NCBI GenBank assembly: GCA_009781425.1
Contig: WQYC01000024.1
Span: 1-40,587 of the forward strand
Reading direction: 5' to 3'
Length of the DNA: 40,587 bases
Source of the DNA: Oscillospiraceae bacterium
GTDB taxonomy: Bacteria; Bacillota; Clostridia; Oscillospirales; Ruminococcaceae
Shown here: one piece after another, positions 1 to 40,587 of the stretch
Position numbering within the stretch: the stretch's first letter is position 1
Layout: the number at the start of each line of letters is the position of its first letter
The notes under the pieces: model-generated
What the model was told of the DNA's origin: nothing
The model's database searches: none
Seen by the model: only the letters and a program-made list of their open reading frames with translations
Program-made: the position numbers and the translations under genes

Positions 1-1
1 A

Positions 2-493
2 ATCAACAACATGATTTGCAATCTGCCCGAGTGCGAATACGTCAACGGCTGTGAGGTCGAAACGATTGACATGGGGCGCGGCGCGGGGTTCATTTCAGTG
101 ACGCTCAAAGCGGAGCTGTTCTATCGCGTGCTCGGCGAAACTACAGGACTCACGCTCAAGGACGAGAGCGATTTAATGCCCTGCATGATTGAGCTGGCGC
201 AGATTAAAAAGAAATACGAGAAGGTCAAGAGCGCGCTGGAGGAAGTTCAGGCGACCGGCTACGGAATCGTCATGCCGAGCATAGACGAGCTCAGTCTTGA
301 CGAGCCGGAAATCGTTAAGCAGGGCGGGAAGTATGGGGTTAGGTTGAAGGCTGCGGCACCGTCGATACATAACGACGCAATCAATAGACAGTTAAGCTGT
401 AAGGTGAAATGTACCTTACAGCTTTTTAATTTACATCTTGCAATTTACTACAATATATGGTATAATCAGACAATTGGGGGCGATGTTGAATGA
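2..493 (+). CDS. spoIVA: SpoIVA, interrupted N-terminal portion (partial at left edge)
   Basis: SpoIVA is the ATPase that polymerises on the forespore surface and anchors the spore coat; it is made in the mother cell. The frame is open to the window edge, so the ATPase domain lies outside. What is seen matches the late-middle of the family: a GYGIVMPSIDELSLDEPEIV block, then GGKYGVRLKAAAPSIH ending at base 370. After that histidine, family similarity stops and 40 unrelated codons run to a stop at 493. The residues that should follow APSIH (MM-AANITTEVSPIVG) are at 17596 onward in the same frame. As it stands this gene makes a C-terminally truncated protein. Identification is from recall of the conserved SpoIVA C-terminal half; confidence is high because both halves fit together exactly. 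Confidence 0.93.
   Translation: MNNMICNLPECEYVNGCEVETIDMGRGAGFISVTLKAELFYRVLGETTGLTLKDESDLMPCMIELAQIKKKYEKVKSALEEVQATGYGIVMPSIDELSLDEPEIVKQGGKYGVRLKAAAPSIHNDAINRQLSCKVKCTLQLFNLHLAIYYNIWYNQTIGGDVE
349..391 (+). repeat. attL: left junction of the spoIVA-intervening element
   Basis: The junction lies in CATA at 368-371, which is repeated at 17593-17596. Just inside the element, 371-391 (AACGACGCAATCAATAGACA and one more base) matches the reverse complement of 17571-17591 at 15 of 21 positions, including ATCAATnGACA. Such inverted arms are expected of recombinase half-sites. The exact crossover dinucleotide is inferred (CA at 368-369), not observed. Confidence 0.75.
394..427 (+). terminator. Rho-independent terminator at left end of element
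   Basis: A perfect 12-bp stem, AAGCTGTAAGGT (394-405) with ACCTTACAGCTT (413-424), has a 7-nt loop and is followed by TTT. It lies 23 bases inside the element and should stop transcripts coming from the spoIVA promoter before the hsd operon. Confidence 0.85.
438..466 (+). promoter_or_regulatory. SigA-type promoter of the hsd operon
   Basis: TTGCAA (438-443), 17-bp spacer, TATAAT (461-466), 23 bp before the hsdS start at 490. It follows the terminator directly, so the restriction operon is transcribed independently of spoIVA. Confidence 0.75.
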
Positions 494-1608
494 GTAAATG
501 GGATATGGTCGCTTTTGATGAAGCAATCAATGATGTGACTAAGTTCGCAACAAAAATCAAGAAAGAAGATTACTTACCAAATGGGCAATATCAAATAATT
601 GACCAAGGGAAAGAATATCTCGCCGGTTATGCAAATAATTTAAAGGGATTATATGTTGATGTTCCTGTGATTGTTTTTGGCGACCACACAAGAATATTAA
701 AATACATTGATGAACCGTTGTTTATTGGAGCCGACGGCGTAAAGCTTTTAAAAACTAAAGGAAATAACTTAAACACAAAGTTTGTTTATTACTATTTAAC
801 GTCTTGTCGTGTAATTGATACAGGCTATAATCGGCATTTCAAATGGTTGAAAGAATTCAATATCCCTCTCCCTCCCCTCCCCACTCAACAAAAAATCGCT
901 GATGTCCTCGACCGTGCGAGTGCGCTAATTGAGAAACGCAGGTCGCATATTGCGAAGTTGGATTTGCTTGTGAAGTCGAGGTTTGTGGAGATGTTCGGCG
1001 ACCCTGTGAGGAATCCGATGGGGTGGGAGGTTAGGCAAATTAATAAATTTGCTACAGTTAGAATCGGTCCATTCGGAAGCTTGCTTCATGCAGAGGATTA
1101 CATTGAGGGTGGATTTCCTATTGTGAACCCGTCGCACATAATAGATAGTAAAATCGTTACAGATTCAAAACTAACATTAACTTCTGAAAAATATAACGAA
1201 TTAAGTGCTTATGCTTTGCGATGTGGAGATGTTGTACTTGGAAGACGAGGTGAAATCGGGCGGTGTGCAGTAATTGAAGATGACGACTACCTTTGTGGCA
1301 CGGGCAGTATGTTTATAAGAATAGAGCGCGATTACTTGCCAATGATACTTCAGCGTGTCATTTCATCTGATGCAATGCGTCGCGTTTTAGAGGATAAAGC
1401 CGTTGGAATTACTATGTTAAATCTTAATTCCAATATGATTTCAAATTTGAATGTGATTGTCCCGCCCCTCCACCTCCAAACCCAATTCGCCGACTTTGTT
1501 CGTGCGGTGGATAAGTCGAAGGCGGAAATGCAGGCGGGGTTGGAGCGGTTGGAGTTGTTGTATAGGTCGCTGATGCAAAAATGCTTTAATCAAGAAATTT
1601 TTAATTAA
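490..1608 (+). CDS. hsdS: Type I restriction-modification specificity subunit HsdS (first copy)
   Basis: HsdS gives the HsdM/HsdR complex its DNA target: two target-recognition domains (TRDs) separated by conserved helical spacers each read half of a bipartite site. Here TRD1 is about residues 1-125. The central conserved region (PLPTQQKIADVLDRASALIE, then the SRFVEMFGDPVRNPMGWEV block) spans about 130-185. TRD2 is about 186-325, followed by the C-terminal conserved region (QTQFADFVRAVDKSKAEMQ). The 372-residue length is normal for a two-TRD HsdS. The ATG at 490 follows a GGGGG stretch. A second hsdS follows hsdM, and the conserved spacers of the two genes are almost identical in DNA while their TRDs differ. 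Being first in the operon, before hsdM, is unusual but known in variable systems. Confidence 0.92.
   Translation: MSKWDMVAFDEAINDVTKFATKIKKEDYLPNGQYQIIDQGKEYLAGYANNLKGLYVDVPVIVFGDHTRILKYIDEPLFIGADGVKLLKTKGNNLNTKFVYYYLTSCRVIDTGYNRHFKWLKEFNIPLPPLPTQQKIADVLDRASALIEKRRSHIAKLDLLVKSRFVEMFGDPVRNPMGWEVRQINKFATVRIGPFGSLLHAEDYIEGGFPIVNPSHIIDSKIVTDSKLTLTSEKYNELSAYALRCGDVVLGRRGEIGRCAVIEDDDYLCGTGSMFIRIERDYLPMILQRVISSDAMRRVLEDKAVGITMLNLNSNMISNLNVIVPPLHLQTQFADFVRAVDKSKAEMQAGLERLELLYRSLMQKCFNQEIFN
880..1033 (+). repeat. Central hsdS repeat, copy 1
   Basis: This 154-bp stretch matches 3531-3684 with about six mismatches, in the same orientation. It encodes the conserved helical spacer between the two TRDs. 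A second shared stretch, 1477-1542, matches 4056-4121. Confidence 0.9.
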
Positions 1609-1621
1609 AGGGAGAAAAACA

Positions 1622-3082
1622 ATGATTGCAGGTGAACTTAAAAATAAAGTAGACAAGCTGTGGGAGATGTTCTGGACAGGCGGCGTTGTCAATCCGCTTG
1701 ATGTCATTGAACAGATTACATACCTTATGTTTATCCGCGACCTTGACGATATGGATAGAATCAAAGAGAAAGAGTGTAATATGCTTGACTTGACGCATAC
1801 GAGCATATTTCCCGCAGATAGTCGGCAATTCAGATGGTCAGTCTTTAAGGATTTACCCGCAGCTTCGATGTACGAGATTATTCAAAGCCGGGTGTTTCCT
1901 TTTATAAAGACGCTCCACGCCGATGAAAACAGCACGTATTCCAAGTACATGAGCGACGCGATTTTCAAGATTCCGACGCCGCAGTTGCTTGAGAAAATCG
2001 TAACCTCAATTGACGAGCTAAACGTCAAGGACAAGGATATGCGCGGGGATTTGTATGAATATCTGCTTTCCAAAATCGCCACAGCCGGCACTAACGGGCA
2101 GTTCCGCACACCTCGCCATATTATCCGAATGATGGTGGAAATGCTTGCGCTGACACCCGATGATATAATCTGCGACCCTGCCTGTGGAACGAGCGGTTTT
2201 TTGGTTAATGCCGCTGTTTATCTCAAAAATACATACGGCATCGACCTGCTGATGAACGAGAAAAATAAAGACCATTATAACAACGATATGTTCCACGGTT
2301 ACGATATGGACAGGACTATGCTGCGAATCGGTGCCATGAACATGATGACCCACGGAATCAAGAACCCTAACATTGAATACCGCGACAGTCTTTCCGACCT
2401 AAACACCGACACGGGGAAATTCACGAAAATCCTCGCTAATCCGCCGTTCAAAGGCAGTCTTGACGCTGATATAGTTTCGACCGACCTATTGAAAGTCACC
2501 AAGACTAAGAAAACCGAGCTTTTATTCCTTGCGTTGTTTCTGCGTATGCTGAGGGTCGGCGGACGCTGTGCTTCGATTGTACCTGACGGCGTGTTATTCG
2601 GCTCAAGCACGGCGCATAAAGCTATTCGCAAGGAAATCATTGAACGGCACAGGCTTGAAGCGATTATTTCCATGCCGTCAGGGGTGTTCAAGCCCTACGC
2701 CGGAGTATCGACTGCGGTGATTGTTTTTACAAAAACTAACCACGGCGGAACTGATAAGGTTTGGTTCTATGATATGCAGTCGGACGGGTTCAGTCTTGAC
2801 GACAAGCGTGTGTCAGTCGAGCAGAACGACATTCCCGATATAATCGCACGGTTTAAGAATCTCACAGCCGAGGCTGACCGTGAACGCACCGAGCAGAGTT
2901 TCCTTGTGCCGAAGTCCGAAATTGTGGATAACGGCTACGATTTGTCGATTAATAAATACAAGCGGAGCAATTATGTAGAGGAAGTTTACCCCATGCCGAG
3001 CGAGATTCTCGCCGAGATTAACGAGTTGGAAAGTGAGATTCAAGGCGGTTTGCGTGAGTTGGGGGCTATGTTGAATGGGTAA
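1622..3082 (+). CDS. hsdM: Type I DNA adenine-N6 methyltransferase subunit HsdM
   Basis: HsdM transfers a methyl group from S-adenosylmethionine to adenine N6 at sites chosen by HsdS, protecting the host DNA. The 486-residue protein has the HsdM helical N-terminal domain (about 1-140), then TPRHIIRMMVEML. The SAM-binding motif DPACGTSGFLVNAA is near residues 185-200 and the catalytic NPPF motif is in ILANPPFKGSL near 275. The C-terminal LxxEI coiled part contacts HsdS. GGGAG precedes the ATG. It overlaps the next hsdS by 8 bases, so the two are translationally coupled. All key motifs are intact. Confidence 0.95.
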   Translation: MIAGELKNKVDKLWEMFWTGGVVNPLDVIEQITYLMFIRDLDDMDRIKEKECNMLDLTHTSIFPADSRQFRWSVFKDLPAASMYEIIQSRVFPFIKTLHADENSTYSKYMSDAIFKIPTPQLLEKIVTSIDELNVKDKDMRGDLYEYLLSKIATAGTNGQFRTPRHIIRMMVEMLALTPDDIICDPACGTSGFLVNAAVYLKNTYGIDLLMNEKNKDHYNNDMFHGYDMDRTMLRIGAMNMMTHGIKNPNIEYRDSLSDLNTDTGKFTKILANPPFKGSLDADIVSTDLLKVTKTKKTELLFLALFLRMLRVGGRCASIVPDGVLFGSSTAHKAIRKEIIERHRLEAIISMPSGVFKPYAGVSTAVIVFTKTNHGGTDKVWFYDMQSDGFSLDDKRVSVEQNDIPDIIARFKNLTAEADRERTEQSFLVPKSEIVDNGYDLSINKYKRSNYVEEVYPMPSEILAEINELESEIQGGLRELGAMLNG

Positions 3083-4187
3083 GTGGGATATGGTGCGGTT
3101 GGGTGATGTATGTGAAATAAAATCCGGCGGTACACCTTCAAGAGCGGAAGGAAAATATTGGATACCCGGTGAAGGCGGCGCACCTGTTCCGTGGGTTAAA
3201 ATTTCTGACATGAAGCATAAATACGTTGCTGATACCGAAGAAAATATAACTACTACAGCTCTGCGTGAAACATCTGCGAAGCTTTTTCCGGCAGGAACAA
3301 TCCTATATACCATATTTGCTACGTTAGGGAGAGTTGCTGTTTTATCTATTGATGCGGCAACAAATCAAGCGATTGCAGGAATAATCGTTCCGCGTCAAAT
3401 AAATACAGATTTTTTGTATTATTATTTAATGTCAATAGAAAAACAAGTATTAGAAAGCGGGCGCGGGGTAGCACAAAATAATATTAATTTGTCAATTCTG
3501 CGAGAGTTTCAAATCCCCCTCCCACTTCTCCCCACTCAACAAAAAATCGCTGATGTCCTCAACCGTGCGAGTGCGCTCATCGAGAAACGCAAGTCGCAGA
3601 TTGCGAAGTTGGATTTGCTTGTGAAGTCGAGGTTTGTGGAGATGTTCGGTGACCCTGTGAGGAATCCGATGGGGTGGGAGGTTAAAGCGTGGAATGATGT
3701 TCTAAAAATCAAAAACGGCAAAGACCATAAGAAGGTTTCCTCGCAGGGCGGCAAATACCCGATAATCGGCAGCGGCGGTTGTATGGGTTATGCAAATGAA
3801 TATTTATGTGAAGCAAATTCTATTATAATCGGGCGGAAAGGAACAATAGATAAACCTTTTATTGTTCGCGAAAAATTTTGGAACGTGGACACAGCATTTG
3901 GACTTGAATCATATGCGCGCATATTAAATTTTGAATATCTCCTTTTGTTTTGCAAGTTTTTCGATTTTCAAAAACTAAATAAAACCGTAACAATACCAAG
4001 TCTCACCAAAAGCGATTTGCTAAAAATCCCTATCCCGCTCCCGCCTCTCAAGCTTCAAACCCAATTCGCTGACTTTGTTCGTGCGGTGGATAAATCGAAA
4101 GCGGAAATGCAGGCGGGGTTGAATAAAATTGAATTACTTTACAAGTCATTAATGCAAAAATGTTTTAGTGGGGAGATGTTCAAATGA
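3075..4187 (+). CDS. hsdS: Type I restriction-modification specificity subunit HsdS (second copy)
   Basis: This is a second two-TRD specificity subunit (370 residues). TRD1 (about 1-150, starting WDMVRLGDVCEIKSGGTPSR) differs from that of the first copy, as does TRD2 (about 205-330, ending TVTIPSLTKSDLLKIPIPLP). The central block SRFVEMFGDPVRNPMGWEV and the C-terminal block QTQFADFVRAVDKSKAEMQ are the same in both. The start overlaps the end of hsdM, and the stop overlaps the next gene by 4 bases. Because it directly follows hsdM, this copy may be the main partner; the first would give a second specificity. Confidence 0.92.
   Translation: MGKWDMVRLGDVCEIKSGGTPSRAEGKYWIPGEGGAPVPWVKISDMKHKYVADTEENITTTALRETSAKLFPAGTILYTIFATLGRVAVLSIDAATNQAIAGIIVPRQINTDFLYYYLMSIEKQVLESGRGVAQNNINLSILREFQIPLPLLPTQQKIADVLNRASALIEKRKSQIAKLDLLVKSRFVEMFGDPVRNPMGWEVKAWNDVLKIKNGKDHKKVSSQGGKYPIIGSGGCMGYANEYLCEANSIIIGRKGTIDKPFIVREKFWNVDTAFGLESYARILNFEYLLLFCKFFDFQKLNKTVTIPSLTKSDLLKIPIPLPPLKLQTQFADFVRAVDKSKAEMQAGLNKIELLYKSLMQKCFSGEMFK
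3531..3684 (+). repeat. Central hsdS repeat, copy 2
   Basis: Direct repeat of 880-1033, about 96 percent identical by eye, 2.65 kb apart with hsdM between. Recombination between copies would delete hsdM and fuse two hsdS halves; gene conversion could swap TRDs. Confidence 0.9.
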
Positions 4188-4828
4188 CAACACTATCCCG
4201 AAGTATAAATGATATTTATTTAGAAAAACTACTTACCTTGCAGTATGAAGCTTCAGATTTTATAACTCACAATTTAACTAAAGGTACACTTAGAGAAAAA
4301 TTCCTTATTCAAGTTATTGTGGGGGAATTTCCGAGACTTAAGGATTATTTGCAATCAGGTGTTGTCGAGCAAAAACGCGGCAATCATCGTCAGTTGGATA
4401 TGATATGGTTAAAACAAGAGGGTAGAGTAGGACAAACTTCATATTATGATTTACAAGATTGTGAATACATAACAGAAATTAAAAGCAAGGCAACTGCGTC
4501 TGAAATCAAAAAGCTTGAAGAATCAGCTGTATGTTATAAAGCCATTTGTCCGATTAAAGTCGGAATGTTTTGTTACGCTACAGAAGCAAATCAAAAAACA
4601 GTGTTAAAAAAATTTGGTTTTTTACATGACCGTGACATAGAAGCTTTTTCGGCTTATGACGAAAGCAAAGATATATGCAAAAATATTGATTTTTTCTTTA
4701 GCTTAGATATCAACGCTGAGGATTCAAGACCGTATTTTGTAATGAGAGATTCATTAGGTAAAAACTCGTTATTTTTGAACAGTCCGGTAATCACGCATTA
4801 TTTGAATTTATTTAGACAATGCGAATAA
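4184..4828 (+). CDS. Predicted PD-(D/E)XK-like nuclease-fold protein (DUF6602-like) in hsd operon
   Basis: This 214-residue protein lies between hsdS and hsdR and overlaps hsdS by 4 bases, so it belongs to the operon. It has no signal peptide or membrane segment. Near residues 25-65 it reads HNLTKGTLREKFL...SGVVEQKRGNHRQLDMIW, followed near 95 by YITEIKSKAT. An acidic residue in QLD followed by E-x-K in EIKSK is the spacing of a PD-(D/E)XK nuclease core, and GTLREKFL resembles the DUF6602 family, which is common in accessory restriction or defence loci. The family assignment is from memory and moderate. It may cleave DNA or merely bind nucleic acid; no catalysis is proven. Confidence 0.5.
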   Translation: MTTLSRSINDIYLEKLLTLQYEASDFITHNLTKGTLREKFLIQVIVGEFPRLKDYLQSGVVEQKRGNHRQLDMIWLKQEGRVGQTSYYDLQDCEYITEIKSKATASEIKKLEESAVCYKAICPIKVGMFCYATEANQKTVLKKFGFLHDRDIEAFSAYDESKDICKNIDFFFSLDINAEDSRPYFVMRDSLGKNSLFLNSPVITHYLNLFRQCE

Positions 4829-4844
4829 TGAGAGGAGCAAACCC

Positions 4845-7800
4845 ATGACCAACTTCAACTTCTTAAAATCCGACCCGCAGTTTGCGTCATTCGCCGATGC
4901 TGCGATTGCCGCCGAGCGGACATATAACGTTTATCCCGTGCTGTCGGTACTGGGGTGCCGTCAGGCTATGGAAACCGCCGTCAAATGGATGTACAGCGCG
5001 GATAACAGCTTAAAAATGCCGTATGAGGATAAGTTAGTTTCGCTTTTGAACACCACGGCTTTCAAGGAAATTGTGGACAAGGATTTATATAACCGGCTTG
5101 AATATATTCGCAGAATCGGCAACGAAGCCGCGCACAATCCGAAATATATAACCAAGGATAAGGCGAAGCTGGCGCTTAAAAATCTGCATATATTCATGGA
5201 TTTCATCGCTTATTGCTATGGTGCGGAATATACTGAAGCTAAGTTTAATGAAGCTATTTTAGACATAGAATACCGCGCTGAAATCCCTGCGGCAACAATA
5301 GAAACGCCAACGATGGAATATTTAGCAAAAGCAAATTCTTCTTTCAAGGGTGTGTTCACCGAGCGCCGCGCGGCTCAGCAGCCTGCCTATACTCCGAAGC
5401 CCATCGACTTCACCGAAGCCGCCACCCGCAAGGCATATATTGATGTAATGCTGTCCGATGCCGGTTGGGTCGAGGGTGAAAACTGGCTGAATGAATATCA
5501 AATCGACGAGATGCCGAACCAATCGGGGGTTGGCTTCGCCGATTATGTGCTACTCGGTGATGACGGTCGTCCGCTGGCTGTGGTTGAAGCAAAGAAAGCC
5601 TCTGTTGATGTATCTGCGGGGCGTCAGCAGGCAAAGCTATATGCTGATTTTTTAGAGAAGAAATTCGGTCGGCGTCCTGTTATATTTCTGACTAACGGCT
5701 TTGAAACCCGTATTATCTGTGGGAAATACTCTGAACGTAAGGTTTCCGGGGTTTTCGGAAAGCGCGACCTTGAAAAAGAGTTTAATATTATGTCAATGCG
5801 GACAAAGCTCGATAATATCCGCATAAATGACGCGATTACCAACCGCTATTATCAGAAAGAAGCAATCAAGGCAATCTGTGAAGCTTTTAGTGCCAAGAGC
5901 CGCCGTAAGGTGCTTTTGGTAATGGCGACAGGCAGCGGCAAAACCCGCACAGTTATTTCGCTCGCTGATGTGTTGATTCAAAACGGCTGGGTTAAGAATC
6001 TGCTGTTCTTAGCTGACCGTAACAGTCTTGTCACTCAGGCAAAGCGCGCCTTCGCGAATCTGCTCCCAGACCTCTCTATTACGAATTTAGTTGAGGATAA
6101 GTCAAACGCAGGAGCGAGAGCTGTTTTCTCTACCTATCAGACCATGATGGGTTGTATTGACGATACAAGGGACGAGGACGGCAAAAAGCTGTTCACGCCC
6201 GGGCATTTCGATTTGATTGTCGTTGACGAAGCGCACCGCTCGATTTACAATAAATACAAGGACATTTTTACTTATTTTGACGCGCTGCTTGTAGGCTTGA
6301 CCGCCACGCCTAAAGACGAAATTGACAAAAACACATACGGCATTTTTGAATTGGAGGCGGGTGTCCCCACGTATGGCTATGAACTGGCGCAGGCAGTTGA
6401 GGACGGTTATCTTGTAAGCTTCAGCACTATTGAAACCAAGTTAAAATTCATGCACGACGGCATTGTTTACGACGAATTGTCTGATGAAGACAAAGAAATG
6501 TATGAGGAACTGTTTGCCGATGAAGACGGCGAAATTCCGACGGCTATTGATTCAAGCGCGCTGAACGAATGGATTTTCAACAAAGATACAATTCGGCAGG
6601 CGTTGAATACGTTAATGCGAGACGGCTTGAAAGTAGATTACGGCAACAAAATCGGCAAAACTATAATATTTGCGAAAAGCCATCTCCACGCCGAAAAAAT
6701 CCTTGAGGTCTGGAACGAACAATATTCTCATTACGCGAGCGGCTTCTGCGCTGTAATTGATAATTATATAAATTACGCACAAAGTATAATTGATGATTTT
6801 TCCGATAAATCAAAACTGCCGCAAATTGCGATTTCTGTCGATATGTTAGATACAGGCATAGACATACCGGAAATCTTGAACCTTGTATTTTTCAAGAAAG
6901 TAATGAGCAAGGCGAAATTCTGGCAGATGATTGGACGCGGAACAAGGCTCTGCGAAGGTCTTCTTGATGGGGAGAATAAAAAAGAATTTTACATCTTTGA
7001 TTTCTGCTCAAACTTTGAATTTTTTAGGGTAACAAATGGTAAAGGCAAGGACGCAATGCCGGTTGTGAGCTTGTCGGAGCGGCTATTTAACTTGAAAACC
7101 GAGTTAATTTATAAGCTGCAGGATTTAGTGTATCAAACAGACGAGCTGATTGCTTTTAGAGCTGGATTGATTGATGAACTCGCGCAAAAAATTACTACCC
7201 TAAACCGTGACAACTTCGCGGTAAGACAGCATCTGCGTTATGTAGATACATATTCAAATAAAGACAATTTCAAGGTTTTGACATACGAAAACACATTGCA
7301 GATAGCAGAGCATCTTGCGCCGTTCATTGCACCGGATAGCGATGAAATAAGCGCGGTTCGTTTTGACGCGCTGATGTATCAATTAGAATTGTTACTTGTC
7401 CTGGGCAAATCAAGCACCCGCGCTAAAAACGACCTCTTGAAAAAAACAAGTGCGTTAACAAATTACGGCACAATTCCCGAAGTAAAGGAGCAATCGGAGT
7501 TTATTAACACCCTGCTTAATACCGATTATATTGAGCGTGCGGGAATACCGGAGCTTGAGCATATTCGCATGAATCTGCGTAATCTTATTAAATACATTGA
7601 ATGGGAACCGCAGGCAAGATATGACACTGACTTTTCCGATTCTATTATCAGCACTGCTCACAATCCATCTGATTTAAAAAATGACGACCTTGTTAATTAC
7701 AGGAAAAAGGTCGATTATTACATACGCACTAACGAGAATAACCCTGCAATAATGAAGCTAAAGACCAATATACCGCCGACAGGTGATGATATTAAGCGGC

Positions 7801-8153
7801 TTGAAAGCATATTATGGAGCGAGCTTGGCTCCAAGCAGGATTATATAAACGAATACGGCGAAAAGCCGCTGGGAGCGTTGATTCGTTCAATAGTGGGGCT
7901 TGATATGATGGCAGCAAATGACGCTTTTTCTGAATATCTTAACAACGAAAACCTTGACAGCAGGCAAATTCATTTTGTCAAGCAAATTATAAACTACATA
8001 GTCAAAAATGGTATGATGACTGACTTTAGCGTACTTCAAGGCAGTCCTTTCAATGATAGCGGAAGCGTAGTTGAAATCTTTACAGATATGTCAGTTTGGA
8101 TAGGTATTAAAGCGGTAATTGAAAAGATTAATCAAAATACAATGGCGGCTTAG
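4845..8153 (+). CDS. hsdR: Type I restriction endonuclease subunit HsdR with N-terminal DUF4145-like domain
   Basis: HsdR is the ATP-driven DNA translocase and nuclease that cuts unmethylated DNA. In its 1102 residues, about 1-125 form a helical DUF4145-like domain (RRIGNEAAHNPKYITKDKA). A PD-(D/E)XK nuclease core is near 230-265 (FADYVLL, VVEAKKA, and a GRQQAKLYAD motif). The SF2 helicase has MATGSGKTRT near 359, DEAHRS near 459, TATPK near 485 and the C-terminal lobe motif MIGRGTRL near 695. The catalytic residues are all present. GAGAGG precedes the ATG, 16 bases after the upstream stop. It is the last gene of the hsd operon. Confidence 0.95.
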   Translation: MTNFNFLKSDPQFASFADAAIAAERTYNVYPVLSVLGCRQAMETAVKWMYSADNSLKMPYEDKLVSLLNTTAFKEIVDKDLYNRLEYIRRIGNEAAHNPKYITKDKAKLALKNLHIFMDFIAYCYGAEYTEAKFNEAILDIEYRAEIPAATIETPTMEYLAKANSSFKGVFTERRAAQQPAYTPKPIDFTEAATRKAYIDVMLSDAGWVEGENWLNEYQIDEMPNQSGVGFADYVLLGDDGRPLAVVEAKKASVDVSAGRQQAKLYADFLEKKFGRRPVIFLTNGFETRIICGKYSERKVSGVFGKRDLEKEFNIMSMRTKLDNIRINDAITNRYYQKEAIKAICEAFSAKSRRKVLLVMATGSGKTRTVISLADVLIQNGWVKNLLFLADRNSLVTQAKRAFANLLPDLSITNLVEDKSNAGARAVFSTYQTMMGCIDDTRDEDGKKLFTPGHFDLIVVDEAHRSIYNKYKDIFTYFDALLVGLTATPKDEIDKNTYGIFELEAGVPTYGYELAQAVEDGYLVSFSTIETKLKFMHDGIVYDELSDEDKEMYEELFADEDGEIPTAIDSSALNEWIFNKDTIRQALNTLMRDGLKVDYGNKIGKTIIFAKSHLHAEKILEVWNEQYSHYASGFCAVIDNYINYAQSIIDDFSDKSKLPQIAISVDMLDTGIDIPEILNLVFFKKVMSKAKFWQMIGRGTRLCEGLLDGENKKEFYIFDFCSNFEFFRVTNGKGKDAMPVVSLSERLFNLKTELIYKLQDLVYQTDELIAFRAGLIDELAQKITTLNRDNFAVRQHLRYVDTYSNKDNFKVLTYENTLQIAEHLAPFIAPDSDEISAVRFDALMYQLELLLVLGKSSTRAKNDLLKKTSALTNYGTIPEVKEQSEFINTLLNTDYIERAGIPELEHIRMNLRNLIKYIEWEPQARYDTDFSDSIISTAHNPSDLKNDDLVNYRKKVDYYIRTNENNPAIMKLKTNIPPTGDDIKRLESILWSELGSKQDYINEYGEKPLGALIRSIVGLDMMAANDAFSEYLNNENLDSRQIHFVKQIINYIVKNGMMTDFSVLQGSPFNDSGSVVEIFTDMSVWIGIKAVIEKINQNTMAA

Positions 8154-8224
8154 TAATATAAAAAGATGAGCAACCATAAGACATTCGCATGACGTTAATT
8201 TTTGTTCTGCTCTAAGTTTTGCCC

Positions 8225-8279
8225 TTGACATTCAGTGTAGAAAATGTTATAATGTCATTAAACAAGGTAATACTATGAC
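8225..8279 (+). promoter_or_regulatory. Consensus promoter and possible operator of the abiE pair
   Basis: TTGACA (8225-8230), 17-bp spacer, TATAAT (8248-8253): a perfect consensus. It is followed by an inverted repeat GTCAT (8254-8258) / ATGAC (8275-8279). AbiEi antitoxins are known to repress their own promoters through inverted repeats, so this may be the operator (inference). A strong GGAGGTGA ribosome site follows at 8283. Confidence 0.75.
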
Positions 8280-8296
8280 CGTGGAGGTGACTTAAA

Positions 8297-8929
8297 ATGA
8301 CATTTAACGAATATTTATTGGCTCAATTCGGCGTTAATGAACCTATTTATGCCGATGAAATCAATTATGAAAATTACTCGCGCCCATGGGTGCTGAAAGA
8401 ATTGAAGAAGTTAGTAGACAGCGGCGAAATGAAGCGTTTCGACCGCGGGATTTACTATTTTTCTAAAAAAATGCCGTGGGGAGATGACAGCACGCTTAGT
8501 TCGAGAAAAATCGCAATGCGTCGCTTTGTTACTGACGGTAATGAGATTTATGGTTATATAACGGGGCTTTCGCTGTGGAATATGTCGGGTCTATCTACAC
8601 AAGTTCCGAATATGCTTGAAGTTGCCACGAACAACGAAACCACCCGTGTTCGCGACATTTATATAGGTTATCAGCGAGTTAGAGCGAGAAAGAGTCGCAC
8701 AGAGATTACAAAAGACAACGTGAGGACGCTACAATTATTAGACTTAATGAGTATAATACAATCCCCGGCGGAGATGGACGAAACCGAGCAGATTATGCTC
8801 AAGAAATTTGTCAGAAAAGTAAAAGAAGCAGGTGTTACAAAAGAATCTATAACAAAATATGCAAGTATTTTTCCTGCGTTAGCATCTAAAAATCTTATAG
8901 AAAGCGGTGTTATTTATGATTTTGCATAA
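8297..8929 (+). CDS. AbiEi-like antitoxin / DUF6088 transcriptional regulator
   Basis: AbiEi-type antitoxins pair a winged-helix DNA-binding head with a body that counters the nucleotidyltransferase toxin. The 210-residue protein begins with a winged-helix-like stretch (SRPWVLKELKKLVDSGEMKR, about 30-50) and a wing (DRGIYYF). The middle, YGYITGLSLWNMSGLSTQVP (about 93-112), is typical of the AbiEi/DUF6088 group. The next gene is the cognate AbiEii toxin family and starts within the last codons of this one, which supports the pairing. Autorepression at the adjacent promoter is likely. Whether it is classed as AbiEi or DUF6088 is uncertain. Confidence 0.8.
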   Translation: MTFNEYLLAQFGVNEPIYADEINYENYSRPWVLKELKKLVDSGEMKRFDRGIYYFSKKMPWGDDSTLSSRKIAMRRFVTDGNEIYGYITGLSLWNMSGLSTQVPNMLEVATNNETTRVRDIYIGYQRVRARKSRTEITKDNVRTLQLLDLMSIIQSPAEMDETEQIMLKKFVRKVKEAGVTKESITKYASIFPALASKNLIESGVIYDFA

Positions 8930-9845
8930 GGATTCAGAAGCATTCAGAGAGTATATTATCGAAGCAACAAAATATATGAGTTTAGTTTCAGAGTACGAAG
9001 AAATGATTGAAAAAGACTATTACGTCACATATTTTCTGAGTGAAATAGCGGAGAAACAACCTAATCTTATTTTCAAAGGTGGCACTTCGCTCTCAAAGTG
9101 TTATAAAATCATCAACCGCTTTTCGGAAGATATAGATTTAAGCGTCGAGCCGAAAACTGATAAAGTTACTGAGAGCCAACGCCGTCAGCTAAAAAATGAC
9201 ATAATAGAAATTATCGAAGCTTCGGGGTTTACTCTTGAGAACCCCGAAGCCGTACGCAGTCGCAGGGATTTCAACCGCTATGTCATAAATTACAATTCAT
9301 CTATTGAGCAGGATTTCTTAGAACCGAATTTAATCGTTGAAACATCGGTTTTTGTGAAGTCTTTCCCGAATGAAACGAAGGAAGTTTCGAGCCTTATTTA
9401 TGATTACTTAAAATCTAAAAATGCTGATGAGCAGATTGAAATGTACGGATTAAAGCCGTTCAACATGACAGTTCAAGCGTTAGAACGTACTTTCGTGGAT
9501 AAGATTTTTGCGATAGCTGATTATTACATCGATAATAAATCTAAGCGTTTATCACGGCATATTTACGACCTTTACAAGATTTACCCCGAAATTAAAATTG
9601 ATGATAATTTTGTCAAGCTAATCGGTGAAGTGCGCGAGGTTCGCAAGGCTCATAGTGCGTGTTTATCGGCACAGGACGGCGTTGATTTACAGGGTATTTT
9701 AAAGAAAATCGTCAGCGAGGAATATTACAAGCAAGATTATGAGCAAATCACGCAGAATATGTTGTTTGAGGACGTGGATTATTCAACGGCGATAATAACT
9801 GTAAACGATATTATCAAAGCAAAGTGTTTTAAGAGGTATAAATGA
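8916..9845 (+). CDS. AbiEii/AbiGii-family nucleotidyltransferase toxin
   Basis: AbiEii proteins are nucleotidyltransferase toxins of type IV-like toxin-antitoxin systems; relatives act on tRNA and cause abortive phage infection. The diagnostic motif is intact: FKGGTSLSKCYKIINRFSEDIDLSV at about residues 52-76, with the GG-S turn and D-x-D metal-binding aspartates. The later K-x-x-A-R/H region is represented by TFVDKIFAIADYY and RHIYDLYKI (about 190-225). I chose ATG 8916 over GTG 8907; it overlaps the antitoxin gene by 14 bases. The stop overlaps the next start by 4 bases, so the DUF1848 gene is in the same transcript. Confidence 0.87.
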   Translation: MILHKDSEAFREYIIEATKYMSLVSEYEEMIEKDYYVTYFLSEIAEKQPNLIFKGGTSLSKCYKIINRFSEDIDLSVEPKTDKVTESQRRQLKNDIIEIIEASGFTLENPEAVRSRRDFNRYVINYNSSIEQDFLEPNLIVETSVFVKSFPNETKEVSSLIYDYLKSKNADEQIEMYGLKPFNMTVQALERTFVDKIFAIADYYIDNKSKRLSRHIYDLYKIYPEIKIDDNFVKLIGEVREVRKAHSACLSAQDGVDLQGILKKIVSEEYYKQDYEQITQNMLFEDVDYSTAIITVNDIIKAKCFKRYK

Positions 9846-10693
9846 TTATCTCCGCTTCCCGTCGTACCGACATCCCAGCATTTTACGCCGACTGGCTCGT
9901 AAATCGCATAAATGCGGGGTACTGCCTTGTGAAAAATCCGTTCAACCCCGAACAAATTCGGCGAGTATCTCTATTGCCGGAAGATGTCGATGGAATAGTT
10001 TTGTGGACAAAAAATGCAGCTCCGTTGCTGCCGAAAATCTCGGTGCTTGACCCATTTCAATATTATTTCCAGTATTCGATTACGCCATATCACGCAGATG
10101 TCGAAAGCGGTCTTGCAGATAAGCAAAAAGTTATAATCCCCGCTTTCTTGGAATTATCGTCACGAATCGGCTCGGAACGCACGATTTGGCGTTATGACCC
10201 GATTATAATTAACGAGCGGTATGGCTTCGAGTACCATGTCGGTGCTTTTTCCCGACTGTGCGAGCTGCTCGCAGGGAGTACACAAAAATGCGTAATCAGC
10301 TTTGTTGTTGCGTATAAATCGGTTGTCAAAAACCTTGAAAAGCTCGGAAATACCGAAGTTACAATTAGTGATAAGATTCAATTAGCAGAGAAATTGTTAC
10401 AAATTGCAGAATCCCACGGAATAACGCTCTGCGCCTGTTGTGAATCGCCGGAACTGTACGAAATCGGTTTACAGCCGATTTCTTGCGTTGATGCGGGGTT
10501 GTTCGGGGAAATCGCTCTGCGTGATAAAAATCAACGAAAAGGCTGTAACTGCGCCGTCAGCGTTGACATCGGTGCGTATAACTCGTGCATGAACGGTTGT
10601 CTGTACTGTTACGCAAATCATGCGGAAGCGAGAGTGCGAAAGAACCACGCAGAGCATGACGTTAATGCTGAAATGTTGCTTGAAGGCTCATAA
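9842..10693 (+). CDS. DUF1848 family protein (radical-SAM-like, C-terminal cysteine motif)
   Basis: DUF1848 is a widespread uncharacterised family. The start MIISASRRTDIPAFYADW and the block PEDVDGIVLWTKN are typical. Near the C-terminus SCMNGCLYCYAN gives C-x3-C-x2-C, the spacing of a radical SAM 4Fe-4S cluster, but it sits at residues about 255-262 of 283 rather than near the N-terminus; the fold could be permuted. Three more cysteines lie nearby (CACCESPE and KGCNCAV). Its start overlaps the AbiEii stop by 4 bases, so it is cotranscribed with the toxin. Its 3' end overlaps the convergent helicase gene by 6 bases. A role in defence is only suggested by location. Confidence 0.85.
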   Translation: MIISASRRTDIPAFYADWLVNRINAGYCLVKNPFNPEQIRRVSLLPEDVDGIVLWTKNAAPLLPKISVLDPFQYYFQYSITPYHADVESGLADKQKVIIPAFLELSSRIGSERTIWRYDPIIINERYGFEYHVGAFSRLCELLAGSTQKCVISFVVAYKSVVKNLEKLGNTEVTISDKIQLAEKLLQIAESHGITLCACCESPELYEIGLQPISCVDAGLFGEIALRDKNQRKGCNCAVSVDIGAYNSCMNGCLYCYANHAEARVRKNHAEHDVNAEMLLEGS

Positions 10694-13249
10694 AAAGCGA
10701 AGAAACCGCTCTATCTTTTCGCGTTCCCCGCTTCCGTTAGTAGGAAATCGAAATAAAGGAATTTTATAGCGCTCTAAAATACAGTCTTTCATTTTATCTC
10801 TCTCATGTTGTTTTGTTCCCGGTTTATGATAATTAAACCCATCTACTTCAATAGCTAAAACAGGCTTTTTATTGATTGTGTTATAAATCAAAAAATCTAA
10901 ATGGGTAGCCGGATTCATAATGTATTGGCGTTCTTCATCATTCATTGGAATTGTATCTTTGATAAGCAAACCCAGCGCTTGACGGCAAATAACATTAAGA
11001 GGCAAATTAGAATGAGCTTTTAATATATCGACTATTTCACCGTACATTAAATTTTCCGAATTATAAGTAGAAATTTTCAAGTGCTTTTTAAGAAAAGCAA
11101 TTCTTGAATCGGTGTATTGACGATATAATAAATCAAAAACAGAACGAATTTCACTTTGAACGACACTAAAATTATTATACTCAATATATGAAATCAAATC
11201 GCCGATATTACTATCAACAGGTTGCTCATTAGCGGATACTACAAGACACAATCGCTTTTTTGCGCGTGACACCGCTACATTTAAGAGATATGGGTCATCA
11301 GAAAAATCAGTAACAACATCATCAACTGTTGACAGTAAAATATCATCTTTTTCGCGCCCTTGATACTTATGTACAGTTGCAACTTCAATTACATTCTCAC
11401 CTAATTGTTGTGAAATCGCATCAACTTGTTTATTATAAGGTGCTATAATCCCAACAGATTCCGGATTTGTGTCATTAAACATTGGCAGTGCTTCGTTAAT
11501 GATAACATCTATTTGTCGTTGATTAATATTTTGGCGTTGATGGTTACCCACAACTGTTTTATAAACTGCAAGTGCATCCGGTTCGCCGTGGTCTTGTGTC
11601 ATAATAATCAACTCGTTATTATAGAATTTTTGATTGCAAAACCCGATTATTTTCGGGTGGCAGCGATAATGTTCCCTTAATAAAGTCTGAGGTACATCTT
11701 TAAGGATTTCACATATAGACTTTAAAAAGCTGTTTTCGGTGAAGGAATATCCTTGGTGTAACTCATAAGAATCAAAAATTTCAGAGTAACATTTTTTCAT
11801 ATTTTCCGTTATCACGTTGGGGAGTTGTTTTAAATCTCCGACAATAACCGCATTTCGAGAACAAGAAATAGCAAGAGCCCCGGTAGATATGTCTACTTGT
11901 GATGCTTCATCCATGATAAGATAATCATACGTCACACCTCTCAAGCTACTGCAAGAAGAAAATGTGGTGCTTAAAACGATGGGATACTCTTGCAGAATAT
12001 TACCCGGGGTTTTCCGTAAATCTTCTTCCGTGAACTGCGTTCGTTTTGTTTTATTACCGTAACGTTCAAAAAGCTTTGCTCGCAAAAGCTTCATAGACAG
12101 TTCGGTTAGTTCTTTTTGTTTTTCTTTAACACGAGCAGTTTCAAGGTAGTTTTCCAATCTGGATATTTCTTTAATTAATTCATTGTTTCTTGATTGATAG
12201 AAATCATTTTGTAACGATGTGATAATCTTAGATAAGTTATTTTTATAGAAACCCCAATCGAAGATATAGTAGATTAAAACGTTCTTTATTTTAAACCACA
12301 GTGAAATTACGCGCTCTTTTTCCGAGATTGTATTACATTCCTGCCATAAATGCATGATTTTTTCAGAGCTTAAATGATTGAGTGGTTTTATTGCTGCATT
12401 TAATAAACCGGATTCATTGCAATACTGCTCAAAGTATTTAATTTCCAATCTTAATGAATCCAACTCCGTACGTATTTGTGCCAAGCTCTCCTGTGCAATA
12501 AATGCTTTTGAAAGTTCTTCAATATGATTTTGGATTTCAGTTTTTAAATCTGATTGTTGATATGAATCTATTTCCCATTCAAACATTTCGGGGAAAACCC
12601 CTGTTTGACTTTCAACAAACTTCTTTTTGTTGTCTGAGTTACCCAACGCAGCCACAAGAAAATCCATGTTATATTTTAAATCAGATAACTTCTCTGCAAC
12701 ATTTAATGTTGCAGAGTTATTATTAGATACAATCTGTATGGTTTTGTTTGCCAGCAACAGATTAGCGATAATATTCAATATAGTTTGAGTTTTACCGGTT
12801 CCCGGCGGACCTTGAATAACGCTTACTTGATTTGATAAGGCATTCTTTACTGCTTTAAATTGGCTTGCATTCCCACCGAATGGAAATATTAAACTATCAA
12901 CAGAATTCGTCTTTATTATATATTTTTTCGGATTTAAATAAACAGCCATTACTGTATCTTCGCTAATAAACCCAAGCTTCTCGTATTGCTTTTTAAGCAA
13001 AGGTTCTCCTTCATCATTTTTAAGTTCATTAACGGCTGCCAGTCGTTGAAGATAATCCATGCAGTTTTGTGAAGTTCTTTCTATGAGTGGTTTTTTTATC
13101 CACTCGATGGAATTATAATTATAGGAATATGTTTTTCCGTTTTGAAAAGTAATATCATATTTTTTCGTTGAACTGTTATATTTACAATGCTTTACATCGT
13201 CAGTTATATCTTTACTGTTGGCAAAGATTAAATTTTTGCTTTTATCCAT
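10688..13249 (-). CDS. SF1 (UPF1/Dna2-type) helicase with C-terminal DUF2726/VSR-like nuclease domain
   Basis: This 853-residue protein likely unwinds nucleic acid and cuts it. The Walker A IQGPPGTGKTQTIL is near residue 148. A long helical insert runs about 230-400. The motif II DEASQVD is near 447, REHYRCHP near 525, and the SF1 C-terminal motif LLNVAVSRAKKRL near 660. The C-terminal part, PVLAIEVDGFNYHKPG followed by ERDKMKDCI (about 795-820), has the E-x-D and R-D-x-x-K pattern of the DUF2726/DUF559 VSR-like nucleases. AAAAGGA precedes the ATG. It has its own promoter. Such fusions are frequent in defence islands; the specific system was not identified. Confidence 0.85.
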   Translation of the reverse strand: MDKSKNLIFANSKDITDDVKHCKYNSSTKKYDITFQNGKTYSYNYNSIEWIKKPLIERTSQNCMDYLQRLAAVNELKNDEGEPLLKKQYEKLGFISEDTVMAVYLNPKKYIIKTNSVDSLIFPFGGNASQFKAVKNALSNQVSVIQGPPGTGKTQTILNIIANLLLANKTIQIVSNNNSATLNVAEKLSDLKYNMDFLVAALGNSDNKKKFVESQTGVFPEMFEWEIDSYQQSDLKTEIQNHIEELSKAFIAQESLAQIRTELDSLRLEIKYFEQYCNESGLLNAAIKPLNHLSSEKIMHLWQECNTISEKERVISLWFKIKNVLIYYIFDWGFYKNNLSKIITSLQNDFYQSRNNELIKEISRLENYLETARVKEKQKELTELSMKLLRAKLFERYGNKTKRTQFTEEDLRKTPGNILQEYPIVLSTTFSSCSSLRGVTYDYLIMDEASQVDISTGALAISCSRNAVIVGDLKQLPNVITENMKKCYSEIFDSYELHQGYSFTENSFLKSICEILKDVPQTLLREHYRCHPKIIGFCNQKFYNNELIIMTQDHGEPDALAVYKTVVGNHQRQNINQRQIDVIINEALPMFNDTNPESVGIIAPYNKQVDAISQQLGENVIEVATVHKYQGREKDDILLSTVDDVVTDFSDDPYLLNVAVSRAKKRLCLVVSANEQPVDSNIGDLISYIEYNNFSVVQSEIRSVFDLLYRQYTDSRIAFLKKHLKISTYNSENLMYGEIVDILKAHSNLPLNVICRQALGLLIKDTIPMNDEERQYIMNPATHLDFLIYNTINKKPVLAIEVDGFNYHKPGTKQHERDKMKDCILERYKIPLFRFPTNGSGEREKIERFLRFL

Positions 13250-13294
13250 AGAAATATCCTTTTGTTATAATTATCTTGTGACGAACCTTGTATC

Positions 13295-13323
13295 ATTTTA
13301 CCATATTCCATAAAAGCTGTCAA
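13295..13323 (-). promoter_or_regulatory. SigA-type promoter of the helicase-nuclease gene
   Basis: On the minus strand: TTGACA (13323-13318), 17-bp spacer, TAAAAT (13300-13295), about 45 bp upstream of the ATG at 13249. The gene is therefore transcribed separately from the recombinase gene upstream. Confidence 0.75.
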
Positions 13324-13361
13324 GAAAAACCATAAAAACCTCAATTTTCATTTCATGGAGT

Positions 13362-15146
13362 TTAAGAGGTAGTAAGCCGACGTTTTGTCTTATAATCCCA
13401 ACCTTTTCTTCCGTCTTTCGCATAACCACGCTTAATACAATGTCTGTCTTTTGATAGCTTCTTTCCACAAAAGTCTGAACAAAGGACAGTATCTAAATCG
13501 CCCTCTTTTTGAACCTCGGTTACGACCGAGGTTTTTCCTTTTTTACGAAGAATATTGTAATCCGAGAAGTCATCGAGAACCCGCAAAAACACTTTCAAAT
13601 TCACGATATTTCTGTTTTCGGTTTTGTGAACTTCAATCTTTTCGAGCAGACTTTCAACCATGCCGTCGCTGATAATTTCATCGAAACTAAGCTCGTTGGA
13701 AATTATAGAACGGAGAGCTTCGACGCTGTTCATAAAGTCATTATTTTGCTCGTTTTGTCTTTTGTATTCGTCTATCCTCTCTTTTAATTCTTGAATATTA
13801 TTATTGAATTTTTCGTTGCGTTCTTCAAATTCATTATCGCTGACCTTGCCTTTTAGATTCAAATCGAGGAGCTTGTCCTTCATTTTGAGAACATTGTTTA
13901 TTTCTACTTGTGTTTTCGCAATATCGTCTGTGAGGGAGGACTTTGTGTGAATTTCGGTGTACATTTTTATCATCTCGTGAATTAGCTTCGCTTTGTCAGT
14001 AATGATGGCGTTCATCAGACGGCGCATGATTTCGTCAAGCTCGTCCGTATAAATAGTAGGACTGTTGCAAATTTTTTTACCACCCTCGACATAACGCTTG
14101 CAACGCCATACTTCCTTTGAATGACTATCGTACTTGAACTCGGCTCTGTGATACGAAGCATTATGCTCCATACAGATGATTTTTCCGCTGTATGCGTATT
14201 TATTCTGATAGCTTGTCTTGTTTTCGCAAGACATAGCTTCACTGCGTTTATTTAGGATTCTGTTCGCCTTATCCCAAACTTCCTCGCTGATAATCGGCGG
14301 GACGTTTTCGTGGTCTTTGTACATAACCCATTCGGTACTGTCGATGGCGATTCTGTCATTACGGCGGTAATCTACCTTGTGGGTCTTATTTCCACAGTAG
14401 TAGCCTTTGTATTTTGGATTTTGGATTATATGCTTTAATGTGCTGAAAGCGAACGGGTTCCCGTCACGGTTGAGGAAACCTTCCTCCGCTAAGGTCTTGG
14501 ATATTGTTCGTATTCCACGCTTGCTATTGACGTATAAATCGAAAACACGGCGAATCATAGCGGCTTCTTCTTCTAAAATAACAAGTTTACCATTGTCTTT
14601 AATGTAACCATATATGCTGTTACTGCCGAGAACAACGCCGTTTTCTATCGCACGCTGAAAGCCGAAACGAGTGCGCTCGGAAAGCCTGCGTACTTCGTCC
14701 TGTGCCAAGCTCGACATGATGGTAAGGCGAAGCTCGCTGTCTGCATGGAGTGTATTGATGTTGTCCGATTGGAACAGTACACCCACACCTGCGACAAGTA
14801 AATCTTGCGTATATTTGATACTGTCGAGCGTGTTACGGCTGAAACGACTGATTTCCTTTGTGATGACAAAATCAAATTTGCCGAGCTTTGCGTCGTCTAT
14901 CATTTTTAAGAACGATTCGCGTTTCTTAACGCTTGTCCCGCTCAATCCCTCGTCGATGTAACCCTCGACATAAGTCCATGCAGAGGTGTTTTTTATGAAG
15001 TCGCTGTAATATTTAACTTGTGCGGACAGGGAGTGTAACTGCTCGTCCTTGTCGGTGCTGACACGGGCGTAGTAAGTCACCCGCATGGGTATGTCGTAGA
15101 TGTTTTTGCCGGAGTTGAGTTGGTTGCGTATAGCATATAAATCCAT
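13362..15146 (-). CDS. Large serine recombinase (candidate excisionase of the spoIVA element)
   Basis: Large serine recombinases cut and rejoin attachment sites through a serine-DNA link. The N-terminal resolvase domain has YYARVSTDKDEQLHSL with catalytic Ser30, then GYIDEGLSGTSVKKRESF and ITKEISRFSRN. The Recombinase domain follows (GIRTISKTLAEEGFLNRDG, about 215-240). A zinc ribbon reads ICMEHNASYH...WRCKRYVEGGKKICNSP, where the usual second cysteine of the first pair is a histidine. A coiled coil (about 410-480) precedes a basic tail. I chose ATG 15146 because AAGAGG lies 8 bases upstream; the longer frame would start inside the promoter. At 594 residues it is the size of skin and ICE recombinases. 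It is the only recombinase in the element, so it is the likely agent of excision. Confidence 0.93.
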   Translation of the reverse strand: MDLYAIRNQLNSGKNIYDIPMRVTYYARVSTDKDEQLHSLSAQVKYYSDFIKNTSAWTYVEGYIDEGLSGTSVKKRESFLKMIDDAKLGKFDFVITKEISRFSRNTLDSIKYTQDLLVAGVGVLFQSDNINTLHADSELRLTIMSSLAQDEVRRLSERTRFGFQRAIENGVVLGSNSIYGYIKDNGKLVILEEEAAMIRRVFDLYVNSKRGIRTISKTLAEEGFLNRDGNPFAFSTLKHIIQNPKYKGYYCGNKTHKVDYRRNDRIAIDSTEWVMYKDHENVPPIISEEVWDKANRILNKRSEAMSCENKTSYQNKYAYSGKIICMEHNASYHRAEFKYDSHSKEVWRCKRYVEGGKKICNSPTIYTDELDEIMRRLMNAIITDKAKLIHEMIKMYTEIHTKSSLTDDIAKTQVEINNVLKMKDKLLDLNLKGKVSDNEFEERNEKFNNNIQELKERIDEYKRQNEQNNDFMNSVEALRSIISNELSFDEIISDGMVESLLEKIEVHKTENRNIVNLKVFLRVLDDFSDYNILRKKGKTSVVTEVQKEGDLDTVLCSDFCGKKLSKDRHCIKRGYAKDGRKGWDYKTKRRLTTS

Positions 15147-15154
15147 AATTTTAA

Positions 15155-15213
15155 CCTCTTGATTAATTGTCCTTTGGTTAAATATAACACGCAAAGGACA
15201 GAAAGTCAAGAGG
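15155..15213 (-). promoter_or_regulatory. Recombinase promoter embedded in a symmetric 59-bp double inverted repeat
   Basis: Minus-strand promoter: TTGACT (15209-15204), 17-bp spacer, TATATT (15186-15181). Around it is a nested dyad: outer arms CCTCTTGA / TCAAGAGG (8 bp, perfect) and inner arms TGTCCTTTG / CAAAGGACA (9 bp, perfect), each pair separated by 5 bp, with a 15-bp centre holding the -10 box. The outer arms also overlap the -35 and the ribosome site. A protein bound here would block transcription. The likely binder is the adjacent regulator or the recombinase itself (inference). Confidence 0.75.
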
Positions 15214-15234
15214 TTTTGCTACAAATTTTGTTTT

Positions 15235-16524
15235 TTACAGAATCACCCAATGCCCGGTTTTCTTTGAGCCTTCACGCCGAATTAAATTCGCTTCTTGATA
15301 CTCTTTTAATTCGCGCGAAATAGTGCTTTGCGACTTGCCTGTAACCTCGGCAAGTTCGGGAATTGTTGCGGCGGGATTTTCTTTTATTACGTCAAAAGTT
15401 GATTTTATCTTATCGTTTATCTTGTCATTTATCTTGTCATTTGACATGATAAGTTCCTTTTCAAATTGGAATGTAATTACGGTAAAACTTGGTGTGAGTT
15501 CAAAAATTGAACGGTCGTAGACTTTGAGAATACGGTTCATGCCTGAACCGATTTGCTCGACTAAGTCCATATCTCGAAAAACTCGCATAAGTTCACGATT
15601 GCGTGGCATTGAACGGCATTTGAAGAAATCTTCTTCTGTAAGTCCATCAACTAATCCTCCGCAGGAGGTAACAACGATTCTGTCGGTGTATATTTCGACG
15701 AGAGGAAAGCCTTTTGTGTAGTCGTTATGCACGATTGCGTTGATTACGACTTCTTTTAGAGCGATAGAGTTGACACGCTCTTTTTCGATGCGATTCTTCG
15801 ATGTAATTTTCGTATATGTGCGATTCTCTGAATCTAAGCGGTCAAGTATGCGTTGAGTTGCTGTTATTAGACAGCGATTGCCATATTCACGGGTTTCGAG
15901 TAAATCAACCTTGTCTGTTCCGGCGTATACTGCGATTTTGATTGAATTATTATTTTCATCAGCGAGAAGATATGCTGCATAATTATAATCGCCATTATGT
16001 TGCTTTAAGTCCAAACTCTCTAAAAACTGCTCGGTTGGCTCGATATTCTTTTCCTCGTAATAAATGCGCAGTTGCTTGAATGTGAGGTTTGCTCGTGGGG
16101 AGGGTGTAGTTTGAAGCGTTACTTGTCGGCGTGTTGAAATCATATCTTCTATCATTTGTTCGCTCATTGGTTGTGACGAACTCCCGACACGGATGAAACA
16201 GCCCTGCTCGGTCATGCCGAGCTGACGAATATAATACGGACGCTGCTGACCGCATGACACAATCACCCGAATTATATCTTTGCCGTCAAGGGTGTCTTGA
16301 ACGACATCAAATAGTCCGAGCGTCTGCGGTCTGATATTGTTACGGATACGGTCAACGATTTTTAACTGCTCGCCATCGGGATTATCAACACCAAAGGTAC
16401 TGCCGTCGTCGTTTATGCCGATTATTATTTCGCCACCGCCCGGATAATTGAGGAATGAAACAACCGACCGCTCGAAACGGTCGCTAAGCTCGCGCTTTAA
16501 TTCTGTACGATTATTTTCCTGCAT
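15235..16524 (-). CDS. AlbA_2 / HATPase-type ATP-binding transcriptional regulator
   Basis: The 429-residue protein starts with an AlbA_2 (Schlafen AAA_4-type) domain: ELSDRFERSVVSFLNYPGGG and EIIIGINDDGSTFGVDN (about 8-50). An ATPase-like region follows (ALKEVVINAIVHNDY near 262, then VVTSCGGLVDGLTEEDFF and QIGSGMNRIL). The C-terminus is a winged helix-turn-helix (AATIPELAEVTGKSQSTISR, about 385-405). A linker of NDKI repeats comes from three 12-bp DNA repeats at 15404-15439. It lies directly upstream of the recombinase gene on the same strand with 88 bp between, and its own promoter resembles the recombinase promoter. Controlling excision is a reasonable inference; related proteins occur in many contexts. 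Confidence 0.85.
   Translation of the reverse strand: MQENNRTELKRELSDRFERSVVSFLNYPGGGEIIIGINDDGSTFGVDNPDGEQLKIVDRIRNNIRPQTLGLFDVVQDTLDGKDIIRVIVSCGQQRPYYIRQLGMTEQGCFIRVGSSSQPMSEQMIEDMISTRRQVTLQTTPSPRANLTFKQLRIYYEEKNIEPTEQFLESLDLKQHNGDYNYAAYLLADENNNSIKIAVYAGTDKVDLLETREYGNRCLITATQRILDRLDSENRTYTKITSKNRIEKERVNSIALKEVVINAIVHNDYTKGFPLVEIYTDRIVVTSCGGLVDGLTEEDFFKCRSMPRNRELMRVFRDMDLVEQIGSGMNRILKVYDRSIFELTPSFTVITFQFEKELIMSNDKINDKINDKIKSTFDVIKENPAATIPELAEVTGKSQSTISRELKEYQEANLIRREGSKKTGHWVIL
15404..15439 (-). repeat. Three tandem 12-bp repeats encoding NDKI linker
   Basis: Three head-to-tail copies of TTTATCTTGTCA (the first with two changes) encode the NDKI-NDKI-NDKI linker before the winged helix of the regulator. 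Repeat-number change would alter the linker by four residues without a frameshift. Confidence 0.8.
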
Positions 16525-16557
16525 TTTAAAACTCCTATTTATACTGCCTTTTGTTTA

Positions 16558-16590
16558 AGTATACCAAAACAACGATGATTTTTCAAGAGG
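16558..16590 (-). promoter_or_regulatory. Promoter of the AlbA_2-type regulator, with recombinase-like operator
   Basis: Minus strand: TTGAAA (16586-16581), 17-bp spacer, TATACT (16563-16558). CCTCTTGA overlaps the -35 exactly as in the recombinase promoter, and CAAAAGGCA occurs at the same distance (starting 37 bases after the first C) as CAAAGGACA does there. The box also forms the last codons of the upstream 43-residue gene. Confidence 0.65.
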
Positions 16591-16714
16591 TAAGGACACG
16601 ATTTTTGAATTCCGAGTACATTTCCTCAGTAATATGCCCTTTTTCGTATAATCGTTGATTAATGTGTAACATTATCTCGATTTCTACTTCTCTCATTTTT
16701 TCTGCATTAACCAA
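16583..16714 (-). CDS. Small 43-residue protein, SHOCT-like helical motif
   Basis: A TTG start at 16714 lies 8 bases after GGAGG; an in-frame GTG at 16723 is too close to it. The protein reads about MREVEIEIMLHINQRLYEKG then HITEEMYSEFKNRVLTS. The 'LYEKGHITEEMYSEFK' pattern resembles the SHOCT-type helices of small proteins often found beside recombinases in Clostridia. It is the first gene of the minus-strand recombination module (small protein, regulator, recombinase). A regulatory or directionality-factor role is possible but speculative. Confidence 0.6.
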   Translation of the reverse strand: MVNAEKMREVEIEIMLHINQRLYEKGHITEEMYSEFKNRVLTS

Positions 16715-16739
16715 CGCTTTCACCTCCATGTTTTATTGT

Positions 16740-17241
16740 TTAATTGTATTATTGTAGTGCGGTTATTATAACCTGCGAGGATTGTAAGTTTCTGTGATAT
16801 TGTAGACAGGGTCATTATTTAGTGTCGGGGTACTTACTTTAACGCCTCCCGATTCGCCCGGGCGATACACGATTACCGTAGTGCAGCGGGTTATTTGATT
16901 TAATTGTAACATATTTTAAGTCACAAGGAGTGCCATCTTTTTTTGAGGTTTATTGTGCATATTGCCGAATAAAGTGTTTCAAATAAAAAAACGCCCCTTG
17001 CGGAGCGGCGTAGCCATTACTGCGGATACTCTTTTCTTGTCAGAAAGTTTCGTTAATTATTTCACCGTGGTTTTCAATAATATATCATTTGAAAAATTTT
17101 TAACTCTATCCCCTTTTGTTCAAGGGGGACACCGAAAAAAACACTAATATTCCCGGTTTTTCGGCAAAACACAATCTCTCGGCGTTACTCTTTCGAAATT
17201 CGGGGGGATTTTGTTTCATTTTAGGTTGTTTTCTTCATATT
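16740..17241. other. About 500-bp non-coding stretch near right end of element
   Basis: No convincing gene is present. It contains a perfect 12-bp palindrome TCGCCCGGGCGA (16854-16865), a TATAAT-like box on the minus strand (about 16778-16773) that may serve the 43-residue gene, the minus-strand terminator at 16985-17010, and an A/T-rich part with small hairpins (CCCCTT/AAGGGG near 17111-17130; CCGAAAAA/TTTTTCGG near 17132-17164). Confidence 0.5.
16985..17010 (-). terminator. Minus-strand terminator
   Basis: The stem CGCCGCTCC... with AAGGGGCG, read on the minus strand (17010 to 16992), is followed by seven T. It would end transcripts from the phosphatase remnant or anything entering from the right end. 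Confidence 0.6.
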
Positions 17242-17562
17242 TTAACTTTTAACTATAAATTTTTTCTTTAACATTTTAATTTCATATTTAGTGATGCCAC
17301 ATAAAACTAAATATTTTTCAAGCCCATCGTAATTTGTTTCGAGGTATTTGAACAAAAATAAAATGTTTTTTTCATTACATTCATAAGCATAAGAAGGTAA
17401 TTCTTCTTGGTTAATTTTGGCAATATTTTCTATATGGCTTTTCGTTAACAAATAGTCAAATAATATATCATGCAGTTGCACTCCTATAATACTTAAAAGA
17501 AATGCAGAAAGTCTTATAATCTCGTGCATACTTATTGCATTTGCGAGAACTTCCTCGGACAA
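17242..17562 (-). pseudogene. C-terminal remnant of a protein tyrosine phosphatase (Y_phosphatase3-like)
   Basis: The frame reads FLLSIIGVQLHDILFDYLLTKS, then YLETNYDGLEKYLVLCGITK and a lysine-rich end. This matches the tail of bacterial Y_phosphatase3 proteins: an LLS-LLGV helix after the catalytic loop, an I--DYLLT stretch, then YLE...YG--E-YL---G. The catalytic loop (HC-x5-R) and everything before it are missing. A stop lies just upstream in frame, and the element border is only about 30 bases beyond. It may start at ATG 17529 if expressed. Probably gene debris cut off at the element end; family call from recall. Confidence 0.5.
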
Positions 17563-17570
17563 AATCTACA

Positions 17571-17612
17571 TTGTCGATTGATACGGACGTTCCATATGAT
17601 GGCTGCCAACAT
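17571..17612 (+). repeat. attR: right junction of the spoIVA-intervening element
   Basis: CATA at 17593-17596 repeats 368-371. Bases 17571-17591 are the inverted partner of 371-391 (15 of 21 match). In the excised circle these arms would be symmetric around C-CA-T, which puts CA at the centre. In the restored gene, GGCA (355-358) and TGCC (17603-17606) lie symmetrically around the same CA. Confidence 0.75.
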
Positions 17613-17871
17613 AACCACCGAAGTCTCCCCCATCGTCGGCTCGGAACGCCAGAGCGAAGAACTAATCCTCTACCTCCTAAAAGAGTTCGAGGAAAACCCC
17701 GCGAAAATCTGGGAGAGCAACATCTTCGGCAAGTCACTGCACTCGCTTGTCAACGAGGGACTGCACAACAAGCTTTACCGTATGCCGCAAGACGCTCGCA
17801 TGAAGCTGCAGGAAACTGTTCAAAGAATCATCAACGACGGCTGCAACGGACTAATTTGTATAATTTTATAA
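17593..17871 (+). CDS. spoIVA: SpoIVA, detached C-terminal portion
   Basis: After the shared histidine codon (17593-17595) come 91 residues: MMAANITTEVSPIVGSERQ, then SIWES-like IWESNIFGKSLHSLVNEG, RMPQDARMKLQETVQRIIN and the terminal GLICIIL. This is the hallmark end of SpoIVA, including the hydrophobic C-terminus involved in forespore-surface localisation through SpoVM in Bacillus. No ribosome site precedes it, so it is not expected to be expressed until joined to the front half. Some upstream codons run open to 17524 in this frame but belong to the element. Confidence 0.93.
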   Translation, partial: HMMAANITTEVSPIVGSERQSEELILYLLKEFEENPAKIWESNIFGKSLHSLVNEGLHNKLYRMPQDARMKLQETVQRIINDGCNGLICIIL

Positions 17872-17880
17872 CAGAAACAA

Positions 17881-17915
17881 CTGCTCGCCTAAGGGGCGGT
17901 GTCGTAAGACAACTT
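17881..17915 (+). other. 3'-UTR two-hairpin motif, copy 1 (after spoIVA)
   Basis: It starts nine bases after the spoIVA stop. A stem CGCC/GGCG is followed by TGTC-GTAA-GACA, a 4-bp stem with a GNRA-type loop, then ACTT. It is nearly identical to the inverted copy at 19011-19050; a terminator follows both. Confidence 0.6.
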
Positions 17916-17920
17916 AATAG

Positions 17921-17956
17921 AAAGACCGATTCGCTGTCAGCGTTTCGGTCTTTTTT
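17921..17956 (+). terminator. Rho-independent terminator of spoIVA
   Basis: The stem AAAGACCGA (17921 on) pairs with TCGGTCTTT across a loop containing TTCGCTGTCAGCGT, followed by a T run to 17956. Confidence 0.85.
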
Positions 17957-18338
17957 ATCACCTTGTTAGTTCCCCCGAGGTGAACAATCCGTCACCTTTC
18001 GCCACATAAGCCCGCGGTTTTCGTGCTATAACTTTGGCGGTGACGGGGGAGCTGCTACGTTTCATCACCCCGCAAGCCCCCGTCGGCACACCGACACAAG
18101 CACGAAAATTTTCAGCAGTCAAGGAAAAGCGGTGGAGATTTCCGAGCTGAACACAAGCGAGGAAATACCACCGCCCTTGACGGCTGAAAAAGCGGGCGAT
18201 AAAAGGAGCAGTTCTGCTCTGCGAAGCCGAGTAGCCGTAGGCTACGATTGAGGGGTTTGGCGAGAATCCCCAAAAAGCAAAACGGTACGTTTTGGACGAG
18301 TGTATATACACTTGTCATGCTTGATATTCAGATAATGC
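17957..18338. other. Gene-free, strongly structured stretch (possible mobile-element remnant)
   Basis: No credible gene; open frames here have unnatural composition. Features seen: AGGTGA/TCACCT hairpin near 17980-18000; GTCGG/CCGAC near 18083-18096; a long imperfect inverted repeat with arms about 18111-18144 and 18161-18189, TTTCAGC at one end and GCTGAAA at the other; and a perfect 14-bp palindrome AGTGTATATACACT at 18298-18311. The general look, ending in GACGAGTGTATATACACTTG, reminds me of non-coding DNA in clostridial conjugative elements (recollection, not verified). Confidence 0.45.
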
Positions 18339-18908
18339 TTATAATGTTCGGTATTTATTTATTGTTTCGTCACTCCAAATATGCGCTTCAATAAATTTAA
18401 GATAATGATTTATATGTTTATCTTTGGGGAATATCCGTTTCCCCATGTGATACGGTGGGTCTTCGGGAAAACCGTATTTATTAATAAGATTTATTATATC
18501 ATCATAAAGAAAAACCTTTCCCCACCATTCTTCGCCTGTGTTTAACGAATCATTAAAAACTGCGAATGAATCTCCGTATGTAAAAGAAACGGTATCATAA
18601 TCAAATTCGCTCATTGGAATTCTAAGCCAATTAGGCTCATTAAACCATGTTTTCATGCCCTCGTTAGCACCTAATGTAAAATATACAGGTGCAGTGCGTA
18701 TAGGTTTTCCGCCAATAGAGAAAAATTTGTCTCGGAGCGTTTTATCTCTTTCGTAACGCTGTTGTAAAAAATTATCTATCCATGTTGCCCCGACATTTCC
18801 GGCAGACATAACCGCCTTTGCTTCTTCAAAAGGTAAAGATGTCAATGTTCGGAAGGGAGGTTTGCTTTTTTCGTAGTAGTGATATAAATGTTTTATATCA
18901 TTTATCAT
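18339..18908 (-). CDS. Uncharacterised 189-residue protein
   Basis: I do not recognise a function. The protein is soluble, with no signal peptide or membrane segment, and rich in aromatic and charged residues. Blocks such as LYHYYEKSKPPFRTLTSLPFEEA, APVYFTLG, LRIPMSEFDYDTVSFTYGDS and a terminal EAHIWSD recall a family of hypothetical proteins found in several Firmicutes. GAGG lies 7 bases before the ATG, and a TTGACT/TATAAT promoter precedes it. It stands alone on the minus strand between two inverted copies of the 3'-UTR motif, next to the structured stretch, so it may have been acquired. Confidence 0.7.
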   Translation of the reverse strand: MINDIKHLYHYYEKSKPPFRTLTSLPFEEAKAVMSAGNVGATWIDNFLQQRYERDKTLRDKFFSIGGKPIRTAPVYFTLGANEGMKTWFNEPNWLRIPMSEFDYDTVSFTYGDSFAVFNDSLNTGEEWWGKVFLYDDIINLINKYGFPEDPPYHMGKRIFPKDKHINHYLKFIEAHIWSDETINKYRTL

Positions 18909-18944
18909 AATCTAACCTCGCATTATATAAGTACACTTTATTTC

Positions 18945-18972
18945 ATTATATCACAAATATGCAATAAGTCAA
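18945..18972 (-). promoter_or_regulatory. SigA-type promoter of the 189-residue gene
   Basis: Minus strand: TTGACT (18972-18967), 16-bp spacer, TATAAT (18950-18945), about 37 bp before the ATG. Confidence 0.7.
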
Positions 18973-18977
18973 CAAAG

Positions 18978-19005
18978 AACCGTGCAGCCTCTCGATTACA
19001 CGGTT
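18978..19005 (-). terminator. Hairpin terminator of the transporter gene
   Basis: AACCGTG/CACGGTT 7-bp perfect stem with a 14-nt loop, followed on the minus strand by CTTTGTTG. It lies directly after the second copy of the two-hairpin motif, as the terminator does after copy 1. Confidence 0.55.
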
Positions 19006-19010
19006 TTCAA

Positions 19011-19050
19011 AAGTTGTCTTACGACACCCGCCCCTTAAAAGCGGGCAGTT
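19011..19050 (-). other. 3'-UTR two-hairpin motif, copy 2 (after transporter gene)
   Basis: Read on the minus strand: AACTGCCCGC, TTTTAAGGGGCGGG, TGTCGTAAGACAACTT. The first stem (CCCGC/GCGGG) differs from copy 1 (CGCC/GGCG) but still pairs; the GTAA-loop hairpin is identical. It starts 25 bases after the transporter stop. Confidence 0.6.
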
Positions 19051-19074
19051 TTTTATGTTTTTCTCTCTTTCCCG

Positions 19075-19863
19075 CTACTTCGGAATTTCTTCAAGCGGCA
19101 TTTTCCTGCTTATACTCCAGTAAGCCAAAGACAACGCAATTCCGCCTACAATATTCCCTAATGTCACTGCTCCGAGATTTATTCCCATTGCCGCAAACGT
19201 TATGCTTTCACCGAGCACCTGAGAGCCCGTTTGTGCGCCGAGCGTGAACAGTGTCATGTTGGCAATTGAGTGTTCAAATCCGCAAATCACAAACAGGTAA
19301 ATCGCCCAAAAAATTATAATAAGCTTTCCGCTTTCGCTCTTCATTCGATAAACCGACCAGACCGCGGCACATACTAACAGATTACAGAAAAGCCCTCTGA
19401 TTAAAAGCGAATCAAAGCCGGGTGCAGTTTTGCCGATGATTGCGTCCACCGTTGCCGATAATAAATCTGCTCTCAAGTACCCTGTTCCCTTAAAAAGCAA
19501 CGCGATTAAGGCAGAGCCTGCGAAGTTCCCTATGTAGCAGAGCGAGCAAAGCCCTAAGCCGTCTCTGAAGCGGACTTTCTTGCGTGCAATCCCTGCCGTC
19601 ATGACGAATACGTTGCCGGTGAAAAGCTCTGCACCTGCGAACACAACAAGGCTGAGTGCCGCCGCAAAGCTCGCCCCCTGCAGTATTTTTAAGCCCACGA
19701 AATCCTGCAGCATTCCTGCCATAATTAAAGTCGCGATTACGCACAAGCCCACATAAATTCCCGCCAGCATTGACGACACAAAATACGCCAATTTATCAGT
19801 TTTAAAAAAGCTGACCTTCTTCTCGGCGGCACTTACTACCAAATCATATCCGTTATATATCAT
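19075..19863 (-). CDS. Formate/nitrite transporter (FNT family)
   Basis: FNT proteins are pentameric membrane channels for formate, nitrite or hydrosulfide. The 262-residue protein has six predicted membrane segments, starting with LAYFVSSMLAGIYVGLCVIATLI. Family marks include AGAELFTGNVFVMTAGI (about 90-107), FAGSALIALLF, and in the second half FCNLLVCAAVWSVYR and FEHSIANMTLF, the latter carrying the conserved histidine of the pore. I chose ATG 19863 (GGGAGGA 8 bases upstream) over the longer frame. In a hydrogen- and formate-metabolising anaerobe, formate is the likelier substrate, but the sequence does not decide it. Confidence 0.9.
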   Translation of the reverse strand: MIYNGYDLVVSAAEKKVSFFKTDKLAYFVSSMLAGIYVGLCVIATLIMAGMLQDFVGLKILQGASFAAALSLVVFAGAELFTGNVFVMTAGIARKKVRFRDGLGLCSLCYIGNFAGSALIALLFKGTGYLRADLLSATVDAIIGKTAPGFDSLLIRGLFCNLLVCAAVWSVYRMKSESGKLIIIFWAIYLFVICGFEHSIANMTLFTLGAQTGSQVLGESITFAAMGINLGAVTLGNIVGGIALSLAYWSISRKMPLEEIPK

Positions 19864-19890
19864 TTTTACGTCCTCCCTCTGCTGTTTACA

Positions 19891-19919
19891 AGTATAACAT
19901 AAAATTAAAGAAAAATCAA
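19891..19919 (-). promoter_or_regulatory. SigA-type promoter of the FNT gene
   Basis: Minus strand: TTGATT (19919-19914), 17-bp spacer, TATACT (19896-19891), 27 bp before the ATG. Divergent from the promoter at 19954. Confidence 0.65.
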
Positions 19920-19953
19920 TAGATATTAATATAGATGAGCCGCTTTCTTGCAA

Positions 19954-19982
19954 TTGACAAATTTTGAGGTTTATGATATAAT
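19954..19982 (+). promoter_or_regulatory. Consensus SigA promoter of the acetyltransferase operon
   Basis: TTGACA (19954-19959), 17-bp spacer, TATAAT (19977-19982), 32 bp before the start at 20015. Confidence 0.82.
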
Positions 19983-20014
19983 TTTAAGCATATAACCACG
20001 AAAGGAACACGCTC

Positions 20015-20578
20015 ATGATAAAAGGCAATATCATCGAACTAATCCCCGCAGTATTTGACGACAGGCGAAATGTTTACGACTGGTGCTTCCACTCGGAAAC
20101 TTCAAAATCTCACTGCGGCTTGCCGCACTTCCCCGATGTTTACATTCCGACTTTTGAAGAGTTTTGCGAGGATTATGTCGATTATTGTTTCGACGGCGCA
20201 GAGCCCGAAAAAGGCAGAGGATTCATGATTGTGTTTGCAGGTGAGCAGGTCGGCTTTATCAGCTACTCTTGCTTTCATCTGAAGCCGCGCAAGGCAGAGC
20301 TTGACATTTGGCTTAACAGTGAGATTCATTGCGGAAAGGGTTTCGGAACTGACACGATTCTTTCGCTTTGTGAATTTTTAAATGAAACCTTGGATATTCG
20401 CGAGTTCATCATGCGCCCTTCGGTCAAGAATACAAGAGCGATAAATTCTTATAAAAAGTCGGGATTTGACGAGTCCGATGAATCACCGGAGGATTATTTA
20501 TTAGAAGAGTTTATTGAAATTTACGGCGACGGCGATTATGGTGCGGGCGGCGATGTGCTGTTAGTTAAAAGAATGTGA
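20015..20578 (+). CDS. GNAT-family N-acetyltransferase
   Basis: GNAT enzymes move an acetyl group from acetyl-CoA to an amine. The 187-residue protein has the expected strands and the acetyl-CoA loop: FMIVFAGEQVGFISYSCF (about 70-87), AELDIWLNSEIHCGKGFGTD (the motif A equivalent of Q-x-x-G-x-G/A, about 95-114), and the late RPSVKNTRAINSYKKSGF (about 133-150). AAAGGA precedes the ATG. It heads an operon with a nitroreductase and tag, spaced 22 and 14 bases. The substrate is unknown; possibly RimJ/RimL-like or antibiotic-type. Confidence 0.82.
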   Translation: MIKGNIIELIPAVFDDRRNVYDWCFHSETSKSHCGLPHFPDVYIPTFEEFCEDYVDYCFDGAEPEKGRGFMIVFAGEQVGFISYSCFHLKPRKAELDIWLNSEIHCGKGFGTDTILSLCEFLNETLDIREFIMRPSVKNTRAINSYKKSGFDESDESPEDYLLEEFIEIYGDGDYGAGGDVLLVKRM

Positions 20579-20600
20579 TTTTATAAAAAGGAGCAAAACC

Positions 20601-21164
20601 ATGAAGATTAAAAATACAATTGACGCGATTAAAGCTCGCTATTCCTGCCGTGCGTTTACTTGCGAAACGCCATCTGACGCAGATTTGCAGACGATTGCAG
20701 AAGCCGCGCTTGCCGCGCCGAGCGCGATGAATGTGCAGCCGTGGCGGGTGATTATCGTGAAGAATCCCAAGCTGCTCGCCGAGCTCGAAGCCGAGGCATT
20801 CAAGAACTTAGACGACGGTGCGCGCGAGCGGATAATGTCGCGCGGCGGCAGGATTTATTACAACGCGCCCTGCCAAATTATTATTCCGATTGCCGACCCC
20901 GCGAGCAACAAATGGGCGAATATCGACTGCGGAATTATCGCGCAAAATATTTCACTTGCGGCAGAATCACTCGGCATTAATAGCCTTATTTGCGGCATGA
21001 TTAATTTCTCGTTTATGGGCGAAAAAGGCGAATATTTCAAGGAAAAGTTAGGCTTCCCTGCTGACTATGCTTTAGGGCTTTCGGTGCTGCTCGGTTACGC
21101 TGATGAAGCGGGAATAAAAGAACCGCACGAGCTTGATTTAAGCAAGCTTTCGGTGGTGGAATGA
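20601..21164 (+). CDS. Nitroreductase family protein (FMN-dependent)
   Basis: Nitroreductases use NAD(P)H and FMN to reduce nitro compounds, quinones or flavins. The 187 residues match the compact clostridial form: IKARYSCRAFTCETPSD (about 10-26, with the FMN-binding RxSxR variant RYSCR), AALAAPSAMNVQPWRVIIV (35-53), and the C-terminal SVLLGYADEAG. AAAGGAG precedes the ATG. Middle gene of a three-gene operon; tag downstream suggests a general stress-protection setting, but this is only context. Confidence 0.88.
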   Translation: MKIKNTIDAIKARYSCRAFTCETPSDADLQTIAEAALAAPSAMNVQPWRVIIVKNPKLLAELEAEAFKNLDDGARERIMSRGGRIYYNAPCQIIIPIADPASNKWANIDCGIIAQNISLAAESLGINSLICGMINFSFMGEKGEYFKEKLGFPADYALGLSVLLGYADEAGIKEPHELDLSKLSVVE

Positions 21165-21178
21165 AAGGATTTTGATTT

Positions 21179-21769
21179 ATGAGTGAAAAATTCAGATGCG
21201 AATGGTGCAGAGAGGGCGGCGATTTACCGCTCTATATTGACTATCACGACAACGAATGGGGGCGACCTGTTCACGACGAGCGAACGCTGTTCGAGTTCTT
21301 GATTTTAGAGGGTGCACAGGCGGGCTTATCCTGGCTCACGGTACTCAAAAAGCGTGAAAATTACCGAAAAGCTTTTGATAATTTCGAGCTTGCAAAGGTT
21401 GCACTTTACGACGATAAAAAAATCGCGGAATTACTTAACAACGAAGGAATTATCCGCAATCGCCTGAAAATAAATTCCGCTGTGATTAATGCGAAATTAT
21501 TTCTCGAAATAGCAGAAAAACATGGCAGCTTCGATAAATTTATCTGGAATTATGTAGACGACAAGCCGATAATCGGGCTTTGGGACTCTGTTTGGGATAT
21601 TCCCGCAACAACTGCGATTTCCGACAGAATCAGCAAGGACTTAAAGAAAATGGGCTTCAAATTCGTCGGCAGTACGATTATTTATGCGTTCATGCAGGCG
21701 ACCGGAATGGTCAACGACCATGTAAATAATTGCTTCGTTTACAAGGAATTGACGAAAGAAAACAGATAA
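21179..21769 (+). CDS. tag: DNA-3-methyladenine glycosylase I
   Basis: Tag removes 3-methyladenine from alkylated DNA, the first step of base-excision repair. The 196-residue protein has the family start (FRCEWCREGGDLPLYIDYHDNEWGRPVHDE), the core LEGAQAGLSWLTVLKKRENY (about 42-61), and the end FVGSTIIYAFMQATGMVNDHVNNC. The zinc ligands (Cys near 7, His near 22, and His/Cys in NDHVNNC) are all present. Last gene of its operon, closed by a strong terminator. Confidence 0.95.
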   Translation: MSEKFRCEWCREGGDLPLYIDYHDNEWGRPVHDERTLFEFLILEGAQAGLSWLTVLKKRENYRKAFDNFELAKVALYDDKKIAELLNNEGIIRNRLKINSAVINAKLFLEIAEKHGSFDKFIWNYVDDKPIIGLWDSVWDIPATTAISDRISKDLKKMGFKFVGSTIIYAFMQATGMVNDHVNNCFVYKELTKENR

Positions 21770-21772
21770 ACA

Positions 21773-21808
21773 AAAAACCCGCTTCACAGCAGATGTGAAG
21801 CGGGTTTT
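21773..21808. terminator. Bidirectional terminator between tag and metG
   Basis: Perfect stem AAACCCGCTTCACA / TGTGAAGCGGGTTT with 5-nt loop, A run on the left and T run on the right, serving both convergent genes. Confidence 0.92.
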
Positions 21809-21815
21809 ATTCATT

Positions 21816-23381
21816 TTAATTCAGCGAGCTCAGAGCTTCCATTTCCTTCGCAACATCGAACCGCGGGAAGATAATTTCGCCGCGCTTTACCGTTACGTCC
21901 TGCGGTAAAACGCCCCATTTACCTGCGTTTTCGTAAGAAATGCAATCTGCACTTGCACCAATTTGCTCAAAAACCTTTTGCATTGAAGACGGCATGAACG
22001 CCGCAAGCAACGACGAGCAAATCCGAACAGCTTCGAGCAGATTATAAAGCACCTGCGCTAATCGCGGCTTGTTCGCGTCGTCCTTGGCGAGCACCCACGG
22101 CTCCGTCTCGTCGATGTATTTATTTGCACGGGAAATCACCTTAAAGATTTCGGCGAGCGACGCGCCGAGCTGAGGCTCTTCAATCAGCGTGTCGATTTTT
22201 TCTTTTAAGGCAGAAGCGAGCGAAATTAAGTCGCTGTCCTGTGCATCATTTTGCGTTTTTTCAGACGGCAATTGCGAACCGAAATACTTCTCAACCATTG
22301 CGACAGTGCGGGAAACCAAGTTTCCTAAATCGTTCGCAAGGTCAGTGTTTATGCGGCTTAACATTAACTCGTTGCTGAAGTCCATATCGTCATTAAAAGG
22401 CATATCGCGCAGCATTTGATAGCGGAGCGCGTCCACGCCGTAACGCTCGCCGAGCACGAACGGGTCGATGACGTTGCCGGTGCTTTTGCCCATTTTCGCG
22501 CCGCCGAGTTTAATAAAGTTGTGCGAATAAAGTCGCTTGGGAAGCGGTAAATCGAGCGCAAGAAGAATCGCAATCCATATAATTGAATGGAAACGCACTA
22601 TGTCCTTTGCGGTCACGTGTACGTCAGCCGCCCAGTATTTCATATCGTCATGTTCGCCGTTCTCGTAGCCGAGCAGAGTTATATAATTCGTGAGCGCGTC
22701 AAGCCAAACGTAGACCACGTGCTCCTCGTCAAAAGGCACGGGAACACCCCATTTGAACGTAGTGCGCGAGACGCAGAGGTCGTCAAGCCCGGGCTTGATG
22801 AAGTTGTTCACCATCTCGTTTACACGGGCGGCAGGCTTGAGGAAATCCGTCTCGGTGAGCAGCTTTTCGATTCTTTCTGCAAAAGGCTGCATTTTCATGA
22901 AATAGGCTTCTTCCTTGGCGTCAATCACGTCGCGCCCGCACTCGGGGCATTTGCCGTCCTTGAGCTGGGATTCCGTCCAAAAAGACTCGTCGGGAACGCA
23001 GTATTTCCCCGAATACTCGCCTTTATAAATATAGCCTTTGTCGTAAATTTTCTTGAAAATATTCTGCACTGCGGACTTGTGATAATCGTCGGTTGTGCGG
23101 ATAAAGCGGTCGTAGCTGATGTCCATGTACGCCCAAAGCTTCTTGAAAATATCCGCGATTTCGTCAACGTAGAGCTGCGGCGTCTTCCCTGCTTTTGCGG
23201 CGTTTTGCTCGATTTTCATGCCGTGCTCGTCCGTGCCCGTGCTGAACATCACATCATAGCCCTGCCAGCGCTTATAACGCGCAATTGTATCGCAGGTCAC
23301 TGTCGAGTAGCAATGCCCGATGTGCGGGTTTCCCGACGGATAATAAATCGGCGTGGTTATATAAAACGTCTTCTTTTGCAT
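21816..23381 (-). CDS. metG: Methionyl-tRNA synthetase
   Basis: This class I synthetase charges methionine tRNA. The HIGH motif is in PSGNPHIGHCY (residues 20-23) and the KMSKS loop in GGAKMGKSTGN (near 297). The connective domain keeps one cysteine pair (KCPECG) plus KYC upstream. The anticodon-binding helical domain follows (RTVAMVEKYFG and RANKYIDETEPW). At 521 residues it lacks the C-terminal tRNA-binding (Trbp111-like) extension of longer forms. AAGGAGA precedes the ATG. It lies 17 bases after a dockerin-like gene on the same strand and is probably cotranscribed from the promoter at 24218-24246. Confidence 0.96.
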   Translation of the reverse strand: MQKKTFYITTPIYYPSGNPHIGHCYSTVTCDTIARYKRWQGYDVMFSTGTDEHGMKIEQNAAKAGKTPQLYVDEIADIFKKLWAYMDISYDRFIRTTDDYHKSAVQNIFKKIYDKGYIYKGEYSGKYCVPDESFWTESQLKDGKCPECGRDVIDAKEEAYFMKMQPFAERIEKLLTETDFLKPAARVNEMVNNFIKPGLDDLCVSRTTFKWGVPVPFDEEHVVYVWLDALTNYITLLGYENGEHDDMKYWAADVHVTAKDIVRFHSIIWIAILLALDLPLPKRLYSHNFIKLGGAKMGKSTGNVIDPFVLGERYGVDALRYQMLRDMPFNDDMDFSNELMLSRINTDLANDLGNLVSRTVAMVEKYFGSQLPSEKTQNDAQDSDLISLASALKEKIDTLIEEPQLGASLAEIFKVISRANKYIDETEPWVLAKDDANKPRLAQVLYNLLEAVRICSSLLAAFMPSSMQKVFEQIGASADCISYENAGKWGVLPQDVTVKRGEIIFPRFDVAKEMEALSSLN

Positions 23382-23398
23382 TTTATTTCTCCTTTTAT

Positions 23399-24199
23399 TT
23401 ATGAATTTGCTATTATTTGTAAAATCCGCAGTGCGTCGGAAGCTGCGGGCGTTTCGCTAATTTCAAACCTCGATATTTCCTCGTCAGTCAGTGCAGTCAT
23501 TCCCGCGACCGCGCGGAGAATAATCAGCACATCAGCAGTAGTAAACGGCTCGGGCTCGACTTCAACAACCTCAACCTTCTCAACCCACGGCGAATCCTTG
23601 AACGAGGTAATAATCACGTTTTCTTTAAATTCTTCGTAAAAATAATACCACGACTTCCCGCTAAATCCAACTGAATAAGAAAACCCCACAAGAAATCCGT
23701 TAATTTCTAAGACTGCGAGAGCTCCGTCAAAAAAAGTATTGTAAACATAAACGCCTTTTTCTCTATTTATAATAGAAGCGGGAATATTTTCAAATGAGCT
23801 ATAAGCAGAGTGATTTTTATCCATATAAAATGTAAATCCGCATCTCGCGCCGTCTTCAAGTTCAAACGATATATCAAATCTTTTTGATGGTATATGGTAG
23901 AGAAGATACTTAAATTGCGCTCCCTGTATATACGGAAGTGGTATGGAATCAACAATTTCTAAAAATGTTATCAATTCCTTGCGGTTTTCTATTCCGTTAA
24001 AGTAAAGAAACGCTTGACGATAATATTCTGCAAACTCTTCTTCGCTGGCTTCTGCCATTCTTCGCATTTCTGCTAATTTTTCATCATTTCTTATTTCAGT
24101 ATAGTGTAAGGGGGCGGGGATTGCACTTGTAGGCGTTGCGATTGCAATGAACATCACAAAAACAAGCGCAATTGTTATAAGCTTTTTCAAAATTCTCAC
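23399..24199 (-). CDS. Secreted protein with degenerate C-terminal dockerin-like module
   Basis: It begins with a clear signal peptide (KKLITIALVFVMFIAIATPT-SA, cleavage near SA-IPA). The middle (about 40-205) is unrecognised. The C-terminus has two helices typical of dockerin type I repeats: FTTADVLIILRAVAGMTALTD and AASDALRILQIIANS. The calcium loops (D-x-N-x-D-G) are degraded, so cohesin binding is doubtful. A GTG at 24199 or a TTG at 24190 could be the start; TTG fits better with GGCGGTGA upstream. It precedes metG on the same strand. Its companion is the dockerin-like gene after lysS. Confidence 0.7.
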   Translation of the reverse strand: MRILKKLITIALVFVMFIAIATPTSAIPAPLHYTEIRNDEKLAEMRRMAEASEEEFAEYYRQAFLYFNGIENRKELITFLEIVDSIPLPYIQGAQFKYLLYHIPSKRFDISFELEDGARCGFTFYMDKNHSAYSSFENIPASIINREKGVYVYNTFFDGALAVLEINGFLVGFSYSVGFSGKSWYYFYEEFKENVIITSFKDSPWVEKVEVVEVEPEPFTTADVLIILRAVAGMTALTDEEISRFEISETPAASDALRILQIIANS

Positions 24200-24217
24200 C
24201 GCCTTTTATTTTACTAT

Positions 24218-24246
24218 AGTATACCACAAAATCCACTCTTTGGCAA
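24218..24246 (-). promoter_or_regulatory. SigA-type promoter of the dockerin-like gene and metG
   Basis: Minus strand: TTGCCA (24246-24241), 17-bp spacer, TATACT (24223-24218). No T-box-like leader was seen. Confidence 0.7.
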
Positions 24247-24294
24247 TATAACAAAAAAATTACATGAAAAATTTACATTTCTCATAAAAAAGGC

Positions 24295-24323
24295 TTGCTT
24301 TTTTTGTTACTTTCATGTACAAT
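24295..24323 (+). promoter_or_regulatory. SigA-type promoter of the regulator-ftsEX operon
   Basis: TTGCTT (24295-24300), 17-bp spacer, TACAAT (24318-24323), with about 100 bases of leader containing small GC-rich hairpins (GCGG...CCGC at 24347-24362). Confidence 0.6.
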
Positions 24324-24427
24324 ATATAAAGGTATGGTTAATCAAGCGGGATTTTATCCGCCGCGCCCGCGTGCAAAGCGCGCAGGGAGAGCACAGGAGA
24401 GCTTCCGTAATGAAAAGGAGACAAGAT

Positions 24428-25513
24428 ATGTCAAACAGATTATTCCAAGGCGTAATTCAACAAATGAAGGACACCGTAGGGCGCGTAATAGGCGTGATTG
24501 ACGAAAACGCGACCGTCGTAGCCTGCAGTGAAGCCCCGAAGCTCGGGACAAGCACCGACTTCTTCTCAATCGAAATCGGCGAATCGCACGATATTTTTGT
24601 CAGAGACGGCTATACATACAAGCCGTTCGGAATCCACACCAAGCCCGATTACGCAGTGTTTGTCGAGGGAATTGACGAATCGGCGGGCAAATACGCCTCG
24701 ATTCTTGCGATTACGCTCGCGAGCATTAAGCAATATTACGACGAAAAATATGACCGCGCGAACTTCATAAAAAATATAATCCTTGATAATATTTTGCCCG
24801 GGGACATCAGTATAAAATCCCGCGAATTGCACTTTAATTCAGACATAAACCGCGTGGTTTTTCTGATTAGCATTATTTCGTCGAACGACGTTTCGGCTTA
24901 TGATGTGATTCAAAACCTTTTCCCTGACAAAAACAAGGATTTTGTATTTAATATTACAGAAACCGACATTGTTCTCGTGAAAGAGCTCAAGGCGCAAATC
25001 GACATAAAAGACCTTGAAAAGCTTGCGCGTTCGATTTCGGACACGCTGTCGAGCGAGTTTTTCACCCGCGTAAACGTCGGAATAGGCACGCCTGTGCTCG
25101 GCGTTAAGGACTTGGCGCGGAGTTTTAAGGAGGCGCAGATTGCCCTTGAGGTCGGTAAGGTTTTTGACACGGACAAGACTATAATCAGCTACGACAACCT
25201 CGGCATTGCGCGGCTTATTTACCACCTGCCGACTACGCTTTGCGATACGTTTTTGTCGGAGGTTTTCAAAAAAGGCTCGATTGAGTCGCTTGACCACGAA
25301 ACGCTGTTCACGATTCAGCGGTTCTTTGAAAACAATCTGAACGTGTCGGAAACATCGCGGAAGCTGTTCGTACATAGAAACACGCTTGTTTACCGCCTTG
25401 ACAAAATCCGCAAGCTGACAGGCTTAGACCTGCGGGAATTCGACCACGCGATTATATTTAAAATCGCTTTAATGGTTAAAAAATATCTTTCTGCTGACCC
25501 CGTTAAATTTTAG
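24428..25513 (+). CDS. CdaR/PucR-type transcriptional regulator
   Basis: Proteins of this group end in a PucR-type helix-turn-helix and often sense small carbon compounds. The 361-residue protein has an N-terminal sensor-like part (VGRVIGVIDENATVVACSEA, about 15-35), a central GGDEF-like region (VNVGIGTPVLGVKDLARSFKEAQIAL, about 215-240), and the DNA-binding end (LFTIQRFFENNLNVSETSRKLFVHRNTLVYRLDKI, about 295-330). I chose ATG 24428, six bases after AAGGAG. It is followed 8 bases later by ftsE and is probably the first gene of that operon, so its target may be cell-division or wall genes rather than sugar acids. Confidence 0.82.
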   Translation: MSNRLFQGVIQQMKDTVGRVIGVIDENATVVACSEAPKLGTSTDFFSIEIGESHDIFVRDGYTYKPFGIHTKPDYAVFVEGIDESAGKYASILAITLASIKQYYDEKYDRANFIKNIILDNILPGDISIKSRELHFNSDINRVVFLISIISSNDVSAYDVIQNLFPDKNKDFVFNITETDIVLVKELKAQIDIKDLEKLARSISDTLSSEFFTRVNVGIGTPVLGVKDLARSFKEAQIALEVGKVFDTDKTIISYDNLGIARLIYHLPTTLCDTFLSEVFKKGSIESLDHETLFTIQRFFENNLNVSETSRKLFVHRNTLVYRLDKIRKLTGLDLREFDHAIIFKIALMVKKYLSADPVKF

Positions 25514-25521
25514 GAGAAAAC

Positions 25522-26208
25522 ATGGTTGAACTAAAAAACGTTGACGTTTACTACAAGGAAGGTGACGTAGAAGCACTCAACGACGTAAATTTAAGAATAA
25601 ACGACGGCGAGTTCGTTTTCATTGTCGGAAGCTCGGGCGCGGGGAAATCAACGCTCTTGAAGCTGTTAACCCGCGAAAGAACCCCGACGAACGGACGGGT
25701 TTTCGTCAACGGCTATAATTTGTCGAAGCTTAGGGAGTGGAAAATCCCGAAGTTCCGCCGTTCTATCGGCATGATATTTCAGGATTTCCGTCTGATTCCG
25801 AACCTGACGGTTTACGAAAACGTAGCGTTTGTTTTGCGCGTAACTGACCGCTCGCGGCGGTTTATACGCCAGCGTGTGCCGTATGTGCTGAACTTAGTCA
25901 GACTCACAGAAAAAGCGCGCGCGTATCCCTCGCAGTTATCGGGCGGGGAGCAGCAGCGTGTCGCAATCGCGCGGGCGTTTGCCTCTGACCCGGGACTGAT
26001 TATCGCGGACGAGCCAACGGGAAACATTGACCCCGAGCTTTCTTACGAGATTGTCGAGTTACTCAAGGATATAAACAAATGCGGAACTACGGTGCTTATG
26101 GTTACGCACGAGCATGATTTGGTGAAGTATTTCGGCGGACGAATCATCAGCTTGAAAAAAGGCAGTGTTGACTTTGACGACTATATAGGGGGCAATAATG
26201 AGGAGTAG
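25522..26208 (+). CDS. ftsE: Cell-division ATP-binding protein FtsE
   Basis: FtsE is the ATPase of the FtsEX complex, an ABC-type machine that activates peptidoglycan hydrolases at division or during sporulation. The 228-residue protein has Walker A GSSGAGKS (about 37-44), the Q-loop [20 protein letters not shown], the signature [15 protein letters not shown] (about 139-153) and Walker [15 protein letters not shown]. The -DFRL- after the Q-loop is typical of FtsE. AGGAGAA precedes the ATG. It overlaps ftsX by 11 bases. Confidence 0.95.
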
Positions 26209-27109
26209 TAACTTTTCGTACCTTGTCAAGCAGGGTGTTGTTTCGGTGTGGCATAATCGTGTTATGTCCTTTGCAAGCTTTTGCATATTAATGGTGAGTT
26301 TATTATTAATCGGGCTTGCTGTGCTTATTTCCATCGATATAGGCATAATAATAGGTAATATTGAAGATACTAACGAGATTCTTGTTTTCGTTGATGAATC
26401 CGTTTCCGCGGCTGAGCTCAGTTATATTTCCGAAATCATAAGCAGTTATAAAGACGAGTTCGTTGACAGAGTGGTTTACATTTCCCCCGAGGAAGCGTTA
26501 GCAAGCGAACGCGAATGGTACGGTGAGAATTTTTTTGTTCTCTTCGACTCAATAGGCGAGAACCCGATGCCAAGCACCTACATTGTTTCGCTCTGGGACA
26601 TCACAAAAATCAATGAAGCTGTATCCCGCTTTGAGGAAATTGACGGTGTTATCAGCGTTTCCGCGCCTTTTGACTTTGCTGAAATATTGATTGCAATCAG
26701 AAATACTTTTGCTGTTATCGGGCTCGCGATTTTGATTGCCCTGCTTATCGTCTGCCTTGTAATCATCTACAATACAACGAGGTCGAGCGTCTTCGCGCGG
26801 CGAATGCAAATCAGCATAATGAAGCACGTCGGCGCGACCAACGCATTCATAAGAATCCCTTTCTTTATAGAAGGAATGTTTATCGGGATTCTTGCGGGCG
26901 TCGCTTCGTGGGGGCTTACCAAGCTCGCTTACGAATCGGTGGTTTCTGTGTTTGAAGAGGATATTATGCTTCTTCAAATCTTCGGAATTTCAAACGTAGT
27001 CGTTTTCGATGATATAATGTGGCTCGCGCTTGCCGCGAACTGCCTTGCAGGTGCGCTGCTCGGGGCAATCGGCACAGTAATGAGCATGGGGAAACACCTT
27101 AAAGTGTAG
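26198..27109 (+). CDS. ftsX: Cell-division permease-like protein FtsX
   Basis: FtsX is the membrane partner of FtsE and passes the ATPase signal to extracytoplasmic wall hydrolases. The 303 residues hold four membrane segments (SFASFCILMVSLLLIGLAVLI near 25-45, and three near 165-190, 220-240 and 270-292) with an extracellular domain between the first two (about 50-160; SAAELSYISEIISSYKD). The C-terminal FtsX block reads FARRMQISIMKHVGATNAFIR. The start overlaps ftsE. The stop codon overlaps a short palindrome. Confidence 0.94.
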   Translation: MRSSNFSYLVKQGVVSVWHNRVMSFASFCILMVSLLLIGLAVLISIDIGIIIGNIEDTNEILVFVDESVSAAELSYISEIISSYKDEFVDRVVYISPEEALASEREWYGENFFVLFDSIGENPMPSTYIVSLWDITKINEAVSRFEEIDGVISVSAPFDFAEILIAIRNTFAVIGLAILIALLIVCLVIIYNTTRSSVFARRMQISIMKHVGATNAFIRIPFFIEGMFIGILAGVASWGLTKLAYESVVSVFEEDIMLLQIFGISNVVVFDDIMWLALAANCLAGALLGAIGTVMSMGKHLKV

Positions 27110-27131
27110 GGACGGGCTTCCATGCCCGTCC
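27105..27131. repeat. REP-like palindrome after ftsX
   Basis: TGTAG then GGACGGGC (27110-27117), loop TTCCAT, GCCCGTCC (27124-27131), then GA. No T run, so not a classic terminator. The layout TGTAGGG-AC...GT-CCCGA is shared with the palindrome inside hydG at 38757-38783. Confidence 0.6.
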
Positions 27132-27140
27132 GAAAGGAAC

Positions 27141-28364
27141 ATGATGAACAGAAAAATATCGCTCGGTGTTTGTATCAGCTTGATTGCTGTCGCCTGCGCC
27201 GTAACATTCGTATTGACGATGGAGCTGTCCCGCGATAATTTCAACGAGAGAATCGCAGGCGTTGACCGCCGCGAAGCAATCTTCGCGAAAATCCAGAACA
27301 TAGACTCCTATGTCAGAAATAATTTCTTTGATTCTATCGACGAGGAACGCCTCACCGACAGCATTATGAGCGGCTTCATGACGGGGCTCGGCGACGGCAA
27401 AAGCAGATACATACCCGACGCAGAGTTTTACGAGTTAGAGCAATATACCCGCGGCAGAATCGTCACTGCGGGGCTTCAGGTAGTGCGCAACGAGAACGGG
27501 TATATCAGAATAACTAATGTTTACGAGGGTTCTTCCGCCGATATACAAGGCATTGAGGCTGACGATATTATCACGAGCATCAACAATATACAGGTGCTTG
27601 AAATAGGCGCAGAGAGCGCGATTCGTATGCTTGCAGGCGATGAGGGCGTGGCACTTGTAATCACGATTCAGCGTGACGGAGAGGAACGGCGCTTCACTTT
27701 AAGACGGCAGAACATCGAATTAATTACAGCGCGGGGCGCGCAGTACGGCGATTTCGGCTTTATAAGAATCACGGATTTTTCCGAGAACACAGGCAGTCAG
27801 TTTGAAGCGGCTTTAAACGAAATATTAGCCAATAACGCGAAGGGCTTAATTTTAGATTTACGCGGAACAAGCGGCAGTCTAACAACTCCGCAAAGGCAGA
27901 TTCTTGAGCGTCTGCTTCCGAGATGCGTAGCGGCTATAGCGGAATACGGAAACGGAAGCACAGGCGAAATTATTGAAATCACAAGCGAAGCGTTTATCGA
28001 CCTGCCGATTACGATTATCACCGACGGCGGCACGGCTGAGGGCGGCGAGCTTATAACAGCGGCACTGAAGGACTTCGCAGGTGCGCAAATCGTAGGCACT
28101 CCCACAAAAGGCGACCCGATTTTCACAAGGACGCAGTCGCTCGGCGACGGTAGCGGACTGATTATATCGGTCATGAAGGTTCGCTCGGGCGGCGGAACAA
28201 GCTTCGACGGCGAGGGGATACGCCCCGACTTCTTAGTAGAAATGACCGCGCTGATTGAGTCGGATTTAAGCAATCTCGAAAACACACTCGACCCGCAAAT
28301 CAGGAAGGCTTTCGAGGTAGCAGAAGCAAGAACTTCACAAATTACAATACAGGAGGAAAACTAA
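27141..28364 (+). CDS. S41-family (CtpA-like) peptidase homologue, probably inactive
   Basis: Carboxy-terminal processing proteases sit outside the membrane and cut wall-associated or signalling proteins. The 407-residue protein has an N-terminal anchor (about 5-27), the S41 start FFDSIDEERLTDSIMSGFMTGLGD with SRYIP (60-90), a PDZ domain (about 105-180; YEGSSADIQGIEADDIITSI) and the peptidase fold (KGLILDLRGTSGSL, 237-250). The nucleophile region reads TDGGTAEGGELITAAL where active enzymes have (S)AS-A-SE; the catalytic serine is a glutamate, and the lysine of FGKG is shifted (PTKGDP). It is probably a non-catalytic scaffold or inhibitor. It follows ftsEX, so a role with wall hydrolases is plausible. 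Confidence 0.82.
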   Translation: MMNRKISLGVCISLIAVACAVTFVLTMELSRDNFNERIAGVDRREAIFAKIQNIDSYVRNNFFDSIDEERLTDSIMSGFMTGLGDGKSRYIPDAEFYELEQYTRGRIVTAGLQVVRNENGYIRITNVYEGSSADIQGIEADDIITSINNIQVLEIGAESAIRMLAGDEGVALVITIQRDGEERRFTLRRQNIELITARGAQYGDFGFIRITDFSENTGSQFEAALNEILANNAKGLILDLRGTSGSLTTPQRQILERLLPRCVAAIAEYGNGSTGEIIEITSEAFIDLPITIITDGGTAEGGELITAALKDFAGAQIVGTPTKGDPIFTRTQSLGDGSGLIISVMKVRSGGGTSFDGEGIRPDFLVEMTALIESDLSNLENTLDPQIRKAFEVAEARTSQITIQEEN

Positions 28365-28365
28365 C

Positions 28366-28839
28366 ATGGCAAAACAGACAATTTTAACGCAAGAGGGCTT
28401 AAACAAACTTGAAAAGGAGCTTGAACAGTTAAAAACCGAGAAGCGGCGCGATATTGCCGAGAAAATAAAAACCGCGCTCTCCTTCGGCGACCTCTCCGAA
28501 AACTCGGAATACGACGAAGCGAAAAACGAGCAGGGTATTGTCGAGGCCCGCATTGCTGAAATCGAAGCTATTCTCATGAATGTCGAAATTCTCGACTCCG
28601 AAAGCTTAACCACGGAAGAAGTTCAGCTCGGCAATAAAATTAGAATAAAAAACACCGAAACCTCAAAAGAGTCGAACCTGTACATCGTCGGCTCAAAAGA
28701 AGTTGACATGAAAGCGGGTAAAATCTCTGACGAATCGCCAATCGGCAAGGCGTGCATCGGGCACAAGGTCGGCGATATTATTAGCGCGGAAGCTCCCGCA
28801 GGCACTGTTTCATACGAAATTTTAGAAATATCAAAATAA
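28366..28839 (+). CDS. greA: Transcription elongation factor GreA
   Basis: GreA enters the RNA polymerase secondary channel and helps cleave backtracked RNA. At 157 residues it has the expected coiled coil with ALSFGDLSENSEYDEAKNEQ at its tip (residues about 38-57, including the acidic pair) and the FKBP-like C-terminal domain (EVQLGNKIRI...SPIGKACIGHKVGD). The strong AGGAGG ribosome site lies inside the end of the preceding gene, only one base separating stop and ATG. Next is lysS, a common pairing in Firmicutes. Confidence 0.96.
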   Translation: MAKQTILTQEGLNKLEKELEQLKTEKRRDIAEKIKTALSFGDLSENSEYDEAKNEQGIVEARIAEIEAILMNVEILDSESLTTEEVQLGNKIRIKNTETSKESNLYIVGSKEVDMKAGKISDESPIGKACIGHKVGDIISAEAPAGTVSYEILEISK

Positions 28840-28851
28840 AGGACGAAAAAA

Positions 28852-30294
28852 ATGCAAGACAACAACGAAAATAATTTAGAATTAACACCGGAAGAAGCAC
28901 TCGCTGAGCTCAGCGAACAGAATAGAATAAGGCTCGAAAAGCTCGCGGAATTAAAAGACGCGGGCTTAAATCCTTATGAGATTACGAAGTTTCCGGTTGA
29001 TACAAAAAACGCCGAAATCGCTGACAATTTCGATGAATTCGAGAACAAGGACGTCTGTATCGCGGGGCGGATTATGAGCTGGCGCGACATGGGAAAAGCG
29101 AATTTTATCGACCTGCGTGACGCTTCGGGGCGTATGCAAATCTATGTAAAAACTAACGACATCGGCGAGGAGAATTTCAAGCAGTTTAAGAAATGGGATT
29201 TGGGCGATATAGTCGGCGTGAAAGGCTTTGTCTTCCGCACAAAGCGCGGCGAGGTTTCTGTTCACGCGAAGGAAATTACACTGCTGACAAAATCGCTGCT
29301 GCCGCTTCCTGAAAAGTGGCACGGACTGCGCGATAAGGAAGAACGCTACAGGAAGCGTTACCTTGACTTAATCGCGAACCCCGAGGTCAAGGACACGTTC
29401 GTAAAACGCTCGCTGATTCTACGCGAGATTCGTCATTATCTTGACAATTTAGGCTTCCTTGAAGTGGATACGCCTGTGCTTCACACCGTCTCGCTCGGCG
29501 CGGCGGCGAAGCCCTTCATCACGCACCACAACACGTTAGACATCGAAATGTTTTTGCGGATTGAAACCGAGCTGTACTTGAAAAAGCTGATTGTAGGCGG
29601 GTTCGACAAGGTTTATGAAGTCGGCAGAATCTTCCGCAACGAGGGCATGGACAGCACGCACAACCCCGAATTTACCTCGATTGAAATGTACTGGGCGTAT
29701 GTCGATTATTTCGCGATGATGGATTTAATTGAAAATATGTACAGGCACCTTTGCATGAAAATTTGCGGCTCTGATACCGTGACTTTTAAAGGCACAGAAA
29801 TCGCGCTCGGCAAGCCCTGGACGCGCATGACAATGCGCGAGGCGGTCGAAAAATATACAGGCAAAAAAGATAAAAGCGGCTTTGAATTAATTGAGCTTTT
29901 TGAAGAGCACGTTGAACCTAATTTAATTCAGCCGACGATTATTTACGATTATCCCGTTGAGAATTCGCCGCTTGCCAAGCGGAAAAAAGACGACCCGCAG
30001 TTCACCGAACGGTTTGAATATTTTATCAACGCGTGGGAATTCGGCAACGCATTCAGCGAGCTCAACGACCCACTTGACCAGCGCGAACGCTTCACGAAGC
30101 AGGTTGAGGAAAAGCGCAAGCAAGGCTTAAAGGCTGAGCTTGACGAGGATTTCCTCACTGCGCTTGAATACGGCTTACCGCCGACGGGCGGGCTGGGACT
30201 GGGCTTAGACAGATTAGTAATGCTGTTGACGGACAGCGCGTCAATCCGCGATGTACTGCTGTTCCCGACGATGAAGCCGGAGGTTGGAGGTTGA
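28852..30294 (+). CDS. lysS: Lysyl-tRNA synthetase, class II
   Basis: This enzyme charges lysine tRNA. The 480-residue protein has an N-terminal OB-fold anticodon-binding domain (CIAGRIMSWRDMGKANFIDLRD, about 69-90), motif 1 around LEVDTPVLH, motif 2 with RIFRNEGMDSTHNPEFTSIE (about 262-281), and motif 3 GLPPTGGLGLGLDRLVMLL near the end. The end SIRDVLLFPTMKPE is typical. It lies 12 bases after greA. The stop overlaps the region where a dockerin-like gene begins. Confidence 0.97.
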   Translation: MQDNNENNLELTPEEALAELSEQNRIRLEKLAELKDAGLNPYEITKFPVDTKNAEIADNFDEFENKDVCIAGRIMSWRDMGKANFIDLRDASGRMQIYVKTNDIGEENFKQFKKWDLGDIVGVKGFVFRTKRGEVSVHAKEITLLTKSLLPLPEKWHGLRDKEERYRKRYLDLIANPEVKDTFVKRSLILREIRHYLDNLGFLEVDTPVLHTVSLGAAAKPFITHHNTLDIEMFLRIETELYLKKLIVGGFDKVYEVGRIFRNEGMDSTHNPEFTSIEMYWAYVDYFAMMDLIENMYRHLCMKICGSDTVTFKGTEIALGKPWTRMTMREAVEKYTGKKDKSGFELIELFEEHVEPNLIQPTIIYDYPVENSPLAKRKKDDPQFTERFEYFINAWEFGNAFSELNDPLDQRERFTKQVEEKRKQGLKAELDEDFLTALEYGLPPTGGLGLGLDRLVMLLTDSASIRDVLLFPTMKPEVGG

Positions 30295-30296
30295 AT

Positions 30297-30941
30297 GTGA
30301 CAAGCATTATTTCTGTTTTGCTCGCAGTTACTTTTTCTACATCAACTGCGTTAGAAATATTGCAATACACTGCCGGAGTTATTTCGGAAGTGCCCGCTTC
30401 GTATGACATAAACGGCGACGGTAAAATCGACAGCGCAGACGCGCTTTTAGCATTGCAAATCGTGGCTGGGATTGAAGAATACGAAGAAGAAATTTATATA
30501 AGACCAAGAGGAGGATTCGACAGAAGCAATACGATTGATTCGGGTATTCTTGAAAACGGCATAAGGTATGAATTTGTTACCGGAAATACTAACTTAAATG
30601 ATTTTCTCGAACAAAAAGATTATATTTTCACAAGAAATGTTGATGGCATTGTGATTGCCCGCACGCCTAAGGAAGCCGTCGAAATGGGAAGTTATTATTT
30701 GAGTAATGTCCTTTTCCGCACAACTCAAGTAAAAGATTTTATTGTTTATGTTTATTACTGCTCTACAAGCGGCAAATGGATATTAGAATTAGTTCATACA
30801 ACTGCACATTTATCATCTTCAGTAGAAATACCTTATGTCCTAACAATAGATTATTTTGACGGTAGCATGGTTAGGTATCATCCGAAAGAATTTTTTATCT
30901 GCGATAACGGATTACAATGGAATAGGTATAATCCGGATTAA
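30297..30941 (+). CDS. Secreted protein with N-terminal dockerin-like module
   Basis: The start is probably GTG 30297 (GGAGG six bases upstream), 2 bases after the lysS stop, so translation may be coupled. The first 20 residues (MTSIISVLLAVTFSTSTALE) look like a short signal or membrane segment. They run straight into a dockerin type I pair: ALEILQYTAGV and DINGDGKIDSADALLALQIVAG, the second with a perfect calcium loop. The rest (about 65-215) is an unrecognised beta-rich domain. A dockerin at the N-terminus right after the signal is unusual, and the first calcium loop is missing, so part of the module may have been lost. It may be a cell-surface or secreted protein. Confidence 0.7.
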   Translation: MTSIISVLLAVTFSTSTALEILQYTAGVISEVPASYDINGDGKIDSADALLALQIVAGIEEYEEEIYIRPRGGFDRSNTIDSGILENGIRYEFVTGNTNLNDFLEQKDYIFTRNVDGIVIARTPKEAVEMGSYYLSNVLFRTTQVKDFIVYVYYCSTSGKWILELVHTTAHLSSSVEIPYVLTIDYFDGSMVRYHPKEFFICDNGLQWNRYNPD

Positions 30942-30953
30942 AAAGGAGTGCAA

Positions 30954-31703
30954 ATGTCATACAACAACGACAAACGCGAGCTGTTGAAGCTGAAGCAGGG
31001 ACTCATTGACGACAGCGAGGTTATTCAAAAGGAAGAGCGCGAGGAAATCGAACTGCGCGGAAAAAAGAAAGCTGAAAACTTTTGGTATCATTACAAAATT
31101 CATGTTTTGATGATACTGTTTTTCGGTTTTATGTTCACGTTTTTCGCAGTTGAAATCTTCTCAAAAAAGCGCGCGGACATTGAGTTTTTAATGCTCGCCT
31201 CCGACGAATATACCAGCGCGCTCGTGTTCTCTTTTTCAAGCGATATAAGCGGAGCTGTCGCGGCGTTCACGCCGAACTTCGACGAGAATCGTTATACCCA
31301 CGCGCAGGGGCTTCCCATCGACCTTTTCAACGTTTTTGACAATAACGCTTACATGGCGGTGCAAACGAAGCTTTTCACGCAAATCCGCACGGGCGTCACG
31401 CGATTAATTATCGGAGACCGCGAGGCGTTCGACCGCATAATCGGCGAAACGCAGAATGATATTAATACGATTTTCGTAGATTTAACCGCGCTTTTCCCGA
31501 ACAACGAGAATATAACTGAAAACGTTTTCTGGCGGATAGAAGGTAGCGAGCTTTCGCGGCTCGCGGGAATAGAGGAGTTCTGCTCTGATGATTTTTATCT
31601 TGCACTTCTCGCTCTAAACCAAGAAAACGACAGACAAAAGCGAGCGCATGAACGCTCGCTGATAGTGCTTGAAAACATCGTTAACAACAGGGTTATTAAC
31701 TGA
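30954..31703 (+). CDS. Single-pass membrane protein of unknown function
   Basis: The ATG at 30954 is five bases after AAGGAG; the GTG at 30948 lies inside that site. The 249-residue protein has a charged cytoplasmic head (about 1-45, rich in K/E; EEREEIELRGKKK), one membrane helix (HVLMILFFGFMFTFFAVEIF, about 50-69) and a soluble outer domain of about 180 residues. No family recognised. It follows the dockerin-like gene by 12 bases and may share the lysS transcript. Confidence 0.65.
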   Translation: MSYNNDKRELLKLKQGLIDDSEVIQKEEREEIELRGKKKAENFWYHYKIHVLMILFFGFMFTFFAVEIFSKKRADIEFLMLASDEYTSALVFSFSSDISGAVAAFTPNFDENRYTHAQGLPIDLFNVFDNNAYMAVQTKLFTQIRTGVTRLIIGDREAFDRIIGETQNDINTIFVDLTALFPNNENITENVFWRIEGSELSRLAGIEEFCSDDFYLALLALNQENDRQKRAHERSLIVLENIVNNRVIN

Positions 31704-31720
31704 CGAAATTATAATTTCGT
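31703..31720. repeat. Perfect 18-bp palindrome between convergent genes
   Basis: ACGAAATTATAATTTCGT at 31703-31720 lies across the stop of the 59-residue gene and at the end of the membrane-protein gene. No T run follows; it could be a weak shared terminator or a protein site. Confidence 0.55.
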
Positions 31721-31888
31721 AATGTCGTTTACTTCCTTTTTCGCGAGCGCGACCTGCTCGTCGTCCTGATAATAAACAGTGCCGTCTCTCGTTGTATGCC
31801 CGACCGACACGAAGTCCGTGAAGCGCGGAATTATGCCTTTGTCGGGCTTTATGCGCGCGTTGTTACCGTGCAATTTCTTGTTATTCAT
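31709..31888 (-). CDS. Small 59-residue protein
   Basis: This short frame reads MNNKKLHGNNARIKPDKGII, then RFTDFVSVGHTTRDGTVYYQ, then DDEQVALAKKEVNDITKL. GAGAGG lies six bases before the ATG. Codon choice is like the neighbours (GCG, CGC, GAC), and no gene competes for this stretch. It is basic at the start and acidic later, with no membrane segment. Function unknown. It runs convergent to the upstream membrane gene and divergent from the next. Confidence 0.6.
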   Translation of the reverse strand: MNNKKLHGNNARIKPDKGIIPRFTDFVSVGHTTRDGTVYYQDDEQVALAKKEVNDITKL

Positions 31889-31939
31889 GAATTACCTCTC
31901 GAAGCATTTTACATTATTATTTTCCGAAAGGGCAATTAT

Positions 31940-32497
31940 ATGCAAAGAAAATCATTTTTAAGGCTTTTGCTCGAAACCTTCGGCTACGCGGCAGGCGGAA
32001 ACGCGATGGCGTTAGTCGTTACGTTTTCGCTTCTTTCCTTCGGCGCGGACAGCGCGCTCAAGGTCATTGCGGTTTTCTGCTCACTTTCACTCTATCTGAT
32101 GATGATGTTCAACGCGGGCTACAAGGACGGCGAGTTAGACAAAAAGCTGTTCAACCGCAAGACAATCGAAAAACAACAAGGCGGAAAATGGTTCATTCTC
32201 GGCGGAATCGTCGCAGGCTTTTTTGTAGTAATGTGCCTGCTTTTGCTCGTTTTGAGCGTTAACAACGGCGAAGACGGCGCGGTTTTAACTGGAAGCTATT
32301 TCAACTTCTTCCGAATTATTTTCGCGGCGATTATGGCGTTATCGCTACTGCTCGGCGAAATGACGAATCCCGTTTGGTCGCCGTTCATATTCATGGGGAT
32401 TTTCGCACTCGCGCCGTTTACCTGCAGACTCGGCTACTGGGTTGCCTTCCACGAAAAATGGACGCTTGACAGTATTATGTATGTGAAGAAGAAGTAG
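31940..32497 (+). CDS. Multi-pass membrane protein of unknown function
   Basis: The true start is ATG 31940, after GAAAGGG; the longer frame overlaps the opposite small gene. The 185-residue protein has about five hydrophobic segments: FGYAAGGNAMALVVTFSLLS, VIAVFCSLSLYLMMMF, FILGGIVAGFFVVMCLLLLV, YFNFFRIIFAAIMALSLLL and FIFMGIFALAPFTCRLGYWV. No transporter motif is visible. The next membrane gene starts 2 bases after its stop. Confidence 0.65.
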   Translation: MQRKSFLRLLLETFGYAAGGNAMALVVTFSLLSFGADSALKVIAVFCSLSLYLMMMFNAGYKDGELDKKLFNRKTIEKQQGGKWFILGGIVAGFFVVMCLLLLVLSVNNGEDGAVLTGSYFNFFRIIFAAIMALSLLLGEMTNPVWSPFIFMGIFALAPFTCRLGYWVAFHEKWTLDSIMYVKKK

Positions 32498-32499
32498 CT

Positions 32500-33015
32500 A
32501 TGAAAAAAACAGTAGATGTACTTTATATACTTGCATGGATTATTTCACCGTTATTATTTATACCGCTTGCCATAGGTATGTCAATTGGACGACCCGTTCT
32601 TGCTCTCGTTTCTTCTTGGTTGATGTTTATATTTTTTCCAATTTCTTTCTCAGGACTCGGTTTTTATTATCCTGCGCTGAGAAAAACAATCAACCCCAAA
32701 ATCACTTTGACTATTTACGCTGTAATGACACTTATTTGGTATTCAGTTGGAATTTTTGCTTTTAATATGATTGAAATGACCGCCGATATGACCCATATAA
32801 TCAGCGGAAACCGTCATGAGGTCAGCGGTAATCCCCCGAAAAACATTTATAATTATAGTGTTGAAACGATAAAAATACAGGGAGTAGAAGTAAATATTGA
32901 GGGCAAATATTTTCAAAATTTATCTGTTGACAATGAATACACGTTTTTCTATCTTCCAAATACAGGGTTTGTTGTTGATATAGTTGACGAGAACGGAAAC
33001 TCGATTTTAAAGTGA
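32500..33015 (+). CDS. Membrane protein of unknown function with extracytoplasmic tail
   Basis: 171 residues: three hydrophobic segments (about 6-27, 30-55 and 70-90), then a soluble tail of about 80 residues (VETIKIQGVEVNIEGKYFQN) that looks like a small beta domain. It starts 2 bases after the previous gene, so the pair is cotranscribed, and is closed by the terminator at 33024. Confidence 0.6.
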   Translation: MKKTVDVLYILAWIISPLLFIPLAIGMSIGRPVLALVSSWLMFIFFPISFSGLGFYYPALRKTINPKITLTIYAVMTLIWYSVGIFAFNMIEMTADMTHIISGNRHEVSGNPPKNIYNYSVETIKIQGVEVNIEGKYFQNLSVDNEYTFFYLPNTGFVVDIVDENGNSILK

Positions 33016-33023
33016 AAAGTTAG

Positions 33024-33048
33024 ACCCGCGCTTTTAGCGCGGGTTGTT
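33024..33048. terminator. Bidirectional terminator
   Basis: ACCCGCGC / GCGCGGGT perfect 8-bp stem with loop TTTTA. The loop contains the stop codon of the opposite-strand ylzJ-like gene. Confidence 0.8.
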
Positions 33049-33195
33049 ATAATAAGGATTTTGAACAGGCTTCAAAAGCTCCGCCGGATTCGTAATGCAC
33101 GGTATTGCATTATCCCGATTAGCCTGCTCGTACTGTGGATTCATGTAGCTTGCAGGTAAATAAAAAATATCAAGCTCACTGATGATTGTGTGCAT
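33034..33195 (-). CDS. ylzJ: YlzJ-like small protein
   Basis: This 53-residue frame reads [20 protein letters not shown]...[18 protein letters not shown]. The start MHTIIS--D--Y and its place straight after a TepA/ClpP-type gene (overlap of 20 bases) match the ylzJ gene that follows tepA in Bacillus and many Clostridia. Function unknown; probably sporulation- or membrane-related by context. Its stop is inside the loop of the terminator. Confidence 0.75.
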
Positions 33196-33916
33196 TATCA
33201 TTTTCGCTTTCTCCCTTTGCTTTCTCTACAAGCTCATTCAAGCATTGAACGGCTTCCGCGAGCCCTCCGATGCTGTCAATTATTCCTTCGCTGACAGCCG
33301 CTTCGCCGTCAAGCACCGCACCCACGTCCATGACTAATTCGTCCTTTTTCATCATCAGCTCCTTGAAACGGTCGGGGTTTATGTGGCTGTTGCGGGCGAC
33401 AAAATTAATAATCCGCTCCTGCATACGGTCAAAATAAGAAAGCGTCTGCGGCACGCCGAGCATGAGCCCGTTCATGCGGACAGGGTGAATAGTCATCGTC
33501 GCGCTCGGAACAATGAAGCTTCTTTTCGCGCTCACCGCCAAGGGCACGCCGATTGAGTGACCGCCGCCGACAACGATTGAAACCGTGGGCTTTGACATTG
33601 AACTAAGCAATTCAGCGATAGCCAAGCCCGCCTCAACGTCGCCGCCGACAGTGTTTAAAATAATCAGAAGCCCGTCGATACTGCGGTCTTGCTCAATCGC
33701 GACAAGCGCGGGGATTACGTGCTCGTATTTCGTGGTTTTGTTTTGGGGCGGGAGAATAAAGTGACCTTCGACCTGCCCAATAATTGTCAATATATGAATC
33801 GAATGCTCCGCATTTTTAACCGAAACGATTCCGCAGTCCGACGCAGGGTTCACCTGCTCGTCAGAGCCGCCCTCTGATTCGTTTTCTTCTTCGTTATTAA
33901 CGTAATTTTCCTGCAT
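33176..33916 (-). CDS. tepA: ClpP-like translocation-enhancing protein TepA
   Basis: TepA is a ClpP-fold (S14) serine peptidase homologue linked to protein export and, in Bacillus, to spore proteins. At 246 residues it has an acidic head (about 1-30), [20 protein letters not shown], the oxyanion strand [22 protein letters not shown] (about 82-103), the nucleophile in [13 protein letters not shown] (Ser near 121), the histidine in [12 protein letters not shown] (near 143), and the acidic residue region [17 protein letters not shown]. The catalytic Ser and His appear to be kept. It overlaps the YlzJ-like gene. Confidence 0.85.
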
Positions 33917-33979
33917 TGCTACCCCCGCTGTTTTTATGTTTTCGACTTTATTATTAGCGGAATCGCGTGAAATATAAGT

Positions 33980-34008
33980 TTGCTTTTTGGTAAAATTTGT
34001 GTTATAAT
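33980..34008 (+). promoter_or_regulatory. SigA-type promoter before the truncated HD gene
   Basis: TTGCTT (33980-33985), 17-bp spacer, TATAAT (34003-34008). The coding homology begins only about 28 bases later, which leaves no room for the normal gene start. Confidence 0.65.
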
Positions 34009-34035
34009 TTTCTTACAGCACGAAAGGAAAAGGAA

Positions 34036-34467
34036 ATAGGCAGATATGAGGGCGTTCGCGGGTTACATCATGCTTATGCGGGCTATGAATTAATGCATAA
34101 AAAAGGGTATTCTGAAATTGCAAATATTTGCCTTTCTCATTCGTTTCCTTATCAAAATTTAGGCGCGTACAGCGGTGAATATGATTGCACACCCGATGAA
34201 CTCGAGATTATATCTTCCTTTTTATCTGAAATAAATTATGACGATTATGATAAATTAATTCAATTAGCCGACGCAATGGGCACGGCGCATGGCGTTTCAA
34301 TAATTGATATTAGATTGCTGGACGTTGCAAGAAGACACGGTTTTAATGATTATACATTGAAAAAATGGGATTCTGTATTTATGTTAAAAAGCTATTTCGA
34401 TGAAAAATGTAATATGAATATTTACAATTTATTTTGTGATGAAATTAGAAATTTTAGTTTTCAATAA
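34036..34467 (+). pseudogene. 5'-truncated HD-domain phosphohydrolase-like gene
   Basis: The readable part starts IGRYEGVRGLHHAYAGYELM and continues EIANICLSHSFPYQN, then YDCTPDELEII, YDDYDKLIQLADAM and DVARRHGFNDYTLKKW. This is the second half of a family of small clostridial HD-domain proteins. The first part, including the metal-binding HD pair (LLHDIGR), is absent. The frame has no ATG/GTG/TTG after the AAGGAAAAGGA site until residue 30 or so; the only upstream start (TTG 33997) lies inside the -10 box. A deletion seems to have put the promoter next to mid-gene. An unusual ATA start (34036) cannot be excluded. Confidence 0.6.
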
Positions 34468-34486
34468 ATTATAAGGAAATAAAAAA

Positions 34487-35821
34487 ATGCAACAGCTTAA
34501 CCGAAGCCTGCCTTTCATAGAAACACCGCCGTCCGCGCCCGAAAAAGCTCTTGTCTTCGGAGGGGGCGCGTTTTGGCGCGCGCTCGTCTTCCCTGTCTTT
34601 GACGCGCTCAGCAAGAGCGGATTTTGGGGCGGCGGCGTGACTCTTGTCGGCGATAATCTTGAAACTTTTGAAAAGCAGGATGGACTATTCACGGTCGCCC
34701 AAAAAGGAATCGAAAATGGCAAAGAAATCACCGCCGAAAACCTCATAGCCTGTGTCACTGATTGCGTAAATCCGCACAGCGATTATAATAATTACATAAA
34801 ACGCGCGTATAATCCGGAGCTTCGTTTTGTCGTGTCGGACGAGTCGAGCGCAGAAAATATCACAGCTCTTCTGCACGAAAGATTCTCTTTTTTTGACGGC
34901 GATATTAACAAAGGCTTGATTTTTTTATCGTTCGGCGAGCTTAAAAAATCAGTGCAAAAATACGCAGCAGAGCGGAATTTAAACAGCGAGTTTTCGCAGT
35001 GGCTCGGCAACGCCTGCTTCTTCGCAAACACGCTCGCAGACAGGATTATAACGGAAACTACGAACGACGAAGCTGAAAGAAGTCAAAAGAAATTCGGCTA
35101 CCGCGATGAGCTTTTAACCATGTGCGAAGCGTATTATTTTTGGGCGATTGAATCGCCTGTAGCGGTGCGCGCGGAGCTCCCGCTTGATAAATCGGGCTTA
35201 AACGTATTCTTCTGCGAGGATATAACTCCGCACTACCTGCGGAAAACGCGCTTGTTCGGCGGTATTCAAGCCGCTCTTGCGCCCGCTGCGCTTCTCTTCG
35301 GGTGCAAAACTATGCACGAAGCTGCGACGAATCCGAGCTTCAAAAAATATATTGAACGCGCGCTTTTGGGGGAAATAATTCCCACGCTCGACACAAACCG
35401 CAACGTCCTTGAAAGCTACGCAAAAACCGTCACAGAGCGACTTTGCAACCCGCTCATAAAGCACGAATTACTTTCTGTTACGCAGAACTGCGTTCCTAAA
35501 TTCAAAACGCAGGTGCTTCCGACGATTTTGGAATACCGCAAAAGATTCGCCAAACTCCCGCCAATACTGACTTTTTCGTTCGCCGCGCTGATTGCGTTTT
35601 ATAAGAGCGGCGGGCGGTTTCCGCTCAACGACAACGAGAAAAATATCGCGTTTCTGCGCGATAATAAGCTTGATATTATTTTCAGAAATATCAGCAGTGC
35701 GTGGGGCGCGGATATGACGGATTTGCTTGAAAACACGCAGTTTAAAGCGACAGTCGAAGAGCACTTCAGCATAATAAAAAAGCACGGCGTAAAGCCGCTT
35801 GTTGAGAGGTTAGTGACATGA
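34487..35821 (+). CDS. Mannitol-dehydrogenase family oxidoreductase, tagaturonate-reductase-like
   Basis: This family reduces hexuronates or fructose with NAD(P)H. The 444-residue protein starts with a nucleotide-binding turn (LVFGGGAFWRALVFPVFDAL, about 22-41). It then has DCVNPHSDYNNYIKRAYNPELRFVVS (about 92-117), ERFSFFDG, KGLIFLSFGELKK, WLGNACFFANTLADRII, and the catalytic-lysine region YLRKTRLFGGIQAALAP (near 250-266). The order matches tagaturonate reductase (UxaB) more than mannitol dehydrogenase. No uronate pathway gene lies nearby, so the substrate stays open. The next gene overlaps by 4 bases. Confidence 0.75.
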   Translation: MQQLNRSLPFIETPPSAPEKALVFGGGAFWRALVFPVFDALSKSGFWGGGVTLVGDNLETFEKQDGLFTVAQKGIENGKEITAENLIACVTDCVNPHSDYNNYIKRAYNPELRFVVSDESSAENITALLHERFSFFDGDINKGLIFLSFGELKKSVQKYAAERNLNSEFSQWLGNACFFANTLADRIITETTNDEAERSQKKFGYRDELLTMCEAYYFWAIESPVAVRAELPLDKSGLNVFFCEDITPHYLRKTRLFGGIQAALAPAALLFGCKTMHEAATNPSFKKYIERALLGEIIPTLDTNRNVLESYAKTVTERLCNPLIKHELLSVTQNCVPKFKTQVLPTILEYRKRFAKLPPILTFSFAALIAFYKSGGRFPLNDNEKNIAFLRDNKLDIIFRNISSAWGADMTDLLENTQFKATVEEHFSIIKKHGVKPLVERLVT

Positions 35822-36153
35822 GCGTGAAAAAAGCACTTATTCAAACTGCGATTATACTTTCAAAAATTATTGCTGTTTTTCTCTTGTTAATAATCTTACT
35901 TGCTATAATATTTCGATTACCGTTATATATAGACGGTCAGCGGAATAAAAAAGTAATAATAAAATATATCGAAGAGAATTATGGTACTGATTATATAATA
36001 GTAGATGAAATTTTAGGCACTTCAGGAGCCAGCGGACGACGCAGTGATACATTGACTATTTTACAAGACGGAATTACCTATGAAGTTTCTGCGAAAAAAG
36101 GCGAAATTATCTGGGATTCATACGATTATCAGATAGCAGAAAAAAATTCTTGA
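35818..36153 (+). CDS. Small membrane-anchored protein of unknown function
   Basis: 111 residues: one long N-terminal membrane helix (ILSKIIAVFLLLIILLAIIF, about 13-32) and a short outer domain (NKKVIIKYIEENYGTDYIIV, then TLTILQDGITYEVSAKKGEI) that resembles small PepSY- or DUF3139-like exported domains. Its start overlaps the dehydrogenase stop, so it is translated from the same mRNA. Confidence 0.6.
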   Translation: MSVKKALIQTAIILSKIIAVFLLLIILLAIIFRLPLYIDGQRNKKVIIKYIEENYGTDYIIVDEILGTSGASGRRSDTLTILQDGITYEVSAKKGEIIWDSYDYQIAEKNS

Positions 36154-36210
36154 AAGTGAATAAAAACAAAACATTTCATTGCATTGCACCATTGAAATAT
36201 GATAGTATTA

Positions 36211-36236
36211 AGGCGGGATTTTCCCGCCTATTTTTT
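36211..36236 (+). terminator. Terminator directly before the holin gene
   Basis: AGGCGGG / CCCGCCT 7-bp stem (36211-36229), loop ATTTT plus T, then six T (36231-36236). The T run merges with the ribosome site (GAGG) of the holin gene. Confidence 0.8.
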
Positions 36237-36251
36237 GAGGAAGTGAAAAAA

Positions 36252-36653
36252 ATGAGAAAGCTTTATGAAACGTTTTTAGTCGGCGCAGGCGCGGTTTTAG
36301 GCTTCATGTTCGGCGAGCTTGACGGGCTGTTTTACGCGCTGATTGCGCTTGTGGTGCTTGATTACATGAGCGGGGTCGCGGTTGCAATCGCGCGGAAATG
36401 CCTCTCGAGCGAAATCGGCTTCCGCGGAATCTGCAAGAAAATCATGGTGTTTATAGTCGTCGCAGTCGCGAATATAATCGACACCCGCGTAGTCGAAAGC
36501 GGCTCCGCGCTCCGCACAGCCGCGCTGTTTTTATTCATCTCGAACGAGGGCGTAAGCCTTCTTGAAAACGCGGCGTGCTTGGGCTTGCCGATACCTGCGA
36601 GGCTGATGAACGTGCTCCAGGAAATCAAACCCAAAAGCGAGAAAAAAGATTAA
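36252..36653 (+). CDS. Phage-type holin (TcdE / holin 4 family), orphan
   Basis: Holins of this family form membrane pores that release lysins or, as TcdE, toxins. The ATG at 36252 follows GAGGAAG; the frame upstream crosses the terminator and is not coding. 133 residues with about three membrane segments: FLVGAGAVLGFMFGELDGLF, YALIALVVLDYMSGVAVAIA (the VLDYxSG turn is typical) and KIMVFIVVAVANIID. Then comes the family block RTAALFLFISNEGVSLLENAACLGLPIP. No lysin or phage gene is near. With a terminator in front it may need its own promoter, or be expressed by read-through. Confidence 0.85.
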   Translation: MRKLYETFLVGAGAVLGFMFGELDGLFYALIALVVLDYMSGVAVAIARKCLSSEIGFRGICKKIMVFIVVAVANIIDTRVVESGSALRTAALFLFISNEGVSLLENAACLGLPIPARLMNVLQEIKPKSEKKD

Positions 36654-36668
36654 AAGCAAGCACAAAAC

Positions 36669-36697
36669 TTGACAAAATCCGCTCTTTGTGTTATATT
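36669..36697 (+). promoter_or_regulatory. Consensus promoter of the hydEGF operon
   Basis: TTGACA (36669-36674), 17-bp spacer, TATATT (36692-36697). The hydE ATG begins 8 bases after the -10 box, so transcription would start at or next to the A of ATG. Confidence 0.8.
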
Positions 36698-36704
36698 TAA
36701 AGTT

Positions 36705-37721
36705 ATGAGAAAATTAACTGATAAATTAGCACAGGAGCGGATTTTATCGCGCGGTGAATTCGCTGAGCTTCTGACCTGCGAAGATGATTATTTGCACGAA
36801 GCTGCACGGAAAGCGCGCGAAAATATTTACGGCAATAAGATTTTTTTGCGCGGCTTAATTGAATTTACAAGCTATTGCAAAAACGATTGCTTCTACTGCG
36901 GACTGCGGCGTTCCAACAGTTCTGCGGCGCGCTACCGCCTTTCAAAAGAGCAGATTTTAAACTGCTGTGATGAAGGTTACGATGCGGGTTATAGAACTTT
37001 CGTGCTTCAGGGCGGTGAGGACGCTTTTTTCACCGATGAAATTTTAACTGATATAATTCGCGCAATTAAGTGCAAATATCCCGACTGCGCGCTAACGCTT
37101 TCAACAGGCGAGCGCGGCTTTGAAAGCTTGAAGCTCCTGCGCGAAGCCGGCGCGGACAGATATTTGTTAAGGCACGAAACCGCTGACAGCGCGCATTACG
37201 CCGAGCTCCACCCGCCGGAAATGCAAGCATCAGCGCGCCAAAAATGTCTGCGCGACTTAAAAGAATTAGGCTTTCAAACAGGCTGCGGCTTCATGGTAGG
37301 CTCGCCTAAGCAAACCCTCGAAAACATCGTCAGCGACTTGCTTTTCATAAAAGAACTCGACCCCGAAATGGTAGGAGTAGGCCCGTTCATTCCTCATTCT
37401 GCGACGCCGTTTGCAAAGGAAAAAGCGGGAAATTTAAAGCTCGTTTTGAACATACTCGCGATACTGCGGCTGATGAAGCCGAGCTTGCTTTTGCCGGCTA
37501 CGACCGCACTCGCGACGATTGAAAATCAAGGCTACGAGCTTGGAATTAACGCGGGAGCGAATGTAATTATGCAGAATATTTCGCCATTAACGGCGCGTGA
37601 AAAATATAAGATTTACGATAATAAAATCGGAGCAAGCGAAAACTTAAAACAGCGCATAAAAAACATCGGCTGTGAATTTACTGTTGCAAGGGGGGATTAT
37701 TTTAATTATGGCGAGCAATAA
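36705..37721 (+). CDS. hydE: [FeFe]-hydrogenase maturase HydE (radical SAM)
   Basis: HydE helps build the 2Fe subcluster of [FeFe]-hydrogenase, acting on the HydG product. The radical SAM motif C-x3-C-x2-C is in FTSYCKNDCFYCGLRRSN (Cys about 58, 62, 65). Further family blocks are FVLQGGEDAFFTDEIL, CALTLSTGERGFESL, GADRYLLRHETAD, GFMVGSPKQTLENIV and LLPATTALATI. The 338-residue length is normal. ATG 36705 fits the family start (MRKLTDKLAQER). No ribosome site precedes it, and the promoter suggests a leaderless mRNA. hydG overlaps the end by 14 bases. Confidence 0.94.
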   Translation: MRKLTDKLAQERILSRGEFAELLTCEDDYLHEAARKARENIYGNKIFLRGLIEFTSYCKNDCFYCGLRRSNSSAARYRLSKEQILNCCDEGYDAGYRTFVLQGGEDAFFTDEILTDIIRAIKCKYPDCALTLSTGERGFESLKLLREAGADRYLLRHETADSAHYAELHPPEMQASARQKCLRDLKELGFQTGCGFMVGSPKQTLENIVSDLLFIKELDPEMVGVGPFIPHSATPFAKEKAGNLKLVLNILAILRLMKPSLLLPATTALATIENQGYELGINAGANVIMQNISPLTAREKYKIYDNKIGASENLKQRIKNIGCEFTVARGDYFNYGEQ

Positions 37722-39132
37722 TTATAACGCGAAATCCCCGTCTGCACGGGAGTTTATCAACCATGATGAAATCATGTCAACGCTCGCGTGGGCGCGCGAA
37801 AATAAAAATAACAGCGAGTTAATAAATCAAATATTACAAAAAGCAAGCGAGAAAAAGGGGCTCGGGCACAGGGAAGCCGCGCTACTTTTGCTTAGCGGAA
37901 ATACCGACGAAATTTTCGCGCTCGCAAGAGAAATCAAGCGCGAATTTTACGGCGAACGCGTGGTGCTTTTCGCGCCGCTGTACCTGTCGAATTACTGCGT
38001 CAACGGCTGTGTTTACTGTCCTTTTAACGCGGGAAATTCTACAATGCCGCGCAGAAAATTAACACAGGAAGAAATACGCCGCGAGGTAATCGCCTTGCAG
38101 GACATGGGGCACAAACGCTTAGCCTTAGAAACAGGCGAGCACCCCGAGCAAAGCCCGATTGAATATGTTCTTGAATCCATAAAAACTATTTACAGCATTA
38201 ATCACAAAAACGGCGCGATTCGGCGCGTTAACGTCAATATCGCGGCGACTTCGGTTGAGGATTACCGCAAGCTCAAGGACGCCGGAATCGGCACGTATTT
38301 GCTTTTTCAAGAGACCTATCACGAGGAAGCTTATAACAAAATTCACCCGTCGGGACCGAAGTCCGACTACGCCTATCACACCGAGGCGATGGACAGAGCG
38401 ATGCAGGGCGGCGTGGACGATGTCGGGCTTGGTGTGCTGTTCGGGCTTGCCGATTACGCCTACGAATTTACCGCCATGCTCATGCACGCCGAGCACCTCG
38501 AAGCCGCTTTCGGCGTGGGTCCGCATACGCTCAGCGTCCCGCGGATAAGAAAAGCGCAGGGCGTCGAAGCAGCAAATTTCACACACGGAATCGACGACGA
38601 AACCTTTGCGAGAATCGTCGCCTGCCTGCGAATCAGCGCGCCGTATACAGGCATAATCGTCTCCACGCGAGAGAGCGAGGACTGCCGCAAAAAAGTCTTA
38701 GACGTCGGCGTTTCGCAAATCAGCGGCGGCTCGCGCACAAGCGTCGGCGGTTATGATGTAGGGGACAATGGCAATTGTCCCGACACGAAGCAATTTGAAG
38801 TCAATGACCATCGCAGTTTAGACGAGATTGTGCAGTGGTTAATCAGCATCGGGCACATTCCCAGCTTCTGCACTGCTTGCTACCGCGAGGGGCGGGTAGG
38901 CGACAGGTTCATGAAGCTGTGCAAAACAGGGCAGATTCAAAACTGCTGTCACCCTAATGCACTGCTGACTCTGCAGGAATACCTGCTTGATTATTCAAGC
39001 GCGCGCACAAGAACAGCGGGCGAAGAATTAATTACTCGCGAAATCTTAAAAGTACCGAGCGAGAAAACGCGCGGAATTGTTCTCGAAAACTTAGAAAAAA
39101 TCAAACAGGGAAGCAGAGATTTCAGAATATGA
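37708..39132 (+). CDS. hydG: [FeFe]-hydrogenase maturase HydG (radical SAM, tyrosine lyase)
   Basis: HydG splits tyrosine to give the CO and cyanide ligands of the H-cluster. The N-terminal cluster motif is C-x3-C-x2-C in LSNYCVNGCVYCPFN (Cys about 97, 101, 104). The second cluster motif is C-x2-C-x22-C in SFCTACYREGRVGDRFM...NCCHPNALLT. Between them are LALETGEHPEQSPIEYV, YHEEAYNKIHPSGPKSDYAYH and GVGPHTLSVPRIRKA. The ATG at 37708 lies downstream of AAGGGGGG and overlaps hydE by 14 bases. After SRTSVGGY there is a small insert (VGDNGNCPDT) encoded by a perfect palindrome. 474 residues; stop overlaps hydF by 4 bases. Confidence 0.95.
   Translation: MASNNYNAKSPSAREFINHDEIMSTLAWARENKNNSELINQILQKASEKKGLGHREAALLLLSGNTDEIFALAREIKREFYGERVVLFAPLYLSNYCVNGCVYCPFNAGNSTMPRRKLTQEEIRREVIALQDMGHKRLALETGEHPEQSPIEYVLESIKTIYSINHKNGAIRRVNVNIAATSVEDYRKLKDAGIGTYLLFQETYHEEAYNKIHPSGPKSDYAYHTEAMDRAMQGGVDDVGLGVLFGLADYAYEFTAMLMHAEHLEAAFGVGPHTLSVPRIRKAQGVEAANFTHGIDDETFARIVACLRISAPYTGIIVSTRESEDCRKKVLDVGVSQISGGSRTSVGGYDVGDNGNCPDTKQFEVNDHRSLDEIVQWLISIGHIPSFCTACYREGRVGDRFMKLCKTGQIQNCCHPNALLTLQEYLLDYSSARTRTAGEELITREILKVPSEKTRGIVLENLEKIKQGSRDFRI
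38757..38783. repeat. REP-like palindrome inserted in hydG
   Basis: TGTAG, then GGGACAAT (38762-38769), loop GGCA, ATTGTCCC (38774-38781), GA. The same outline as the palindrome after ftsX. It is in frame and adds about nine residues between two conserved HydG blocks. Confidence 0.6.
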
Positions 39133-40262
39133 GCGATTTAAATAGTACACCGCGCGGCGAACGGCTTCACATAGGGATTTTCGGCAGGCGCAATGCGGGA
39201 AAATCTACCCTGCTGAACGCGATTACAGGGCAGGACGCGGCGGTAGTTTCGCCCGTGAAAGGCACGACGACCGACCCTGTTTTTAAAGCGATGGAGCTTC
39301 TGCCGCTCGGTGCTGTAGTGCTGATTGACACGCCGGGAATCGACGACGAGGGCGGGCTCGGCGAGCTGCGGATTCAAAAAACTAAAACTATTTTACGCAA
39401 GACGGACATTGCGCTTTTGGTAGTTGATTCACGTGAAGAATTAAACGATTTCGACCGCGAGTTAATTCGCGCCTTCGATGAATTTGGCGTAAAATATTTT
39501 ATCGTTCAGAATAATTTTGCGCCGTTCGACACGGCGCAAATCAAAGAAAAAATTATCGCGCTCGGCTCGCAAGCAGAAGAAGCAAATCGCCGTCTAATCG
39601 GCGATTTGCTTCAAGGCGGCGACTTGGTTATTCTCGTGATTCCGATTGACGAAGCCGCGCCGAAAGGCAGGTTAATCCTGCCTCAACAACAGGTTATCCG
39701 CGATATACTTGAAGCGGGCGCAGTACCTGTCATAACGGATTTAAGCAGCTTGAGCGGCGTATTCACGAAGCTTAATATTCCGCCGAAGCTCGTAATTACC
39801 GACAGCCAGGTTTTCTCCGAGGTAGCGAAAATAATTCCCGAAGAAATCGGTTTAACCTCGTTTTCGATTTTAATGGCGAGATATAAAGGAATGCTTGAAG
39901 AAGCCGTCGCGGGAGCGAAGTTCATCGAAACTTTAAAGGACGGCGATAAAATTTTAATTGCAGAGGGCTGCACGCATCATAGGCAGTGCGAGGACATCGG
40001 CACAGTGAAAATCCCGCGAATGTTGGAAATTAGCACAGGCTTTAAGTTTAATTACGAGTTTTCATCTGGTGGCGGATTCCCCGAGGATTTAAGCGGCTTT
40101 AAGCTAATCATCCACTGCGGCGGCTGTATGCAAAACCCGCGCGAAATGCGCTTCCGTCACCGCGCCGCCGCTGAAGCCGGCGTTCCGATTACAAACTACG
40201 GAATCGCAATAAGCCATATGCAGGGGATTCTTGAACGCTGTATAAAATTTTTGAAGCTTTAA
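39129..40262 (+). CDS. hydF: [FeFe]-hydrogenase maturase HydF (GTPase scaffold)
   Basis: HydF is the GTPase scaffold on which the 2Fe subcluster is finished and then handed to the hydrogenase. 377 residues: GTPase domain with GRRNAGKSTLLNAITG (about 17-32), SPVKGTTTDPV (switch I) and DTPGIDDEG (G3, about 73-81); a dimerisation domain; and the cluster-binding C-terminus with EGCTHHRQCEDIGTVKIPRM (Cys near 281 and C-x-H) and IHCGGCMQNPREM (near 331-334). Last gene of hydEGF. The hydrogenase structural gene is not in the window. Confidence 0.95.
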   Translation: MSDLNSTPRGERLHIGIFGRRNAGKSTLLNAITGQDAAVVSPVKGTTTDPVFKAMELLPLGAVVLIDTPGIDDEGGLGELRIQKTKTILRKTDIALLVVDSREELNDFDRELIRAFDEFGVKYFIVQNNFAPFDTAQIKEKIIALGSQAEEANRRLIGDLLQGGDLVILVIPIDEAAPKGRLILPQQQVIRDILEAGAVPVITDLSSLSGVFTKLNIPPKLVITDSQVFSEVAKIIPEEIGLTSFSILMARYKGMLEEAVAGAKFIETLKDGDKILIAEGCTHHRQCEDIGTVKIPRMLEISTGFKFNYEFSSGGGFPEDLSGFKLIIHCGGCMQNPREMRFRHRAAAEAGVPITNYGIAISHMQGILERCIKFLKL

Positions 40263-40270
40263 ATAAAATT

Positions 40271-40305
40271 ACGTCCGCGGTTTAAACCGCGGACGTTTTC
40301 TTTTT
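40271..40305. terminator. Terminator after hydF (bidirectional)
   Basis: A perfect 26-bp palindrome at 40271-40296 (ACGTCCGCGG, TTTAAA centre, CCGCGGACGT) followed by TTTCTTTTT. Also lies downstream of the minus-strand gene at the right edge. Confidence 0.88.
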
Positions 40306-40587
40306 ATCCTACTGCTGTTACATAAGGAACAATTTCAATTACAGGCGGGACAGCTTCAACATAACCGCCTTCAAGTACCCAGTCTTGAAGCTCGTCGTCC
40401 CAAATCCAATTTTCGTAATAATCTTCTTCATATTCGTAATATTCATCTTCCCAGTCCCAATCCTGCCATTCTTCTTCCCACTGCGCCCACTCAAGCTCCC
40501 ACTGCGCCTGCATATCTGCGTACCATTTTGCAACGTCGAAGAAGCGAAGCTCCTGTACTATTTCGGCAGTGCTTAAATGTGCAGAAA
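40304..40587 (-). CDS. Partial protein with Trp/Tyr/acidic low-complexity tail
   Basis: The frame is open to the right edge, so only the C-terminal 93 residues are seen. It begins with an ordinary part (SAHLSTAEIVQELRFFDVAK) and then turns into a run dominated by W, E, D, Y and Q (WELEWAQWEEEWQDWDWEDE, then YYEYEEDYYENWIWDDELQD). It closes with a hydrophobic end (VPPVIEIVPYVTAVG). About 40 residues are almost only aromatic or acidic. No family recognised. Codon use varies within the repeat-like part, which argues for selection on the protein rather than simple DNA slippage. Confidence 0.65.
   Translation of the reverse strand, partial: SAHLSTAEIVQELRFFDVAKWYADMQAQWELEWAQWEEEWQDWDWEDEYYEYEEDYYENWIWDDELQDWVLEGGYVEAVPPVIEIVPYVTAVG

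What the first reader, a model, noticed from the sequence alone, without database searches (positions are those of the whole stretch)
370..17593. spoIVA split by a 17.2-kb skin-like element; gene restored in frame by precise excision
The front of SpoIVA ends at APSIH (base 370) and its last 91 residues resume at 17596, in the frame defined by the repeated CATA. Joining gives APSIH-MMAANITTEVSPIVG, the normal family sequence, with no lost or extra codon. A large serine recombinase lies between. Known precedents are skin in sigK and similar elements in other sporulation genes; I do not recall with confidence one in spoIVA. If excision happens only in the mother cell, this is a programmed DNA rearrangement controlling coat-basement assembly.
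Basis: partly seen in the sequence, partly recalled or inferred. Interest (0 to 1): 0.95.

Follow-up and report, generated by a model that had tools for sequence, protein, structure and literature searches.

The report
Mobile DNA cassettes splitting spore gene spoIVA
A gene needed to build the spore coat is cut in two by a piece of mobile DNA that carries its own cutting enzyme, and the same cut at the same codon recurs in many related bacteria, so the gene is probably stitched back together only while a spore is being made.

Summary
spoIVA is broken at codon 403 (CA at 368-369) and resumes at 17593; the insert is 17,225 bp. Joining restores a 494-codon frame. No second SpoIVA match was found in the genome; a close relative (G190) has the empty site.

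It is not a lone case. Of 80 loci with related recombinases, 32 have spoIVA broken here (both halves on nine loci), nine loci being from named isolates; two unnamed single-contig genomes show it too. The att sites share one design: inverted arms ACTTCTGTTTG/CAAACAGAAGT, 12 nt either side of CA. A separate recombinase branch goes with sigK, the classical skin site. Most elements carry a small conserved protein, my candidate directionality factor, with a sporulation-type CATA box upstream in 28 of 31 spoIVA loci. Separated halves look under purifying selection.

The window element looks composite: a 13.1-kb restriction/AbiE cassette without recombinase beside a 4.1-kb recombinase cassette, with an attP-like site between.

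Best reading: a new, recurrent spoIVA class of sporulation gene-intervening elements, probably excised in the mother cell on the C. difficile skin plan. Excision was not observed; sigG and sigK are also broken in this genome, so loss of sporulation is not excluded.

The parts
2..370 (+). spoIVA front part on this contig (middle domain); the first part of the gene is on contig C3
   Evidence: PF20438 157.5 bits; C3/C24 overlap of 123 bp
356..392 (+). attL: spoIVA side, crossover CA at 368-369, element arm CAATAGACAGT (382-392, read on minus as ACTGTCTATTG)
368..13465 (.). inferred cassette B, about 13.1 kb, no recombinase found: restriction-modification and AbiE cargo
490..1608 (+). HsdS-like type I specificity subunit
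   Evidence: PF01420
1622..3082 (+). HsdM type I methylase
   Evidence: PF02384, PF12161
3075..4187 (+). second HsdS-like subunit (shares repeats with the first)
   Evidence: PF01420; repeats D1, D2
4184..4828 (+). DUF6602-like protein, just under the Pfam cut-off
   Evidence: 26.2 of 27 bits
4845..8153 (+). HsdR type I restriction subunit
   Evidence: PF04851, PF08463
8297..8929 (+). AbiEi-like antitoxin by neighbourhood (DUF6088, just under cut-off)
   Evidence: 24.4 of 25 bits
8907..9845 (+). AbiEii nucleotidyltransferase toxin
   Evidence: PF08843
9842..10693 (+). DUF1848 protein
   Evidence: PF08902
10688..13249 (-). superfamily 1 helicase with DUF2726 end
   Evidence: PF13086, PF13087, PF10881
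13443..13490 (-). inner attP-like site: arms TCTGTCTTTTG and ACTGTCCTTTG (9/11 alike), 12-nt spacers, CA at 13466-13467; at the recombinase 3' end
13466..17592 (.). inferred cassette A, about 4.1 kb, with the recombinase
13362..15146 (-). large serine recombinase; conserved ATG at 15146
   Evidence: PF00239, PF07508, PF13408; start
15150..15215 (-). recombinase promoter region by eye: TTGACT and TATATT with arm-like CTGTCCTTTG / CAAAGGACAA
   Evidence: inverted repeat I6
15235..16524 (-). Schlafen/AlbA_2 domain regulator
   Evidence: PF04326
16583..16729 (-). conserved small protein, 48 aa: candidate recombination directionality factor
   Evidence: E 2.1e-19, iterated profile; alignment A2; no Pfam family
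16743..16773 (-). weak sigma-E-like promoter GGTTATA-16-AATACAAT before the small protein
   Evidence: the -10 is AATACAAT, not CATA
17242..17562 (-). tyrosine-phosphatase-like fragment (matches only the C-part of Y_phosphatase3)
   Evidence: PF13350 145-239 of 240
17570..17606 (+). attR: element arm ATTGTCGATTG (17570-17580), CA at 17593-17594, spoIVA side
17596..17871 (+). spoIVA back part, last 91 codons and stop
   Evidence: PF20439 130.7 bits

Best explanation
A sporulation gene-intervening element, probably two cassettes in tandem, sits in spoIVA at codon 403. Shown: the split, the in-frame joint, the att-site design, a recombinase branch tied to this site, recurrence at the same codon, low pN/pS in both halves of interrupted genes. 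Inferred: the recombinase is made from a sigma-A promoter and damped by binding arm copies there; the small conserved protein is the directionality factor, switched on in the mother cell by sigma-E or sigma-K; attL x attR recombination then removes the circle and rebuilds spoIVA in the mother cell, while the forespore keeps the element. This is the plan shown for C. difficile skin (PMC5025042).
For: spoIVA broken here in 32 of 80 loci and in two single-contig genomes. One att design: symmetric arms with 12-nt spacers, and CA at the centre in 11 of 11 attL rows and 25 of 27 attR rows, two rows being out of register and two loci skipped by the script; in attL rows the CA also follows from the conserved His codon. 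Recombinases of this site fall in one supported branch, sigK ones in another. Of 31 genomes, 28 show a 94-144 aa SpoIVA_C frame and no intact copy (27 with no other match, one with an extra scrap). No stops in 12 front and 30 back tblastn segments; ten chosen back-half pairs have pN/pS 0 to 0.14, e.g. 8 nonsynonymous against 42 synonymous differences. Small protein in 31 of 34 distinct spoIVA-group loci, with CATA within 60 nt in 28 of 31, 7.7 expected. Arm-like sequence upstream of 19 of 33 recombinases, 0.7 expected. SASP and SigE genes present.
Against: No excision, circle or junction read was seen. No directionality activity was tested; the small protein is named from conservation, place and promoter only. 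The window's own copy has AATACAAT rather than CATA. The sigma-E profile was recalled, the shuffles keep only base content, close relatives are not independent, and one CATA (L054) lies in attL itself. A stricter promoter pattern found 5 of 35, 1.1 expected, no more than the highest shuffle. Six of the 38 recombinases in the spoIVA branch have no spoIVA found beside them. Window arms score low against the family matrix. sigG is split here and only the N-half of sigK is found: sigG acts in the forespore, which does not suit mother-cell-only excision. Insertion in the window lineage may be recent, so selection evidence comes mainly from other genomes; dS is saturated in several pairs and four of five front pairs (0.24-0.34) exceed the intact median of 0.20.
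Confidence: 0.72

Rival explanations
1. Loss of sporulation: mobile islands settle harmlessly in genes that are no longer used, and spoIVA stays dead.
For: In this genome sigG is split between contigs C5 and C57, and sigK is a truncated N-half with no C-half found; 17 PF07508 recombinase matches in one genome.
Against: spoIVA halves carry no stops and show low pN/pS in other interrupted genomes; the target codon and in-frame joint are constant; CATA boxes before the small protein; by reading, the sigG halves would also rejoin in frame between 9-bp inverted arms.
Confidence: 0.16
2. A mobile defence island that excises at random or on stress (sigma-A driven recombinase) and uses spoIVA only as a conserved landing site; rejoining is not timed to development.
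For: Sigma-A-like promoters before recombinases, by eye; defence cargo in the window; tandem occupancy; empty sites in sister species.
Against: CATA boxes before the small protein in 28 of 31 loci against 7.7 expected, before recombinases in 12 of 30 against 6.1 (highest shuffle 14); a sister recombinase branch goes with sigK, another mother-cell gene.
Confidence: 0.1
3. Assembly or binning artefact.
For: The contig starts inside spoIVA and many relatives are draft genomes.
Against: Both halves plus recombinase lie on single-contig genomes of 4.07 and 4.61 Mb; named isolates show it too; att arms fit.
Confidence: 0.02

Closest known systems
skin element of Clostridioides difficile (sigK; CD1231 recombinase, CD1234 RDF; PMC5025042, abstract and passages seen)
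   Same: Large serine recombinase with a sigma-A-type promoter inside a split sporulation gene; a small separate protein with a mother-cell-type promoter in the proposed RDF role; in-frame joint.
   Different: Target is spoIVA codon 403, not sigK; separate recombinase branch and arm motif; composite and tandem cassettes; excision not shown here.
gin element of Bacillus cereus ATCC10987 (gerE; PMC5595907, passages seen)
   Same: Non-phage gene-intervening element with serine recombinase and an extra factor (GirX).
   Different: Different gene and host class; gin has three recombinases; rearrangement was shown experimentally there.
yin (yabG, C. botulinum; PMC10747680, passages seen), which also names vfbin (spoVFB) and SP-beta (spsM)
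   Same: Sporulation genes split by recombinase-bearing elements.
   Different: Described as prophage-like; other genes; yin was reported from one strain only, whereas this class recurs in many Clostridia genomes.
SCC cassettes of staphylococci (recalled)
   Same: Serine recombinase, one fixed genic site, tandem cassettes with att-like junctions, restriction cargo, cassettes lacking a recombinase.
   Different: Ccr models hit far under their cut-offs (127.4 of 900 bits); target is spoIVA; SCC insertion leaves its target gene working (recalled).

Membership tests
Sporulation gene-intervening elements (skin-type) | Sits inside the coding sequence of a sporulation gene | tested here: met
Sporulation gene-intervening elements (skin-type) | attL/attR share a core and joining restores the frame | tested here: met
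Sporulation gene-intervening elements (skin-type) | Encodes its own site-specific recombinase | tested here: met
   relatives tied to the site
Sporulation gene-intervening elements (skin-type) | Recombinase or RDF under sporulation-specific control | tested here: inconclusive
   CATA box before the candidate RDF in 28 of 31 loci, window copy imperfect; stricter pattern not significant
Sporulation gene-intervening elements (skin-type) | Excised during sporulation, rebuilding a working gene | not testable with these tools
   no reads or cultures available
skin proper | Inserted in sigK | tested here: not met
   sigK-associated recombinases form another branch
Prophage-like element | Phage structural genes | tested here: not met
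   none among 12 element proteins scanned with Pfam nor the small protein; PHROGs not scanned
SCC (staphylococcal cassette chromosome) | CcrA/B/C recombinase | tested here: not met
   best 127.4 bits against a cut-off of 900
SCC (staphylococcal cassette chromosome) | Insertion in rlmH | tested here: not met
   target is spoIVA

The most novel reading that the evidence does not exclude
In this genus several developmental genes (spoIVA, sigK, sigG) are each split by different recombinase elements and all have to be rejoined to make a spore; in some Clostridia spoIVA itself holds two different elements at adjacent sites about 30 bp apart, so two excisions must both occur. A split sigG, a forespore gene, would need rejoining in the cell that becomes the spore, so its element would have to leave and re-enter the inherited chromosome at each cycle.
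Probability: 0.3. Interest if true: 0.92.

Novelty: new variant of a known kind. Interest (0 to 1): 0.82.

Why it matters
SpoIVA is the ATPase that anchors the coat to the forespore surface and is widely conserved in spore formers (general knowledge). A recombinase lineage that breaks it at one codon in many Clostridia, isolates and single-contig genomes included, would make programmed gene assembly a common part of clostridial sporulation instead of a few curiosities. It also means that genome surveys that score spoIVA as missing or truncated may misjudge which bacteria can sporulate (inference), and it offers a ready test set: a fixed attB, a defined arm motif, a small candidate RDF and cultured hosts.

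Tried and rejected
Sigma-E promoter before the recombinase: 0 of 33 by pattern; the promoters look sigma-A-like with an arm-like operator. Matrix test of arms in the window: outer arms score about zero (-0.1, -0.7); the best window dyad (11.2) lies outside the element at 21584, and the inner dyad ranks second at 2.4, inside the range of simulated sequence (mean maximum 6.6). The inner site rests instead on arm symmetry at the spacing fixed by other loci: 14 dyads of 9/11 or better in 40,539 positions, one with CA, at the recombinase end. L068's recombinase also lies away from attR, but no family-type dyad was found there. A short frame in G027 looked like an insertion but is a frameshift; G350 likewise. 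G190 and G214 short frames are contig ends; G009 and G007 read as contig ends from coordinates only. Flank translation with stops as X for sigK gave nothing useful; a plain ORF gave SigK. Viral contigs: 80 loci kept of 102; tblastn found no spoIVA in them, and the one close recombinase (L129) ends its contig. The small protein has no Pfam match. R. papyrosolvens spore papers: two listed, both on other subjects by title.
Full report
1. The observation. The front of SpoIVA runs to codon 403 (CAT) and the last 91 codons resume at 17596, both sides sharing CATA; with the crossover pair CA at 368-369 and 17593-17594 the insert is 17,225 bp. The halves are Pfam SpoIVA_middle and SpoIVA_C. The window is the whole of contig C24 and begins inside spoIVA; the ATPase part lies at the end of contig C3, and the two contigs overlap by exactly 123 bp. 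Joined, they give one frame of 494 codons. One SpoIVA_C and one ATPase match were found in the genome.

2. Sister genomes. Of 71 genomes of the genus, 54 have a SpoIVA_C match; the window's is the only broken copy without an intact one among them (G190 and G214 frames are cut by contig ends; G198 is a contig-edge piece by its coordinates). In a family sample 128 of 148 have it; of three further short frames one is a frameshift (G027) and two read as contig ends. G190 is contiguous through the site, 595 of 668 aligned columns identical to the joined window flanks.

3. Not a lone case. A search of species genomes with an alignment of 17 recombinases (A1) found 396 relatives and kept the best 80 loci. 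A spoIVA part broken here was found in 31 of the 80 by tblastn: both halves in 9, front only in 2, back only in 20; one more (L062) came from reading its recombinase flank. Nine are named isolates: R. sufflavum DSM 19573, R. papyrosolvens C7, Pseudoflavonifractor capillosus An827, Flavonifractor An306, An92 and An10, Marasmitruncus massiliensis, Anaerovorax IOR16, Papillibacter cinnamivorans. Of the 31 genomes searched whole, 30 have SpoIVA_C: 28 show a 94-144 aa frame (27 with no other match, one with an 86-aa scrap), and two (L059, L072) have SpoIVA_C in frame with a second recombinase; one of these (G175) also has a second, nearly full, frameshifted spoIVA. In a class sample 219 of 293 genomes have SpoIVA_C; the tool cut the list of rows, and the listed rows held eight short frames away from contig ends, the window and two of the isolates above (by identical coordinates) included, plus G522, whose contig ends at codon 403. 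Two of the eight, in single-contig genomes of 4.07 and 4.61 Mb, hold both halves, a 61% identical recombinase and the small protein; G261 and G510 have the back half beside recombinases of about 47% identity, not placed in the tree.

4. att sites. attL has spoIVA, then CA, 12 nt and CAAACAGAAGT; attR has ACTTCTGTTTG, 12 nt, CA and spoIVA. CA stands at the centre in 11 of 11 attL rows and 25 of 27 attR rows; the other two rows (L052, L100) are out of register and show the motif in the printed sequence, and L059 and L072 were skipped by the script. In attL rows CA also follows from the conserved His codon; it is the arm symmetry that marks it as centre. The exact arm occurs in 5 of 11 attL and 16 of 27 attR rows, the rest being variants. 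In most loci the recombinase 3' end runs into attR; in L039 and L044 it lies antisense at attL.

5. Recombinase tree. In a quick tree of 83 rows (one support measure; the tool warned of long branches) 32 spoIVA-site recombinases and six with no spoIVA found lie in one branch (98), and 40 sigK ones with two unresolved in another (100). One row labelled spoIVA in the other half is L072's second recombinase, mislabelled by my script; its first is not in the tree. Of the 48 loci without a spoIVA break, 38 show sigK sequence by search and two more (L093, L114) by reading; one flank is SigK by NCBIfam; eight stay unresolved.

6. Two sites in one gene. In L059 and L072 (re-fetched as L214, L215) a first element at codon 403 is followed by about 30 bp of spoIVA, then a second element whose recombinase, from another clade, is fused in frame to the rest of SpoIVA_C. 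L062 looks the same. Two excisions would be needed there.

7. The window element is probably composite. In most relatives the recombinase gene ends at the att site; here it ends 13 kb from attL. P0001, a recombinase 98% identical over 94% of the query, from a metagenome contig, has a tail that reads as antisense spoIVA front, so that element sits in spoIVA without the 13 kb. At the window's recombinase end is an attP-like dyad, arms TCTGTCTTTTG and ACTGTCCTTTG, 12-nt spacers, CA centre. The outer arms (ACTGTCTATTG, ATTGTCGATTG) have the same form and spacing, though a matrix from the other loci scores the window's sites low. L072 holds one tandem dyad of the family type, the only one among 36 entries scanned. 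I infer cassette B (368-13465; restriction-modification, AbiE, helicase; no recombinase) beside cassette A (13466-17592; recombinase, Schlafen-like regulator, small protein). How B entered is not known.

8. Control. Upstream of many recombinases are sigma-A-like promoters by eye; 19 of 33 have an arm-like sequence (9/11 or better) within 90 nt, 0.7 expected by shuffling; the window scored 8/11 there but has its own arm twice over its promoter. A small protein, 43-65 aa in most loci, was found with an iterated profile in 31 of 34 distinct spoIVA-group loci (not in L058, L073, L209) and in 46 of 48 others (its printed 33 counts two re-fetched loci). A CATA box lies within 60 nt of its start in 28 of 31 spoIVA loci (7.7 expected, maximum 14 of 500 shuffles) and in 43 of 48 others (9.9 expected; two of the 48 are re-fetched spoIVA loci), against 12 of 30 before recombinases (6.1 expected, maximum 14). 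Close relatives are not independent, and in L054 the box lies in attL. A stricter pattern on 35 upstream stretches found 5 against 1.1 expected, equal to the largest shuffle. The best window match is GGTTATA-16-AATACAAT, without the C. Passages of PMC3789822 state that sigma-E and sigma-K share very similar -10 boxes, with ATA or AC at -35. In C. difficile skin the recombinase is sigma-A driven and the RDF depends on sigma-E and SpoIIID (PMC5025042, abstract and passages).

9. Selection. None of 12 front or 30 back tblastn segments has a stop. In ten back-half pairs that I chose between interrupted genomes, the back half, cut off from promoter and start codon, shows pN/pS 0 to 0.14: L040-L041 8 nonsynonymous and 42 synonymous, L050-L051 0 and 15, L053-L057 4 and 30. 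Five front pairs give 0.08 to 0.34; medians for nine intact relatives are 0.20 front, 0.10 back; synonymous change is saturated in several pairs. This fits rejoining and does not fit free decay. It does not date the window's own insertion.

10. Against a simple story. In this genome sigG is split: an N-half on C5, recognised by reading, ends ...STYAVP beside a 463-aa recombinase; the C-half on C57 matches SigG (186.5 bits, under the full-length cut-off); the sites have 9-bp arms TTTCCACTA/TAGTGGAAA. sigK is an N-half beside another recombinase; no C-half was found. SigE passes its cut-off and a SASP gene is present. In four relatives with short sigG C-half frames, three have a recombinase about 51% identical to the C5 one nearby; neither the N-half nor the C5 arms were found in those stretches, and one of the four (G231) also has a full-length copy. 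Of 12 genomes, the window's own included, 7 have two full-length SigE/SigK-like matches, and G190 has sigK in two pieces. These may be more programmed splits, or sporulation being lost.

11. In print. Searches for spoIVA with skin element, intervening element, serine recombinase or prophage terms and one for intervening elements in Clostridia listed no paper whose title or shown abstract reports an element in spoIVA; passages read in two hits mention spoIVA only as a sigma-E target or a CRISPR target. Other listed papers that hold the word were not opened for it. The library holds open-licence papers only and no preprints. The sigG search listed five papers, none about a split sigG by title or shown abstract.

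Noticed in passing
own genome C5:18176-19927 and C57:694-1197 (L241, L242): sigG, a forespore sigma factor gene, is split between two contigs with perfect 9-bp inverted arms and an adjacent 463-aa serine recombinase; short C-half frames recur in four other genomes of the genus.
   Followed up: partly
own genome C3:100396-102355 (L221): sigK N-half beside another serine recombinase; no C-half found in the assembly.
   Followed up: partly
L209 (G182:C40): Same-genus genome with an intact spoIVA followed about 5.4 kb later by an attR-like site and a second copy of the last 94 codons; AbiE-like genes between by eye (the window's AbiE gave no tblastn match), no recombinase match: a possible way out of dependence on excision.
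   Followed up: partly
own genome C38:18500-24500 (L244): A 520-aa recombinase abuts an ORF with peptidoglycan-binding domains (SpoIID-like by eye only): another possible split gene.
   Followed up: partly
own genome: 17 PF07508 large serine recombinase matches (two of them in one frame) in one 2.5-Mb genome.
   Followed up: partly
L061, L066, L069, L070, L086: A Defluviitaleaceae clade of sister recombinases whose target gene I did not identify.
   Followed up: no
L260 (G522:C33): Contig ends exactly at spoIVA codon 403, as an assembly branch at the att site might give.
   Followed up: no
L129 (IMGVR_UViG_3300014643_000020): A 124-kb viral contig ends 15 bp after a 58% identical recombinase match; no spoIVA beside it.
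   Followed up: partly
L213 (G162): A second scrap of SpoIVA_C about 14 kb downstream of the broken gene in Marasmitruncus massiliensis.
   Followed up: no
window 36669-40262: Three neighbouring genes that look like hydrogenase maturation genes hydE, hydG and hydF (by eye).
   Followed up: no
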